Shown here one piece after another: positions 1 to 64,000 of a stretch of DNA of 64,000 bases. The position numbers were made by a program, and so were the translations under genes. Numbering within the stretch: the stretch's first letter is position 1; the number at the start of each line of letters is the position of its first letter. The notes beneath the pieces were generated by a model. The model had not been told where the DNA came from. It did no database searches and saw nothing but the letters and a program-made list of their open reading frames with translations. Source of the stretch: Hygrophila difformis (lineage: Eukaryota > Streptophyta > Magnoliopsida > Lamiales > Acanthaceae); assembly GCA_030278955.1 (NCBI GenBank), contig JAOANR010000010.1, forward strand, positions 23,094,444 through 23,158,443, read 5' to 3'.

Positions 1-745
1 ACCAATAATCACACCCCAACAGCAACCAAGCACCAGTAACTTCATAGCCCTTCTAAGGATTCGAATTCAACAAGAATTTGCCAAAAACATAAACACACTA
101 TAACATAAACATAGGCAAGGCAACAAGAGTAACAACAATTGCCACATACACTTGCGAAATTGCACAAATCAAGCCTAAAAATCATAAACCCCCAATTTTT
201 GTACACAAACCCTAATTTCCTAAATCTCTTCACAAATCGAATCATTCAAAACATAAAAGTTGAAATTAGGAAGTGGGTTTAGTAGAATCGTACCTGGATG
301 AGTGAAATTGAAGTCGAAATCGAGCAAAAAGGAAGGTAACTCGCCGGATTTAGAGAGAATTGGGGTGTGTTCTCGGATGGGAAATGGAGGAAGTGGCTCG
401 CGCGGAGCGCGAGCCCTATTTTTTTTCAAACAGGGGTTGCCGCGCGCTCCCCGCGCGCCAACGCGCGGCCACCGCGCGAGACCCGGGTGGAGTTTTATCT
501 TTCCTGTTCTGCTCAATCTCTTTCGCTATACGCTCCTCGCTGAACCCGGGCATACATTGACAGAGAAATACGTCGACAGGGAGCATCGCCTGGCATTATT
601 CCGGCAAGGACGGCGGAATTGCCTCACGCCCTCCTTTCACAGGACTACGGGAAACCCCCGGGACGTAAATACCTAGGGACCCTAAGAAATTCCGTAGGGA
701 AATGAGAGCGGCATGTTAACTAACGACCCCACCACCGTTTACTCG
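1..745. other. Unassigned sequence left of the chromovirus fragment
   Basis: No credible gene seen. The first 300 bases are AT-rich. Positions about 395-490 form a strongly GC-rich block full of GCGCG words, similar in flavour to the GC-rich block at 1390-1530 inside the adjacent LTR. Several short open frames cross it, but none shows a recognisable motif. It may be more of the nested retrotransposon or another element cut by the window edge. Confidence 0.4.
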
Positions 746-749
746 TGAC

Positions 750-1034
750 CACGATGTGTTCCACGACCCCCAACTAAAGAAGTATGTGCCCGACACGTCG
801 CATGTACTCCAACCGGACGTAATCGAATTGGATGATGACTTGACCTATGAAGAAACCCCGGTGCAAATACTCGACTACAAGGAAAGGGTGACAAGGAATA
901 AAACTGTAAAGATGGTCAAGGTCCTGTGGTCCAACCACGAGACGGAGACGGCAACCTGGGAATTGGAAGCCGACATGAGGCAACGTTACCCTACCCTCTT
1001 CCAAGACGACCCGACCACAGTTATGGGGACATAA
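750..1034 (+). pseudogene. Chromovirus integrase C-terminal chromodomain (fragment)
   Basis: The frame reads VFHDPQLKKYVPD, then a linker, then a chromodomain ending in WELEADMRQRYPTLF and a stop. This is the usual C-terminal end of the pol polyprotein of plant chromoviruses (Ty3/gypsy, Tekay/Del-like). The chromodomain is thought to steer integration toward marked chromatin. Only the last 90 or so residues are present: reverse transcriptase, RNase H and the integrase core are missing, and sequence before about 745 does not continue the frame. A polypurine tract and an LTR follow within 25 bp, which fixes this as the 3' end of an internal region. The family call is strong; the subfamily is inferred from the chromodomain and LTR size. 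Confidence 0.85.
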
Positions 1035-1044
1035 CTGTATTCTT

Positions 1045-1057
1045 AAGGGGGGGAGGA
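1045..1057 (+). promoter_or_regulatory. Polypurine tract of the chromovirus
   Basis: A purine run, AAGGGGGGGAGGA, lies directly before the LTR start TGTAACACCC. This is the plus-strand primer site for reverse transcription and sets the 3' LTR boundary. Confidence 0.85.
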
Positions 1058-3846
1058 TGTAACACCCGAGGAAAAACAAATTCAAATTGTTTTGAACTAC
1101 GTCATGACTTGATCCCTTCACAGGGTACGTAGACAGCTTAGAACTGATTTCTAAGTTCAGTCACGAAATAAATCACAAAATACATCACGAATTAGATCAC
1201 AAGGACGATAGGAGATGTTGGAACCAATTTAGACTAGGCTAAGTAGGACCCGGAAATGTTGCGAGCGATAAGCCGGACTCGTAACAAGATTAAGGAGAAG
1301 ATTCCGCAACGAAGACGCCCCAGGGAATCGAGCTAACACGTAGAAAACCGATAGGAGAAAGCGAGGGAAGACCTGACGGAACACGCGGAGCCGAACCGGC
1401 CGGTCCGGCCGGCCCGCGCTGTCCGCGCGCCGCCGCGCGGCCACCGCGCGGCCAAGGGCGTCGCGACGCCAGGGCTGGCACGCGTGCTCCGCGCGGACAA
1501 ATGCTTAGGTGCGCGCCACCAGCGCGCCAGAGGTGCTGAAAGTGTAAACTTTCCTTCCATGGCGATTTTCTTGCCTAAATTAACATTCTCTTCGATGGTA
1601 AACGGATCCCAGCAGTAGGGAAGGGCATAAACTCGGTATTGGGCGCCCCCTACCCCTTATTTTCAGTAAACAAACCCTAGACACTCCATCTTCCTTCTCC
1701 AAGTTGAAAACTCCTTCGACACCACTTTCCGGCGAATATTCCGGCGACGACAAGGCAAAAGGACCCAAGCCCTGCCCTCTAGACTCTTGGTAAGCCATTG
1801 TGCAATGTTTCAATTCGTCCATAGATCTCTGAAACTCGAATTCTAACATTATTTCCTTACTACGATTTCACGTCGGAAAACGAACAAAAAGCGATCGGAG
1901 AAGTTGGCCGTTCGTCGTGACCCTAGGACATCCGGAAACCCAATCCAGCGACCCTAACATCATTCTAAGTAAGTTAACACCTTACTCACAAATTTTTGCG
2001 GTTGTTTGTTGTTTAAATCTCGAGATATAGGCTTGTAACAAAAATCGGTTTTCAAAAACCCTATTTTCGTCCAATTTTAAAGACTCGCCAAAAACTCGAC
2101 CTTCGGGAATTCAAACCGAAAACTTTTCAACATAGAAGTTGTTCCTAACACCTTTATCTATCTTGTGTCCAAATTTCAGCCATTGACATTAAGTTTTGCT
2201 ATCCCAATTTTCGCCATGAACTTTCTGTATTGAACCGAGCCGTTTAAAACTGTGACAGATTTCTTCATTCAACTTGATGCATGTTTTTCACCCATTTTTC
2301 GAATGATTTGACTTTGCATTCCTAAACAAAAGTTGTAGATAATTGTGTCTAGATTATGCCTACAAAATTTCACGAATTTTGGTGTTCATTTGATATGTCA
2401 AACGGCCAAGTTTTTGAAACTGTTTTGAATTCGTTTTAAAGGCCATGAGTGTGCAGAGAGTTACACACGATTTTTGAGTACCAAGAATTCATTATTTCCA
2501 AAAACTTAAAACATGAAAGTTGTTCCTTAATGTGTCTTGTAGTTACTGTAAAAATTTCACATCGATTGGTTTTGAAATGAATTTTTAATCGGCGTTACAC
2601 GAACCTGTGACGACAACAGTTTTTAAGACGTACATTATTCTTTGCAATAAACTCAAATTTTAACCCACTTCGGGACCTTATTTCCAAAAACTTAAAACAT
2701 GAAAGTTGTCCGTGTGTGTGTTTTTGAATTACTGGCCAAGTTTCAGAATTTTTGGAGGAAAAACGAATTTTAAATTAAGAAAGGCGTAAACTGCCTCGAA
2801 TAGGATTTTTCGAACTTGAGAAAACTCGAACTATGAAAACGCGACATCGATCCTTTGATAACTTTGAAATACGAACTTTCGAAAAATCCCGTTCACTAGG
2901 CTGAGCCGATCTTCATACTATCATTATCTTTGAGACTGCCTCGTTAGTGGTCTCCTTACTATCTGAGATTGCCTCGTTAGTGATCTCGCGCGCTGTATTT
3001 GTGGATCGCCTCGTTAGTGGTCCTACCATCTTTGTGGATCGCCTCGTTAGTGGTCCTACTATCTTTGTGGATCGCCTCGTTAGTGGTCCTACTATCTTTG
3101 AGACTGCCTCGTTAGTGGTCTCCCATTGTTTGGACTGCCTCGTTAGTGGTCCTATGTTGAGATTGCCTCGTTAGTGATCTCCCGGTATGGTGTCCTCTTC
3201 TTAGTTTACGGGATGAAAAGTAAAAGACTCGTGTGAGTGTTTCATTATGCTTAAATCGTATTTATCCTGTCTTTAATTACGTATTTAAATTTTATGCACC
3301 TTAAATTATGCTTTAAGTTTCGCTTTTTAAATTAAGTTCTTTAATCATAACTTTCCGCTGCTAATAAATCATGTACTTTTAAATCCTCGTACGATAAGCG
3401 AAATCTTTAGTTTTAAACACTTGTAACCTCTTTTATTTGTTAGTTAGGGATTAACCTACTCAGTATATTTTTATACTGACAACCGTTGTCATTTTTCTTT
3501 TACAGAGTATGTCGAGTGACGCATTGCATATGCACTTGGGGGAAACCATAATGGACATTTTAAATTTCTGCATCGTACTGTTTTACCGGGTCTGTTAAAC
3601 CCGAGGATTTGGCCATGTTGGCCGTGATTTTACTTTCCGCTGCACTTACTTTATTTATTTTCCGCACGTGATAATTTCGACTATCGTACTAAGTATTATA
3701 AATTTCCGGACTATATCTTGAAATGTTTTAAATCTTTTACATACCCACAAGCCTTGCGTTTCCTTAGCAAGCTCGGGAAGCCGTGTCTTGCTAGGGGGAT
3801 GCGGCGGTGACATCCCGGCCTGGGTTATCAAATCCGGGGTGTTACA
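1058..3846 (+). mobile_element. Chromovirus 3' LTR (Tekay/Del-like), 2789 bp
   Basis: It begins TGTAACACCC and ends GGGTGTTACA, with TG..CA ends inside a short inverted repeat. A second copy, a solo LTR, is at 39456-42253, so both ends are defined by comparison. It contains a GC-rich block (1390-1530), many short AT-rich diverged stretches and a tandem hairpin array (2935-3182). The right edge joins element A sequence that is continuous in A's other LTR at 37101, so this chromovirus is inserted in A's 3' LTR. The 5' part of the element lies left of the window or is lost. Confidence 0.9.
2935..3182 (+). repeat. Tandem hairpin array in chromovirus LTR (8 units)
   Basis: Eight copies of the core GCCTCGTTAGTG, spaced about 20-40 bp. 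Each core is flanked by a short inverted repeat that varies between units but keeps pairing: GAGAC with GTCTC, GAGAT with ATCTC, GGAC with GTCC, and GGAT with GTCC (one G-T wobble). The solo LTR at 39456 has six units; the difference is two extra GGAT-type units here. Confidence 0.85.
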
Positions 3847-4563
3847 CCTTAGGCCCATCAGGGTCCATTAGCAATGGCATGCCTTTCTCACGTGTTCCAC
3901 AACCTCACCTGGATGTTTTTTGAACTCAATTCGGTCTTCAAATGCAATTCGGTATAGGCCGAATTTGTGTATATTGAATTGCATGAGATCTCTCCTTGTT
4001 GGCCTTTGGCTGGGATGTGGTCTTCAACATCAATTCGGTTTGAGTGTAGACCGAATTGAGTGTATCGAATTGCTCATGTCTCCTGCTTGGCTTCCTTGTT
4101 TTGAGGCAATTCGGTCTGTGCGAGCAATTCGGTGTAGACCAAATTGCTTAGACCGAATTGGGCATATCTTCATTTCTTCCCAACACTTTGTTCATTTTTC
4201 TTCTTCTTCTTCAGCAATTCGGTCTACATGGGCAATTCGGTATAGACCGAATTGCTGTAGACCGAATTGGTCTTCAACACTTTGCCAAAAATTTCATTTC
4301 GTCGGATTTTCACTCTTTTTCCCATCTTTTTATTCCTTTTCTTTTCTTTTTCCTTTTCTCATGTTTTTGGATTTTTCTTACACAAATACAATTAAAATTG
4401 TATATTTTTGTGTTTTTTATTACCAGCTTATTATTTTTACAAACTCGCATTAATCTGTCGAATTCAAGTGCTTTCTTATTAAAATAAGATGGGAATACAA
4501 TCAAAATTTCCGTCTTAGACATGGAAATGGATTGGAAATAATGGAAAATTTTGGCCATTATCA
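3847..4563 (-). mobile_element. Element A 3' LTR, terminal 717 bp
   Basis: Colinear with 37101-37814 of A's 5' LTR. The plus-strand edge CCATTATCA is the LTR start TGATAATGG read on the minus strand, and the internal region begins at 4564. The rest of the LTR should lie beyond the chromovirus, outside the window. Confidence 0.9.
3927..4270. repeat. Palindromic word array, A type, 3' LTR (4 units)
   Basis: Four units of two CAATTCGGT words followed by two ACCGAATTG words, some degenerate. The clearest unit is at about 4214-4270. The TATA box that would follow on the minus strand is removed here by the chromovirus insertion, but is present in the other LTR copy near 37079-37085. Confidence 0.9.
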
Positions 4564-4576
4564 ACATCCTCACATT
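4561..4576 (-). promoter_or_regulatory. AATGTGAGGATGTTGA motif at the 3' LTR boundary of A
   Basis: The 16-mer straddles the internal/3' LTR junction on the minus strand, where a polypurine tract is expected. Identical copies occur at 6843-6858 and 9291-9306 in A, and at three places in B. Confidence 0.7.
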
Positions 4577-6125
4577 TAATACTGATCGTCCCCGAGCAGT
4601 CAGAGTTAGTGCTCCTAAGAGCATGGACTCTGCACATTTAATCCATTTGCGTGGCTTCAAAAATTTCATTCTTTTTATATTGGGATAAGACAATCAAAAT
4701 TACAAGTATTAAATTCTCTTGGTTGTAGTGTTTAATGGAATGATAATTCTCACTTGAATAGGCATACAAACCAATCATTATTGTTAATTCTTCTTGAATA
4801 TGTGCTTAGAAAATCTCATTGGTTTAATTATTGAATTCAAGCATGACATGAACATTGATCAATCAAAGCAGAGCCTCACATATAGTAGAATCGGAAAATT
4901 CACTCACTCTCAAAGTTGGGTTTTAATCATCAACGCCCATAATCAAATTCAATTAAATTCTCCCATAAGCTTGCAATTAGACCAACTCGCCACCTACTCA
5001 TTTCTTCAGACCGAGATCCCAAGGTCTTATTCAAGGTCATAACGGGGCATACGGTTGTAACATTGGTATGGAAGGAAATTATTGGGTATAAGAGGTGACA
5101 CAATTCTATTCCATCATAACTTGGCATTATTTTTATTTAAAGTTTATGATCATCAATATTTCTTTCTTTCTTTTATTTTTCTTTTCCATTGCATGACATT
5201 AGACTATGTCTAATTTGCTTTGTCACTTGCAACTTATTTTTGTTGAATGGATGTCAACATTTTCCTCTTTTTTCTCTTCTTTTCTCTTCTTTCTTTTTTG
5301 ATCGGTTTTTGAATACCGATTGTATTTTTGATGATCATAAACTATAATGCCTTGATGGAATTGGTTTATGTACACTTGGGTTTGGTTTTCTTGGTCTTTT
5401 TATAAAGTTAGGAATAATATAGTGGCTTCAAAGAAAAATTAGGCTTATAGGCTCAGAGTGGTTAATCCTAAAGGGAAAATATTTTTGGGTTTGGATTTCA
5501 AACGAAGGCCAAAAATTTGGGTTTTTCTAAGTGCCTTGATCGTATACTCGATTTCGGGAATATGGCATGGTCTTGAATCGGTCCCGATTGCAAGTTCTAG
5601 TGTCCTTTAATCGAATTGATTTTCACACAACAAGGAAATAATGAGTAAAAGTGACTCATGGCTCAAATCTCACATGGTATGGTTTGATCATGTCATACCT
5701 TTATTCTTAAATTTATCCTTTGAAAATTTCTTGCATTTTATTCAATCAAATTCTCAACATGAAAATTTTGGTTTTCTTCCAAGTGATCATATCATTGGAT
5801 TTTTATAGCTCAAAACCTCAAAAATTTATATCATGCATATTTTTAATTATTTTATCCCAATTTAATAGTTTGAAAATTTCATCATTAGCCTAAATTCAAC
5901 ATGTGAATTTAGGTGACAAATTTATGCTTGTTTTATGCCGGTTATTTAATTGAAAGCTTTGTTTTTGGCATGGCAGTCGCTTATTCATCTCGGACTGCCA
6001 CACATCTTTTTCAAAATATTTTTGAGATCTCAAGACGAAAATCTCTTTGTGGAAAGCATGGAGGAATAATCCCGACTTACAGCTTTTGACAATCACGTCA
6101 AGTAGTTCCAAGGTTCGGCTTACAG
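4577..6125 (-). other. 3' non-coding region of element A
   Basis: AT-rich with pyrimidine tracts, and no convincing ORF. It is colinear on the opposite strand with 28850-30490 of element B; for example, the stretch around 5190-5240 about loss of TAGACTATGTCTA matches 29840-29870. It therefore belongs to the common element backbone and not to the cargo. Confidence 0.7.
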
Positions 6126-6807
6126 CTACGACCCTTGCAAGAGAATTCTGCTCCAGTGGACGAAGTTTGTCAAGCTGCAGGGGAGGCAATAGTCGTAGTC
6201 GCCCAGTTCGTCTAGGTCTTCTTGCATCCTTGGACAGTAGACCCTGGGCTCTTGGTCACCAAACAAATCAGGGGTTTCCAGGCTTTCTATCAGCCATGAG
6301 AGGACGTTGGTACCCACATATCTCAGGACTGATTCGTCGGTTGCCATTTTGTCTATCATTGCTACCCCTTGACGAACTTGGTCATTGTCCAGCTTGCTCA
6401 GCAGCATGTATCCCCTTACAAAGATTGATGCCTTATGATTATCCTCCATCCCTGGTCTTAGCAACTCGCACGCTCTCTCCTCATCCCCTGCTCCGAATGC
6501 CTGTAGAGCTGGGATGAGTTGGAGGTTGAAATTCCCTGCCTCCTCACATGTTCGGAGAAGTTCATCCTTCTGCCTCTGTACTCCCTGATCCCATATCTTT
6601 ATGATGGTGGTCTCTAATTCGCACCTTTTGTAGACAATGGGCAGATTTCCTGCAGCTCAGAGTTTCTTGCATGTTTTCTTGGCAGTGAATACCTTTTTGA
6701 TGTCGTCCTCCCCTATACGGGAGAGGATTTCTCCTAGGAGTTCCATCGGTAAGTCGAGCAGTTCAGTTCTTTCTTGCTCCTGAATCGGATCTGGAAGGAT
6801 GATACCT

Positions 6808-8234
6808 CTGCGAAGATGGGGGGTACTAAATCAAATTTAAAATCAACATCCTCACATTTTGAGCCTTACTCTAAATGTGAGTTAATTGGTTTTACTTGAA
6901 TTTATTGGGGCATAGTACATATAATATAAGATAAGATTAGATTATTAAATCTAACACTATTGCAACCACAGAGTTGAAAGAGAATGAGAATAAGGGTCTT
7001 GGACCCTTATAAATTTTTGTCTTAGACTAAAATAGTCTAAAGATTTTTAAAATGGTCAAGAGACCAAAAGATAGAATTTTATAGGCTATTGAGCCTACAA
7101 AAACAAATTTTGATTTTTAATCACTATAGAAGTGATTCAAAAACATGTGAAATGGAATGAGGAATAATCAATGATAATGGAGAATGCACATGATGAATGA
7201 TAGAATTAATAGCAAGCATGAGGCAATGGAATAAAAACAAACTTACACACATAAACATAAAAAGACTATATTTTTTTTAAAAATTTTATGGAAAGTGATG
7301 ACTTATTTATTTAGTAAAAGTGGGATGTGAGTGGTCCCCCATTTGACATTTTTGTTGGAAAATGGGTGATGAAAAGTGAGCACAATTGCTACACTTTGTT
7401 GATTCCCCACACATCCCAATATGTGTAAGTCAAACACTTAATAAAACAAAATCTTACCAACTTTTTGTCTTTTTTAAATATAAATGCCATGCCAATTTTA
7501 GTATTTGAGATATACTTGTCAGGAAAAATTTTGGCATGGTTTTGTTTGTAACCCATGTTACCCATTTATTACAAACATCAACTTTTCAGTTGAGTTTGTA
7601 GTGTGTAGTAAACTGGCTACCCATAAATATTTATTAACAAGGTTCACAAATTACAGAAGCATGCAAACAAACTCACAACACAGTTCAACACAATTCACAT
7701 ATGCCAATATTTTTCAAAAATTTTGCCAACAAATCATGCTTCAACAAGGCAATTTCACTCAATCAATCATGCTTATGCAATCATCATTATCACACATATC
7801 AACACAGTAGTACAGGAGCAAAATGGAAAAGCTACCCCTGTGTTCACCATCATTACAGTTATCAAAGTATAATCACAGTCATCAACAAATGGAAATGACA
7901 ACAAACTTTACACAATGGACAAAAACAGATTTTTGAGGGTTTTGGAACCCAAAATTTTTCAAGACAAAATACCATCCTAGAACACAGTAAGCTCAAGCAT
8001 TCAACAATGGAGGTTCGAACAAAAGACAAGTTAAGCCATAGGTTCGCACTACCCTGTTCTAGGCCATTCCAACCTTGCCCAACCCATTCCCACCACATTC
8101 CGACCTAACTTCGACCTTCCCCAACATGAAAACAGTCACCATTCCCTTCCCCACCTCCGATTTCACAAAACTCATGAAAATACAAAAACTGAAATCGCGA
8201 GAATGGAGTGCGAAATCGAAAACAGAGAGCTTAC
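6808..8234 (-). other. Intron of the element A cargo gene
   Basis: 1427 bp, GTAAGC at the donor and a pyrimidine-rich CAG acceptor, phase 2. Short matches to element B's cargo intron occur in the same order, for example around 7330-7345 versus 23910-23925 (GGGACCAC..CACATCCCAC). Near the acceptor are small hairpins and the shared 16-mer at 6843-6858. Confidence 0.6.
6843..6858 (-). promoter_or_regulatory. AATGTGAGGATGTTGA motif in A cargo intron
   Basis: Same 16-mer as at the 3' LTR boundary, about 35 bp upstream of the cargo exon 2 acceptor. The equivalent copy in B is at 24354-24369. Confidence 0.75.
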
Positions 8235-8416
8235 CCCATGCTCCCACTCGGATTAGAGGATGAAGGTGCCATTTAAAAAGCTTTGGGAGTGATTTGGAAC
8301 GGAGCAATGTACTGGTTCGAGTTCTGGTTTCGCGAGGAATACGAAGGGTCGCGAGAGAGAATCGGGAATTTCGTAAGTGTGGAAGTGAAAGCAAGAGGGA
8401 AGAAGGGGAAAGGGGA

Positions 8417-8425
8417 ATATATAGG
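8417..8425 (-). promoter_or_regulatory. TATA box of the internal promoter of A
   Basis: The minus strand reads CTATATATTCC, about 150 bp before the exon 1 ATG at 8272 and just downstream of the palindrome array. The matching TATTTAAA in B is 146 bp before its exon 1 ATG. Confidence 0.65.
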
Positions 8426-8441
8426 GTAGTGGGACAGGGGT

Positions 8442-8961
8442 CAATTCGGTCTAATGGAGACCGAATCATCAATTCGGTCTAGACCGAATTGATGAAATCC
8501 CCAATTGTTTGTGAGGGATTCGGTCTCTAAGCCAATTCGGTATAGACCGAATTGGTTTGTAGACCGAATTGGGGGTAAATCACAAACAACTCACAGGCAA
8601 TTCGGTATTTAAAATCAATTCGGTATAGACCGAATTGACATCAGACCGAATTGAAGTGAGTATACCAAATTGGACACTTAGTAAAATAAAAGGGTTGCTT
8701 TTGCGAGGCAATTCGTTCTTTTCAGGCAATTCGGTATAGACCGAATTGCCTAGTAGACCGAATTGGTCACTTGCAGAGATAAGAATGAACTAATGCCTTT
8801 CATAGATCAATTCGGTCTATTTAAAATCAATTCGGTATAAACCGAATTCCTTAGACCGAATTGCTACTTAGCAATATTAACACCAAATGTGTGCCTTGGA
8901 GGATCAATTCGATCTTTGGGTTAATTCGGTCTAAACCGAATTGGCTTGAGACCGAATCGCC
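8442..8961. repeat. Palindromic word array, A type, internal (6 units)
   Basis: Six units built from CAATTCGGT and its inverse ACCGAATTG. Most have two direct words, a near-fused palindromic centre, then a second inverse word. Unit starts are roughly 80-105 bp apart. It lies between the end of pol and the cargo exon 1, directly upstream of the internal TATA box. Confidence 0.9.
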
Positions 8962-9290
8962 AAAGCAACACTTAGAAAAATTTGAGATTTTTCAGTTTTC
9001 AACATTTTCTAAAATTATGCATTTTCTACAAATTAACACACTGAACAAGCATATTCACACACAAACATTATTCTAAAAATTGTTGCTTGCATAATTTAGG
9101 TTGGATTAACACTGCTATTTTATGGATTTATTCTTGAACTTAGATTTCTCTAAATTCTGAATTAATTTCCATTAATTGCAATACTAATCCAACCAGGAAC
9201 CTGGTTTTTGAAGCTTTATTTTTCTTTTTGTTGGTCCCATGAATTCCTGCAAAGCAAACATAAGAAAGATTATTAGATCTTCTCCAAATA

Positions 9291-9330
9291 TCAACATCCT
9301 CACATTTAGAGTTTTAGTACTCTAAATGTT
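9291..9330 (-). promoter_or_regulatory. Hairpin plus AATGTGAGGATGTTGA downstream of pol
   Basis: On the minus strand an ACATTTAGAGT/ACTCTAAATGT inverted repeat with a six-base loop merges into the 16-mer. The same hairpin and 16-mer sit at 21949-21986 in element B, immediately after the leader, showing where gag-pol is absent in B. Confidence 0.75.
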
Positions 9331-9407
9331 TAGTTGATGTTTGGATACTTATTTCTCGCAAAAATAAACATGCTATGTAATAAATAATTATATAAGTATA
9401 TATATTT

Positions 9408-9650
9408 TTATTGAGTATAGGCCGGCTCTGATATCATTTGAACTTCTTTTTCGGGATCGAACTGTCCGAGGTACTCCTTCAATCTCTGTCCATTCACCAC
9501 CAGCTCTCCCTTGTCAGTTCGAATCTTGACAGCTCCACTCTTAAACACGTGCACCACTTCGTAAGGGCCTTCCCATCTGGATCTAAGCTTTCCGAGGAAC
9601 AGCTTCAACCTAGTATTGAATAACAAGACATTTTGGCCAACATAGAAGTG
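9408..9650 (-). pseudogene. Athila integrase C-terminal tail
   Basis: The minus-strand frame [30 protein letters not shown] is the typical C-terminal domain of Athila integrases (GPY-like). It is in a different frame from the main integrase ORF, so a small indel near 9630-9660 has broken the polyprotein. It ends at a stop at 9408. Confidence 0.85.
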
Positions 9651-11464
9651 TTTGGATTTGATACGACGATCGTTAACTTCTGGGTCCGCTCTTTGTAAAT
9701 CCTCGAGCTTTCATAAGCCTGCGCTCGTATTTCCTCAATTTCATTGAGGTCCAACTTGCGTTTGCCCTGAGCAACTCTTGGGTCAAAGTTAAGCGTTTTT
9801 ACGGCCCAGTAAGCCTTGTGCTCTAGTTCTACAGGCAAGTGACAGGCTTTTCCGAAGACAAGCCTATAAGGGGACATGCCAATGGGAGTCTTGAATGCAG
9901 TGCGGTATGCCCATAGAGCATCATTGAGTTTACGTGACCAATCTTTACGGGTTATCCCCATCGTGGCCTCGAGTATATGTTTGATTTCGCGGTTTGATAC
10001 TTCGACTTGGCCACTGGTTTGGGGATGGTAAGGCGTGCCTATCTTGTGGAGAATTCCCTTTTTGCTCATAAGACTTGCAAAAGCCTTATTGACAAAATGG
10101 GTTCCTCCATCAGATATGATTACCCTAGGTACACCAAATCTATTGAAAATGTTATTTTTCAAAAATTTAATGACTTGGTGACCATCATTGGTTGGCAGTG
10201 CAACCGCCTCAACCCACTTGGACACATAATCGACAGCTACCAAGATGTAATGATTCCCATCAGATGTCGGGAATGGTCCCATGAAGTCAATGCCCCATAC
10301 ATCAAAAATCTCAAGAGTAAGAATTCCTTTTTGAGGCATTTCATCCCTCTTGGAGATATTCCCTAGTCTTTGGCATCTGTCGCAAGCCTTAACAAACGCT
10401 CTGCAATCCTCGTAAATGGTAGGCCAATAGAAACCACACTCGAGCACTTTATGAGCTGTTCGAGTGGGGCTATGGTGACCTCCATATTTCGATTCATGGA
10501 ATTTTTTAGCGATTTCATAAGCCTCGTGCTCAGTTACACATCGTCTAATAATCGAGTCTGCACAATGCTTGAAGAGATAAGGATCTTCCCAGAAGTAGTT
10601 GACTACATCTCGGTTGAACCTTGCTTTATGGCCCTTGTGCTGGAATGGTGGGATTATTCCACATGCTAAAAAGTTAGCAATGGAAAACCACGGACAAGCT
10701 TGATCATGAAGGTACAAGGCAAACAGTTGCTCGTCCGGAAAATTTTCATTGACGGCTATCTCATTTTTATCATTTTCTATTCGAGACAAATGGTCAGCCG
10801 CACCATTGTCTTTGCCTTTTCTATCTTTTATTATGATATCAAATTCCTGCAACAGAAGTACCCACCTGATTAATCGAGGTTTGGCATCTTGTTTGCTAAA
10901 CAAGTATCTCAGTGCAGAGTGATCTGTGTATGCTATGGTTTTCGTACCAATGAGGTACTGTCTAAATATATCAAACGCGAAAACCACAACATACATCTCT
11001 TTCTCCGTGGTGGTGTAGTTGATTTGGGCTTCATTCAGGGCATGACTTGCGTAATGAATTACACAATGTTTCCCTCCCTTATGTTGCCCGAGAACTGCAC
11101 CTACGACGAGATCACTTGCATCGCACATTACCTCGAAAGGTATTGACCAATCGGGTGGTTGCACTATTGGAGAAGAAATCAACATCTTCTTGAGCGTGTC
11201 AAAGGCTTGAACACACGCTTCATTTATTACAAAAGGATTTTCTTTACAAAGCAGGTTAGTGAGCGGCTTGGCAATTTTAGAAAAATCTTTAATAAACCTT
11301 CGGTAAAAACCGGCATGCCCTAAGAAACTCCTAACCGCTTTTATTGAGTTGGGTAATGGAAGGTTGGATATGGCTGAGACCTTGGCTCTGTCGACTTCGA
11401 TGCCTGCGCGCGAGATGCGGTGACCCAACACGATCCCTTCAGTGACCATGAAATGGCACCTTTC
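9605..11464 (-). pseudogene. Athila RT C-terminus, RNase H and integrase
   Basis: Opens with the RT thumb region ([24 protein letters not shown]). RNase H follows (CDASD, TTTEKE, YTDHSAL, AADHLSR). Integrase follows with an HHCC zinc motif (H..H..CDRC), core acidic residues in GIDFMG and ISDGGTHF, and the glutamate in VEVSNRE. It is in the same frame as the upstream RT piece, separated only by a TAG at about 11464 where a tryptophan codon is expected (LVLN stop ERCHF). The reading frame is lost near the integrase C-terminus. Role: reverse transcription and integration of Ty3/gypsy elements. Confidence 0.92.
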
Positions 11465-12232
11465 CTAGTTCAAAACTAGGTTAGTGTCCTCGCATCTTTT
11501 TAAAATCTTTGCAAGATTGGTCAAGCACTCATCAAAAGTATCTCCATATACAGAGAAGTCATCCATGAACACTTCTATGCATTTTTCGATAAATTCTGAA
11601 AAGATAGACATCATGCAACGTTGAAATGTGGCAGGCGCATTGCAAAGTCCAAAAGGCATGCGCCTGTACGCAAAAGTTCCATATGGGCATGTGAAAGTAG
11701 TTTTATCCTGATCTTTGCTAGCTATTACAATTTGATTATAGCCCGAATAACCATCCAAAAAGCAGTAGTACTCCCTCCCGGCCAACCTCTCCAGCATCTG
11801 ATCAATGAACGGCAAGGGAAAATGATCTTTCCGCGTAGCGGTATTGAGCTTCCGGTAGTCGATGCAAACTCTCCAACCGGTCACTGGACGTGTCGCCACT
11901 TCTTCTCCTTGCTCGTTTGTCGTTATGCACATCCCCCCACGCTTAGGTACTACCTGCACTGGGCTAACCCATTTGCTGTCAGATATAGGATAGATGATAT
12001 CAGCATCTAAAAGCTTGATAACTTCTTTCCTTACCACCTCTTGCATGTGGGGATTCAGACGCTTTTGCGGTTGCCTTGAGGGCTTAAACTCCTCTTCCAT
12101 TAAAATTCTGTGCATGCAAATAGAGGGGCTTATTCCTTTTATATCAGAAATGGTCCATCCAATTGCATGTACATATTTCTTGAGAATGTCTACCAGAGCT
12201 TTTTCTTGGTCTTGTGTCAGCTTGGCTGACAC
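11465..12232 (-). pseudogene. Athila reverse transcriptase core
   Basis: About 255 residues. Motifs include AIGWTISDIKGISP, VQVVPKRGG, the catalytic segment TGWRVCIDYRKLNTAT, RMPFGLCNAPATFQRCM and the active-site EVFMDDF. These are characteristic of the Athila lineage. It ends at the premature TAG that also bounds the next piece, and is offset from the protease frame by a small gap at 12233-12268. Confidence 0.93.
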
Positions 12233-12268
12233 AATTACCGGTAATCTTTTATGTTCAGCGAGAAAAAC

Positions 12269-12997
12269 TTACTTAAGATGATCCGGAAGTATTTTAAGTT
12301 CAAGCTCTGGCGGACATTCAACGGAAGGCAGTAATTTGCGAGAAATTGATGGGGGTGACAGATCAGATTTACCTTCAGGACCCTGTGTCAGTACAGGATC
12401 CACTTCCTCGTCCATGGTGCTCTCCTCCTCCTCCGGAGTGAATTCAACACCGTCGAACTCTTCAAGGTCCCCAGTTAAAGGGTCCTCAAAGTGCACGGCA
12501 TTGCAGCTTTGTCCTTGCTCGGCACCAGCAGGCATCAGTATTTGCGTTGAAACTTTGTTCGACATCACAGTCATAGAGTCTATGCTCTCATCCTCACACC
12601 TACCATCTATTACATCAAATTTGGAACAAGTTCCCTCAGACGGAAACTTCTGCAGCTGCTCCATGTCAAAGGTGATTTTTTCGCCATCGACCCTTAATGT
12701 GACTTCTCCAGATTTAGCATCGATCAATGCACCGCCAGTGGCTAGAAACGGGCATCCCAAGATATGTGGCATTTCAGAGTCCTCTTCAATGTCAATGATG
12801 ATGAAGTCAACCGGGAAAAGAATCTGGTCGGTTTTGACTATCACATCCTTGAGGATTCCTACGGGCTGAGTGATCGATCTATCTGCAAGTTGTAGCTTCA
12901 TCTTGACTGGCTCAATTTCTCCAAGCCTCAGGCGAATTGCCATGGCTAAGGGCATCACGTTGATGCTGGATCCTAGATCACATAATCCCATGCTCAC
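12269..12997 (-). pseudogene. Athila aspartic protease region
   Basis: The frame contains CDLGSSINVMPLAM, the D-x-G catalytic motif of retropepsins as seen in Athila, then ILGCPFLATGGALID, the flap-distal ILG motif. An acidic linker leads toward RT. The frame changes relative to gag upstream and RT downstream, so indels have accumulated. Confidence 0.88.
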
Positions 12998-13121
12998 TTT
13001 GGCCCTTCCAATTTGTATTGGCAGTGTGCAGCATCCGGGGGTCCTCTTTCTTTTCGGGCAATTTCCTTTGAACTATGGCACTGCATGTGCTGTTGAGAAT
13101 AATCACCTCCTCCTGCTCTAC

Positions 13122-15407
13122 CTACCTTTTTCCTAAAATCAATTCTTTCAAGAACTTAGCATAGATGGGCATTTCAGAAATCATTTCCACGAGAGGGATG
13201 GTTATCTCTACAGACTTTAACCTTTCTAGAAATTTCTTGAATTTAAGATCATGTTCCTTATTTTTAAGACGTGCAGGGTATGGCACCCTTGGCATGTACT
13301 TATTATTAAAAAAATTTGGTGGCAAAGGGAAGGAAGTTGTACCTTCACCCGTACCCTTATCAGCTTCAATTGCAGCTTCAGTCTGCGAATTAGTTGTATC
13401 TAATTTGTCCTTTACCAGTTCAACACTTTCATCTCTTTCAATCTTTTCCTTTTCCTTCTCTACCTCCAATGAAACCTTTACTTTCATAGCATTTTTCTTT
13501 CCAGACCCAACATTCCCCTTCAGAGTCTTACCTCCCCGCAATGTGATTGCTTTACATTGCGGGTTGGTTTCAGTAGCACTCGGCAGTGTTCCTTTCCCTC
13601 TGTTCTGCAGTTCTTTTGCCAGCTGAGTGACTTGTGTCTCCACATTCTTAATAGATGACTGCAGTTGCTTGTTTATCTTCTTTTGATTGGAAATAAACTC
13701 GGTCATCAAATTCTCCAGGCGAGATGGTGGCTTTTGATTGAACTGCTGGTTCTGATCAGGTTGGGCTTGGAAATTTTGGAAGTTTTGGCCTTGGTTTTGG
13801 TTGGGTCTTTGTTGGATATGGGGCTGGAAATTCTGATTCTGATTATGAAAATTTTGCACTCTCTGTTGAACAAATCCCTGATTCTGTGGCCGAAAGTTTT
13901 GTTGTTGGCTTTGGTGGGCAAACTGGGTAGGTTGATTTGGCTGAGATAACAAATGCGCATTTAGTGCATTGTTATTGGAATGGGAGAGGTTTGGATGGCG
14001 GTTCTGGAAATTCCCCGCATAGTTACAGCTTTCAGTAGCTATCTGTTGGCATGTGTCAGTTGGATGTGGTCCCTGACACAGCCCACACATATCCCGTTGC
14101 TGTGTCTGTGCTTGGCTTGAAGAAGCTCCTGCGTGTTTAGTACCTGTTCCTTTATCCTGTCCCAGCTGAATCGCAGCTACCTGTTCCTGCAATTTTTCAA
14201 AATCTGTTTTTCCTTCACTCATAGCAAAAACTTTCCTAGTGGTGTCCACTTTCCTCTCATCAGTATTCAATACAGATCTGTTAACAGACATGGTCTCAAT
14301 CTTTGCCCAGGCTTGGTCCATGGGTAAGTGAAGTAAGTGCTCCTCCAGCAGCATCTAGCATCATTCGCCATGCGTGGGTAAGTCCTCCGTAGAATTTTCT
14401 CAACTGCTCCCATGGTTGGTATCCATGTTGTGGGCATCTCCTCAAGAGGTTGAAGAACCTCTCTTTGGCATCTAAAGTGACTCATCCGGTTTCATTTTGA
14501 ATTCTTCAATTTTTGCTCGTCCTTCGTCTATCTTTGATTCAGGAAAGTATTTCAACAGAAAACTCCTCACTAGGTTTGCCCATGTGCTTCTCTGATTGAT
14601 AGGCAATGACTTGTACCAATCCCTGGCACCACTAAATAATGAGAAAGGAAACAACATCAGTCTTATAGCATCAGGGGACACCCCCTGATTTTTTATTATC
14701 ACATAGCTCCAGAAAAGTTTGAAGATGATCATGAGGGTCCTCATGATTTGCACCGCAAAATTCATTGTTTTGCACCAAGTTGATGAGTGCAGGTTTAAGC
14801 TCGAAGTTGCGTGCAGGGAATTGTGCTCTTCCAGGCCTATCCAGATAGGGCTCCACGATCGGCTGCATAAAATCAGCTGCTGCCTACTGTTGCTGATTTC
14901 CTTGTTCTGCTTGGTTTTGGTATTGCTGGTGGTAATTGGGATTCTGTTGGAACACATTGTTAGGATCGAGAGGGTTGTTCTGAAACTGGTCTTGATTGAA
15001 AGGTTGATTCTGGTATTGCTGGTTTGGTATGTTTTGGTTTTGGTTGTTAAATTGGTTTAGAGGTGGTGGTGGTTGTTGGTGAAATTGTTGGTAATGTTGC
15101 TGATCGAGATTAGGTAGATTCTCCTCCTCGTTACCACGATTCGGATGTTCTACCATACCCCCATCAGCTCCATTTCCAGGATTATTTGGTGGTTGATCAT
15201 GGATGGGTGGTTGGTTTATGGGTAAGATCGGGGGAATGTCGTGGTTTCTGCCATGTCAGATAAGTCACTGCTTGTGGTTTCGGGGGAGGTACGAGTCCGT
15301 GTTACCTGTTCTTTCTTCCGTCTTGCTTGTGCCCTCAGTTGTCGAGCAGTCCTTTCTATTTCTAGATCGAACGGTAGCTCTGGCAATGTATCCTTCCTCC
15401 TTTGCAT
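13122..15407 (-). pseudogene. Athila gag, frameshifted
   Basis: The likely start is ATG at 15407. An N/Q/P-rich segment (15156-14884) is followed by the capsid-like region NFELKPALINLVQNNEF..HEDPHDHLQTFLEL..PFSLFSGARDWY, typical of Athila gag. Then come an NQ-rich stretch and a zinc knuckle CGLCQGPHPTDTC (CX2CX3HX4C). The C-terminus has MPRVPYPARLKNKEHDLKFKKFL, also typical of Athila gag before protease. The pieces lie in several frames with stops near 14884, 14671 and 14472, so the protein cannot be made intact. Confidence 0.88.
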
Positions 15408-15536
15408 AAGCAGTTTATATCACAACTTGACAACACCTGCACAACCCCCAGGTTAGTAATGGTTCAAGAATATATACAAAAACTATCTATGAGTAAATCA
15501 GGAGGGTAATTCTCTTAATAAACGTCGCTGCATCCT

Positions 15537-15553
15537 CCCCGGCAACGGCGCCA
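15537..15553 (-). promoter_or_regulatory. Primer binding site of A, tRNA-Asp type
   Basis: The minus strand reads TGGCGCCGTTGCCGGGG, complementary to the 3' end of plant tRNA-Asp(GTC) as I remember it, directly after the LTR end TTTCA. Element B has the same site at 21818-21834. Confidence 0.9.
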
Positions 15554-17300
15554 TGAAACTTTTCGACAATTTCCGTACGAGTATTTTCTAAAATATCAAG
15601 TTTGAATTTATTAAATGAAAAGAGTTATGATTTATGGAAGGGGTTTAAGGATATACTAAGGTTGTCATGTTTTTATTACTCGTGTTAAGAAACTGTGCCC
15701 CCGAAAGCGCATGGTGTCAAAAAGTTGCAGTAATTTATAGTAAGACCGGATCGTTCACTGGAGGATGTGTGATAGAAGCAGGGCCCACGTCGTTTACTAA
15801 GATTTTCCACTCGGTTACTCGTTTCAGGTTTTGCATTGGTTTCTAACAACTACTTGACATAATTTAAACTAGATTATGAAAGCAATAAAAGTTATACTAC
15901 AAAGCATGGTAAAATTATTCTAAAAAGCAATTAAATCTATTTTAAGAAAGCAATAAAAACAAGGCTAAGAAAGCGGATAAAATTATTCTACGAAAGCAGA
16001 TTTAAAATGTGATAGAAGGGACAGGGAGAAAATAATAAAGATTGGACAAGATTCAGATGAAACACAATTAAACTTCCATTTTAATTACACAGATCTTCGG
16101 TTGGGACATTTCGTCAGTTAGCTAACTCTCATGCTTTCTACACTATGTTCCCTTTAACAAACAGCTACTTACAGCGAGAATTTACATGCTCTTAAGACCT
16201 CAACTTCTAAAATACCATAGATTAATAACTCCCCCTGCCGAGGTATGTTATTTCTCCATGGTGGATAAGAAACACCTAACACATCATTAGTTGACATGCT
16301 AAGTACTCCTATCATCTCCCTTGTCACACCCAATGGTCTAAATTAAACCCCGAACTAATCCACAACTCTTAAACCCTACAACCGGCGGCCAACCACTAAT
16401 TCTTCCGAGTGACCTCTATAAAAGCATTTAAAAGGAAGCAGTAAAGAAAGCATTTAAAAATCTATCACTCGGAAGTCTCAAAAGCTATCTCATTCTGTTA
16501 GCATAAAAGAGCTCCTGGTTTCGATGACCAGATGCAGATTTAGAACTGCCCAGATATCAGTAAGCCACAGGGCTTATAACATCCGGTTAGTTATGAGATA
16601 CAAACTGAGTGGAACAGACCCGTGAAGATCTATTCCGAATGTACTCACTCAAGACTCAATTATAGGCTTTGGCGGAAGAAGATAGCAGTTGAAAGAATAC
16701 TCAACCCTACTTTAGAAATTAACCAAGGCCTACATGTTGTTCCTCTAGTATTATTTATCACATCTTATCTGCATCCAAGTGGACACTGATTCGATGCAAT
16801 ACTTAATAGAAGATTTCCAACATACAGTAATTTTGAGAAAACAATTGATATTTGAAAATTATTCCCTAAACAGGTACTAAACTCTCAATTGAAACACAGA
16901 TCCTTTCAGTCTAGATGAGACCTAATCGCTGACTCTGTTTCTAAGTTCTCAAAATCAACCCCCAGTAGAATATGAATTAGTCATAACTGTGAAATTATCC
17001 CTTACTCAGATCCGGATTTTATAAAGTGATTTTTGTTGGAAATTTATTATGCAACATCTGATTTAAATCAAGACTTCTATGTCAAAGGAGAAGGATCTCC
17101 AAAATATTATAGACCACAATATCTACATAATAATAGCATGCATACATGTATATGAGAAGTAAAATAAAATACCCCAAAATATATGGTAGGGTTAGACAGA
17201 ATTTGATACACAAAGATGGATTAGCCTTGAGATAAGGAGAATTTGGCTAAAAAGAGTGCTAGAAATAACTGGGGTTATCTGGACTGCAAACATCTGTTAT
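15554..17300 (-). mobile_element. Element A 5' LTR, inner part (before B insertion)
   Basis: The minus-strand LTR 3' end. Homologous to the terminal part of B's LTR. It breaks at 17300, where element B starts, and resumes at 35035 after the duplicated GTTAT. No coding capacity seen. Confidence 0.9.
17296..17300. repeat. Target site duplication of element B, left
   Basis: GTTAT directly before the LTR start TGATAATGG; repeated at 35030-35034 after the LTR end TTTCA. Confidence 0.92.
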
Positions 17301-17614
17301 TGATAATGGCCAGAAATGACCATTATTTTCAATCCATTTCCGTGTCTTAAACGGGCATTTGATCGCATTCCGGTCTTACATTAAGTAAGAAAGCAGTTGA
17401 ATTGGACTGATTTATGCATAATTGTAAAAATAATAAGCTGGTGTGAAAAAGGCATAAATATGTAATTTTATTACATATTTATGTTAGAAAAATCCAAAAA
17501 CATGAGAAAAAGAAAAGAAAAGAAAAAGGAATGAAGAAGATGGGAAAAAGAGAGAAAAGCCCACAAAAAAACATTTTCGGCCCATCTGGCCCAATTCAGC
17601 AGGCCCAGGAACAC

Positions 17615-17863
17615 CTTTGTCGCGGAAGCCCTTTTGTCGCGATGCATGGTTCCGCGACAAAGGAGGGTTCCGCGACCAAGCAGCTCAGATGAAGAAGGAA
17701 ACCAGCCAATACCTTTGTCGCGATACCCTTTGTCGCGATGCCCTGTTCCGCGACAAAGGTCTATTCCGCGACAAAGATGCACCATTAGAGACACAAGACC
17801 CAGTCGAGAAGCTTTGCCACATGCAGTATGTTCCGCGACCAAACTTCGTGCTCCGAGACAAAG
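17615..17863. repeat. Palindromic word array 1, B type, 5' LTR
   Basis: Two full four-site units plus a half unit, built from TTTGTCGCGGAAC-like words and their inverse GTTCCGCGACAAA. It lies about 70 bp upstream of the LTR TATA box. Confidence 0.92.
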
Positions 17864-17933
17864 CTGTGATGTGTGTGATGTCTTGAGACACAATGGGCTC
17901 AAATCAAGGCCCATGAGCTTAGGGTTTCCCCTC

Positions 17934-17942
17934 CATATATAT
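17934..17942 (+). promoter_or_regulatory. LTR promoter TATA box of B
   Basis: CATATATATGAGG follows array 1, in the position expected for the LTR promoter. The 3' LTR copy at 31142-31152 reads CTATATATATG. Confidence 0.6.
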
Positions 17943-18563
17943 GAGGTGTTTCCTTTGAGCAAGGGGTTGGAAGAATTTTAGAGAGAATATACATTCTTGA
18001 AGACAAGTTGGGAGCTCAGTAGTTTTGTTTAGTTTAGGGTAGTTTAGTTAGGTTTTTCTTGTATTATTTAATTCATGCACTAGTTAGATGTAGTTTATTG
18101 CACTTTGGTTAGATAGCCAGTTTTTACATCTTATTTCTTGCTCTAAACTTTCGTTTAAAGGTTTGTAATACCCAAATCATGGGTATTAACAATACCATTT
18201 AATAATATGGGAAAACATTCTTCATTTGTGTCCCAAAAATCATGAAATGGGTCTCACACCCCATGGATCTTATTGCTTTCGTTTTCTTTGGGTCATTTGA
18301 TCCTTATTTTGCATTTTAATGTCACTGCTTGGTGACTTTTCCTTGGATAATGTTGCATGCTTATGGGTGATCAAGCTTAGATTAGGGTTTCTTTAGTTTT
18401 AAGTTTGTTTTATTTCTATTATGTTCAAGCATGTTCTAGCTAGATTCAAATTTTGTTTTGTCATTTTTGGCTTAGTTTAGCTTTTGAATCTGAAATGGGT
18501 GAGATCACACACAATGCATGCCACTGTTCCACTTTACTTTTCTGACATGCGTCCTGGACACAC

Positions 18564-19029
18564 CTTTGTCGCGGAACAACTCTTGTCGCGGAACCACGTT
18601 CCGCGACAAAATGATACTTTGGCGACAAAGGTGCCAAAGAACACTTGTTAGTCATCATTTTGAAACCCTTGGTCGCGAAACAACTCTTGTCACGGAGCCA
18701 CGTTCCGCGACAAAATCTTGATTAGCGACCAAGGACCCAAATACTTGTGATTTAACTCTGGAAGGGCTTTGTCGCGAAGCAACCTTGTCGCGGAACCACG
18801 TTCCGCGACAAAACCTCTTGTTCCGCGACAAGAATTATGCCCTTGTCCGATTTTCAAACCCTTTGTCGCTATGACTCCTTTGCAGAACCACGTTCCGCGA
18901 CAAAATTTTAGCTTAGCGACAAAGCAAACCCTAATTTTCAAAACCCCATTCCTCTCATTCCCACCCTTTGTCGCGAAACCCTTGTCGCGCACCCATGGTC
19001 CGCGACACAAATTCTACTCCGCGACAAAG
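18564..19029. repeat. Palindromic word array 2, B type, 5' LTR (5 units)
   Basis: Five four-site units, each about 65-70 bp, starting roughly every 90-110 bp. Order in each: two TTGTCGCGG words, then two CCGCGACAA words, the central pair often joined as CGGAACCACGTTCCG. Confidence 0.92.
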
Positions 19030-21556
19030 TGGCATCTTTTTGCCAAAATTTTATTCTTCATCTTCCTCATTAATCAATTGGACCTTTATATTAATAGTTG
19101 AGGTTGAAATCCAATGATCTCAACCCATGATCACTTTGATATAAAGAATTTTGTTCAATTCCACTAAAAGACTTTTCTACAAATGATTAAACTCCAATGA
19201 TCTAAGTATATAATCCGGACTGTAATTAATTAATTATGGAATGAGTGATTATTTAGACATGAGGAGTAATTATGGAATCATTTCCATACCTTGCATGAGA
19301 AACCAATGTCTCTCATGCAAGATGACCCAAAAATATTTTTCTTTTATTTATTTTGTCCTTTCCGTGATGTGTGAAACAGCTAATAAGGAATATATCAGAT
19401 TAATGTTGGCGGGTATTCCCACACGGATAACTAGCTCGTGGTCTGTATATTAATTATTAGATGTTATTTTGCATGGTCCGAATAGTGGTCGGTGGAAGCC
19501 TTGGCGATTCGTCCATCTGGGATTATAATAGCTGCTCAGCTGACTCCTATTCGGATACAGTTTTCTTTTCTTTATCTTAATTTCAGACCTGAATTTCGAG
19601 CTGTAATATTATCAAACGATGTCGATCAACATTGCTTAAATAGTATTACAGTAAGAAACCATGTAGGTTTTTCTCTTATTTCACAGATAGTAGGGGTCTT
19701 GATGATAGCGATCACTGTTGTTAAGGTCTTCTACTGTCTAAAATCATCCCACCTGGAATAGTCAGGACCTGGATAGCAGATGTTTGCAGTTCGGATTATC
19801 TTGACTATTCTTGTCATCTTTTTAGCCAAAATAAATTCTTCTCAACTCCGGCTATTTCATCTCTGTGTACCAACTTCTGTCTAAACCCGTCTTATATTTT
19901 GGGTTATTTTATTTTACACTTCTCTATATCCTTATGCATGATAATATTATGTACTATTGTGGTCTGTAATTATTTTGGGATCCTTCCCTTGGACATAGAA
20001 GTCTTGATTTTATAATCAGATGTCTCACACTAAATTTTCAACAAAAATCCATTCATAAAATCCGGATCTGAGTAAGGGATAAATTCCACAGTTATGACTA
20101 ATTTAGATCCGACTGGGGGTTGATTTTGGGAAATTAGAAGCAGAGTCAGCGATTAAGCCTCATCTAGACTGAAAGGATCTGTGTTTTAATTGAGAGTCTA
20201 GTACCTGATAGGGAATGATTTTCAAACACTTATTGCTTCCCAAAATTGCTGTATGTTAGAAATCTGGTATTAAACATCACACTGAAATGGGATCTACTTG
20301 GATTCAATTACGGTGTGATAGATAATTCTAGAGGAACAACATATAGGCCTTGGTTATTCTCTAAGATAGGGTTGAGTTCCTTTCAACTGCTATCCTCCTC
20401 TGCAATTGCCTATTTTTGAGTCCTGAGTGAGTGCATCCGGAACGAACTAATATATTAGTTCGTTTCATTAGTTTGTACCTCATAACCACTCGATGGGAAG
20501 TGAACACTTCAAGCGGTTCACTGAGATTAGGGAATTCTTGATCCACACCCGGTCATCCTGACTGGGGGCTTTCTTTTACTACCAGGGTCAGACTTTCAAA
20601 AACCTCCGAGTGATAGGATTTTAATTGCTTCCTTTATCGCTTTCTTTTAACTGCTTTCTTTAGAGGTCACTCGGTTGTATTGAGAGTTGTGTAACTGCTA
20701 CTAGGACTGAGAGTTAAGGGATAGTTTAGGGCTTAATTAGAGTCTTTGGGGGTGACATGGGGGAGTGATAACCGTATTTGACACTTCAATAAATGATTTG
20801 TCAGATGTTGCTTGTCCACCACAGATGGCCAACATACTCTTGCAAGGCATTGCAAAGGGGAGTTGGAAGTTTGTGGTATCTTAGAGTTTGTTTTCTTAAG
20901 AGCATGTAAACTCTTATTGTAAGTATCTGTCTGTTAAAGGGAACATGGTATAGAGAGCATGAAAATTAGCTAACTGAAAGGATTATCCCAAGTTAAGATC
21001 TGTGTAACAAAATGGAAGTTTAATTGTGTTTCATCTGAATCTTGTCCAATATTTATTATTTTCTTCCTGTCTCTTCTGTCTCAATTTAAATATGCTTTCT
21101 TAGAGTAATCTTATTGCTTTCCTAGATTATATTTAATTCGCTTCCCAGAATAGTCTTATCTGTTTTATTATAATGGCTTTTATAGTGTAGTTTAATTTCT
21201 GTTAAGTAGTTGATAGTCAACACACACACTTGAATTGAGTAATCGAGTGGAAAATCTTAGTAAACGACGTGGGCTCTGCTTCTATCGCACATCCTTCAGT
21301 GAACGATCCGGTCTTACTATAAATTACTGCAATTTTTGACACCGTGTGCTTTCGGGCCACAGTTTCTTAAACACGAGCAATAAAAACGTGAAAACTTATA
21401 AATATATCCTTACTCACAACTCCGCCATCATAAATTGGTTTCATTAAATAAAACCTAAACCAGGATCATGATTTTTCGGAAAATACTCATGTAGTGGAAA
21501 TCTGTCAAAAGTTTCATAGCAGGGAATCTTATGGCAGGAATTGATGAGAAGTATCA

Positions 21557-21574
21557 TGGCACATATGCCGGGGA
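21557..21574 (+). other. Degenerate primer-binding-site copy inside B's LTR
   Basis: TGGCACATATGCCGGGGA, preceded by TATCA and followed by CCCTCAG, resembles the true junction TTTCA, TGGCGCC..TGCCGGGGA, GGATGCAG at 21813. A repeat of the LTR end is also visible at 21467-21518 versus 21771-21818. Element A's LTR lacks this extra block. Confidence 0.65.
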
Positions 21575-21817
21575 CCCTCAGTGTGACAGGCTGAAGGTCA
21601 ACCTATCCCGGCTGTACCATGAGATTTGTCAACAGTTTCATGACAGAGAGGACCACAGCGCCATTTGAAATTAAAGCACCACACTTGAGTAATAAAAAGA
21701 ATAGCAATCTCGATATATCCCTAAACCCCTTCCCGTGAATCATAACTCTTTTCATTTAATAAATCTAACCTGGTATATTTTAGAAAATGCTCGTGTGGGA
21801 AATTGTCAAAAGTTTCA

Positions 21818-21834
21818 TGGCGCCGTTGCCGGGG
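21818..21834 (+). promoter_or_regulatory. Primer binding site of B, tRNA-Asp type
   Basis: TGGCGCCGTTGCCGGGG immediately after the 5' LTR end; same as element A. Confidence 0.92.
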
Positions 21835-21948
21835 AGGATGCAGCGTCGTTTATTAAGAGAATTACCCTCATGATTACTCATAGATTAGCTTAGTTTAATG
21901 TAATATATCTAATTCAGAACAGAAAAAGTACCCTCAAAACTAATTGAA

Positions 21949-21986
21949 CATTTAGAGTACCAAGACTCTAAATGTGAGGATGTTGA
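21949..21986 (+). promoter_or_regulatory. Hairpin plus AATGTGAGGATGTTGA after the B leader
   Basis: TTTAGAGT and ACTCTAAA pair around a six-base loop, running into the 16-mer at 21971-21986. Homologous to the block downstream of pol in A, so it marks the gag-pol deletion junction. Confidence 0.75.
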
Positions 21987-22334
21987 ATTGAGGAGAAAAC
22001 CTAACCTATTGGGTATTTATCTGTCTTGCAGGAAATTCGGAACCACCAAAAAGAAGGAGCAGAAAAAGCATGGAAAACCAGGTTCTTGGTTGGGAAAATC
22101 CATAAATCTGAGAAATTATTTCCGGAATTTAAAGCAATTGAAGACCCGAAATAAATCTCGCAGATAAATGGAACTGACCCAACCTAATTTTATGCAAGTA
22201 GATTATTTTAAATAATGGCCCAATGTTTTGAATTTATTTGGACTGAATTCATTCAGGTCCAAATCAAATAAAATGGACGCAGGCCCAATATCACACTCGG
22301 GCCCAGTCCGTTGAAAATTTGAAAATTCAAAAAG

Positions 22335-22730
22335 TTTGTCGCGGAATGGCCATTTTGTCGCGGAACAACGTTCCGCGACCAAGTGCAACTCCGCGACAAA
22401 ATTCCCCTTATCATCAAACCCTGTTTGTCTTTGTCGCGGAGTAACCATTTTGTCACGATGTCCAGCATCGCGACCAAGTGCAACTCCGCGACAAAACCCC
22501 ACTCATCCCTGAACACTGTTGTCTTTGTCGCGGAGCACTGCATCGCGACAAAGCTTCTGTTCCGCGACACGGGCACATCACCCCATTTTTCTTTCCTACT
22601 TTGTCGCGGTACCCTTTGTCGCGGAGCATGACTCCGCGACAAAGTCCCATATTCCGCGACACCTCTGATGTCGCCGAGCCTGGTCGCGCAACCCTGTTCC
22701 GCGACACTGGGCTAGGGTTCCGCGACCGGC
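22335..22730. repeat. Palindromic word array, B type, internal (about 5 units)
   Basis: Three full four-site units and two partial ones with the TTTGTCGCGGA/TCCGCGACAAA word. Same relative position as the internal array of A (8442-8961), directly upstream of the internal TATA box. Confidence 0.92.
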
Positions 22731-22737
22731 CCATTAG

Positions 22738-22745
22738 TATTTAAA
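22738..22745 (+). promoter_or_regulatory. TATA box of the internal promoter of B
   Basis: TATTTAAA directly after the internal array and 146 bp before the exon 1 ATG at 22884, with a pyrimidine-rich leader following. Confidence 0.65.
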
Positions 22746-22930
22746 CCTCTCCACCTCCTTCTTCTTCCCTACCCGTTCCCATACTTAGAAAATTTTCGAC
22801 CGAAACATCCCCCGAAGCACACCACAGTGTTCTTCGCACTTTCCGACCGCCGTTCGCAGGCGTTACTCTGCCCGATTTCTGCCATGGAACCCCCTTCTTC
22901 ATCTTCGCCCCCAAAGCAGACTGAACCATG

Positions 22931-24443
22931 GTAAGCCTCTCTCCATTTCGCCATCCGATTCACGTATCCCCTGTCTCGCGAGTTTGAGGATTTTTGAGTT
23001 TTCTTTTTGAATGTGCGAATGTGTTAATAAGCCCCTGTGTTGCTCTTTTATGAGTTGTGAGTTCGATTTTAGGTAGTTGGCACTATGGGGCATGGTTTCT
23101 GGTTTATGTTTCTTTAAATTTTAGTTGCTGGCCGAGTATGGAATGAAGGATGTGGGAGTTGTTTTCTTGCTATGGAAGTGTAGGGGAATTCGATTTTTGG
23201 ATGGGCATTTCGATTTTGGTACTTAGGGCTGTTAGAGAACACAGCGACAGTTCGGGTTATTTCCACCATTGTTGAGTTTTCAAGCTTTCTAGGGTTCTTA
23301 GAATTGATTGTTTAGTTCTTATGAATGATTCAATCTCAAGTTCTAGGTCCTTAGGATTCATGGAGATTTTCAAACTCTTCCTGCTTTGTTCCAGTAATGT
23401 TAACGTTGTGGTACTTTGAACTTCTTCCCTGTCTCGCTGTCTGTGTTGTTTTGCCTTATTTTTAAAATTTGATCAACCAGTGAGCATGAGGGTATTTATG
23501 AATATCTTTTTGTTGTTGGTTGTTTGTAGTGAGTTTGTGATATGAAGCAGCAGAGCACGCATGTTTGTTTAATCTCTTGTTTTGCTTTGAGATAGTGTGA
23601 TCTCGTGTTGGTATTGTTTGGTTGTTCCTTGCATGCCAATACACACATTTAATGCCTTTTCCTAATTTGTAGTGCATGTGTATGTATGCTGTGAATCTGT
23701 AAAAGTGTATGTTTGTGTGGTTTTGGGCAACCTGAGCCACCAATTCCCTTTTTAGCAAATTCACTTTTTCACAAAAAGACAAAAATAGTACTAGGAATTG
23801 TGGTTGACAAATGTGTTTTTGTTCCCAATGGAACTAAAAAGTGTGAGTTAAGTAGTAGTGTTTTGCCACCTCAACTGCTATCTTTTTACAAAATTCAAAA
23901 ATGGGACCACACACATCCCACTTTTCATTATATAAAATCAAGTCAACCTTTTCAAAATTAAAAATAGTGTTTGCAATTTTCTTGAACGTTTTAACTGTCC
24001 AATGACAGTCCAAACAATCCGGAAATAGCAACTCCACTCCGCCACGTCTCCATTGCACATTCCATTCTCGAGCAATCCATTTCATCGCCATCATTTCACT
24101 CCATTTTCAACAAGTGCCTCGAGTTTGTTTAATAAAATTCAAAAAACAAACTTTTGGGCCCAATAGCCCATTAAAAAAGAGAATTTTCGGTCCAATGACC
24201 ACTTTATTTTTATCTCTCCCTTTTAATTGGACTCAATAGTCCAATTAAGATATCTCCTTCTAGTTCCTAAGGCATAAGTACCTTATCTTTGGATCTTTTA
24301 ATAAACTCAAGATTAAATCACTTAAATCACATTTCGAGCTTAGCAAAGCTCAAAATGTGAGGATGTTGATTTTCAAACTTGAGTAATCTTTGAAAAATTA
24401 TAAAAATTTGGATGTATCTAAACACTTTGGCTTTTTTTTTCAG
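22931..24443 (+). other. Intron of the element B cargo gene
   Basis: 1513 bp, GTAAGC donor, long T-tract and CAG acceptor, phase 2 as in element A. Contains hairpins at about 24150-24250 and 24336-24351, and the shared 16-mer at 24354-24369. Confidence 0.65.
24336..24369 (+). promoter_or_regulatory. Hairpin plus AATGTGAGGATGTTGA in B cargo intron
   Basis: GAGCT and AGCTC pair, followed by the 16-mer, about 75 bp before the splice acceptor; same position as in element A. Confidence 0.75.
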
Positions 24444-27400
24444 GAATGAGTTGGTAGTACAATCAGGCATCGGGTTACCTGACTGCACATATGAGGCTGC
24501 TGGCAAGCAGGCCTCAATTGATCGAACGGAGATTAAGGACACGAGAGATGCCATCAAATCAGTTTACAAAGTACCTCTGGACCACACTACGGATGAAAAA
24601 CTGAAACTTTCCCCGGGATGGGACGTGCATATTCCTCCAGAGGAAAGAACAATAGTTGCTGCATCGATAGAGAGGGACTACTATCACTTTCTGAAGAAGT
24701 TTTGGATGAGGATGATGGAGCATGCCCCCCAAGATGAAAAGACAACTCCAGAGGTCCACCACGAACGCATCCAACTAAAGTTCAAAGAGCACAGGGCTGT
24801 GTGGAACCGACATGTGGAAAAGGGGACGAAAGACCCAAATATAGCTGAATTTGACATCATCATCCCTAATCAGATCATAGATCCTCAAGTTCGAATGGCC
24901 TTCGAGCACAAGCAGATGGATCTAAGTAGGGTCATAAACAGTGGGGCCATCATGATGTATGAAGCATTCCCATTCAAGTGGAACCCATATCTGTTTGAAG
25001 CAAAAGGACCAGTGGAGCAGAGGTGGATTACAGATCTAGCTCGTGCCAGGCATCGAGAGCTGACCTTCAATCTGTACAAACGCCTCAAAAACGCTGAGAA
25101 ATTTGAACAAAGCCACAACACCTCATTGTTGAACACAATGAGGAAGATGATCAAGGATGCACGCGATCAATGGGACGAACTGACTACGGTCTGGGGAAAA
25201 TGCAATACAAGTATCACTAAGTCCTTTCTGGAAGAGGGAGTAGTGTTACCTGCAGATGAGGTACTTGAAACCATCTTCACACATAGAAGGTATGGACGGT
25301 ACGGAACAAACAAGGATGATGAATTTCCCCAGCACATAGCAGTATTAAGGGACAGCTGCAAGTGGATATACGCAAAGGTGGCTGGAAACCCAAAAAGAAG
25401 AAGGAAAGGCAGTTCAATTTACTATCAAAAACTGAGGCTGGGTTGTATCTCAAGTACGATTCGGCAGAAGACATGTCCTACCTTGAAGGAATTCAAAAGG
25501 ATCTGGTAGGGGGCATGATGAATCAGTACAGGGATTCCTACTGGGATTTGATCATGGAAATGGACAAGTTTGCACTTGAATACTGTAATAGCACTGCAAA
25601 CGGGAAGAAGGTCTTGCACTACAACAACAATGTTCGGAGTAAGTTCTGCACCAAGATCAAGAAGGACTGGGAGGACCAGCTGGGGAGAATCACTCAAAAG
25701 AGTTTCATTGAGGATTATTTACAGCGCGCCGAGAAGCAACTAGGCTATGAGGGTGAACCAAACAGAGAAGAAGATCCCGACGCTGAGATTGATGCCTACT
25801 TCTCCACTCCTCCTGAGGCCAACCCACAGCCTACCCAGCCAGCAGTACAAGCTTCGGCTTTACCGCCAAGAGGGCAGACTGAAGTGCACAAAGCTGCTAC
25901 GTCCGAGCCAGTGGTACAGCAAGAAGCAGTCCGGACTCCAGTACAGCCAGCTCAGACTGAAATGACAACACCTGCTGCAGCACCTGCCACCACTGCTGCA
26001 ACCATCCCGCTCGAGCAAACATCCAATACTGTTGTTACATCTGAAGGTCAGCCAGCACCGCAACCGGGAACGAGGAGAAGGTTGATAAAATCTGCTGACA
26101 AAGACAAACCAGCAAGAGCTCCAGAAAAGAAAGTGGAGATCAAGGAACCTGAGCCAACCGCTAGGAAAGTGGCAGAGCCCACAGATCCCAAGGACAGAGG
26201 TAAGAAGCCGATGCCACCACCACCCCCGAAAAAGAAGCATCAAGTGGCATTCGATGCTGAGCTAGCCAGAAAAATGCAAAATGACGAACTTGCATTAGCT
26301 GGTCTGCTGGATCAAGTAACAGGTGGTTCGGGAGTAGAGAAAGTGACTGAGGAAGAATGCTTGGAAATGGAAAAGAAAGCTGCAGAGGAGGAGCAGATCA
26401 GAAAGAATATTCAGCAGACGAAGGACGAAGAGACTGCCAAGAAAATGCAAGCTGATCTGGAAAGCAGGAAATCTGGAGAGGCTGAACAGGGTGATGAGGA
26501 AGACTTCGAGCTGAAGATCACTGGTGGAGTCAAAGGAAAGGGATTGAAGATCAAAGAAGAACAACCACCAGGATGGACTGGCCCTTTTATTCATAGTGCT
26601 GAAACACTTCGGGAAGAATTGAGACAGAACATCAACGAACAGATTGAAACGAGAATTGATGCTGGAGAAAAGCCAAATAAAATCAGATATCAGACAGAAG
26701 TGGGTCAATTGATTGATCCTCTCGTGGGCACGGCCAGAATTGAAGAATTCATCACTCAAGAAGGCCCGTCACATCAAGCTGAACAGCCACAAGGCTCGCA
26801 TGAGTCCATTGATCCAGCAGCATTGGCCAAAACATTGGATGAACAGCCGAATGACGATCCCTTGGCCTCTACATTCAAAGGAAACGTTCGAGAAATTTTG
26901 AACGAGGCATCATCTGAACGGTCAAAGATTAGAGAAATTTTGACTGAAATGGCTGCAGAGGGAAATGATTCAGAAGAAGAAGCTCGGCAGGAGGAGCAGG
27001 AATTCATGGACCAGATGGCGCCTATTTTGCAACGTCCAGTAGGACGAGCTGCAAGAATTAGGGAGGAGGAGGAGGTATCAACTGATGTTGATGACCGTCA
27101 TTTTCATGTAACTACATTTTCTTTGCCTGTAAATTGTGAACTCAATACAATGAAAAATGTAATTAAACAGGTTGAGGAGGAATTCGGAGATGAAACAGCT
27201 CATGGTGGAGGAGAGCCAAGTCAGAGGAGAGATGAGGCTGAACCAAGGGATGACCAGCCACAGGAAGGAGACGATCAAACAGATTGGCACACGAGCGACG
27301 ACGAATCTGTCGGATCCATTCGGCCAGTCGAGTTCTGGTCCGAGAATACTGTGAGGCAGAGGATGGGCGTTTCAAAAGGATATGAGAAGAAAAAGCTGAG

Positions 27401-28849
27401 CGCAGAACAGGTTCAGATCAAATTCAATGGCAATAAAGAAAATGCAGAAAAGTATAAGAAATTGCAGAAGAGGATAGTGCCGGACAAAGGATTCAAACCC
27501 GATGCCTTGTCTCACCCCACTGTTGAGACTTTCTACAAAAATCAAGAGTGGGGGAATTTCATGTTACACCAGGAGGAAGATGGCTTCGTGGAGTTGACAA
27601 AGGAATTCTTCTGCAATATCGACAAGGCTGCCAGAACAACATGGATCCGAGGACAAGTAATAAACATTGCACCTGACTGGCTGAATCAGTTCTTCGGGAA
27701 TCCGGATATTCGAAGCGAATTTCCCCATGAGGAGATCATGACAAAGAGAGCCAAGACGAGCGAATATGCAAAGTATGCAACCTTGGCTAACAGCATGACA
27801 AGAATAACTGCCCCCGGGCACACATTCGACGCAAATTGGCTGAGTCTGAAATTCATGCCAACTTATGAATTTTACGTGTCTAAAATCCGGCCTAATTCGC
27901 ACCCACACACCACATCTGGGAATGTATTAATGGGATTTGCAAGAATGTGGAGCGGAGCGAAGCTGAATGTGGGGAGGCATGTGTTCGAAGTGATGATAAC
28001 CCGGATAGAGGATAGACAGGTGTTGTGCTATCCAAATCTGATTAGGAGAATCTGCATAGCTCAAGGTGTCGATTTGAGCGCCTTCGAGGGTGACGCGGTG
28101 GTGAAAGTAAACCCACCCATCAGTGTGCCGAGACTTCCTTTGTGTGAGAGTATTAAATATTCTCTCCCTCAAATGTTCGGCAGAGACAATCCAGACGACC
28201 AATCCTCTTTCATATCAAGTGGGCAAGCATCGAGAAAAAGAAAGAGACAGCCCAAGACAAAGAAGGGAACACAGAAAACCTGTGCTGATGCAGGACCTTC
28301 GAATGTCCAAGAAGAGCCTCCTGCAAACCAAGAGCAAACAGAAGTACCAAATCCAATTCCTGCAGCTCCGACTCGACCTCAACCTCAGATGCCTCCTCAA
28401 AGCCAGAACGTATCTCAATTCCCTGCTGATTCCCAAGCATTTGAGATGGTGAGCAGGATGAGTCAATCTGTGCTCGAGGGAATGAAGTCCATGACTAATG
28501 TAGTTATGGCAAGCCAAGAGGAACAGCGAAAAAGGGCCGAAGAGGAACGTGAAGAGCGAAGGAGGGAGAGAGAAGAAGAACGCCAAGAGCGTAGGAGAGA
28601 AAAGGAAGAGAAGCGAAAGGAGAAGCAGGAAAAGGAAAAGAAAGAGGAGGAATTCAAGAAAATGATAATGGAAAGGAAGAGCGCATGCACAGAGAAAGAT
28701 TGGAGAATGAAGAAAAGCAACGCAAAATGATGGAAACACTAATGCAAGCACTCATCGGTCAACTTCCTAAGCCACCCCCACCTCCATCCGATGCAGCAGG
28801 ACCATCAACTCAGCCAGGAGAGAAAACAAATTGAGTGTGTAATTGTCAT

Positions 28850-30487
28850 GTCAATCGAGCATAATTGTAAATATCATATAAGAGAATTTCATTTCCCTTG
28901 TGCAAAATCATTCTGATTGCAATGGAATCTCTTGTAATTGATATCATTCACTGTTTTAACTTTGGAATTTTGCAGTCCAAACAATTTTATTCTTGAAAAG
29001 ATGTCTGCACAGTCCAAGATGAATAAGAGACTGTCAGGCCAAAAATATGCTGTGGACATACTCTGTATGTCAGCAGTCCCTCTTTACTGCTTTAAATTAA
29101 ATAACCAGCAAAAATATGCATAAACTTGCTCTAAATTCACATGTTGAATTTAGGCTTGTGATTAAATTTTCAAACCTTTAAATTGGGATAATATAATTGA
29201 AGACATGCATGAAATGAATTCCTGAGGTTTTGAGCTATAAGAATTTAATGATGCGATCAGCTTATTGGGTAATAAATCTGCATGTTAGAGATTTCGATTG
29301 AATAAAATGTTAGAATTAAGCTTTGATTAAATTTGAGAATATTGTATGACATGAATCAACCCAACCTTGTGAGATTTGAGCCATGAGTCACTTTTACTCA
29401 TTCTTCTCTTTGATGTGTGAATCATTTTGATTAAAGAAAACTAGAACTTGCAATTGGGACCGATTCAAGACCATGCCATATTCCCGAAATCGAGCATATG
29501 ATCGAGGCACTTAGAAAAACCCAAATTTTTGGCCTTCTTTTGAAATCCAAACCCAAAAAAAAAAAAAAAAATTCCCTTTAGGATTAACCATTTTGAGCCT
29601 TAAGCCTAATTTTTCTTTGAAACCCTCTATATTTTCCTAACCTACAAAAAGACCAAGAAATTCAAACCCAAGTGTGCAAGGATAAATTCTATCAAAGGCA
29701 TTAAACTTATGATCATCAATCCATGTTAATCGGTATGTTATAAATCGATTCAAAAAAAAGAAGAGAGAGAAAAGAAAAAGAAAAAGATAAAAAAGGTTGA
29801 ACTCCATTCAACATTCAACACAAATAAATTGCAAATGACAAAGTAAATTAGACATAGTCTAATGTCATGCAATAGAAGGAGAAAAGCAAAAGAAAGAAAG
29901 AAAAATATTGATGATCATAAATTTTTCAAATAAAAATGCCAAGTCATGATGGAATGAACTCTTGCCACTTATTAGCCCAATAATTTCCCTTTCCTACCTA
30001 ATGTTACAACCGTATGCCCCGTTATAACCCTTGAATAAGACCTCATGATCTCGATTTGAAGAAATGAGCCGGTGGCGAGTTGGTCTGATTGCAAGCTTAT
30101 GGGATAATTTAATGAAAATCGATTTTGAGCGTTCATGATTAAACACCTGATTGAGAGTGAGTGAATTTTCCGATTCTCTTATATGTGAGGCTCTGTTTTA
30201 TTGCACATGTTCATGTCATCCCTTGATTCTCATCCTTAATCTTTGCATCTTTCAAACATGATATTCATGAAGGGTTGATAATAATGTTTGATTTGTAGGC
30301 CCGGTATAGTGAGCAAGTATCATTTTATTAAACACTGCAATCAAGGGAATTTAATACTTGTAGTTTTTTATTGTCTTATCCCAATCCAAAAAGAATGTGA
30401 TTTATGAAGCCACGAAAATGAATTGAATATGTAGAGTCCGTGTTCTTAGGAACATTGACTCTGACTGCTCGGGGACGATCAATATTA
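28850..30487 (+). other. 3' non-coding region of element B
   Basis: Homologous to 4577-6100 of element A on the other strand. Contains A-rich runs (about 29555) and no credible ORF. The short frame at 28938-29123 shares MNKRL..GQK with a frame in A (around 5990), so it may be a relic of a common coding end. Confidence 0.65.
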
Positions 30488-30503
30488 AATGTGAGGATGT
30501 TGA
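30488..30503 (+). promoter_or_regulatory. AATGTGAGGATGTTGA at the 3' LTR boundary of B
   Basis: The 16-mer overlaps the LTR start TGA, at the polypurine-tract position. Confidence 0.75.
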
Positions 30504-30814
30504 TAATGGCCAGAAATGACCATTATTTTCAATCCATTTCCGTGTCTTAAACGGGCATTTGATCGCATTCCGGTCTTACATTAAGTAAGAAAGCAGTTGA
30601 ATTGGACTGATTTATGCATAATTGTAAAAATAATAAGCTGGTGTGAAAAAGGCATAAATATGTAATTTTATTACATATTTATGTTAGAAAAATCCAAAAA
30701 CATGAGAAAAAGAAAAGAAAAGAAAAAGGAATGAAGAAGATGGGAAAAAGAGAGAAAAGCCCACAAAAAGAACATTTTCGGCCCATCTGGCCCAATTCAG
30801 CAGGCCCAGGAACA

Positions 30815-31064
30815 CCTTTGTCGAGGAAGCCCTTTTGTCGCGATGCATGGTTCCGCGACAAAGGAGGGTTCCGCGACCAAGCAGCTCAGATGAAGAAGGA
30901 AACCAGCCAATACCTTTGTCGCGATACCCTTTGTCGCGATGCCCTGTTCCGCGACAAAGGTCTATTCCGCGACAAAGATGCACCATTAGAGACACAAGAC
31001 CCAGTCGAGAAGCTTTGCCACATGCAGTATGTTCCGCGACCAAACTTGGTGCTCCGAGACAAAG
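30815..31064. repeat. Palindromic word array 1, B type, 3' LTR
   Basis: Copy of 17615-17863, with the first word mutated from TCGCGG to TCGAGG. Confidence 0.9.
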
Positions 31065-31774
31065 CTGTGATGTGTGTGATGTCTTGAGACACAATGGGCT
31101 CAAATCAAGGCCCATGAGCTTAGGGGTTGGAAGCTTTCCCCTCTATATATATGAGGTGTTTCCTTTGAGCAAGGGGTTGGAAGAATTTTAGAGAGAATAT
31201 ACATTCTTGAAGACAAGTTGGGAGCTCAGTAGTTTAGTTTAGTTTAGGGTAGTTTAGTTAGGTTTTTCTTGTATTATTTAATTCATGCACTAGTTAGATA
31301 TAGTTTATTGCACTTTGGTTAGATAGCCAGTTTTTACATCTTATTTCTTGCTCTAAACTTTCGTTTAAAGGTTTGTAATACCCAAATCATGGGTATTAAC
31401 AATACCATTTAATAATATGGGAAAAACATTCTTCATTTGTGTCCCAAAAATCATGAAATGGGTCTCACACCTCATGAATCTTACTGCTTTCGTTTTCTTT
31501 GGGTCATTTGATCCTTATTTTGCATTTTAATGTCACTGCTTGGTGACTTTTCCTTGGATAATGTTGCATGCTTATGGGTGATCAAGCTTAGATTAGGGTT
31601 TCTTTAGTTTTAAGTTTGTTTTATTTCTATTATGTTCAAGCATGTTCTAGCTAGATTCAAATTCTGTTTTGTCATTTTTGGCTTAGTTTAGCTTTTGAAT
31701 CTGAAATGGGTGAGATCACACACAATGCATGCCACTGTTCCACTTTACTTTTCTGACATGTGTCCTGGACACAC

Positions 31775-32243
31775 CTTTGTCGCGGAACAACTCTTGTCGC
31801 GGAACCACGTTCCGCGACAAAATGATACTTTGGCAACAAAGGTGCCAAAGAACACTTGTTAGTCATCATTTTGAAACCCTTGGTCGCGAAACAACTCTTG
31901 TCACGGAGCCACGTTCCGCGACAAAATCTTGATTAGCGACCAAGGACCCAAATACTTGTGATTTAACTCTGGAAGGGCTTTGTCGCGAAGCAACCTTGTC
32001 GCGGAACCACGTTCCGCGACAAAACCTCTTGTTCCGCGACAAGAATTATGCCCTTGTCCGATTTTCAAACCCTTTGTCGCTATGACTCCTTGTCGCAGAA
32101 CCACGTTCCGCGACAAAATTTTTGCTTAGCGACAAAGCAAACCCTAATTTTCAAAACCCCATTCCTCTCATTCCCACCCTTTGTCGCGAAACCCTTGTCG
32201 CGCACCCATGGTCCGCGACACAAATTCTACTCCGCGACAAAGT
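31775..32243. repeat. Palindromic word array 2, B type, 3' LTR (5 units)
   Basis: Copy of 18564-19029. The fourth unit keeps the CTTGTCGCAG word that is damaged in the 5' LTR. Confidence 0.9.
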
Positions 32244-35029
32244 GGCATCTTTTTGCCAAAATTTTATTCTTCATCTTCCTCATTAATCAATTGGACCTTT
32301 ATATTAATAGTTGAGGTTGAAATCCAATGATCTCAACCCATGATCACTTTGATATAAAGAATTTTGTTTAATTCCACTAAAAGACTTTTCTACAAATGAT
32401 TAAACTCCAGTGATCTAAGTATATAATCCGGACTGTAATTAATTAATTATGGAATGAGTGATTATTTAGACATGAGGAGTAATTATGGAATCATTTCCAT
32501 ACCTTGCATGAGAAACCAATGTCTCTCATGCAAGATGACCCAAAAATATTTTTCTTTTATTTATTTTGTCCTTTCCGTGATGTGTGTAACAGCTAATAAG
32601 GAATATATCAGATTAATGTTGGCGGGTATTCCCACACGGATAACTAGCTCGTGGTCTGTATATTAATTATTAGATGTTATTTTGCATGGTCCGAATAGTG
32701 GTCGGTGGAAGCCTTGGCGATTCGTCCATCTGGGATTATAATAGCTGCTCAGCTGACTCCTATTCGGATACAGTTTTCTTTTCTTTATCTTAATTTCAGA
32801 CCTGAATTTCGAGCTGTAATATTATCAAACGATGTCGATCAACATTGCTTAAATAGTATTACAGTAAGAAACCATGTAGGTTTTTCTCTTATTTCACAGA
32901 TAGTAGGGGTCTTGATGATAGCGATCACTGTTGTTAAGGTCTTCTGCTGTCTAAAATCATCCCACCTGGAATAGTCAGGACCTGGATAGCAGATGTTTGC
33001 AGTTCGGATTATCTTGACTATTCTTGTCATCTTTTTAGCCAAAATAAATTCTTCTCAACTCCGGCTATTTCATCTATGTGTACCAACTTCTGTCTATACC
33101 CGTCTTATATTTTGGGTTATTTTATTTTACACTTCTCTATATCCTTATGCATGATAATATTATGTACTATTGTGGTCTGTAATTATTTTGGGATCCTTCC
33201 CTTGGACATAGAAGTCTTGATTTTATAATCAGATGTCTCACACTAAATTTTCAACAAAAATCCATTCATAAAATCCGGATCTGAGTAAGGGATAAATTCC
33301 ACAGTTATGACTAATTTAGATCCGACTGGGGGTTGATTTTGGGAAATTAGAAGCAGAGTCAGCGATTAAGCCTCATCTAGACTGAAAGGATCTGTGTTTT
33401 AATTGAGAGTCTAGTACCTGATAGGGAATGATTTTCAAACACTTATTGCTTCCCAAAATTGCTGTATGTTAGAAATCTGGTATTAAACATCACACTGAAA
33501 TGGGATCTACTTGGATTCAATTACGGTGTGATAGATAATTCTAGAGGAACAACATATAGGCCTTGGTTATTCTCTAAGATAGGGTTGAGTTCCTTTCAAC
33601 TGCTATCCTCCTCTGCCATTGCCTATTTTTGAGTCCTGGGTGAGTGCATCCGGAACGAACTAATATATTAGTTCGTTTCATTAGTTTGTACCTCATAACC
33701 ACTCGATGGGAAGTGAACACTTCAAGCGGTTCACTGAGATTAGGGAATTCTTGATCCACACCCGGTCATCCTGACTGGGGGCTTTCTTTTACTACCAGGG
33801 TCAGACTTTCAAAAACCTCCGAGTGATAGGATTTTAATTGCTTCCTTTATCGCTTTCTTTTAACTGCTTTCTTTAGAGGTCACTCGGTTGTATTGAGAGT
33901 TGTGTAACTGCTACTAGGACTGAGAGTTAAGGGATAGTTTAGGGCTTAATTAGAGTCTTTGGGGGTGACATGGGGGAGTGATAACAGTATTTGACACTTC
34001 AATAAATGATTTGTCAGATGTTGCTTGTCCACCACAGATGGCCAACATACTCTTGCAAGGCATTGCAAAGGGGAGTTGGAAGTTTGTGGTATCTTAGAGT
34101 TTGTTTTCTTAAGAGCATGTAAACTCTTATTGTAAGTACCTGTCTGTTAAAGGGAACATGGTATAGAGAGCATGAAAATTAGCTAATTGAAAGGATTATC
34201 CCAAGTTAAGATCTGTGTAACAAAATGGAAGTTTAATTGTGTTTCATCTGAATCTTGCCCAATATTTATTATTTCTTCCTGTCTCTTCTGTCTCAATTTA
34301 AATTTGCTTTCTTAGAGTAATCTTATTGCTTTCCTAGATTATATTTAATTCGCTTCCCAGAATAGTCTTATCTATTTTGTTATAATGGCTTTTATAGTGT
34401 AGTTTAATTTCTGTTAAGTAGTTGATAGTCAACACACACACTTGAATTGAGTAATCGAGTGGAAAATCTTAGTAAACGACCTGGGCTCTGCTTCTATCGC
34501 ACATATTCCAGTGAACGATCCGGTCTTACTATAAATTACTGCAATTTTTGACACCGTGCGCTTTTGGGCCACAGTTTCTTAAACACGAGCAATAAAAACG
34601 TGAAAACTTATAAATATATCCTTACTCACAACTCCGCCATCATAAATTGGTTTCATTAAATAAAACCTAAACCAGGATCATGATTTTTCGGAAAATACTC
34701 ATGTAGTGGAAATCTGTCAAAAGTTTCATGGCAGGGAATCTTATGGCAGGAATTGATGAGAAGTATCATAGCACATATGCCGGGGACCCTCAGTGTGACA
34801 GGCTGAAGGTCAACCTATCTCGGCTGTACCATGAGATTTGTCAACAGTTTCATGACAGAGAGGACCACAGCGCCATTTGAAATTAAAGCACCACACTTGA
34901 GTAATAAAAAGAATAGCAATCTCGATATATCCCTAAACCCCTTCCCGTGAATCATAACTCTTTTCATTTAATAAATCTAACCTGGTATATTTTAGAAAAT
35001 GCTCGTGTGGGAAATTGTCAAAAGTTTCA

Positions 35030-35034
35030 GTTAT
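35030..35034. repeat. Target site duplication of element B, right
   Basis: GTTAT, matching 17296-17300. Confidence 0.92.
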
Positions 35035-35652
35035 CCAGTTCCCAATTAATCCAAATAGAATGATTTTTAGACAGTGAGAAACCCTTAATGACAGTGATCG
35101 CTATCACCAAGAGTCCTACTATTCATGAGAGAGTAAAAAATCACATGTTCCTTACTACAGTATTATCATAACAGTGTTGATCGACACTGCCTGATATTAC
35201 CATAGCTTGAAATTCAGGTTGAAATTAAGATAAAGAAAAGAAAACTGTATCTGATTAGGAATTGGCTGAGTGGCTAATCGTTATCCCCGCAAAGGGACCT
35301 TTTTGCCGGAGCTTCCACCAATCACTAATCAGATCATGCAAAACAACGAGTAATAATTAATACACAGAAGACGAGCTAATCGTTATCCCGGTAAAGGGAC
35401 CTTTTTGCCAACATTGATCTGTGATATTCCTTATTACCCATTCATACACACAATTAAAGGGAAAAGATGAAATTAAAAGAATATTTTGGGTATTGTGTAA
35501 GTATCAATTACACAATAATTTAGACACTAATGGTTGAGATGTGTAATGGATAAAATCAAGTGTAATGGGCCTAAGCCCAATACACCCATGCAACTTACAC
35601 AACTCAAGGAAATAAAAAAAATATTTTTGGGATTTTAAAAAATAGGAAGAAG

Positions 35653-36196
35653 TCAATTCGGTCTAGATGAGTTAAGTGCAATATAGACCGAATTAACAAT
35701 GCATGAGGAATGAAATATTACCTTACCCAATTAATCCTTGCAAGGATGTGAAACATCATCTAATTCGGTTTTGACAAGCAATTCGGTATAGACCGAATTG
35801 GACAAACCGAATTGATGAAGTCATTCCTTCACTCATATTTGGCTAAGGCATTTGCTTCAAAAGAGTGTTTAATTCGATTTACCAGGGTAATTCGGTATAG
35901 ACCGAATTGGTAAATCAAATTAGTTCAAGACGAAAAATAAACTAAGGCACGATGGGATGATATGCATACAATGTGATTTCCAAAGTCAATTCGGTCTACA
36001 TGGGCAATTCGGTATAGACCGAATTGCATAGACCGAATTGCATGGAAACCTCATGAAGGTGACACTTTTTGCTATGCAATTCAGTCTTCATAGGCAATTC
36101 AGTCTTGCCTTAGACCGAATTGCATATAATTTTCTCATGAAGGAAGATAAACAAACACTTTCACCATGTAAATCGAATTGCCTTATATCGAATTGC
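35653..36196. repeat. Palindromic word array 2, A type, 5' LTR (about 6 units)
   Basis: About six units of the CAATTCGGT/ACCGAATTG four-site element, the best at 35985-36040; outer units are degenerate. Confidence 0.88.
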
Positions 36197-37078
36197 ATGC
36201 AGTTTTTCACATAAGTATATTTTTACTTGATTCACAAGTATGGAGTGCGGTTTCTAATTTGATGTGGTTTATGATAGATAGGATTGATCCCATCACTCAT
36301 TTCACATCAATGTCATCTCGCGGTCATACTTGTAAATATTTTGTGGTTATCCATAATCATGCATATTCAATGGGTAATAGTATGAGTTAAAACCTAAAAC
36401 CCACAAACAAGAAATTCTAGGATTAAACAACCTAAAATTCTAAGAACAACATGCATAAAAATAAGAACACTTAAGTTAACTAAGGCAACAATAAATAAGA
36501 TTTCTAAACAAAAATATTAAAGAAAGCATTTAAAACCTATTTCTACGAAGTCTTAAGTCATCTAAAAACCTAAGAACACTTATTTGAGCTCTAAGGCATG
36601 AAATCACACCAAATACCCATTAAACATGCATTTATTAAGAATGAAAGCCAACTAGAAACACATTAAATGAAACCTAGTTGAAACAAACATTCATTCTACC
36701 ATATTTATTGCTAAAGAAAGCATTTAAAGGGTGTTAAACACATGAGTCATAATCCATTTCTGTAAATTTTTCTTGCATTAAACACTTGAAAGCATATTAA
36801 ATAACCCAAAACCATCATTAAATTGATGTTTGAGTTCATTCTAACTAGAAAGCATATAAAAATATGGACATGGCTACTCTAAATGGTAGTAACAAGCTTT
36901 ACAACTAAAACTAAGATTTAAAGCAATAAAACTAATCTATAGTGCATGAAAAATAAACTAACTAAACTACCTACCTAAACCTTAAGGGCTGAAAAACCTG
37001 GTACTCTTTGTCTTCCCCAAGTGTTCAAGAGTTGGTTCATGTATCTATGAGATATCTTCAGTGTTGGTGAGGATTAGC

Positions 37079-37085
37079 TTTTATA
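37079..37085 (-). promoter_or_regulatory. LTR promoter TATA box of A
   Basis: The minus strand reads AGTATAAAAGC, downstream of array 1, as in element B. Confidence 0.6.
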
Positions 37086-37180
37086 CTTGTTCTTCAAAAC
37101 CCTTAGGCCCATCAGGGTCCATTAGCAATGGCATGCCTTTCTCACGTGTTCCACAACCTCACCTGGATGTTTTTTGAACT

Positions 37181-37520
37181 CAATTCGGTCTTGAAATGCA
37201 ATTCGGTATAGACCAAATTGGTGTATATTGAATTGCATGAGATCTCTCCTTCTTGGCGTTTGGCTGGGATGTGGTCTTCAACATAAATTCGGTTTGAGTG
37301 TAGACCGAATTGAGTGTATCGAATTGCTCATGTCTCCTGCTTGGCTTCCTTGTTTTGAGGCAAGTCGGTCTGTGCGAGCAATTCGGGACCGAATTGCTTA
37401 GACCAAATTGGGCATATCTTCATTTCTTCCCAACACTTTGTTCATTTTTCTTCTTCTTCTTCAGCAATTCGGTCTACATGGGCAATTCGGTATAGACCGA
37501 ATTGCTGTAGACCGAATTGG
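37181..37520. repeat. Palindromic word array 1, A type, 5' LTR (4 units)
   Basis: Copy of 3927-4270 in the other LTR; the third unit has an internal deletion relative to that copy. Confidence 0.9.
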
Positions 37521-37938
37521 TCTTCAACACTTTGCCAAAAATTTCATTTCGTGGGATTTTCACTCTTTTTCCCATCTATTTATTCATTTTTCTTTTCTTT
37601 TTCTTTTTTTCATGTTTTTTGATTTTTCTAACACAAATACAATTAAAATTACATATTTTTGTGTTTTTCATTACCAGCTTATTATTTTTACAAACTCGCA
37701 TTAATCTGTCGAATTCAACTGCTTTCTTATTAAAATAAGATGGGTATACAATCAAAATGTTCGTCATAGACACGGAAATGAATTGGAAATAATGGACAAT
37801 TTTAGCCATTATCATAATGGTATGAGTGAAAATTTTCGGTATGTCGTACTGATCCAACCCTAAGTGCCACTGCAACACTCACCAGTTTATTTCACCTCCT
37901 ACATACATTCTGGAAAGGTTCTTTCATTCTTTAATATA

Positions 37939-37970
37939 CTAGTGTTACCCTCGCCCAGTGGGCGGGAACG
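37939..37970 (-). mobile_element. Helitron 3' terminus (minus strand)
   Basis: On the minus strand a GC-rich hairpin CCCGCCCACTGGGCG is followed within about a dozen bases by CTAG and then T, the standard Helitron 3' end. The 5' end was not located. Confidence 0.55.
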
Positions 37971-38079
37971 TGAAAAATGTGAATAGAAAAAAAAGCCGAA
38001 AATAGAAACTTTTGTGTGACAAATATTTGATTCCAAAAAAGCCAAAAATGGGGTGAGTATCAATTCTTATAATTTTATA

Positions 38080-38249
38080 GGGGATGTGAACTTGGTCTAG
38101 TAGTCTAGCCCCTTGATTTCCAATCTTTAGTTGGAGGTTCAATTTCCCACCCGGCCACTATCCCTCCCATTTATCCCTTTGTAATTTGTATGGTATGAGC
38201 TCCCACCACTACTTCCCTATAATGTATAGACTGTTCAGCAAAAAAAAAA
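38080..38249 (+). mobile_element. tRNA-derived SINE, copy 1
   Basis: GGGGATG start, A-box-like TGGTCTAGTAG, B-box-like AGGTTCAATTTCC, a body ending TATAGACTGTTCAGC and a poly(A) run. Shares head and tail with the copy at 56644-56829. Confidence 0.75.
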
Positions 38250-38806
38250 ATCCAAAACAAAAACAAAAACAAAAACAAAGACCTTAAAATTTTGTACGGA
38301 ATTTACACATTTTTTGAGAAATAATTTCAGAAAAAATATATATATTCGAATATTTGTTTTGGCTAAATTAAATTTACAAGCGTAGAATAATGGAAAGCAT
38401 ACATTAGTAAAATTTGACTGTGACATAGAATTTCTCTAAACTCCAGTAACCGCCAAAACCCTAACCCTAACTTTTAAAATATATATAAAAAATAGTTTAA
38501 AATCTTATACATAGTAAATACTAGTAATCGCCAAATTTTAATCTCTAATCTCTAAACTCTGAACGTTCTTCTCCCCAAATTTTTAGCTTTCCAAACTACA
38601 AACTCTAAACTCTAATTTAAAATTGCATTACCAAACACCATTATTCAAATTTAAAATTAATTTTCACCATTAATTTCAACCTCCAGATTCTAAACTCCAA
38701 ACTGTAGACTCTAAACTCCAATTATTTCCCAAACATATCCATTACTATATGGAGTTGGAATCAATCCGCAGATTTACTCGCCAACACAGCTCATTACCAC
38801 CCCTAC

Positions 38807-38837
<31 letters not shown>

Positions 38838-39250
38838 TTTGTATAAATATTTCATTATGAATAAAAAAAATTTCTATTTGACCATTGGTTAAGTACTCAT
38901 ATTTTTCATTATGAATAATTAATTGTAAGATTATAAAAAGATGAACATTATTATTGAACATACCGCTACAATGAGCCTATACTTTAGTCACTAATAGTAA
39001 TAACACTATTATTGAATGGGTCACTGTCACTTGATCTAATTAAAAACTAATACTTAATACATTCTTTTAGTAACCATTTCAATAATGAGGATTGTTTTGT
39101 ATCAAAATAAAATAAATTAATGAGGATTGTTAATCGGTGTGTAAAATCTTATAATCATCTTATTAGACTATTTTTCTTTTAATTTGTGGCAGAACCTTAG
39201 AAGGCGAGCAAGAGCAGTGTGAGAATTCAAGCCACATAAATTACGAAATG
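38250..39250. other. AT-rich intergenic sequence
   Basis: Low-complexity AT-rich DNA with an (AT)n run at about 38815-38838 and degenerate repeats of CTAAACTCTAA type. No gene seen. Confidence 0.5.
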
Positions 39251-39254
39251 AAAA

Positions 39255-39446
39255 GAGGAGGGATAGTGGCCAACACTGTAATAATTTTTTATTTCAGTGA
39301 CCGAGAAAATTTGATAAACTTCAGTCCCTAAAGAAATAAGCGACCGTATTCTCTACCGAAATTCGTTAGCTACTACTAATTTAGCGACCAATTTCGCGCA
39401 AGACCATGATTTTAGCAATCGAATATGAAAATTTTCTACTAGTGTA
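39255..39446 (-). mobile_element. CACTA-type transposon end
   Basis: On the minus strand the terminus reads CACTAGTAGAAAATTTTC, similar to CACTA family ends, with subterminal short repeats. The opposite end was not found, so this is probably a fragment. Confidence 0.4.
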
Positions 39447-39455
39447 GGTGGAGAA

Positions 39456-42253
39456 TGTAACACCCGAAAAAAAAAATTCAAATTGTTTTGAACTACGTCA
39501 TGACTTGATCCCTTCACAGGGTACAGCTTGAAACTAATTTCTAAGTTCAGTCGCAAAATAAATCATAAAATAAATCATAAAATAAATCACAAAATAAATC
39601 ATAAAAGAAATCATAAAATAAATCACAAAATAAATCACAAGATCAATCGCAAGGACGATAGGAGGAGTTGGAATTGATTTAGACTAGACTAATTAGGGCA
39701 CGGAAATATTACGAGCGATAAGCCGAACTCGTAACAAGTTTAAGGTAAAGATTCCGAACCGGAGACGACCCGAGGAGTCGAGCTAACACGTAGAGGGTAG
39801 AAAACCGATAGAGGAAAGGAAGAAAAGACCCGACGGAACACGCGGACCGCCAAACCGGCCGGTCCGGCCGGCCCGCGCTCGCCGCGCGCCGCCGCGCGGC
39901 CACCGCGCGGAAGGCGGAGTCGCGACTCCAGGCTGGTCGCGCGGCAAAGGCTATAGGTGCGCGTCACCAGCGCGCCAGAGGTGCAGAAAGTGTAAACTTT
40001 CCTTCCATGATGATTTTCTTGCCAAAAACAACACCTCCTTCGATGGCAACCGAATCCCAGCCTTAGGGAAGGCTTAAGAACACCCTAGGGGCGTCCCAAA
40101 CCCTAAGCTTCCAGAAACCACTCCCTAAACACTCTCAATTTTCTCTCCAAGTTCAAAATCCCTCCGAATCCACTTTCCGGCGAGCATTCCGGCGACGACG
40201 AGGCAAAGGGAACCAAGCCCTGCTTTCTAGACTCTTGGTAAGCTATGGTATAATGTTTTAGTTCGTCCATACAACTTAGAAACTCGAAATCTAACCATTT
40301 TCCTTTACTACGATTTCACGTCGGAAAACGAACAAAAAGCGATCAGAGAAGTTGGCCGTTCGTCGCGACCCTAGGACGTCCGAAAACCCATTCCAGCAAC
40401 TCTAATCTCTAACTAAGTAAGTTAAGACCTTACTCAAAAATTTTTGTAGTTTATTGTTGTTTAAAACTCGAGATCTAGACCCGTAACAAAAAATCGATTT
40501 TCAAAAACCCTATTTTCGTCCAATTTCAAAAACGCGCCTAAAACCCGACCTTCGGGAATTCAAACCGAAAACTTTTCAACATAGATTTTGTTCCTAAGAC
40601 CTTAATCTATCTTGTGTCCAAATTTCAGCCATTGACATTAAGATTTGCTATCCCAAATTTCACCGTAAACTTTCTGTGACAAACCGAACGTTTCAAACTG
40701 TTGACAGATTTTCTTATTCGACTTGATGCATGTTTTTCACCCATTTTTAGAATGATTCAACTTTGCATTTCCAACAAAAGTTGTAGATAATTGTGTCTAG
40801 ATTATGCATATAAAAGTTCATGGATTTTGGAGTTCATTTGATATGTCAAACGGCCGAATTTCAGAACCTGTTTTAAGCGATCTTTTGAGTCCGCGCGTGT
40901 ACAGCGTGTTGTGGTCGATTTTTGAACATCTAAAATTCATTATTTCTAAATTCTTAAAACATGAAAGTTGTTCATTAATGTGTTGTGTATCTCCTGTAAA
41001 AATTTCGGATCAATTGGTTTTGAAATAAATTTTTAATCGGCGTCGCACGAACCTGTGACGAAATCAGTTTTTGAGACAGAAATTACCTTCTGTAAAAAAT
41101 TCAAATTTCGACTCACTTTGAGACCTTATTTCCGAAAACTTAAAACATAAAAGTTGTTCGTGTGTGTGTTTTTGAGCTACTGTGTAAATTTCAGAATTTT
41201 TGGTGTAAAAATGAATTTTTAATTAAGAAAGGCGTAAACTGCGTCGAATCGGATTTTTCGAACTTGAGAAAACTCGAACTATGAAACGCGATATCGAATA
41301 TTTTGATCACTTGAAATACGAACTTTCGAAAAATCCCGTTCACTAGGCTGAGCCGATCTTCATGCTAATCATTATCTTTGAGACTGCCTCGTTAGTGATC
41401 TCCTTACTATCTGAGATTGCCTCGTTAGTGATCTCGCGCGCTGTGTTTTGGATCGCCTCGTTAGTGGTCCTACTATCTTTTGAGACTGCCTCGTTAGTGG
41501 TCTCCCATTGTTGTTGACTGCCTCGTTAGTGGTCCTATGTTGAGATTGCCTCGTTAGTGATCTCCAGTTATGGTGTCCTCTTCTTAGTTTGCGGAATAAA
41601 AATAAAAGACTTGTGTGAGTGTTAATTACGCTTAAATCTTATTTACCATGTTTTTAAATTACGCATTTAAATTACGTCATTAAATTATGCTTTTAAATTC
41701 CGCTTTTAAATTAAGTCTTTTAAATTATGCATTTTCGTCTTGAATAAATTAATCATGTTTTCCGCTGCGAATAAAATATGGATTTTTAAATTAATGCATG
41801 AAAAGTGAAATCTTTGGATTTAAACACATGTAACCCCTTAAATTGTTAGTTAGGGATTAACTTACTCGGTATATTTTTATACTGATAAACCGTTGTCATT
41901 TTTCTTTTACAGAGTATGTCGAGTGACGCATGCATATGCACTTGGGGGAAACCATTTATGGACATTTTAAATTCTGCATCGTACTGTTTTTACCGGGTCT
42001 GTTAAACCCGAGGATTTGACCATGTTGGCTGTGATTACTTTCCGCTGCACTTACTCTATTTTCGCGCATGATGATTATTACTATCGTATTTTGAATTAAG
42101 TATTATAAATTTCCGGACTAAATCTTGAAATGTTTTAAATCTTTTACGTACCCACAAGCCTTGCATTTCCTTAGTGAGCTCGGGAAGCCGTGTCTTGCTA
42201 GGGAGATGTGGCGGTGACATCCCGGCCTGGGTTATCAAATCCGGGGTGTTACA
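39456..42253 (+). mobile_element. Chromovirus solo LTR, 2798 bp, with GAGAA duplications
   Basis: Same family as 1058-3846, from TGTAACACCC to GGTGTTACA. Flanked by GAGAA at 39451-39455 and 42254-42258, so it is an intact insertion reduced to one LTR by recombination. Contains the GC-rich block (39855-39930) and a six-unit hairpin array (41383-41565). Confidence 0.93.
41383..41565 (+). repeat. Tandem hairpin array in solo LTR (6 units)
   Basis: Six GCCTCGTTAGTG cores with matched flanks (GAGAC/GATCTC, GAGAT/ATCTC, GGAT/GTCC, GAGAC/GTCTC, GACT/GTCC, GAGAT/ATCTC). One stem base pair is broken in the first unit. Confidence 0.85.
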
Positions 42254-42330
42254 GAGAATCAAACCCCCAACAATAAAGTTGGAAATTAGGATTTGACTAC
42301 TAGGTTAAGTACTCATCCCTTAATAATTTT
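42254..42330 (-). mobile_element. SINE head remnant
   Basis: The minus strand resembles the SINE head at 38080 (CCTAGTAGTC A box, GGGGGTTTGATTC B box). It is cut at its 3' side by the solo LTR. Confidence 0.5.
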
Positions 42331-43002
42331 TTTTTGGAGGAGCCAAAGCCAAGGAACTTAGTAAACTATTTTTTTTGTGAACTACCGGGTATCCTTAGGC
42401 AACATTGGACTCAATACTAATCCCTCGAGGATATACATGGGCAATTAAAAGCGCTTCTCCCAAAATAGCTTTTTGCATACGCAAGTCTCGAATCCGAGAC
42501 ATTGCTTAAGTGATTAAAGCCCTAATCCACCATATACAACTGATGTTGGTACTTAATAAACTATTTTGATAATTATGTCTAAAAAAATTCACCAATGAAT
42601 TAAATAATATTAAATCAATAATGAATTATGTGTGAAGTATTTTCCCTTTTTTTTCTTTTGTGGGTAACATTATGTGTGAAGTATTGGAAATACTAATAAT
42701 AAAATCAAAATTATATGTTTGGATTTCAAATTACCCATTAATTTAGAGATAGAAAAAGAAAAATAAATAAATTAACATACTAGCTAACCAATTTAGCACA
42801 ATAACCAAATGCAGTTGGCATGTAAGGCGCTCTAAAAGATTAAGAAAATATTTTGGGTTCAAAACTTTATGTTTGCACAATCCGCTTTAAGAGAGCCAAT
42901 CCTCAATGCTCACCCCTTCTTGGAGAAATTAATCTTTGGCTAATGAGACTCGGATAAACTGAAATTACAAAATAAATAAATAAATAATAATAATAATAAT
43001 AA
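42331..43002. other. AT-rich intergenic sequence
   Basis: No gene seen. The part at 42540-42650 is similar to 52605-52690. Ends in an (AAT)n run that flanks the Helitron. Confidence 0.5.
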
Positions 43003-43506
43003 TCTATAAAAACAATACCCCTTATAAACAGTAACTTACTCTTATGAACAGTAACCTATCAATTATCTCTCACAAAAATCCCCTATGAACAGTAACCTAC
43101 CTATTTTCTCAACATTCACTTTCTACACGCAATCTCATACACATTTCTAATAATCAATAACTCATCAATAGCTCAAAATGTGTACAAGAAAAAATTCTAA
43201 AAATTTGATATTTTAAAACTACATGATGAGACGAATCTAACGAGATCTCACTTGACTATGTTTTTTGTTATAAATATGTTATATAAACATTAGACAAAGT
43301 TGAATAATTAAACAGTAGCAAAAGTTAAATCTTTTCACCATAGAAATGAAGGAATTATTAAAGACATTAGAGTCGTGAGTAGAAATGTTTTTATCTTTAC
43401 TTTTTCATTTTTTGTCCTTTCAACATTGTTTGTACTTTGTAGTATAAGTATTTTTTAAGATACTAAATTGCAATATATGACACGTGACGGATTTCCATTG
43501 GTGGTG

Positions 43507-43575
43507 CAAAGGGCTAGCCCAGCTGGTTAGGGTTGTGGCTAGGTGATGCGAGGTTGTGGGTTCGAACTCTCCTGA
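43507..43575 (+). mobile_element. tRNA-like SINE head within the Helitron
   Basis: GGGCTAGCCCAGCTGGTTAG (A-box-like) and GGGTTCGAACTCTCC (B box) separated by about 30 bp. Different family from the SINE at 38080. No poly(A) tail visible. Confidence 0.5.
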
Positions 43576-43585
43576 ACACATTTTA

Positions 43586-43880
43586 TTTCATATAAGAAAT
43601 TTATCGACCCCAATCTTGGTCGGTAATGGGGTCGGTAATTTTGGGTCCCCGAGGTCCCTAGACCTGGCTTACCGACCCCAATGTTGGTCGGTAATGGGGT
43701 TGGTAATCTCCCGACCACCAGAATCTTTGGTCGGCGCCAGATTACTTACCATCGATTTACCGACCCCAATCACCGACCCCGGATTGCGGTCGGTAATGGG
43801 GTCGGTAAACTCGTGGACGACCCGTAAAACCTAGTTACCGGCCCCATTTTGGGGTCAGTAAAATGAAATTTCTTGTAGTG
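43586..43880 (+). mobile_element. Small CACTA-like element with palindromic subterminal repeats
   Basis: The right end is AATTTCTTGTAGTG, the inverse of CACTACAAGAAATT. The left end TATAAGAAATTT is damaged. The interior is repeated TACCGACCCCAA and its inverse TTGGTCGGTAATGGGG. Confidence 0.5.
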
Positions 43881-44022
43881 GTATTCATGTAATGCTTAAA
43901 ATAGTTTAAGGAGGTTGAGGAATGTAATCGACATAATAAAATTGAACAATTTTATTTGTTAAATTAGATTATTTTATTCATATTGTTCATTATTTCCGCC
44001 CATTTGGCGGGGAAATACTAGT

Positions 44023-44029
44023 AGTAATG

Positions 44030-44088
<59 letters not shown>
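44023..44088. repeat. (AAT)n microsatellite
   Basis: About 20 AAT units, the right flank of the Helitron insertion. Confidence 0.9.
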
Positions 44089-44090
<2 letters not shown>

Positions 44091-44907
44091 ATCCGTATTG
44101 AAAAGTTTTTGACGTTTGGTAATGTGTTACTATTCACATACAGAGTTTAAATTAAAGTTTTATCATAGTTATACAAGTTAAAATATAGCCAAGTGGGAAT
44201 TTTGTTAGATTCGTCTCGTCGTGTAGTTTTTAAATATCGATTTTTTTAAATTTTACTTGTACTGAACTTGAATTATTTCTGATTTAAATCTGATTCCACA
44301 TATTGATCGTTTTGAACTAAAAGAAGACTTTGGGGTGGAATATTTACATTATGCCGAATATCTTCACTCTCAATAGTTACATATAAGTTTATAGAACATT
44401 GAAAGGCGGGATGTCCGTGGCGTGTACGTGTCGGATGAAGCAAATCCTCATGCATTTAGCCTTATGATATATGGGTCATCAAAAACATTTGAATAGGGAT
44501 GAAGTACTCCCTCCGTTCCACGAAATTTGGCTACTATTCCTTTTTGGGGCGTCCCGCGAGATTTGACAACTTTCCATTTTTAGATAAATTCAAATAATAT
44601 AAGTTTCATTAGAATTTTAATTATTGTCAAATTACATTAAAAGTATCCACTTTTATTATTCTGCACAAATTCTAATGTACTTTTACTTTTCTACACAAAG
44701 TCCCTAGCATTTTTTTAGTTCTTAATATTTCAAAATTAATACAAATAAAAATTGTATAAAATAGATATTATGAAAGTACACGATTAGACGATTCTAACAA
44801 GATCACACTTGAATATTTTTCTCTAATTGTACTATTACATAATATTAAGTCAAAATTAAGCAATAAACAGTATCAAAATTTATTAGGATCTTAAACATAA
44901 AATACTT

Positions 44908-46640
44908 GGGTCTAGTTAGGGTACTACCAATTACTTTGGTAGTACATCAAGACAATCAATCTTGACCATTAAAAAAAATCCAATGGTTGTAAACAAAAAG
45001 GGTATAATTGTCAAAATAAAAACATATCCTCGTATTTAGTAATAAGATTATTATAACAATCAATTCTTAATAATTTAACAATTTATATTCTTACGGAGAG
45101 TTTAATATAAAAAAATGCCTAACAAATCAAATCTAGCTGCAACGTCATTTCAATTTAGAAAAATAACTTTGACAAATAAAAAATTTCAATATCTTGAAGT
45201 ATAAAATATATGCAAGTCCCTGAAATACATATTACAAATACTGAAATTCACTAGACTTCGCTTAAATGCATTATAGAGGTTCGCTGAAATACATATTAGT
45301 AAATCGCTGAAATTCACTATAGAGGTTGTGAAATATACATATTAATAAATCATTGGAATTTATATTAATAAATCGCTGAAATTCACCATAGAGGTCGCTG
45401 AAATGCATCTGTAGAGGTCGCTGAAATATACTCTAAGCTTTCTTTACTTTGTTCGGATAGGCATAGCAGGTGCCAGAGGGAAGAAATCAAACTTTTCCAT
45501 AAAAGTCATAAAATGGCTTAATTTTACAGCACAATCCATCACTTCACCTTAGACTGTGTTTGCCGCAGAGATCCTGGTGGAGGAGGTTTTCTGAGAAGAG
45601 GCACAACATCCGGCTGGAGAGGATGTTGGATGCTAGAACCAAGACTCCGAGCTGTGGTAATATGTCGTAATGTGTCGATTGTCGGTGGAATTATGGTGAT
45701 CTGATTCCAGCTGATTCCAGCGGAAATTGAGGGATTTTCGCGGGTGAGTCGTCTGGAGGTGAGGACGATGACCTTGAGTAAGTGGAGAGAAGCGAACTAG
45801 GAACGGATTGGACCATTGATAATAGCAATAAAGAGAGTGAGCTGGGTGAGGGCGGTACGGTGCGGTAAGATGGGGAGATGCAGGCAGGAGAGGGTTCCGT
45901 CGAGTCTAGGGGAGTCGGAGAAATCAATGTCGTGATTGAGAATGGAGACGCGGGAGAATGAACAGGTAAGGCTAGCAAAAAGGAGTAGGGTCGGGGAGAA
46001 GTCTCAGGAGGAGAAGAAATGGTTGGCGGTGGTGAGGTTGGAGGGGGATATTTGGGAAATGGAGGAGGTGTGTGTGGGAAAGAAGAAAAGCAGAGAGAGA
46101 TTGAGAGAGGAGAGGAAGTGTACTAGACACTGAAATAAAAAAAATAAAAAATAAAAAAAATCTATCGTCGCTGAAAATCACATTACCATTTCGCTGAAAA
46201 TCAAACTGCTATTTCGCTGAAATAACTTTTGTTATCCTTGTATTATCACTGGTTTTGGTTCCTGAGCACCCATCTTTTTAATTTTCAATCTCGCACAATC
46301 AAACAAATCAATGAAGATACTTCATTTTTTATTACAAGCTAAGAGCATATTATTATTAAAAAAAGGAGTAAATTAACCTATCGTTATGATACATTTCGCT
46401 GGATTGGTAATCCTTCCCCAACTCTTCAATGTGGACAATCAAGAAGGTGGCTGTCGGCTGGACATCATCCTTTTTACGCGTCAATTGTAGTTTATAGTCT
46501 TCATTATTCTATTTCCTATTTAAATATTGAATTTACAATTTTACTCTTTAATCTGAACCGTTGAAATTACGATCTTATTAATGGCTAGGATGTACCATAG
46601 TACATCAAGAGAGATGAGTCACAGCACCCTAACCAAAGCC
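44908..46640. mobile_element. Non-autonomous MULE (Pack-MULE-like), 1733 bp
   Basis: Flanked by a 9-bp direct repeat AAAATACTT (44899-44907 and 46641-46649). Ends match imperfectly as inverted repeats (GGGTCTAGTTAGGGTACT versus GGCTTTGGTTAGGGTGCT), and the homology continues inward. No transposase. Repeats of TTCGCTGAAAT flank the central segment (45240-45430 and 46165-46230), which contains an LRR-like fragment. Confidence 0.7.
45580..46020 (-). pseudogene. Leucine-rich-repeat-like gene fragment inside the MULE
   Basis: The minus strand reads IDFSDSPRLDGTLS..TALTQLTLF..INGPI, which has the spacing of plant extracellular LRRs (LxxLxLxxNxLxGxIP). The repeat pattern continues in another frame toward 45600, so it is frameshifted. 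Which receptor-like gene it came from cannot be told. Confidence 0.45.
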
Positions 46641-46924
46641 AAAATACTTACACCACTTTAACTACTAAACTCCACTACTTAAATTACTGTGCCCAAAATA
46701 AAATGGCCACATTTCACGGGACGGAGGGATTAATAATTTAGCACCAACAAGTTCAAACATAATTTTTGGCACTGAGTCGTTGCTCCCCTAAAATATTACC
46801 AATCCTGACACAAAACGCGGTGTCACAATTTTCTTTGCAAAGTCAACACTTCCATTTCCTCCATATAATCCTCTCCCTTTCCATCTTCCAATTCACTCAG
46901 GAAACGCTTAATTCCTCAACACTC

Positions 46925-47767
46925 ATGGGCAGACTCACCACTCCGTCACCCGAAAATCCGCCGGCGCCGGCGGCGCTGAACCATTTTAGCCACCCGCATC
47001 CGCTCCTCCCTACCCCCTCCCTCTACATCCAGCTTTGCGCTGCCTGTAGCCAACAATCCACCACCACCATGTACTCTTGCCTACCCTGTAGCTTCTCCCT
47101 CCACCAATCCTGCGCCACCCTCCCCCGCCACATCACCCACCCTTCCCACGGTGGATGCACCCTCGCCCTCCTCACTTCGCCTTCCTACGGCGCAGCCGCC
47201 TTCAGCTGCGACGCCTGCAACCGCACCGGCCACGCCTGGAGCTACCACTGTACGCGCTGCGAATACGATCTCCACGTCGCCTGCGCCTCCAAGCCCATGA
47301 CCACCAGGCACCCGGCCCACCCCTCCTGCGACCTCCACCTCACCTTCAAGAGTCCCTACGCCAACTCCGACGGATTCTCCTGCGACATCTGCCGCAGGAT
47401 CGGGAAGAAGCAGTGGCTGTACCGCTGCAATTCCTGCGAATTCGACGTGCATCTTGAATGCATCGCTGGAACGTTGCCGCCGCCGCAGACGCAGACGCAG
47501 ACGCCTCATCATGTGCTGCCTCACGCCCAGTCTTTGCCGCCGCCGCCGCCGCCTCCACTCTACCAAAATCCACAGTTGGTGCACAGTGTCAGCGCGGGTG
47601 GGCCTCAAATGAATCCTGTTCATCAAGGCCAGGTATACATTCGTCCAGCGGCGGCTGCGCCGGTTGCTAGGCCGACGATGGGAAACAATTTGATGATGGC
47701 GGCGATGCAGGGGTTTGTGGAAGGGGCTTTTCAGGGGGTGGGTCAGGCTGTTGTACAAGATGTATTG

Positions 47768-47799
<32 letters not shown>

Positions 47800-47902
47800 A
47801 GGAGGAGGGGCAGGTGGAGGCGGCGGCGGAGGCGTAGATCAAAGCGGGAATACCGACGTGGTCGACGTAAGTTACGATGCGGGAGATTACTCCACCATGT
47901 AA
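46925..47902 (+). CDS. DC1 domain-containing protein
   Basis: 325 residues, intronless. Three C1-like (DC1) zinc-binding modules: about residues 20-70 (HFSHPHPL..LCAACS..YSCLPCSFSLHQSC), 68-122 (HPSHGGCTL..FSCDACN..YHCTRCEYDLHVAC) and 128-182 (HPSCDLHL..FSCDICR..YRCNSCEFDVHLEC). Each keeps the His/Cys pattern. A proline-rich linker, a short helix-like segment (MMAAMQGFVEGAFQG) and a glycine run near residues 285-310 follow. DC1 proteins are plant-specific and many are linked to stress or hormone signalling, but this one's role is unknown. ATG at 46925 is chosen over 46766 because a TATA-like CATATAATCC lies at about 46860 and similarity starts after it. GC-rich against AT-rich surroundings. 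Confidence 0.88.
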
Positions 47903-48930
47903 TCGATTGTATTTGACTTTATTTTATTTGGGTTTTCAAATGTGTGATTTATAAATTACAGAAAACAGGGGAAAAAAAAAAAGGAAGAAGAATCTAAGTT
48001 TCGAATTGTTATGAACAGCTCAATAACAGCTTACAGATAATTATGAACAAAGTCGTATGTATCCCAAGTCAACGAAGACTTGCAAGAAGGATTCAATTTT
48101 ATTTATTAAAGATATTTTTTTTACTTCGTAAATGTACACAGTTACACACTAGAGAGGATTGTTAGTTTAAGGCAAACTAGATGAACCCTTGGCTGGTTTT
48201 AAATAATTCTTACTAGTTTTTAATTGAAGACAAACGAGATGAGCCCATTGTGTTGGTGCACATTTTTAGCGGTTTAGATAAGATGTTGAATGTGCAATAT
48301 TCACCTGTTTGATTTGATGAGATGTGTGTTATATATTTAATGGTATCTTGTCACTTTAGCAGAAGTTGTCATTTTCAGCTGATTTAGGGGCTTTTAGTTG
48401 TTTGATCGAGTCAAAGAGTTAATAAAGTTGTTTGATTAAATAAAATTTTAGAATATATTATTCGTTCAAGGTTTTAGTTTTAGTTGTTACATTTCTATCC
48501 ACTAATTTTCATATCATCAAAACAGTCAATCAATCAGATCGGTTTACTTAATCAGCTAACAACGACAAGTTAATAAATGATTAATATAATCAGCTAATAT
48601 TTAGCCATAAAAAAAGGAAAAAAGGCCTAAATAATATCATAACTATGCCAATTTTTAATTTGATGCCATAATTATGGAGTGTCCTATTTTGGTGCCACAA
48701 CTTTGTTAATTGTCTTTGATTTGGTCTCATTTGGGCTTAATCACCTCCAATTTGCTGACGTGACATGAGATTAGTGAAAATTATTAATTTAGTTGTGTCA
48801 CGAAGGCATTGACTGTGTTTGACCTAACAATGTGGACAGTTTAGAACCCAACACATCTAGGAACATGGTGGGGGTGGGTTGGGCGGGTTTAGAAATTTTG
48901 ATTCTAAAGTGTACACATGTGTAGGTCAAA
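47903..48930. other. Intergenic sequence 3' of the DC1 gene
   Basis: AT-rich, no gene seen. Two near-repeats of ACTAGATGAACCC / ACGAGATGAGCCC type occur at about 48175-48250, and 48640-48830 looks like a dispersed repeat, but I cannot assign it. Confidence 0.4.
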
Positions 48931-49000
48931 TACAGTCCACAAAGAAAATTTCACGGGAATGTGACGAAAGGATTTCATCGCCTTGTTCGTCACCGGAGCA

Positions 49001-50479
49001 CTAGGTGACAAACAAGGCAACTTCTCCACCGTTGAGAACCTCCATACATGCAACCTCACTATCAATCTCCATATCCGAGTATTCATACTCGTTCGCCTCT
49101 AAGCCAGTTATAGGACGATATTTCTTGGGATTACCCACAGATCCTTCGTCCTTAAATAGAGTTTCGAGGCGAATGGCTTTGGAAGCCAATGCGGAGAGGT
49201 CTGGTATATCGTGGGCAGTTAGCTGTGCCCTATACGTGGGAGCCATATTTCTGACCACTATCTTGGTCAATTCAGAATCACTCAAGGCGGTTGAGCAGCA
49301 AGACTTTAACCGCCTCACACGTTCTATGAACGCAATTACGGACTCCTTTGGCAGTTGTTTGGCATCCACTATGTCAGTAACTGACACTGTTGGTACGGGA
49401 TTGAAGAAACGTATGTGCAATGCTGCCTCCATGTCCTCCCACGTCCTAAAGTGTCCCAGAGGGAGGTTAACAAACCACGAAAAAGCAGTTGTGGTTAAGG
49501 ATAAGGAAAACAATTGCATTTTATAATACGGATTACGGGCATTTTCCCCGAGCTGGGCAGTAAATCGCCATATGTGCTCTATAGTGGATGCGTCATCTTC
49601 ACCAGAAAATGTCGAGAAATCAGGGACCCTTAATCCTCTATGAAGTGGGTAGTCACGCGTTATAGCCTTTGGGTAAGGCTTTTGATACGCCATTCGACCG
49701 GTCGGCCTTACAGTGAAGCCAAATTGATCTCATAACATATTTGCTAAAATATCAGGATCGATGGCAGGGCCTTGTGGAGGGGCTGGCATATTAGGATTGG
49801 GATTATAGCCATCAACTGGCATCCCTAGGTTTTGGGGAGTATGTAACATGGGAGGTGCGTAATGGTTGTTGGGACCCCGCGGATTGGCCATATGTGGCCT
49901 CCATGGTACCTGATTTCCACCTAGCTCTCCCATTGGCCGGATCGGAGATGCATCCACTGGATAATTCTCCACATTGGTAGGGACAAAAGCAGGTTGTCCT
50001 CCTAATGGGATATTGTTGGGATACGTCGCCGCCGGCCGCTTGGCCCTGTTGTTACTGGCTTCCGGCCTATCATAGTTCTGTGATTGTACCTCTCCCATGC
50101 AAAAAGTTGGCAAAACTGGGAGTGGAGTGAGCATCTAGCCTTGCCCTAAGTGTAGGCCATTTGTTGTTCTGGGTGGGAAGTTGCCCATGTTGGCCGCCGA
50201 CAGCCCTTGAGCGAAAAATCCCTGGGGTGAGGCTTGTGCGGATAACTCATTCCGCATAGCCGCCAAACGATTGTCCAATAGTTCGGTAAATTGATTCATC
50301 AGATTTAGTATTAAGTCCATTGGTACAACATTTACACTGGCAGTATTATGCCCTATCGTGGGCGGCACAGGTGGTGGCGGAATTCCGCCAGTAGTAGTGC
50401 TAGTGGATGTTCTTGGCGTGGACATATTTATCCGGGATATCACTCGTGATCTTAACACCAAGCTATCCAAACTTTTCAA
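49001..50479 (-). pseudogene. Ty3/gypsy gag pseudogene
   Basis: A single minus-strand frame with stops at about 50137-50135 and 49732-49730. The N-terminal part is P/N-rich; the C-terminal part (49693-49001) is a retrotransposon gag domain: FSGEDDASTIEHIWRFTAQLGE..FSLSLTTTAFSWFVNLPLG..TWEDMEAALHIRFF..ESVIAFIERVRRL. It stops before any zinc knuckle or protease. No pol follows, so the element is truncated at about 48990. Confidence 0.82.
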
Positions 50480-50516
50480 ATTTTATAATTGATCTATGGT
50501 AGACGTTTCAATCGTC

Positions 50517-50533
50517 TCCCACTGTGGTCGCCA
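50517..50533 (-). promoter_or_regulatory. Primer binding site of the gag-only element
   Basis: The minus strand reads TGGCGACCACAGTGGGA, three bases after a putative LTR end (TGTTATCGC on plus at 50537). Typical placement for Ty3/gypsy. Confidence 0.6.
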
Positions 50534-50536
50534 AAT

Positions 50537-52000
50537 TGTTATCGCTGGATTGCGACGAGCAATCAATAGTAAGCCTTTGCAGGCTAAGACGGCTGAATCT
50601 TAATAAACTCTACCGTGAGATTGTGCCTTTCAGTAGTAAAGAACAATGAACAAAAATTGATTTCTTGCCCACTGCGAATGACAAGAACTAGCTATTACAA
50701 CTATGAAAGAGACTACAGAAACTACGGCTAAGCTACGAACTAATTCTACGAACTACTGAAAAGATAAAACTCATGTGGAGTGTTGAGTTGTGTGTTGCCT
50801 CCTCATTCTGCAGTGAGGTGGTATTTATAGATGCTTTGTGTAACCGTTTGAAGTAGCACGACGTCGTGGGAAATAACCGCCTCGTCCAAAAGATGACCCA
50901 CTTCCTCTTCCATATCTTGGTCTTGTGTCATTCTATATCTCGAAGCCGAATGTTATATGGCCTTTGGTCGGTTATGGTTCGTCTTGCATTCTGAGAGGTT
51001 GCACATCCTTTGAGGCATTTCTAAGACCTCTACTCATTGCCAAAACCTCCCTTGGTTGACTGGACCCTCTTCCTGGAGTCTGGGTATGTGCCCCCCCATT
51101 GTTCAGCTTTCTATAGGTCGTATAACTCCTTTTTGGACCTTTCCGGTCCATTCGAAGCACTAAAAACATTGAAAGGGGTTCCTTTACCCATGGACTCCTC
51201 TTGGTCGACCACTATACTCCCTTGGTCGACCAAGGACCCTTCTATGGGGCTTGGACATGTTCCTCCCCCTGTCCAGACTTCCGGTAGGTCGTATAATCCC
51301 ATTCTAGTCATTCCGGGCCCATTCGGAGCACTTAAACACTGAAAAGGTGGACCTTTCGCCATGGAACTCCTCTTGGTCGACAACTACTGCCCCTTGGTCG
51401 ACCATAGACCCTTCCATGGAGTGTGGGCATGTTCCTCCCCCTGTTCAAGCTTTCGGTAGGTCGTATAACCCCTCTCTGGCCATTCCGGGCCCATTCGGAG
51501 CACTTAAACACTGAAAAGGAGGAGCTCTCCCCATGGGACTCCTCTTGGTCGACCACTACAGCCCCTTGGTCGACCATGGACCCTTCCATGGGGTGGGGGC
51601 ATGTTCCTCCCCCTGTCCGGGCTTCCGGTAGGTCGTATAACCCTTTTCTGGCCATCTCGGCCAATTCGGAGCACTTAAACACTAAAAGGGATGGCCTATA
51701 CCCATGGGACACCTCTTGTTCGACCACTACAGCCCCTTGGTCAACCATGAACCTTTCCATGGGGTGTGGGTATGTTCCTCCCCCTGTCCAGGCTTCCGGT
51801 AGGTCGTATAACCCCTTTCTGGCCATTCGGGGCTCATTCGAAGCATTTAAACACTGAAAAGGAGGATTTTTCCCCATGGGACTCCTCTCGGACGACCATT
51901 ACAGCCCCTTGGTCGACCATGGACCTTTCTATGGGGTGTGGGTATGTTCCTCCCCCAGTCCAAGCTTCTAGTAGGTCGTATAACCCCTTTCTGGCCATTT
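50537..52000 (-). mobile_element. Putative LTR of the gag-only element
   Basis: The inner edge is set by the primer site; the outer edge was not located. It includes the 171-172-bp tandem repeats. No second copy in the window, so the length is uncertain. Confidence 0.4.
51040..52000. repeat. 171-172-bp tandem repeat, about 5.6 copies
   Basis: The marker GGTCGTATAA recurs at 51116, 51287, 51459, 51631, 51802 and 51974, giving spacings of 171-172. Each monomer contains two TTGGTCGACCA palindromes about 25 bp apart (some mutated). Open frames through the array are periodic artefacts. Confidence 0.9.
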
Positions 52001-52498
52001 GCACCCCCCCCCCCCTGATAACAATTTGCCCCCCGATTCAGTTAATTACCCACTACCATCCTACAGCCTTTCTATGGGGTGTGGCCATTCTATACCTCTG
52101 TGTGTCTGGGGGACCCGAGATGACTGTAGGATGGTAATGTTGGCCCTGCAAGGTAACCTATATATTTATTATTTTTTATTTGCCATTAAAATATTTTTAT
52201 TCAATTAATCAAGTAATTTAATTTTTCAGGCCAATTAAATTGCCCATATTAAATTACTTAAATCTCAATTTTTCCGGGCATAATATTTTTGGTGATAACA
52301 CCCAATCAATCTGGTAACAATGCTAATTTTCGCCCAATCCCTCCATTAGGGAAGTTATGGGACGGGTTCGGCGATGGTTAGTGAAAAAACCGGTTCATGG
52401 ACAGGTTCAGCGATGATTAGGGTAGTTATAGGACGGATTCGTCTAATTCAATATTTGTGGGATGGTTTTGGAAATTGAAAAAACTTATCAGACTAAAT

Positions 52499-52500
<2 letters not shown>

Positions 52501-52532
<32 letters not shown>

Positions 52533-52610
52533 GGAATCAATCCCCCAACAATAAATTAAAAGTTAGGACGTGATCACTAGACAAGTCCTCATTTCCCTTA
52601 GTAAACTATT
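52501..52610 (-). mobile_element. SINE-like retrocopy with long poly(A)
   Basis: A poly(T) run of about 31 bases at 52502-52532 is the A tail. The minus-strand head resembles the SINE at 38080 (TGTCTAGTGATCA A box, GGGGGATTGATTCCC B box). Confidence 0.6.
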
Positions 52611-52786
52611 TTTATAATTATATCTAAGAAATTCACAAATGAATTAAATAATATTACTATCATTGAATTTTGTGCGAAGTATTTTCCTTTTTTGTGTTTT
52701 TTTTGGAAGAGCCGAAGCCGGGAAACAAAGGAAAAATAATAAAGGAAAAATAAAATTAAAATATAAAAATAAAGGACTAGATACAC

Positions 52787-54445
52787 TCAAAACCGGGGGT
52801 AGCACACGCCGGACGTATCCTCCGCCAAGTCCCCCACAACCCAATCCGGATGAAAGGCCCAAGTAGTGTAGAATGCTTCCTGAGAGGCCCCATGTTTAGC
52901 TAGACTGTCTGCAACTCGATTCCCCTCCCGCAGCACATGATGTAGACTGCAATCTTCAAATGAGCTCCTGAGATCGTTAATTCGCTGGCAAAGGGCAGCG
53001 AAGGGATGAAAGCTGTAGTCATCTTGAAGCATGTCAATGGTGACCTTTGAGTCAGAGTAAACAGTAACTTTGTTAATCCGGCGTGCCTGCAGATATTCTA
53101 ACCCAGCAAGTAAAGCATGCAATTCAGCAGAGGAGTTGGTGCCATGACCCAAAAATCCACAACCTCCCCCAATCCAATGACCGTCTTCCTCTCGGACCAC
53201 AAACCCGAAGCCGGATCTCCCCGGGTTTCCTAGTGAACTCCCATCCACATGGAGGATAGTCCCCAAAGCTCCCAGGCTATTCCAGTGAACCAATTGCATA
53301 GGCCGGCAAATGGGAGGCGTCAGATTGCAGGCTCGCTGCAAATCGCTGGTGAGCCCCCAAATCTTGCGCTGTAGGCTCCAGGCTGTCTGCTGTTTGCCAC
53401 GAAAGATACGAGCATTCCGCTCGTTCCAAATCACCCATACCACCACTAGGAAAACAGGACCAAATACCATAAACAGGCCATGAAGAAACCCCTTGATATC
53501 ATCTGTAGTCATTTGGTCACAATCTATAGGGATGGTCATATGTAAAGAAGACCACAATTGGAGAGCCCATGAGCAATAAAATATGCAGTGATACCAAGTT
53601 TCATCTTCACTCCCACATAAACTGCATAAAGGAGAGGAAGCCATACCTCGATGATACCGTGTAGCATTCACTGGGAGTGAATTATGACACATTAACCAAA
53701 GAAGAAAACCAAACTTTTCTGGAATCGCCACATGCCACAACCATTTCCAGTCAGTTGCATCATGCATCCCTTGGCAGAGGAAGGTATAAGCCGACTTCAC
53801 TGTATATACCCCATTCTTGGTCCCTCTCCATATCCAAATATCCTTGACGGAGGCATGTAGACGAGGCGGCGGGGCAGATTGGATCTCTTGGAGAAGCGGA
53901 GATGGCACTATAGAATAAAGCATATCCCAATGCCAAGCTCCTTCCTTTACCACATCTTTCAGTTTGATGTCTAAATCTTGAGTAGCAACAAACGGCAACA
54001 AAGGACCAAGTTGTGCACCCTTCCACCATTTAGAAAACCATAGGGAAACATCCCCCCGGCTGATTCGTAGATCAAAACCCTCTTTAAGAAGAGGGATGAC
54101 CTTCTGCAATAGTTTCAAAAGGTGTGATCGGGCATGGCAGGGAGCTGACAAAGGCAGGTCCGAAATGGGCAAGAAGTCCGAGACGAAACGCACCCACGTC
54201 TTATTGGTGGAATGTATCAACCCCCAAATCAACTTCCCCAAAAATGCGATGTTCATGATACGGGCTGGGCGAAGGCCGAGACCACCATTCTCCTTGGGCA
54301 GAGTCATCGTCATCCAATTAACCAAATGAATTCCTTTCCCATTACTGTCTTTCCAAAGAAATATGCAAATCTTCTTGTCAATTGCTTTACAAACCCCTTC
54401 AGGGAGCCAATAAAGCTGCATGACATAAGCCGGAATAGCCGCCAT
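52787..54445 (-). pseudogene. LINE ORF2 C-terminal part: zf-RVT and RNase H
   Basis: Begins in the RT thumb region (AAIPAYVMQLYWLPEGVCKAI). Continues with zf-RVT (CSLCGSEDETWYHCIFYC). It ends with an RNase H domain: acidic residues in HVDGSSLGNPG, SSAELHALLAGL and VYSDSKVTIDML, and the late VLREGNRVADSLAKHG. 552 residues are open. The frame differs from the upstream RT piece, so an indel near 54450-54490 splits the protein. Confidence 0.92.
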
Positions 54446-54469
54446 GACTGCCCTACAGAGAGTAAGGCG

Positions 54470-55740
54470 CCCAGCTTTGTTAAGAAGCTTACACGCTCAA
54501 TCCGAGCATCCATCCTGTCAAGTATGTAGGCAAAATCAGAGCACTTCCGCCTACCAGTGAGCATGGGGAAACCAAGATAGCAGCCGAAGGCGTCCACTGC
54601 TTGCATATTAAGTTTGGAAGTGATCCACAACTTATCAAGATTAGAGACAGACTTAGTAATAAACACCGAAGATTTTTGGGGATTAAGCTGCATAGCAAAC
54701 TTTTTAGCAAAAGAACAAAGAGCTTGGTTCACAGTGTCAATACTCCCCTTATCCGCTACTGAGCAAAGTATTAGATCGTCGGCGAATAATAGATGCGAGA
54801 TGTCCATTCCATCGGCATGCAAACGAATTGGTTTCCACCTGCCAACCGCCACCAGGTGCTGAACCAAAACCGAGAGCTTCTCCATAATTAATAGAAACAG
54901 ATAGGGCGAGATAGGATCTCACTGCCGAAGCCCTTTCCCAGGTTTAAATGCCTCCAGTGGGTGACCATTCCATATGACAGAGAATGAAGGAGAGGTGACA
55001 CATATCATGATGAGTTCAATAGTAGCAACTGGGAACCACAACTCCATAAGACACTGGCGTAAAAAATCCCAATTAACATTGTCATAAGCTTTGGCAGTGT
55101 CAATCTTAAGAATAACACCATTTACCCGAGAAGTGGAAGCCGTGAGATGGCCCATAAGCTCTTGGAGTATGATCGCATTATCCACTGGCCCCCTCCCCGG
55201 AAGAAATGCCGATTGGTAATGCGATATACTAGTTTGTAGTATAGGTCGGATCCGTTGGACCAACACTTTAGTGAGAATTTTGTACAAGACATTGCACAGG
55301 ATGATTGGGCGAAAATCCTTGAAAGAAGTAGGAATTGGTACCTTTGGAATAAGGCAAATATTTGCCATAACCAGGGTAGCAGGAAGTCTTCTTTCGACAA
55401 ATATCCCCTTGATGAATCCAGCCACTGACTCTCCAATGACACTCCAATATCGTTTGTAAAAAATCCCCTGGAATCCCTCCAGTCCCGAGCCCGAGAACCC
55501 ATTAATGTCCCCAACCACCTTTGCTACCTCATCAAACGAAACAGTCGCCCCAAGACCGGCCGCGGCAGCCTCTGAGATAGGCTCAAGAGAAGGCAGATTC
55601 ACCAGTGCAGTCAATTCATCACCAACAATCCTAGGGGGAATTTCGGGCCGTTGGTAAAGCTCCATAAAATATTCTCTCGCTTTCAGCCGGAGAGTAATTT
55701 CATCTTCACACCAAGCTCCATCAGAAAGAAATAAACCATG
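54470..55740 (-). pseudogene. LINE ORF2 reverse transcriptase
   Basis: Motifs are FRPIILCNVLYKILTKVL, SAFLPGRGPVDNAII, KIDTAKAYDNVNWDFL (first catalytic Asp) and ISHLLFADDLILC (FADD active site). A TGA at about 54920 replaces the glycine of the usual QGDPISPYLF. A TAA near 55780 separates it from the endonuclease part, in the same frame. Confidence 0.9.
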
Positions 55741-55782
55741 CGTTCTCTGCCTATGGCGCTTACTGTTGGCTCGAGCATGAAA

Positions 55783-56490
55783 TTATGAGGAATTTCTATC
55801 TCCAAGTCTCACCCATTTCTCCCTTGCTCTTTCGAACCAATAAACTTCTTTTTGAGCCAGCACATCATCTAACTCTTTTTTAAGTTCAGATTCTAGCAAG
55901 AGGAGCCGAATAGAATCTGTACTTTCCAAGGTTCGATTAATACCCTCCAAACGCTTAAGGAGCTTAACTTTACGCCATTTAAAATTACCCCCGTTTGTCC
56001 GTTGGAACTCCAAAGAGGCTTGCCGCACAGAGTCCAAGCGTTTACAAACATCGGATGCAGGGGCCTCCCAAGCCTGTTTAACAACAGGATCATAAGCCGA
56101 CATGTACGACCAAGCAGCTTCCCATCTGAACACCTTCCTAGAAGCCGGGCACGGATCATGACCACATTTAAATAGAAGAGGGCAATGGTCGGAGCCAACT
56201 CTAGGCAAGACTTGCACAAAACCAAAAGGGAATAGGGTACACCATTCTAGATTAACAACACCTCGATCCAGCCGTTTATAGATGTTGCCCGTGCCCCCAA
56301 CCGGTCTCGACCAAGTAAACATACCACCCTCGGTATTCACGGTCATCAACCCCTGTTGTTGAAGAATATCCCCCAACTCAGTGGCTCTAGCCAAATTGTA
56401 GATACCACCTCTTACTTCCGAAGCATTTAGAAAGGTCCATGGTCGAGACATTAATGTGGCATGGGCTCCCACCACCCATTTCTCAGGCCT
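55783..56490 (-). pseudogene. LINE ORF2 endonuclease, C-terminal part
   Basis: Contains FTWSRP..YKRLDRGVVNLEW and SDHCPLLF, the last catalytic motifs of apurinic-type LINE endonucleases. The first half of the domain is missing because of 5' truncation. Confidence 0.87.
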
Positions 56491-56640
56491 TTAATGGCTC
56501 TTCAAAAAAAATGTACATATTATATTTAAGTTTTATAATTAAAATTTTATTACATTGTATTTTTTCTTATATTTAATTGTTATTAAAATATAGTTAATAA
56601 AGCGAAAGCTCTTTCAAATAGCTCGAGTAGCCCTTTATAG
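56491..56640. other. AT-rich spacer between LINE and SINE
   Basis: No gene. Begins with GGCTCTTCAAAAAAAA, the same words as the LINE 3' end but in the opposite orientation. Confidence 0.4.
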
Positions 56641-56643
56641 AAA

Positions 56644-56829
56644 GGGGATGGGGACTTACCATTATGGTCAAGTCCCCCGACTACCAATCTATAGGTTGGG
56701 GGTTCGATTCCCCAACCGGCCCTTATCCTTCCCTTTTATTCCCTTTGTAATTTATGTGACATGAACTCTCACCACCTTTTCCTAGCCTGTATAGACTGTT
56801 CAGCGAATAATAAAAATACAAATAAAAAT
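56644..56829 (+). mobile_element. tRNA-derived SINE, copy 2
   Basis: GGGGATGGGG start, a clear B box GGGTTCGATTCCC, tail TATAGACTGTTCAGCGAA and A-rich end. Same family as 38080-38249 but better preserved. Confidence 0.75.
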
Positions 56830-57515
56830 CAAATTATATAAATAAAAGAATTGATATTAAAATTTATTTAAAAATAAAAATAAAATTTAATACTTGTGAT
56901 TATTTAAAATTAAATTTAATACAATAATAAAAAAACTAGTGAAACACTCCACTTTATAGAATAGAAGTAGAACACAAAAAGAAAAACAAATAATAGAAAA
57001 AATAGTGTTGCTACAGTGCCCAGCCAATTGTAGTGGGGCACTGTTCATTGGACAGGATATTGGCGTCCAGTCTGGCGTTTGATGTCTATTATTGGAGTAG
57101 TATTCTCCTTTATTCCGTTTATCCCTACTCTAGCGGTACCGCTGGAGAAGCCCTAAACAATTTAGCACCAAGTTCAAACATAATTGTGGGCTCTGAGTCG
57201 TTGACTGCGTAAAAAACTACACCTCGTCTCGCATTTGAAATGTCTCAAAACTTTTATAAACAGAGTCCAATATATTTATTTAACAATTAATATTTTAAAA
57301 CTTTTGTACACACAGTCCAATATATTTATTTATTTTACAATTACTCCATTCGTCCCACTTAAAATGTTATGTTTCATTTCTGCACATAATCCAATTCACT
57401 TTTTTATTGTTAATATCTCAAAATATATAGAACTAAAAATTATGCAAAATATATATATTAATTTCTAAAACTATACGATCAGACGAATCTACCAAAATCG
57501 ATCTGGACTATTTTT
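56830..57515. other. AT-rich intergenic sequence with a MITE half
   Basis: 57155-57204 nearly repeats 46733-46782, just upstream of the DC1 gene. 57333-57500 starts TACTCCATTCGTCCCAC and ends with the ACGATCAGACGAATCTA segment shared with the MITE at 44507, so it is a related half element. Confidence 0.5.
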
Positions 57516-58951
57516 TTCGGTAATAAGGGGGGGCCGAAGCCATTTCATTCAAAAATTTTCCGGGGATTATACAATCCAATACAATCGTTCATCAAAGCAG
57601 AATGAATACATTCAGGATGTCTGGTGAGATATTCTACACCCCATAACAGAGAGTTGTCTCTAAGAAGAAGATCCGCAGTCTTGTTGGCTTCCCTAGGGAT
57701 CCACCTGAATTTCACATCCCACTGCCATCGAGTCATGGTATTGATCTTGGATAGAATATGATGATAAGGGCTAGTGATTGGGGGGTTAGTATGAATAAGC
57801 TCTACCAGCTGCTGACAGTCGGTCTCTACTTCAATCTTAGGGAAATTCAACTCCCACGTCAATTGGAGATAAGAAGAACACCCCATGCCTCTGCCAACAA
57901 CGTGTCTTTGATCCATCCTTTAGCCCGTGTTCCTCCCAACCAGTGTCATTGATAGTCACGAATGACTCCACCGGCCATGCTGATGGATCTGCACAGTCTG
58001 CCGTCACAATTGGCCTTAACCCAACCAACAGGAGGCATATCCCATTTAACTTCCTTAAGGCGCTAGGATTTGAGTCCATGGGATCGGAGTTCTGCACAAG
58101 CAGCCAGGAATTCCAAATGAATTCGACGGATCTGATAGTGCAAATGATCTCAATGGAACCTTTCATTGCCATATTGCTCGCGACAGCGGCCTTTCCAGAT
58201 CTCCCAGATACTAAACCCAAAAAGCGAAGCTTCAGAATCGCCAATGGTGCCACACTGATTTGATACAATCCAATCAGTGAGATTGAGCGACCAAGACGAT
58301 GAATGTGTTCGGAACCCAAGCGAAGACCAAACCCTCTCTGAATCGGGACAATCACGAAGAGCATGAGTACCAGTTTCCGTGGCACCACATTTCCAGCAAG
58401 CTGCATCCATAGACATGCCTATCTTGAATCTCTCTTCTGCGATAAGAACTTTCTCATGCATACACAACCATAGAAACGTACGAACTCTTTGGGAAGCTGG
58501 CTACCTCCATATCAATTGCCAATCCTTTCTAACAGGTTCACTCGGCTCCGGATGCTGTGCAAGAATTTCTCTAGCACTCTTAGTAGAAAACAACCCGCGG
58601 GGAGAAGGAATCCAGATTGGATAATCAGGGGCCTCCTCAACTTTGGGAGGGTTGCATTGGAGAATAAGATGTATGATATCCAGAGGCAGATAGTTGGCAA
58701 AATCTTGCACAGCCCAGTGCCCGTTCTCAATGTATGAGTCCACCTTGCGATTGATATCCAGGGATAATGGGGTAATAGTAGTGCAATCCTACAAAGAAAA
58801 ATCAGGTTTTAGCCATTTGTCTTTCCAAAAGTAAACACTCTTACCGTCTCCCAATTTCCACCCAAGCTGAGGGATAAACAGCTGCCTGATGGAGGACAGA
58901 TCTCTTGCAAAGCGGGACAAGGATTGTGGTCTATGCTTGAAATTATGATTG
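57516..58951 (-). mobile_element. Second LINE, 3' portion, cut by a chromovirus
   Basis: The minus strand from 58951 contains RT-distal sequence (WKLGDGKSVYFWKDKWL), zf-RVT (58743-58150; CWKCGATETGTHALRDCP) and RNase H remnants (57916-57545; VETDCQQLVELI, FRWIPREANKTADLLL). A stop interrupts zf-RVT near 58500 and frames shift in RNase H. The 3' end GGCTTCGGCCCC plus A-run lies at 57516-57545. The upstream part is replaced by the LTR starting at 58952. Confidence 0.87.
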
Positions 58952-59535
58952 TGTAACACCCCGGTTTTGGTAACCCAGGCCGGGATGCCACCGCCACACC
59001 TTCCCAAGTAAGACGCGACAAAATTCGAGCTCACTTGAGAAGATGCTAAGGCTAGTCGTATCAATATTTAAAAATAAAGTTTACTTTAAAATATCCCGGA
59101 ATAAATAATTTGTCGTTGTCGTTGGTTTGAGTAGATAATATGACGCATGCGGAAAGTAAAGGAAAAACAAAATACAAGTCTATGGCCAAAACACACGGCC
59201 AAAACACAATCTATAAAATAAAAATAAATGCAACAAGTCTTCATAAAGTTCCCCTCCCATGACATGAATAGGATGCTCACATGTATGCCGGATCTGTGGA
59301 AAAATAATAGCAACAAAGTCAGTATATACATACTGAGTAAGTCAACCCCCACCACATCAAGTGATGGGTTTTAAAAATAGATGGGCTCATTTATAGTATT
59401 TTTAAATTTAATTTAATATAATAAAATACTTGTTAAAAGATTTACTCATTTTAATTTAAAAATATAAGCTATACTTTACCACAATAATATTTGTTTCTCC
59501 ATTGGCCTAGAAAGAGGACACCACCAAATATATTT

Positions 59536-59645
59536 CTCGATTGCAAGCAATCTCTACAATTTTTCTCGATTGCAAGCAATCTCTTCAATTTTTCTCGATT
59601 GCAAGGCAATCTCTACGATATTTCTCGATTGCTAGGCAATCTCTA
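59536..59645 (-). repeat. Tandem hairpin array in second chromovirus LTR (4 units)
   Basis: Four units of about 30 bp: GATTGC and GCAATC pair around AA, AA, AAG or TAG loops, inside TTTCTCGATTGC..AATCTCTAC. It lies about 600 bp from the LTR 3' end, the same relative place as the array in the first family. Confidence 0.85.
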
Positions 59646-61800
59646 CTCCAATGCAATGCAGCGGACTCATACACAGACACACTCCGGAGCCTTAGGCAAC
59701 CCGTACGGATCCACCTAAGAGTGCAGACTCATACATGCATAATATTTCAAGTGCCATCATGGCAAGAGGGGGCGGCTTTTACAGCACACGCCAAGTGCAC
59801 ATATATCCTCCAATATCTCAAGTGGCGTCTAACTCAATCTAGTCTAATGGTTTAAAAATAAAATTTTATTTAATATTTTAAAAATAGCATTCTCCACATA
59901 ATATTCATCTCAAATGATTTTTCAACAATTCCGGGGAGTAATTTACCACAAAGGCATTCTATAGCGCCAAGAACCTTTTTAACGTCATCTCCCATTATTC
60001 AAAATTACCAAATTTGGAAAATATCGTGGGAAATTTCCCATGGTTTAAAAACCCAAGAATATAATAGAAGGACCAAAATTTCAATTCTCATGTCACAGTT
60101 TACGCCAAACGACTTTAAAAATTCATACGAAAGGCGATCAACACAAAATTAAAACTGTAGGTACTTAACATATAGATGAAAAAGTTTTGTGTTTTATACT
60201 TTTCGAAATAAGGTATAGAAACTGTGCAAAAATCGAGTTTTCTACAGCACATCAAAAACACATTCTGCTGCCATCATTTTAAACAACGCAGGTTCGCTTT
60301 TAACCAAGTGTTAAATGTAGAAGATCTTATCTAAAATTTCTGAAATTTCTACAGAAGCGAGATAACTCATAGATGATCATTTTTTTTTTCAAGAAAAGAG
60401 CATTTCGGTTTGAGACTCGAAGGGGACCAAAAGACACAAGGTTTCAGCAAAATACCAACTGTCACAAAATTACTAACAGTGGACAGATCGACCAGTAGTT
60501 ATTCTAGATCGCATAACTCTTTCAAACGACTTCCAAAAGTTACAAAATTTAACAGAGAGATGTCTAACACGATTACGAACATTTTTCACAGTGATATGAT
60601 TTTCGAGAAAACATCTCTAAACCCATCAAAAACTCTCTGCAAGTACGAACAAGTATGCTGACAGATTTCCGATAAAATATCTTAGCAACCAGATTCGATT
60701 TGGGATCTTAAATGAAGTCCAAAATTCACGAAATTTGTACAACATACTCTTTAAGATGTTAGAAACATTTCTTATGAACAAAACATTTTAAGAAAACGCC
60801 TCTAAGTCGACCAAATACAAGGATTTCAGGAAACACGCACAGTAGATCCTATGATGACAGATTTGACTATTCTATATTCCTAGGCATGTAGCTCCTAATT
60901 CCTTCGACAAATCATTCCAAAACTTGAAATGGAGAGAGTTAACTTACTGAGATTGAGGTTCGGATTAGAGGTTTTGAAATGATGGCCTTTGATTGGACAG
61001 AATTCAATCTAAGCAATCCCAAACGATCTACGATCCTTTGAACTAAAACAAGAGATGGAAAAACTTTTACTCTAAATCACAGGGATAGGGCTTGGAACCA
61101 ATGGAAATTGATGCTAAGTGAAGTATACTTACTCTCCTATTGATTGTAGAGGGAAAACTCAACCCTTGAAGCTATTGCTCGTCCAACAATAGCACCACAC
61201 AACTCACCCTAAACTCTCTGGAATTTGCAGGAATGAGAGGGGACGACTGGCTGTTGTTTTCTTATGGATTGAAGTGTGTTAATGGCTCACTAATTCCCCT
61301 ATTATGATAGTCTTAAATTGGCTTAGTAAGTCTACATGTCCAGATTCAAAACGGGAGAAGTTACACCTCTTCATTGCCACAATTCAAGTCACAAGGCTGG
61401 AATTAATTTATGGAATTGAAGGTAATGGGGGACAGACGAATGGGGTGCTTATTTTATGGGATTAAAGACGTTAATGATTAGATTAATTAGAGTAGTGAAA
61501 TCCCTGGGATATTGCTGGGTACGTTCCACAATTACTACTCATACCATAATAATAATTCTGGCAACCCCACTATTGAGAGAGACAAAAACTTATCCCATAA
61601 TTCATCCTTGTAACAGTTGTCTATATGTTCACTGCCTATCATCCCTATTTAATTACATTGATAGAAGATACCATGCTTTACAATTCCTAGTTTAACACCC
61701 TTGCCTGATCTAATTCTTAATCCAATTATAGGTGCTGTCCAGAATGAGATTTAATATATATATATATATATATTACCAGTTTATCTATGACTATATCACC

Positions 61801-61801
61801 A

Positions 61802-61869
<68 letters not shown>
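61801..61869. repeat. (AAT)n microsatellite
   Basis: About 23 AAT units within the LTR. Confidence 0.95.
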
Positions 61870-62017
61870 GCAAAATGGAATTCTTCGATGAATTGTTTCC
61901 GAGCAATAATTTATTCAAATAAATTATTTTTGTCTTCTCGGAATTATTTTGGTGCTTTTCGAATTGTGAAATTAATTTTATTCTTTCGAATCATGAATGA
62001 ATTTCTTGGGTATTACA

Positions 62018-62033
62018 GTCTACCCCCCTTAAG
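62018..62033 (-). promoter_or_regulatory. Polypurine tract of the second chromovirus
   Basis: The minus strand reads TTAAGGGGGGTAGAC directly before the LTR start. Confidence 0.8.
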
Positions 62034-62551
62034 AATCAATTTCGTCCTCGAAGTTGCGTCGTTCTTAAGGTAACACCAAAATCAAAGGTGCATCATACAC
62101 ACGACTAAAACATTGAGGTTCGAAGTTTACCTAGTCAAAGTATTGGTCTCCGCCGTGTATTACATCCTCTCCGCCTTACAGTTATGTCCTCATAACTGCC
62201 TAGGATTTGTTTTAGGAAGAGGTTCGTATAGCGTTGCCTCATATTAGTCGTCAATTCCCACGATTATATCAATGTCTCTTGAGGTCAAATTCTACTATGT
62301 TAGCGAAGAATTCTAAAAATTTATTTATATATATATTTTATTACTATCGGGACTTCAATCACATCTCTATGAGTATGATACTACTTTTCCCCAAGGTATT
62401 TGAATTCCGAAGCTGACACTTCTAGGTTCTTAATCACTACAGGAGTCCCAGCATATCGTTTTGAACACGATACCAATTCTCCGTAAGGTAACTGAATTCC
62501 TAGCCTAATGATATCAGGTTTAGGAATTTCTAGAGCAGGCAAGGTTCTAGA
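62034..62551 (-). other. Collapsed internal region, pol missing
   Basis: From the protease start the minus strand passes through a broken protease remnant (LEIPKPDIIRLGIQLPYG.. on the minus strand around 62500) and a short piece resembling the polyprotein end before the polypurine tract. RT, RNase H and integrase are absent. Confidence 0.6.
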
Positions 62552-63920
62552 TTAAATCAATGAACAACTTCCTCCCGAATCGAATAAAACCTTGACAGGT
62601 ACACCCCAAGCGGTAAATGTACCTGCGACCACATCGCCTTGTACCGGTAAATCTGCTTGATTTATCACATTGAGCCGACCCACAGCTCCTCCTTGATTCC
62701 CATGCTGGTTCCGATTCTGAGGAGGTCTTTGTCCTTGATTATTCCCATTTTGTCCACCTTGATTGTTCTGCTGGGCAGGAGCATTGACAAGATCATCCCT
62801 CTTCGTAATATTCTCTAAGCGAGTTCTACACTCTTTTGCCATATGTCCTTCTCGACCGCACCTAAAATATGCACCAGGCTTGGGGCATCCTTTAGCCATG
62901 TGAGGCTTGCCACATTTTGGGCATCGTGGTATGTAGTTACTACGATTATTTTTACGCCCATCGTTACCTCCATTATGTCCTTGGACCTGCTTGTTTGGAC
63001 CACCACGATAGTTGCCTCCTTCGAGTTATTATTACCCTTTTTGTCACGATTTCTCTTATATTGTCCTTGAGGTCCTCGGCTTGACTCGCTCACAGCTTTC
63101 CTTTTCAATTGTTCTATCCGAGCAACTGCGACAGCCCGATCATATACTGCCTGCAAGTTAGAATACTGGACACCTGCAATCACTTCTCTAATTGCTAGGT
63201 TTAGTCTCATTTCAAACTTTTGCACCTTCTCAGCTTCAGTAGGTACCAGTTTTGGAGCAAACCTAACCAACTCCTTAAAACGTGCATAGTACTCTTGAAC
63301 AGTTTGCTCTCCTTACTTCAGAGACAAGAATTCTTCATACATTGCTGCCTTTGTACTCATTGGGTAGAAACGGTCCCTTAATGCTTCCATGAATTCATTC
63401 CATAGGTAGGGTTCCTCATCTTCCTCCAATTCCCTTTGGAGGTTTTACCACCATTCGTCGGCCTCGCCTCCTAAGTAGTAAGATGCTACATGAACTTTTT
63501 CCTCTTCAGGGCATTTCACAGCATTCAACAGCTTATCAAATGTCCGGATCCACTCATCCAATAAGGCAGGATCCTCTTGGCCATTGTAGTGAGGTGGTTG
63601 ATATGGATTCACAATGGCTAGATAATTGATACGGGCCTCAGGTGGAGGTGCTTCTACTCCTACAGCTGCTTGCCCTCTATGGAGTTCAGCATTCCCTAGG
63701 CAATAAGAACTTCGACTGTCCTAAGACGTTCATCAACGTTGTTTGCTGTAGGAGGCACTTGCCTTCCCAGGTTAGGCATATTTGCCTCTCTTGGTACTTC
63801 AGGGTGTTGGTAGTTTTGGGGCACCTCGTTGTTGTTGGGCATGTTTGGGGGATTAGCGCCAGCGTTAGGAGCGTACTTGTGTGGTCTCCCTCTAGGTGCC
63901 ATTCTGTTTATAAAGCACAC
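62552..63920 (-). pseudogene. Chromovirus gag and protease start
   Basis: The N-terminal frame starts at 63920 (MAPRGRPHKYAPNAG). After frame changes, 63270-62815 reads VRFAPKLVPTEAEKVQKFEMRLN..AVYDRAVAVARIEQLKRK, typical of Tekay-type gag. Two zinc knuckles follow: CPKCGKPHMAKGC (CX2CX3HX4C, about 62925-62890) and a second, YFRCGREGHMAKEC, where Tyr replaces the first Cys. The frame ends in a protease start VKVLFDSGGSCSLI, with the catalytic DSG, followed by a stop. Several frameshifts and stops make it non-functional. The 5' LTR lies past the window end. Confidence 0.85.
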
Positions 63921-64000
63921 GAGGTTAAGTTCTAGTCTAAGGATGAGTAAGTAAAGTTATAAAGCAACTAAATCATAGGGTGTTTAAGAAATTTATAATC

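Follow-up and report, generated by a model that had tools for sequence, protein, structure and literature searches.

In Sireviruses, a palindromic motif termed RM occurs in many copies in the upper Ty1/copia LTR, where it lies upstream of a promoter and forms CpG islands, and more copies stand ahead of the post-pol (ENV) gene; the motif differs between elements and, in the sections of Bousios et al. (2010) that describe it, is called Sirevirus-specific among the elements compared (PMC2829016). Palindrome clusters in the LTRs of maize Sireviruses are presented, in the parts of the papers that deal with them, as small-RNA hotspots in a fast-evolving region (PMC5311732, PMC10760457). VANDAL elements carry a VANC gene and, according to the passages cited, short element-specific motifs repeated in their non-coding parts, which diverge between relatives together with their recognition by VANC proteins (PMC5735166, PMC10398659). 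Retand elements, as summarized in one source, carry tandem repeats particular to each family, and additional ORFs, in the region from pol to the 3' LTR (PMC11963269). By analogy of layout, the Sirevirus RM is a closer precedent than VANDAL/VANC for the arrays described below.

The window analyzed here, a 64,000-nucleotide stretch of a Hygrophila difformis contig, contains two related LTR retrotransposons, A and B (Table 1). B (17301-35029) is an intact insertion with TG..CA ends, near-identical LTRs (98.9% across 4531 columns) and a 5-bp target duplication (GTTAT). A lies on the minus strand, and B is inserted in its 5' LTR. The 3' LTR of A ends at 3847, where another repeat starts; a sequence outside the window (L024), on the same strand as A and 95% identical, begins at the corresponding point of the LTR and probably represents its remainder. 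The pol order of A is of the Ty3/gypsy type by Pfam (RVT_1 in one frame; RT_RNaseH, Integrase_H2C2 and rve in the next) and not Ty1/copia, so A is not a member of the RM-bearing Sireviruses. From reverse transcriptase motifs and the primer site, we tentatively place A in an Athila-type lineage. The primer site TGGCGCCGTTGCCGGGGA, presumably complementary to tRNA-Asp, lies directly after the LTR in A, B and the related element B2. The two interior frames of B of at least 200 aa had no gag or pol match in Pfam, and the A pol region had no blastn match in B; on the frames and blastn examined, B does not carry the gag-pol of its own that autonomy would call for.

Table 1. Positions of elements A and B and their parts in the window.
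Feature	Position	Strand	Remarks
A 5' LTR, first part	35030..37813	-	LTR start at 37813; U3 arrays
A 5' LTR, remainder beyond B	15554..17299	-	primer site from 15553, minus strand
A 3' LTR, first ~717 bp	3847..4563	-	ends at 3847, where another repeat starts
A LTR array 1	37181..37519	-	word CAATTCGGT, four-site units
A LTR array 2	35654..36195	-	
A array 1 in 3' LTR fragment	3927..4269	-	
A interior array	8442..8959	-	after pol; then, at ~20 bp, TATATAT and a short first exon
A pol pieces (RT, RNase H, integrase)	9605..12232	-	two frames; Pfam
B 5' LTR	17301..21817	+	TSD GTTAT
B 3' LTR	30501..35029	+	
B LTR array 1	17616..17862	+	word TTTGTCGCGGAAC; then site II, telo box, TATATAT (LTR position 636)
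B LTR array 2	18565..19028	+	
B array 1 in 3' LTR	30817..31063	+	
B array 2 in 3' LTR	31776..32241	+	
B interior array	22335..22729	+	then GGCCCATTAGTATTTAAA (TATA-like, by eye), short first exon ending GGTAAG
B third-gene frames	24412-25509 and 25362-28730, within 24412..28730	+	
PF20167 Transposase_32	residues 728-904 of B frame 25362-28730	+	Pfam
B primer binding site TGGCGCCGTTGCCGGGGA	21818..21835	+	

Each element has a word of its own, which fills two arrays in the LTR and a third in the interior. The A word (CAATTCGGT/ACCGAATTG) has 46 exact matches in the window, all of them within A; when the window was resampled 30 times under a first-order Markov model, the mean was 0.43 and the maximum 3. 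With up to two mismatches, the B word has 57 matches (resampled mean 1.4, maximum 4), 55 within B and the remaining two at 12253 and 39183. These counts, far above resampling and near-exclusive to the element concerned, bear out the earlier note's claim that A and B use different words, and the unit that it had described (two direct words, a palindromic center and a second inverse word; W-W-W'-W') is common to both. Within units, the central dyad is mostly fixed in spacing and the outer sites are looser: the step from W to the facing W' is 16 in 17 of 17 pairs in B and 13 in 13 of 18 pairs in A (the rest being 9, 19, 19, 19 and 33), and outer steps are 14-19 for W to W and mostly 17-21 for W' to W'. 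Outside the arrays, A and B can be aligned at both ends of the LTR, over ~285 bp at its start (81-82%) and ~2.2 kb at its end (74-88%, depending on the piece). They also align immediately ahead of the interior array (70%) and in front of the 3' LTR (82%). The array-bearing LTR middle, spacers included, gave no convincing A-B alignment, so within the window the difference between the two elements exceeds the words alone.

As in Sireviruses, at least in the sections of PMC2829016 describing the motif, a palindromic motif is clustered here in the upper LTR before a putative promoter and again before the post-pol gene. The CGG-CCG core of RM, as printed there, recurs in some words of this family: it is present in the A, F and B words (compare CGGTCAGACCG of Osr8 with CGGTATAGACCG of A), is absent from the D word, occurs in C only in the ACGGCGCTA variant and is partly present in H (TCCGCGTCAT). 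Unlike RM, the arrays belong to Ty3/gypsy elements with 4.5 kb LTRs, two LTR arrays and four-site units, and several word types, two-word arrays included, occur in one family of one genome. With the maize clusters (Bousios et al. 2016, as described in PMC5311732 and PMC10760457), the family shares a palindrome-rich, fast-evolving LTR region; arm co-variation was not detected here. The long region between pol and the 3' LTR, with its repeats and extra ORF, recalls Retand, whose LTRs, by the portion cited, differ in measuring 0.3-1.2 kb (PMC11963269). VANDAL elements differ in carrying a VANC gene, and the putative binding arrays here are dyads in four-site units. In the open-licence PMC papers searched, we found no Athila-type family described as having dyad arrays that switch words.

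LTR array 1 and the interior arrays lie just upstream of stretches that look promoter-like by their sequence, and in A, B, C and F the interior array is followed by such a stretch and a short first exon. Array 2, downstream of the putative LTR TATA box, may be transcribed. We consider it reasonably probable that the arrays are upstream clusters of sites, of enhancer or operator type, to which a sequence-specific protein binds and so controls the element promoters. This reading is favored because of the unit architecture, the position before promoter-like stretches and the lack of detectable arm co-variation; words that are constrained within a type and shift together between A-clade types speak for it as well. 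Since the units are inverted repeats, selection might instead act on a hairpin or cruciform that they form in RNA or in single-stranded DNA, and the palindromes of maize Sireviruses are small-RNA hotspots in the parts of the literature cited (PMC5311732, PMC10760457). However, the arms of C units with word variants match no more often than shuffled partners (inner 17/28 against 14.7 shuffled; outer 9/17 against 8.8). In a small A/G set, arm matches exceeded the shuffled mean (inner 8/12 against 5.5; outer 7/7 against 5.3), neither significantly; unit-level matching may exist there to some degree, and the set is too small to tell. D dyads are perfect palindromes without a loop, and the word is common to separate units and to arrays that lie kilobases from each other, although pairing by itself would not require this. 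Selection for hairpins is thus unsupported in C, and we regard it as highly improbable overall.

The family-wide comparison suggested in the earlier note was carried out in part. The LTR-start motif occurs 11,966 times in the 915 Mb genome, and arrays were present at 59 of the 60 LTR starts sampled on one contig; absence of arrays from most copies, named beforehand as counting against the proposal, is not what was found. The sampled starts carry A, G, F, D, B, C and H words and two looser groups. I, H and B' copies were typed by eye from printed arrays, unscored, and the arrays of groups I and B' are more heterogeneous than a rule of one word per element would allow. For clade I (B, B', I, C and H), the resemblance of the words was judged by eye only and is a lead; no series linking the A word to the B word was found in the sampled copies. 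The F dyad has 735 strand-hits genome-wide (control, 0). Dyad spacing also recurs in further copies: the step is 13 in 11 of 16 A and 8 of 9 F dyads, 17 in 19 of 20 C dyads, and equal in 19 of 19 B dyads (15 with a 12-letter word, corresponding to 16 with the window word). In H the step varies between dyads (16, 24, 14, 17), and in D it is not countable because the D word overlaps itself.

Interior arrays match the LTR word of their own element in A, B, B2, C, D and F. The F interior array holds 13 exact F, 2 G and no A words; that of D (L099) has 15 D words and no A, G or F words; that of C has eight C sites within one mismatch, no A and one B; and that of B2 has four sites within two mismatches of its LTR word. 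One D copy (L058) had no interior array within the 3.6 kb examined. In the sampled copies, then, the proposal that the sites of one element share a word across LTRs and interior holds, with two close words in some elements.

Within the A clade, homologous site columns hold an A, G, F or D word depending on the copy; between types, the same letters have changed at nearly every site, and the spacers are still alignable. The A copies (L052, L061 and the window U3) have A at position 2 in 69 of 70 sites and T at position 5 in 68 of 70. Across array-1 and array-2 sites of the F copy, both positions are G (41/44 and 43/44, respectively). Three mixed copies have G at position 5 in 15/26 (L044), 12/22 (L054) and 2/17 (L069) sites, and G at position 2 in 4, 3 and 0 sites, respectively; from A to F, position 5 would thus have changed ahead of position 2. 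Over columns in which the sites of both copies lie within one substitution of a template accepting both states, a comparison that leaves out more strongly changed sites, words are more alike than spacers in same-type pairs (A-A, 0.98 versus 0.79; D-D, 0.96 versus 0.82; mixed-mixed, 0.89 versus 0.81) and less alike between F and D (0.61-0.65 versus 0.74-0.76) and between A and F (0.72-0.77 versus 0.78-0.79). A-D and mixed-D pairs are about equal (0.76-0.87 versus 0.74-0.87); because word identity is not lower than spacer identity there, the case for D rests on its uniform letters and not on rate. A shift control against the whole LTR was modest (72 of 2000 shifts as low).

Since arrays holding two words at once occur, the word change looks stepwise, and on account of these arrays we rejected a one-step block switch in the A clade. 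Re-expansion of A-clade arrays from one unit was rejected because of the spacers, which stay alignable. Of the specificity switch proposed between A and B, what remains is that related elements differ in word; a single block event does not fit the A clade, in which A, mixed A/G, F and D words at homologous sites form the gradual drift that the earlier note had named as evidence against it. The pattern recalls Tnt1, whose subfamilies differ in their U3 control sequences. There, the whole regulatory module differs, and we know of no description of a concerted drift of dozens of sites.

The arrays could also have been spread by neutral turnover (unequal exchange, conversion or template switching), with the words as passengers. 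In an alignment of 25 of the 30 A-family loci, with five partial loci excluded, the spacers within arrays have a higher rate of change than the LTR around them (0.117 versus 0.0725), as such turnover would have it, and the LTR start is a slow module, with module exchange possible in clade I. Yet A-clade sites keep their own alignable spacers while the word changes, conversion of only 9-12 bp is implausible, and arrays kilobases apart agree. For clade II, observations of the kind that speak against turnover are largely in hand already, and we think this explanation very unlikely. Escape from host small RNAs or RNA-directed DNA methylation (RdDM) might drive the concerted change, with a need for binding keeping the words alike. 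The dyads, spanning 22 bp (A) to 29 bp (B), are of siRNA length and highly repeated; RdDM targets VANDAL non-coding regions, and escape is proposed as a driver of motif change in the section cited (PMC10398659). Escape alone, however, does not account for words that stay alike at dozens of sites whose spacers have diverged. We consider it unlikely as the driver; it can act together with control by a protein that binds the words.

If the arrays are sites for such a protein, the central dyad would be read by a rigid homodimer and the outer sites by further monomers. The preferred word would drift by single letters, with arrays tolerating both variants meanwhile; the sites of an element would therefore keep pace, and its subfamily would come to respond to a different word. 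CpG is the pivot common to the words seen. The likeliest binder is a host transcription factor, or several that form a series of paralogues, the main alternative being a binder encoded by the element. In this variant, regulator and sites would co-evolve as in VANC, each subfamily freeing or activating only itself, which is compatible with siRNA escape. The interior array before a promoter-like stretch and short first exon (A, B, C and F) would allow feedback, and VANC targets are likewise element-specific motif arrays that diverge between relatives, in the passages cited (PMC5735166, PMC10398659). Against it, the third genes differ in kind: that of C and A (decayed in A) is TPR_27/F-box-like, and that of B matches PF20167, a family of unknown function. 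A and C share a third-gene kind and have unrelated words; across the few elements seen, the word does not go with the kind of third gene, and we rejected this gene as its determinant. No known DNA-binding domain was found in the element frames scanned with Pfam, and no VANC-like gene with these general profiles. The VANDAL analogy stands as a likeness in working; no element-encoded binder was found in the frames scanned. For the B frame, no protein homologue was found at E 1e-3 among 7992 candidates scored; two PDB sequence matches (E 0.34-0.35) were taken as chance, and a single-sequence structure model of its PF20167 domain had a mean pLDDT of 29.7. A weak match between the third genes of a D copy (L093) and B (24 residues, 50%, E 1.8e-4) was not used. 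Overall, an element-encoded binder seems rather unlikely.

Transposon control arrays are known; what this family bears on is the way in which a code between protein and sites can change if dozens of sites have to shift together. Between branches of this family, nearly all word copies of an element changed together, as if tracking a putative partner protein. We tentatively speculate, while thinking it could well be otherwise, that lineages of this Ty3/gypsy family moved all their control sites, in both LTR arrays and the interior array, from one recognition word to another. They would have done so one letter at a time, in step with a partner protein of drifting specificity, while mainly the CpG pivot and the dyad geometry stayed constant; subfamilies would thus be separate regulatory "species," and two-word arrays a transition under way. 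Because Ty1/copia Sireviruses resemble this Ty3/gypsy family in layout, CpG-centered dyads before LTR and post-pol promoters may have come into use convergently. With ~12,000 LTR starts in one genome, the family presents several code states, two-word ones included, on a common backbone. Site-binder co-evolution is therefore directly testable, each word being a ready probe, and LTR pairs would allow the steps of word change to be dated.

Both retrotransposons in the window, A and B, carry arrays of the four-site unit proposed in the earlier note, W-W-W'-W', in which a short word (W) stands twice before its inverse (W'). The A word occurs 46 times exactly in the window against 0.43 expected, and the B word, at up to two mismatches, 57 times against 1.4 expected, 55 of them within B. 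The step across the central dyad, where W faces W', is 16 in all 17 pairs of B and 13 in 13 of 18 pairs of A (the remainder being 9, 19, 19, 19, and 33), with variable outer steps (left 14-19, right mostly 17-21). In further copies from the same genome, it is 13 in 11/16 cases for A and 8/9 for word type F, 17 in 19/20 for type C, and equal in 19/19 for B; in type H it is variable. The CpG observed/expected ratio is 1.0-1.6 in the arrays and 0.3-0.5 outside, a descriptive figure rather than proof, since words were picked with a CpG inside. That homologous backbones surround different words held for the LTR start and the last 2.2 kb, which align between A and B; no convincing alignment was found in the array-bearing LTR middle, so the window by itself does not tell an exchange of words from an exchange of whole array zones.

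Features of the two elements and of neighboring sequence in the window
Feature	Positions	Strand	Details
B, intact LTR retrotransposon	17301-35029	+	TG..CA ends; target duplication GTTAT
B LTRs	17301-21817 and 30501-35029	+	pair 98.9% identical over 4531 columns
B primer site	starts 21818	+	
B frames	24412-25509 and 25362-28730	+	PF20167 in second frame
A, LTR start	37813	-	
A pol	12232-9605	-	RT, RNase H, integrase (Pfam)
A 3' LTR	4563 to 3847	-	end at 3847 is the beginning of another repeat
Tandem repeat	45257-45427		short, 23-bp unit TCGCTGAAAT...
C1-domain protein frame	46766-47902	+	
Tandem repeat	51049-51999		172-bp units, ~5.5 copies
RT/RNase H frames with zf-RVT	52787-55665	-	probably a non-LTR element
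Tandem repeat	59533-59646		four 29-bp units, palindrome-like core CGATTGCAAGCAATC

The 5' LTR of A is interrupted by B. About 10 kb further left, a 95% identical locus, L024 (C2:23086068-23088157), begins at the matching LTR position and is probably the remainder of the A 3' LTR. Judged by pol order, the family belongs to Ty3/gypsy; its RT motifs, together with its primer site, suggest the Athila lineage. No gag-pol match was found in B, and its two frames are flanked by parts matching the A post-pol region and the A stretch before the 3' LTR. The slot of the third gene of A and C holds the unrelated PF20167 frame in B, with alignable upstream and 3' parts, and is perhaps an exchangeable cargo slot. 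In a C element (L051:7545-8183), this third gene matches PF23310 (TPR_27; 30.6 bits against a cut-off of 27), with an F-box scoring below cut-off; A retains a decayed relative at 6656-6132 (-), just under cut-off at 26.5 bits. A B-word element with gag and integrase, here called B2 (L094, L097; C1:70550-77600), has an LTR spacing of 15.3 kb, and by these features non-autonomous B has a gag-pol-bearing relative sharing its word.

In the genome from which the window comes (915 Mb in 246 contigs), the A U3 query gave 131 matches, and all 30 loci taken contained the exact A word in 8 to 28 copies. The B U3 query gave at least 87 matches, at least 37 spanning nearly the whole query (40 of 7636 candidates scored). 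The LTR-start motif was counted 11,966 times at up to three mismatches and its A-clade form 3,444 times at up to one (controls 0). Sixty LTR starts, all on contig C1, were typed by word, with I, H, and B' assigned by eye. Every fifth of 100 listed LTR-start places yielded 12 B, 1 B', 5 C (among them L048, where an insertion has displaced the arrays), 1 mixed A/G, and 1 D; 20 hand-picked among 100 listed places of A-clade form yielded 8 A, 2 mixed, 1 F, and 9 D; and 20 unpaired-looking starts hand-picked from the general listing yielded 6 B, 1 B', 4 C, 2 H, 6 I (a degenerate group), and 1 without an array, insertions cutting L083 (C) and L086 (I). With a single chromosome and two hand-picked batches, these proportions are not genome frequencies. 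Far from being absent from most copies, arrays were present in 59 of the 60 typed starts on C1. In the other, L073, the LTR start is followed by reversed pol-like sequence, by eye a rearranged copy. The F dyad gave 365 + 370 strand-hits in the genome (control 0; perfect palindromes count twice), so F is not one odd copy.

The words are CAATTCGGTCTA in A, CAATTCGGTTTA plus CAATGCGGTTTA in mixed copies, CGATGCGGTTTA in F, CAATTCGAATTA in D, TTTGTCGCGGAAC in B, ACGACGCTA/ACGGCGCTA in C, and TTGACGTCAA and kin in H. Arrays of the A clade (A, mixed, F, and D) align site by site. Within types, words are far more alike than the spacers between them (A-A 0.98 vs 0.79; D-D 0.96 vs 0.82; mixed-mixed 0.89 vs 0.81). 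Between types, word identity is about that of spacers for D against A (0.79-0.87 vs 0.77-0.87) or mixed (0.76-0.83 vs 0.74-0.79) and lower for F against A (0.72-0.77 vs 0.78-0.79) or D (0.61-0.65 vs 0.74-0.76); A-mixed values are 0.88-0.95 vs 0.77-0.88 and mixed-F values 0.76-0.80 vs 0.76-0.82. Identical letters change at almost all sites: position 2 is A in 69/70 sites of A copies and G in 41/44 of the F copy, and position 5 is T in 68/70 and G in 43/44, respectively. Three mixed copies are intermediate, with G at position 5 in 15/26, 12/22, and 2/17 sites and at position 2 in 4, 3, and 0, so that from A toward F position 5 seems to have changed first. LTR starts of A and F are 92.6-94.0% identical, similar to A-A (92.1%). 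Over 25 of 30 A-family loci, pairwise difference was 0.059 in non-CpG word columns, 0.117 in array spacers, and 0.0725 in the rest; 72 of 2000 mask shifts were as low as the word value, making the contrast with the whole LTR modest and that with array spacers the strong one.

In a tree built from the first, word-free 215 bp of LTR sequence, the 14 B rows form one clade (support 100/99) amid C and B' rows, and the 10 D rows form another (90/91) amid A rows; word labels need 8 changes against 25.7 in shuffles. With more copies of clade I (B, B', C, H, and I), B remains one clade (100/98), branching among C, H, I, and B' is almost star-like, and one C and one B' copy are sisters (99/86), in a bootstrap that had yet to converge. 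LTR starts of C share 91-97% identity with those of B or B', compared with 86-87% for gag and pol of C and B2, so the LTR start is a slow module. Module exchange is therefore possible in clade I, and the case for stepwise change rests on clade II, the A clade.

Arrays of one element agree. In the LTR, array 2 repeats the array 1 word in F (11 exact F; A, G, and D 0), H (10 sites at up to one mismatch), and D (5 sites, other words 0, in a partial piece). As the earlier note claimed for A and B, the LTR word recurs in their interior arrays between the LTRs; it does so likewise in B2, C (L051; 8 C sites at up to one mismatch, A 0, B 1), F (L098; 13 F, 2 G, 0 A), and D (L099; 15 D; A, G, and F 0), L097, L098, and L099 being attributed to the same elements as L031, L053, and L071, respectively, because they lie between paired LTRs. 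Across the 1.77 kb of pol that leads up to its array, L099 shares 88% identity with A, but its exact words are all D. No interior array was found in two pieces of D copy L058, where it may have been lost along with pol.

Downstream of array 1, a TATA box accompanied by site II motifs, telo motifs, or both occurs in B, A, C, D, and mixed copies (TATA box at LTR position 636, 729, 511, 807, and 873, respectively); F has a TATA box at 853, and neither site II nor telo motifs were found in the stretch scanned after its array 1. We take these motifs and the promoters to be putative. About 10-30 bp past the interior array lies TATATAT (A), TATAAAT (C), TATAAAA (F), or, by eye, TATTTAAA (B), and beyond it a leader and then a short first exon that ends in GGTAA; TTGGGCTTAGGCCCAT comes after array 2 in A and F. 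A sequence-specific protein, predicted to bind the words upstream of these putative promoters, would explain the constraint within types, the common word in arrays kilobases apart, and their place before promoters. The mostly fixed dyad step and looser outer steps suggest a rigid dimer on the central dyad with flanking contacts on the outer sites.

Arm pairing is not needed as a requirement: in two-word arrays of C, inner arms match in 17/28 cases against 14.7 expected and outer arms in 9/17 against 8.8, the A/G set being too small (8/12 vs 5.5; 7/7 vs 5.3). In contrast, paired changes do occur here in another repeat (copies 1166-3846 and 39616-42253), whose short stem-loop arrays at 2938-3185 and 41386-41567 keep a constant loop, TGCCTCGTTAGTG, while stems vary on both arms (GAGAC/GTCTC, GAGAT/ATCTC, GGAT/GTCC). 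The drift of the words, which the earlier note called a switch in specificity, could reflect drift in the binder itself, a change of partner among paralogous host factors, or evasion of small RNAs; these explanations are not mutually exclusive and their odds overlap.

VANDAL/VANC, the analogue proposed earlier, is the model of motif and binder evolving together (PMC5735166, PMC10398659). The element frames scanned yielded no VANC-like gene. As described in PMC2829016, the repeated motifs of Sireviruses are palindromes in the upper LTR ahead of the promoter and again ahead of the ENV gene, with a motif that varies by element, the same layout as in the H. difformis arrays; Sireviruses are, however, Ty1/copia, whereas pol order places the H. 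difformis family in Ty3/gypsy. The family is therefore not a member of the Sireviruses but very likely works alike.
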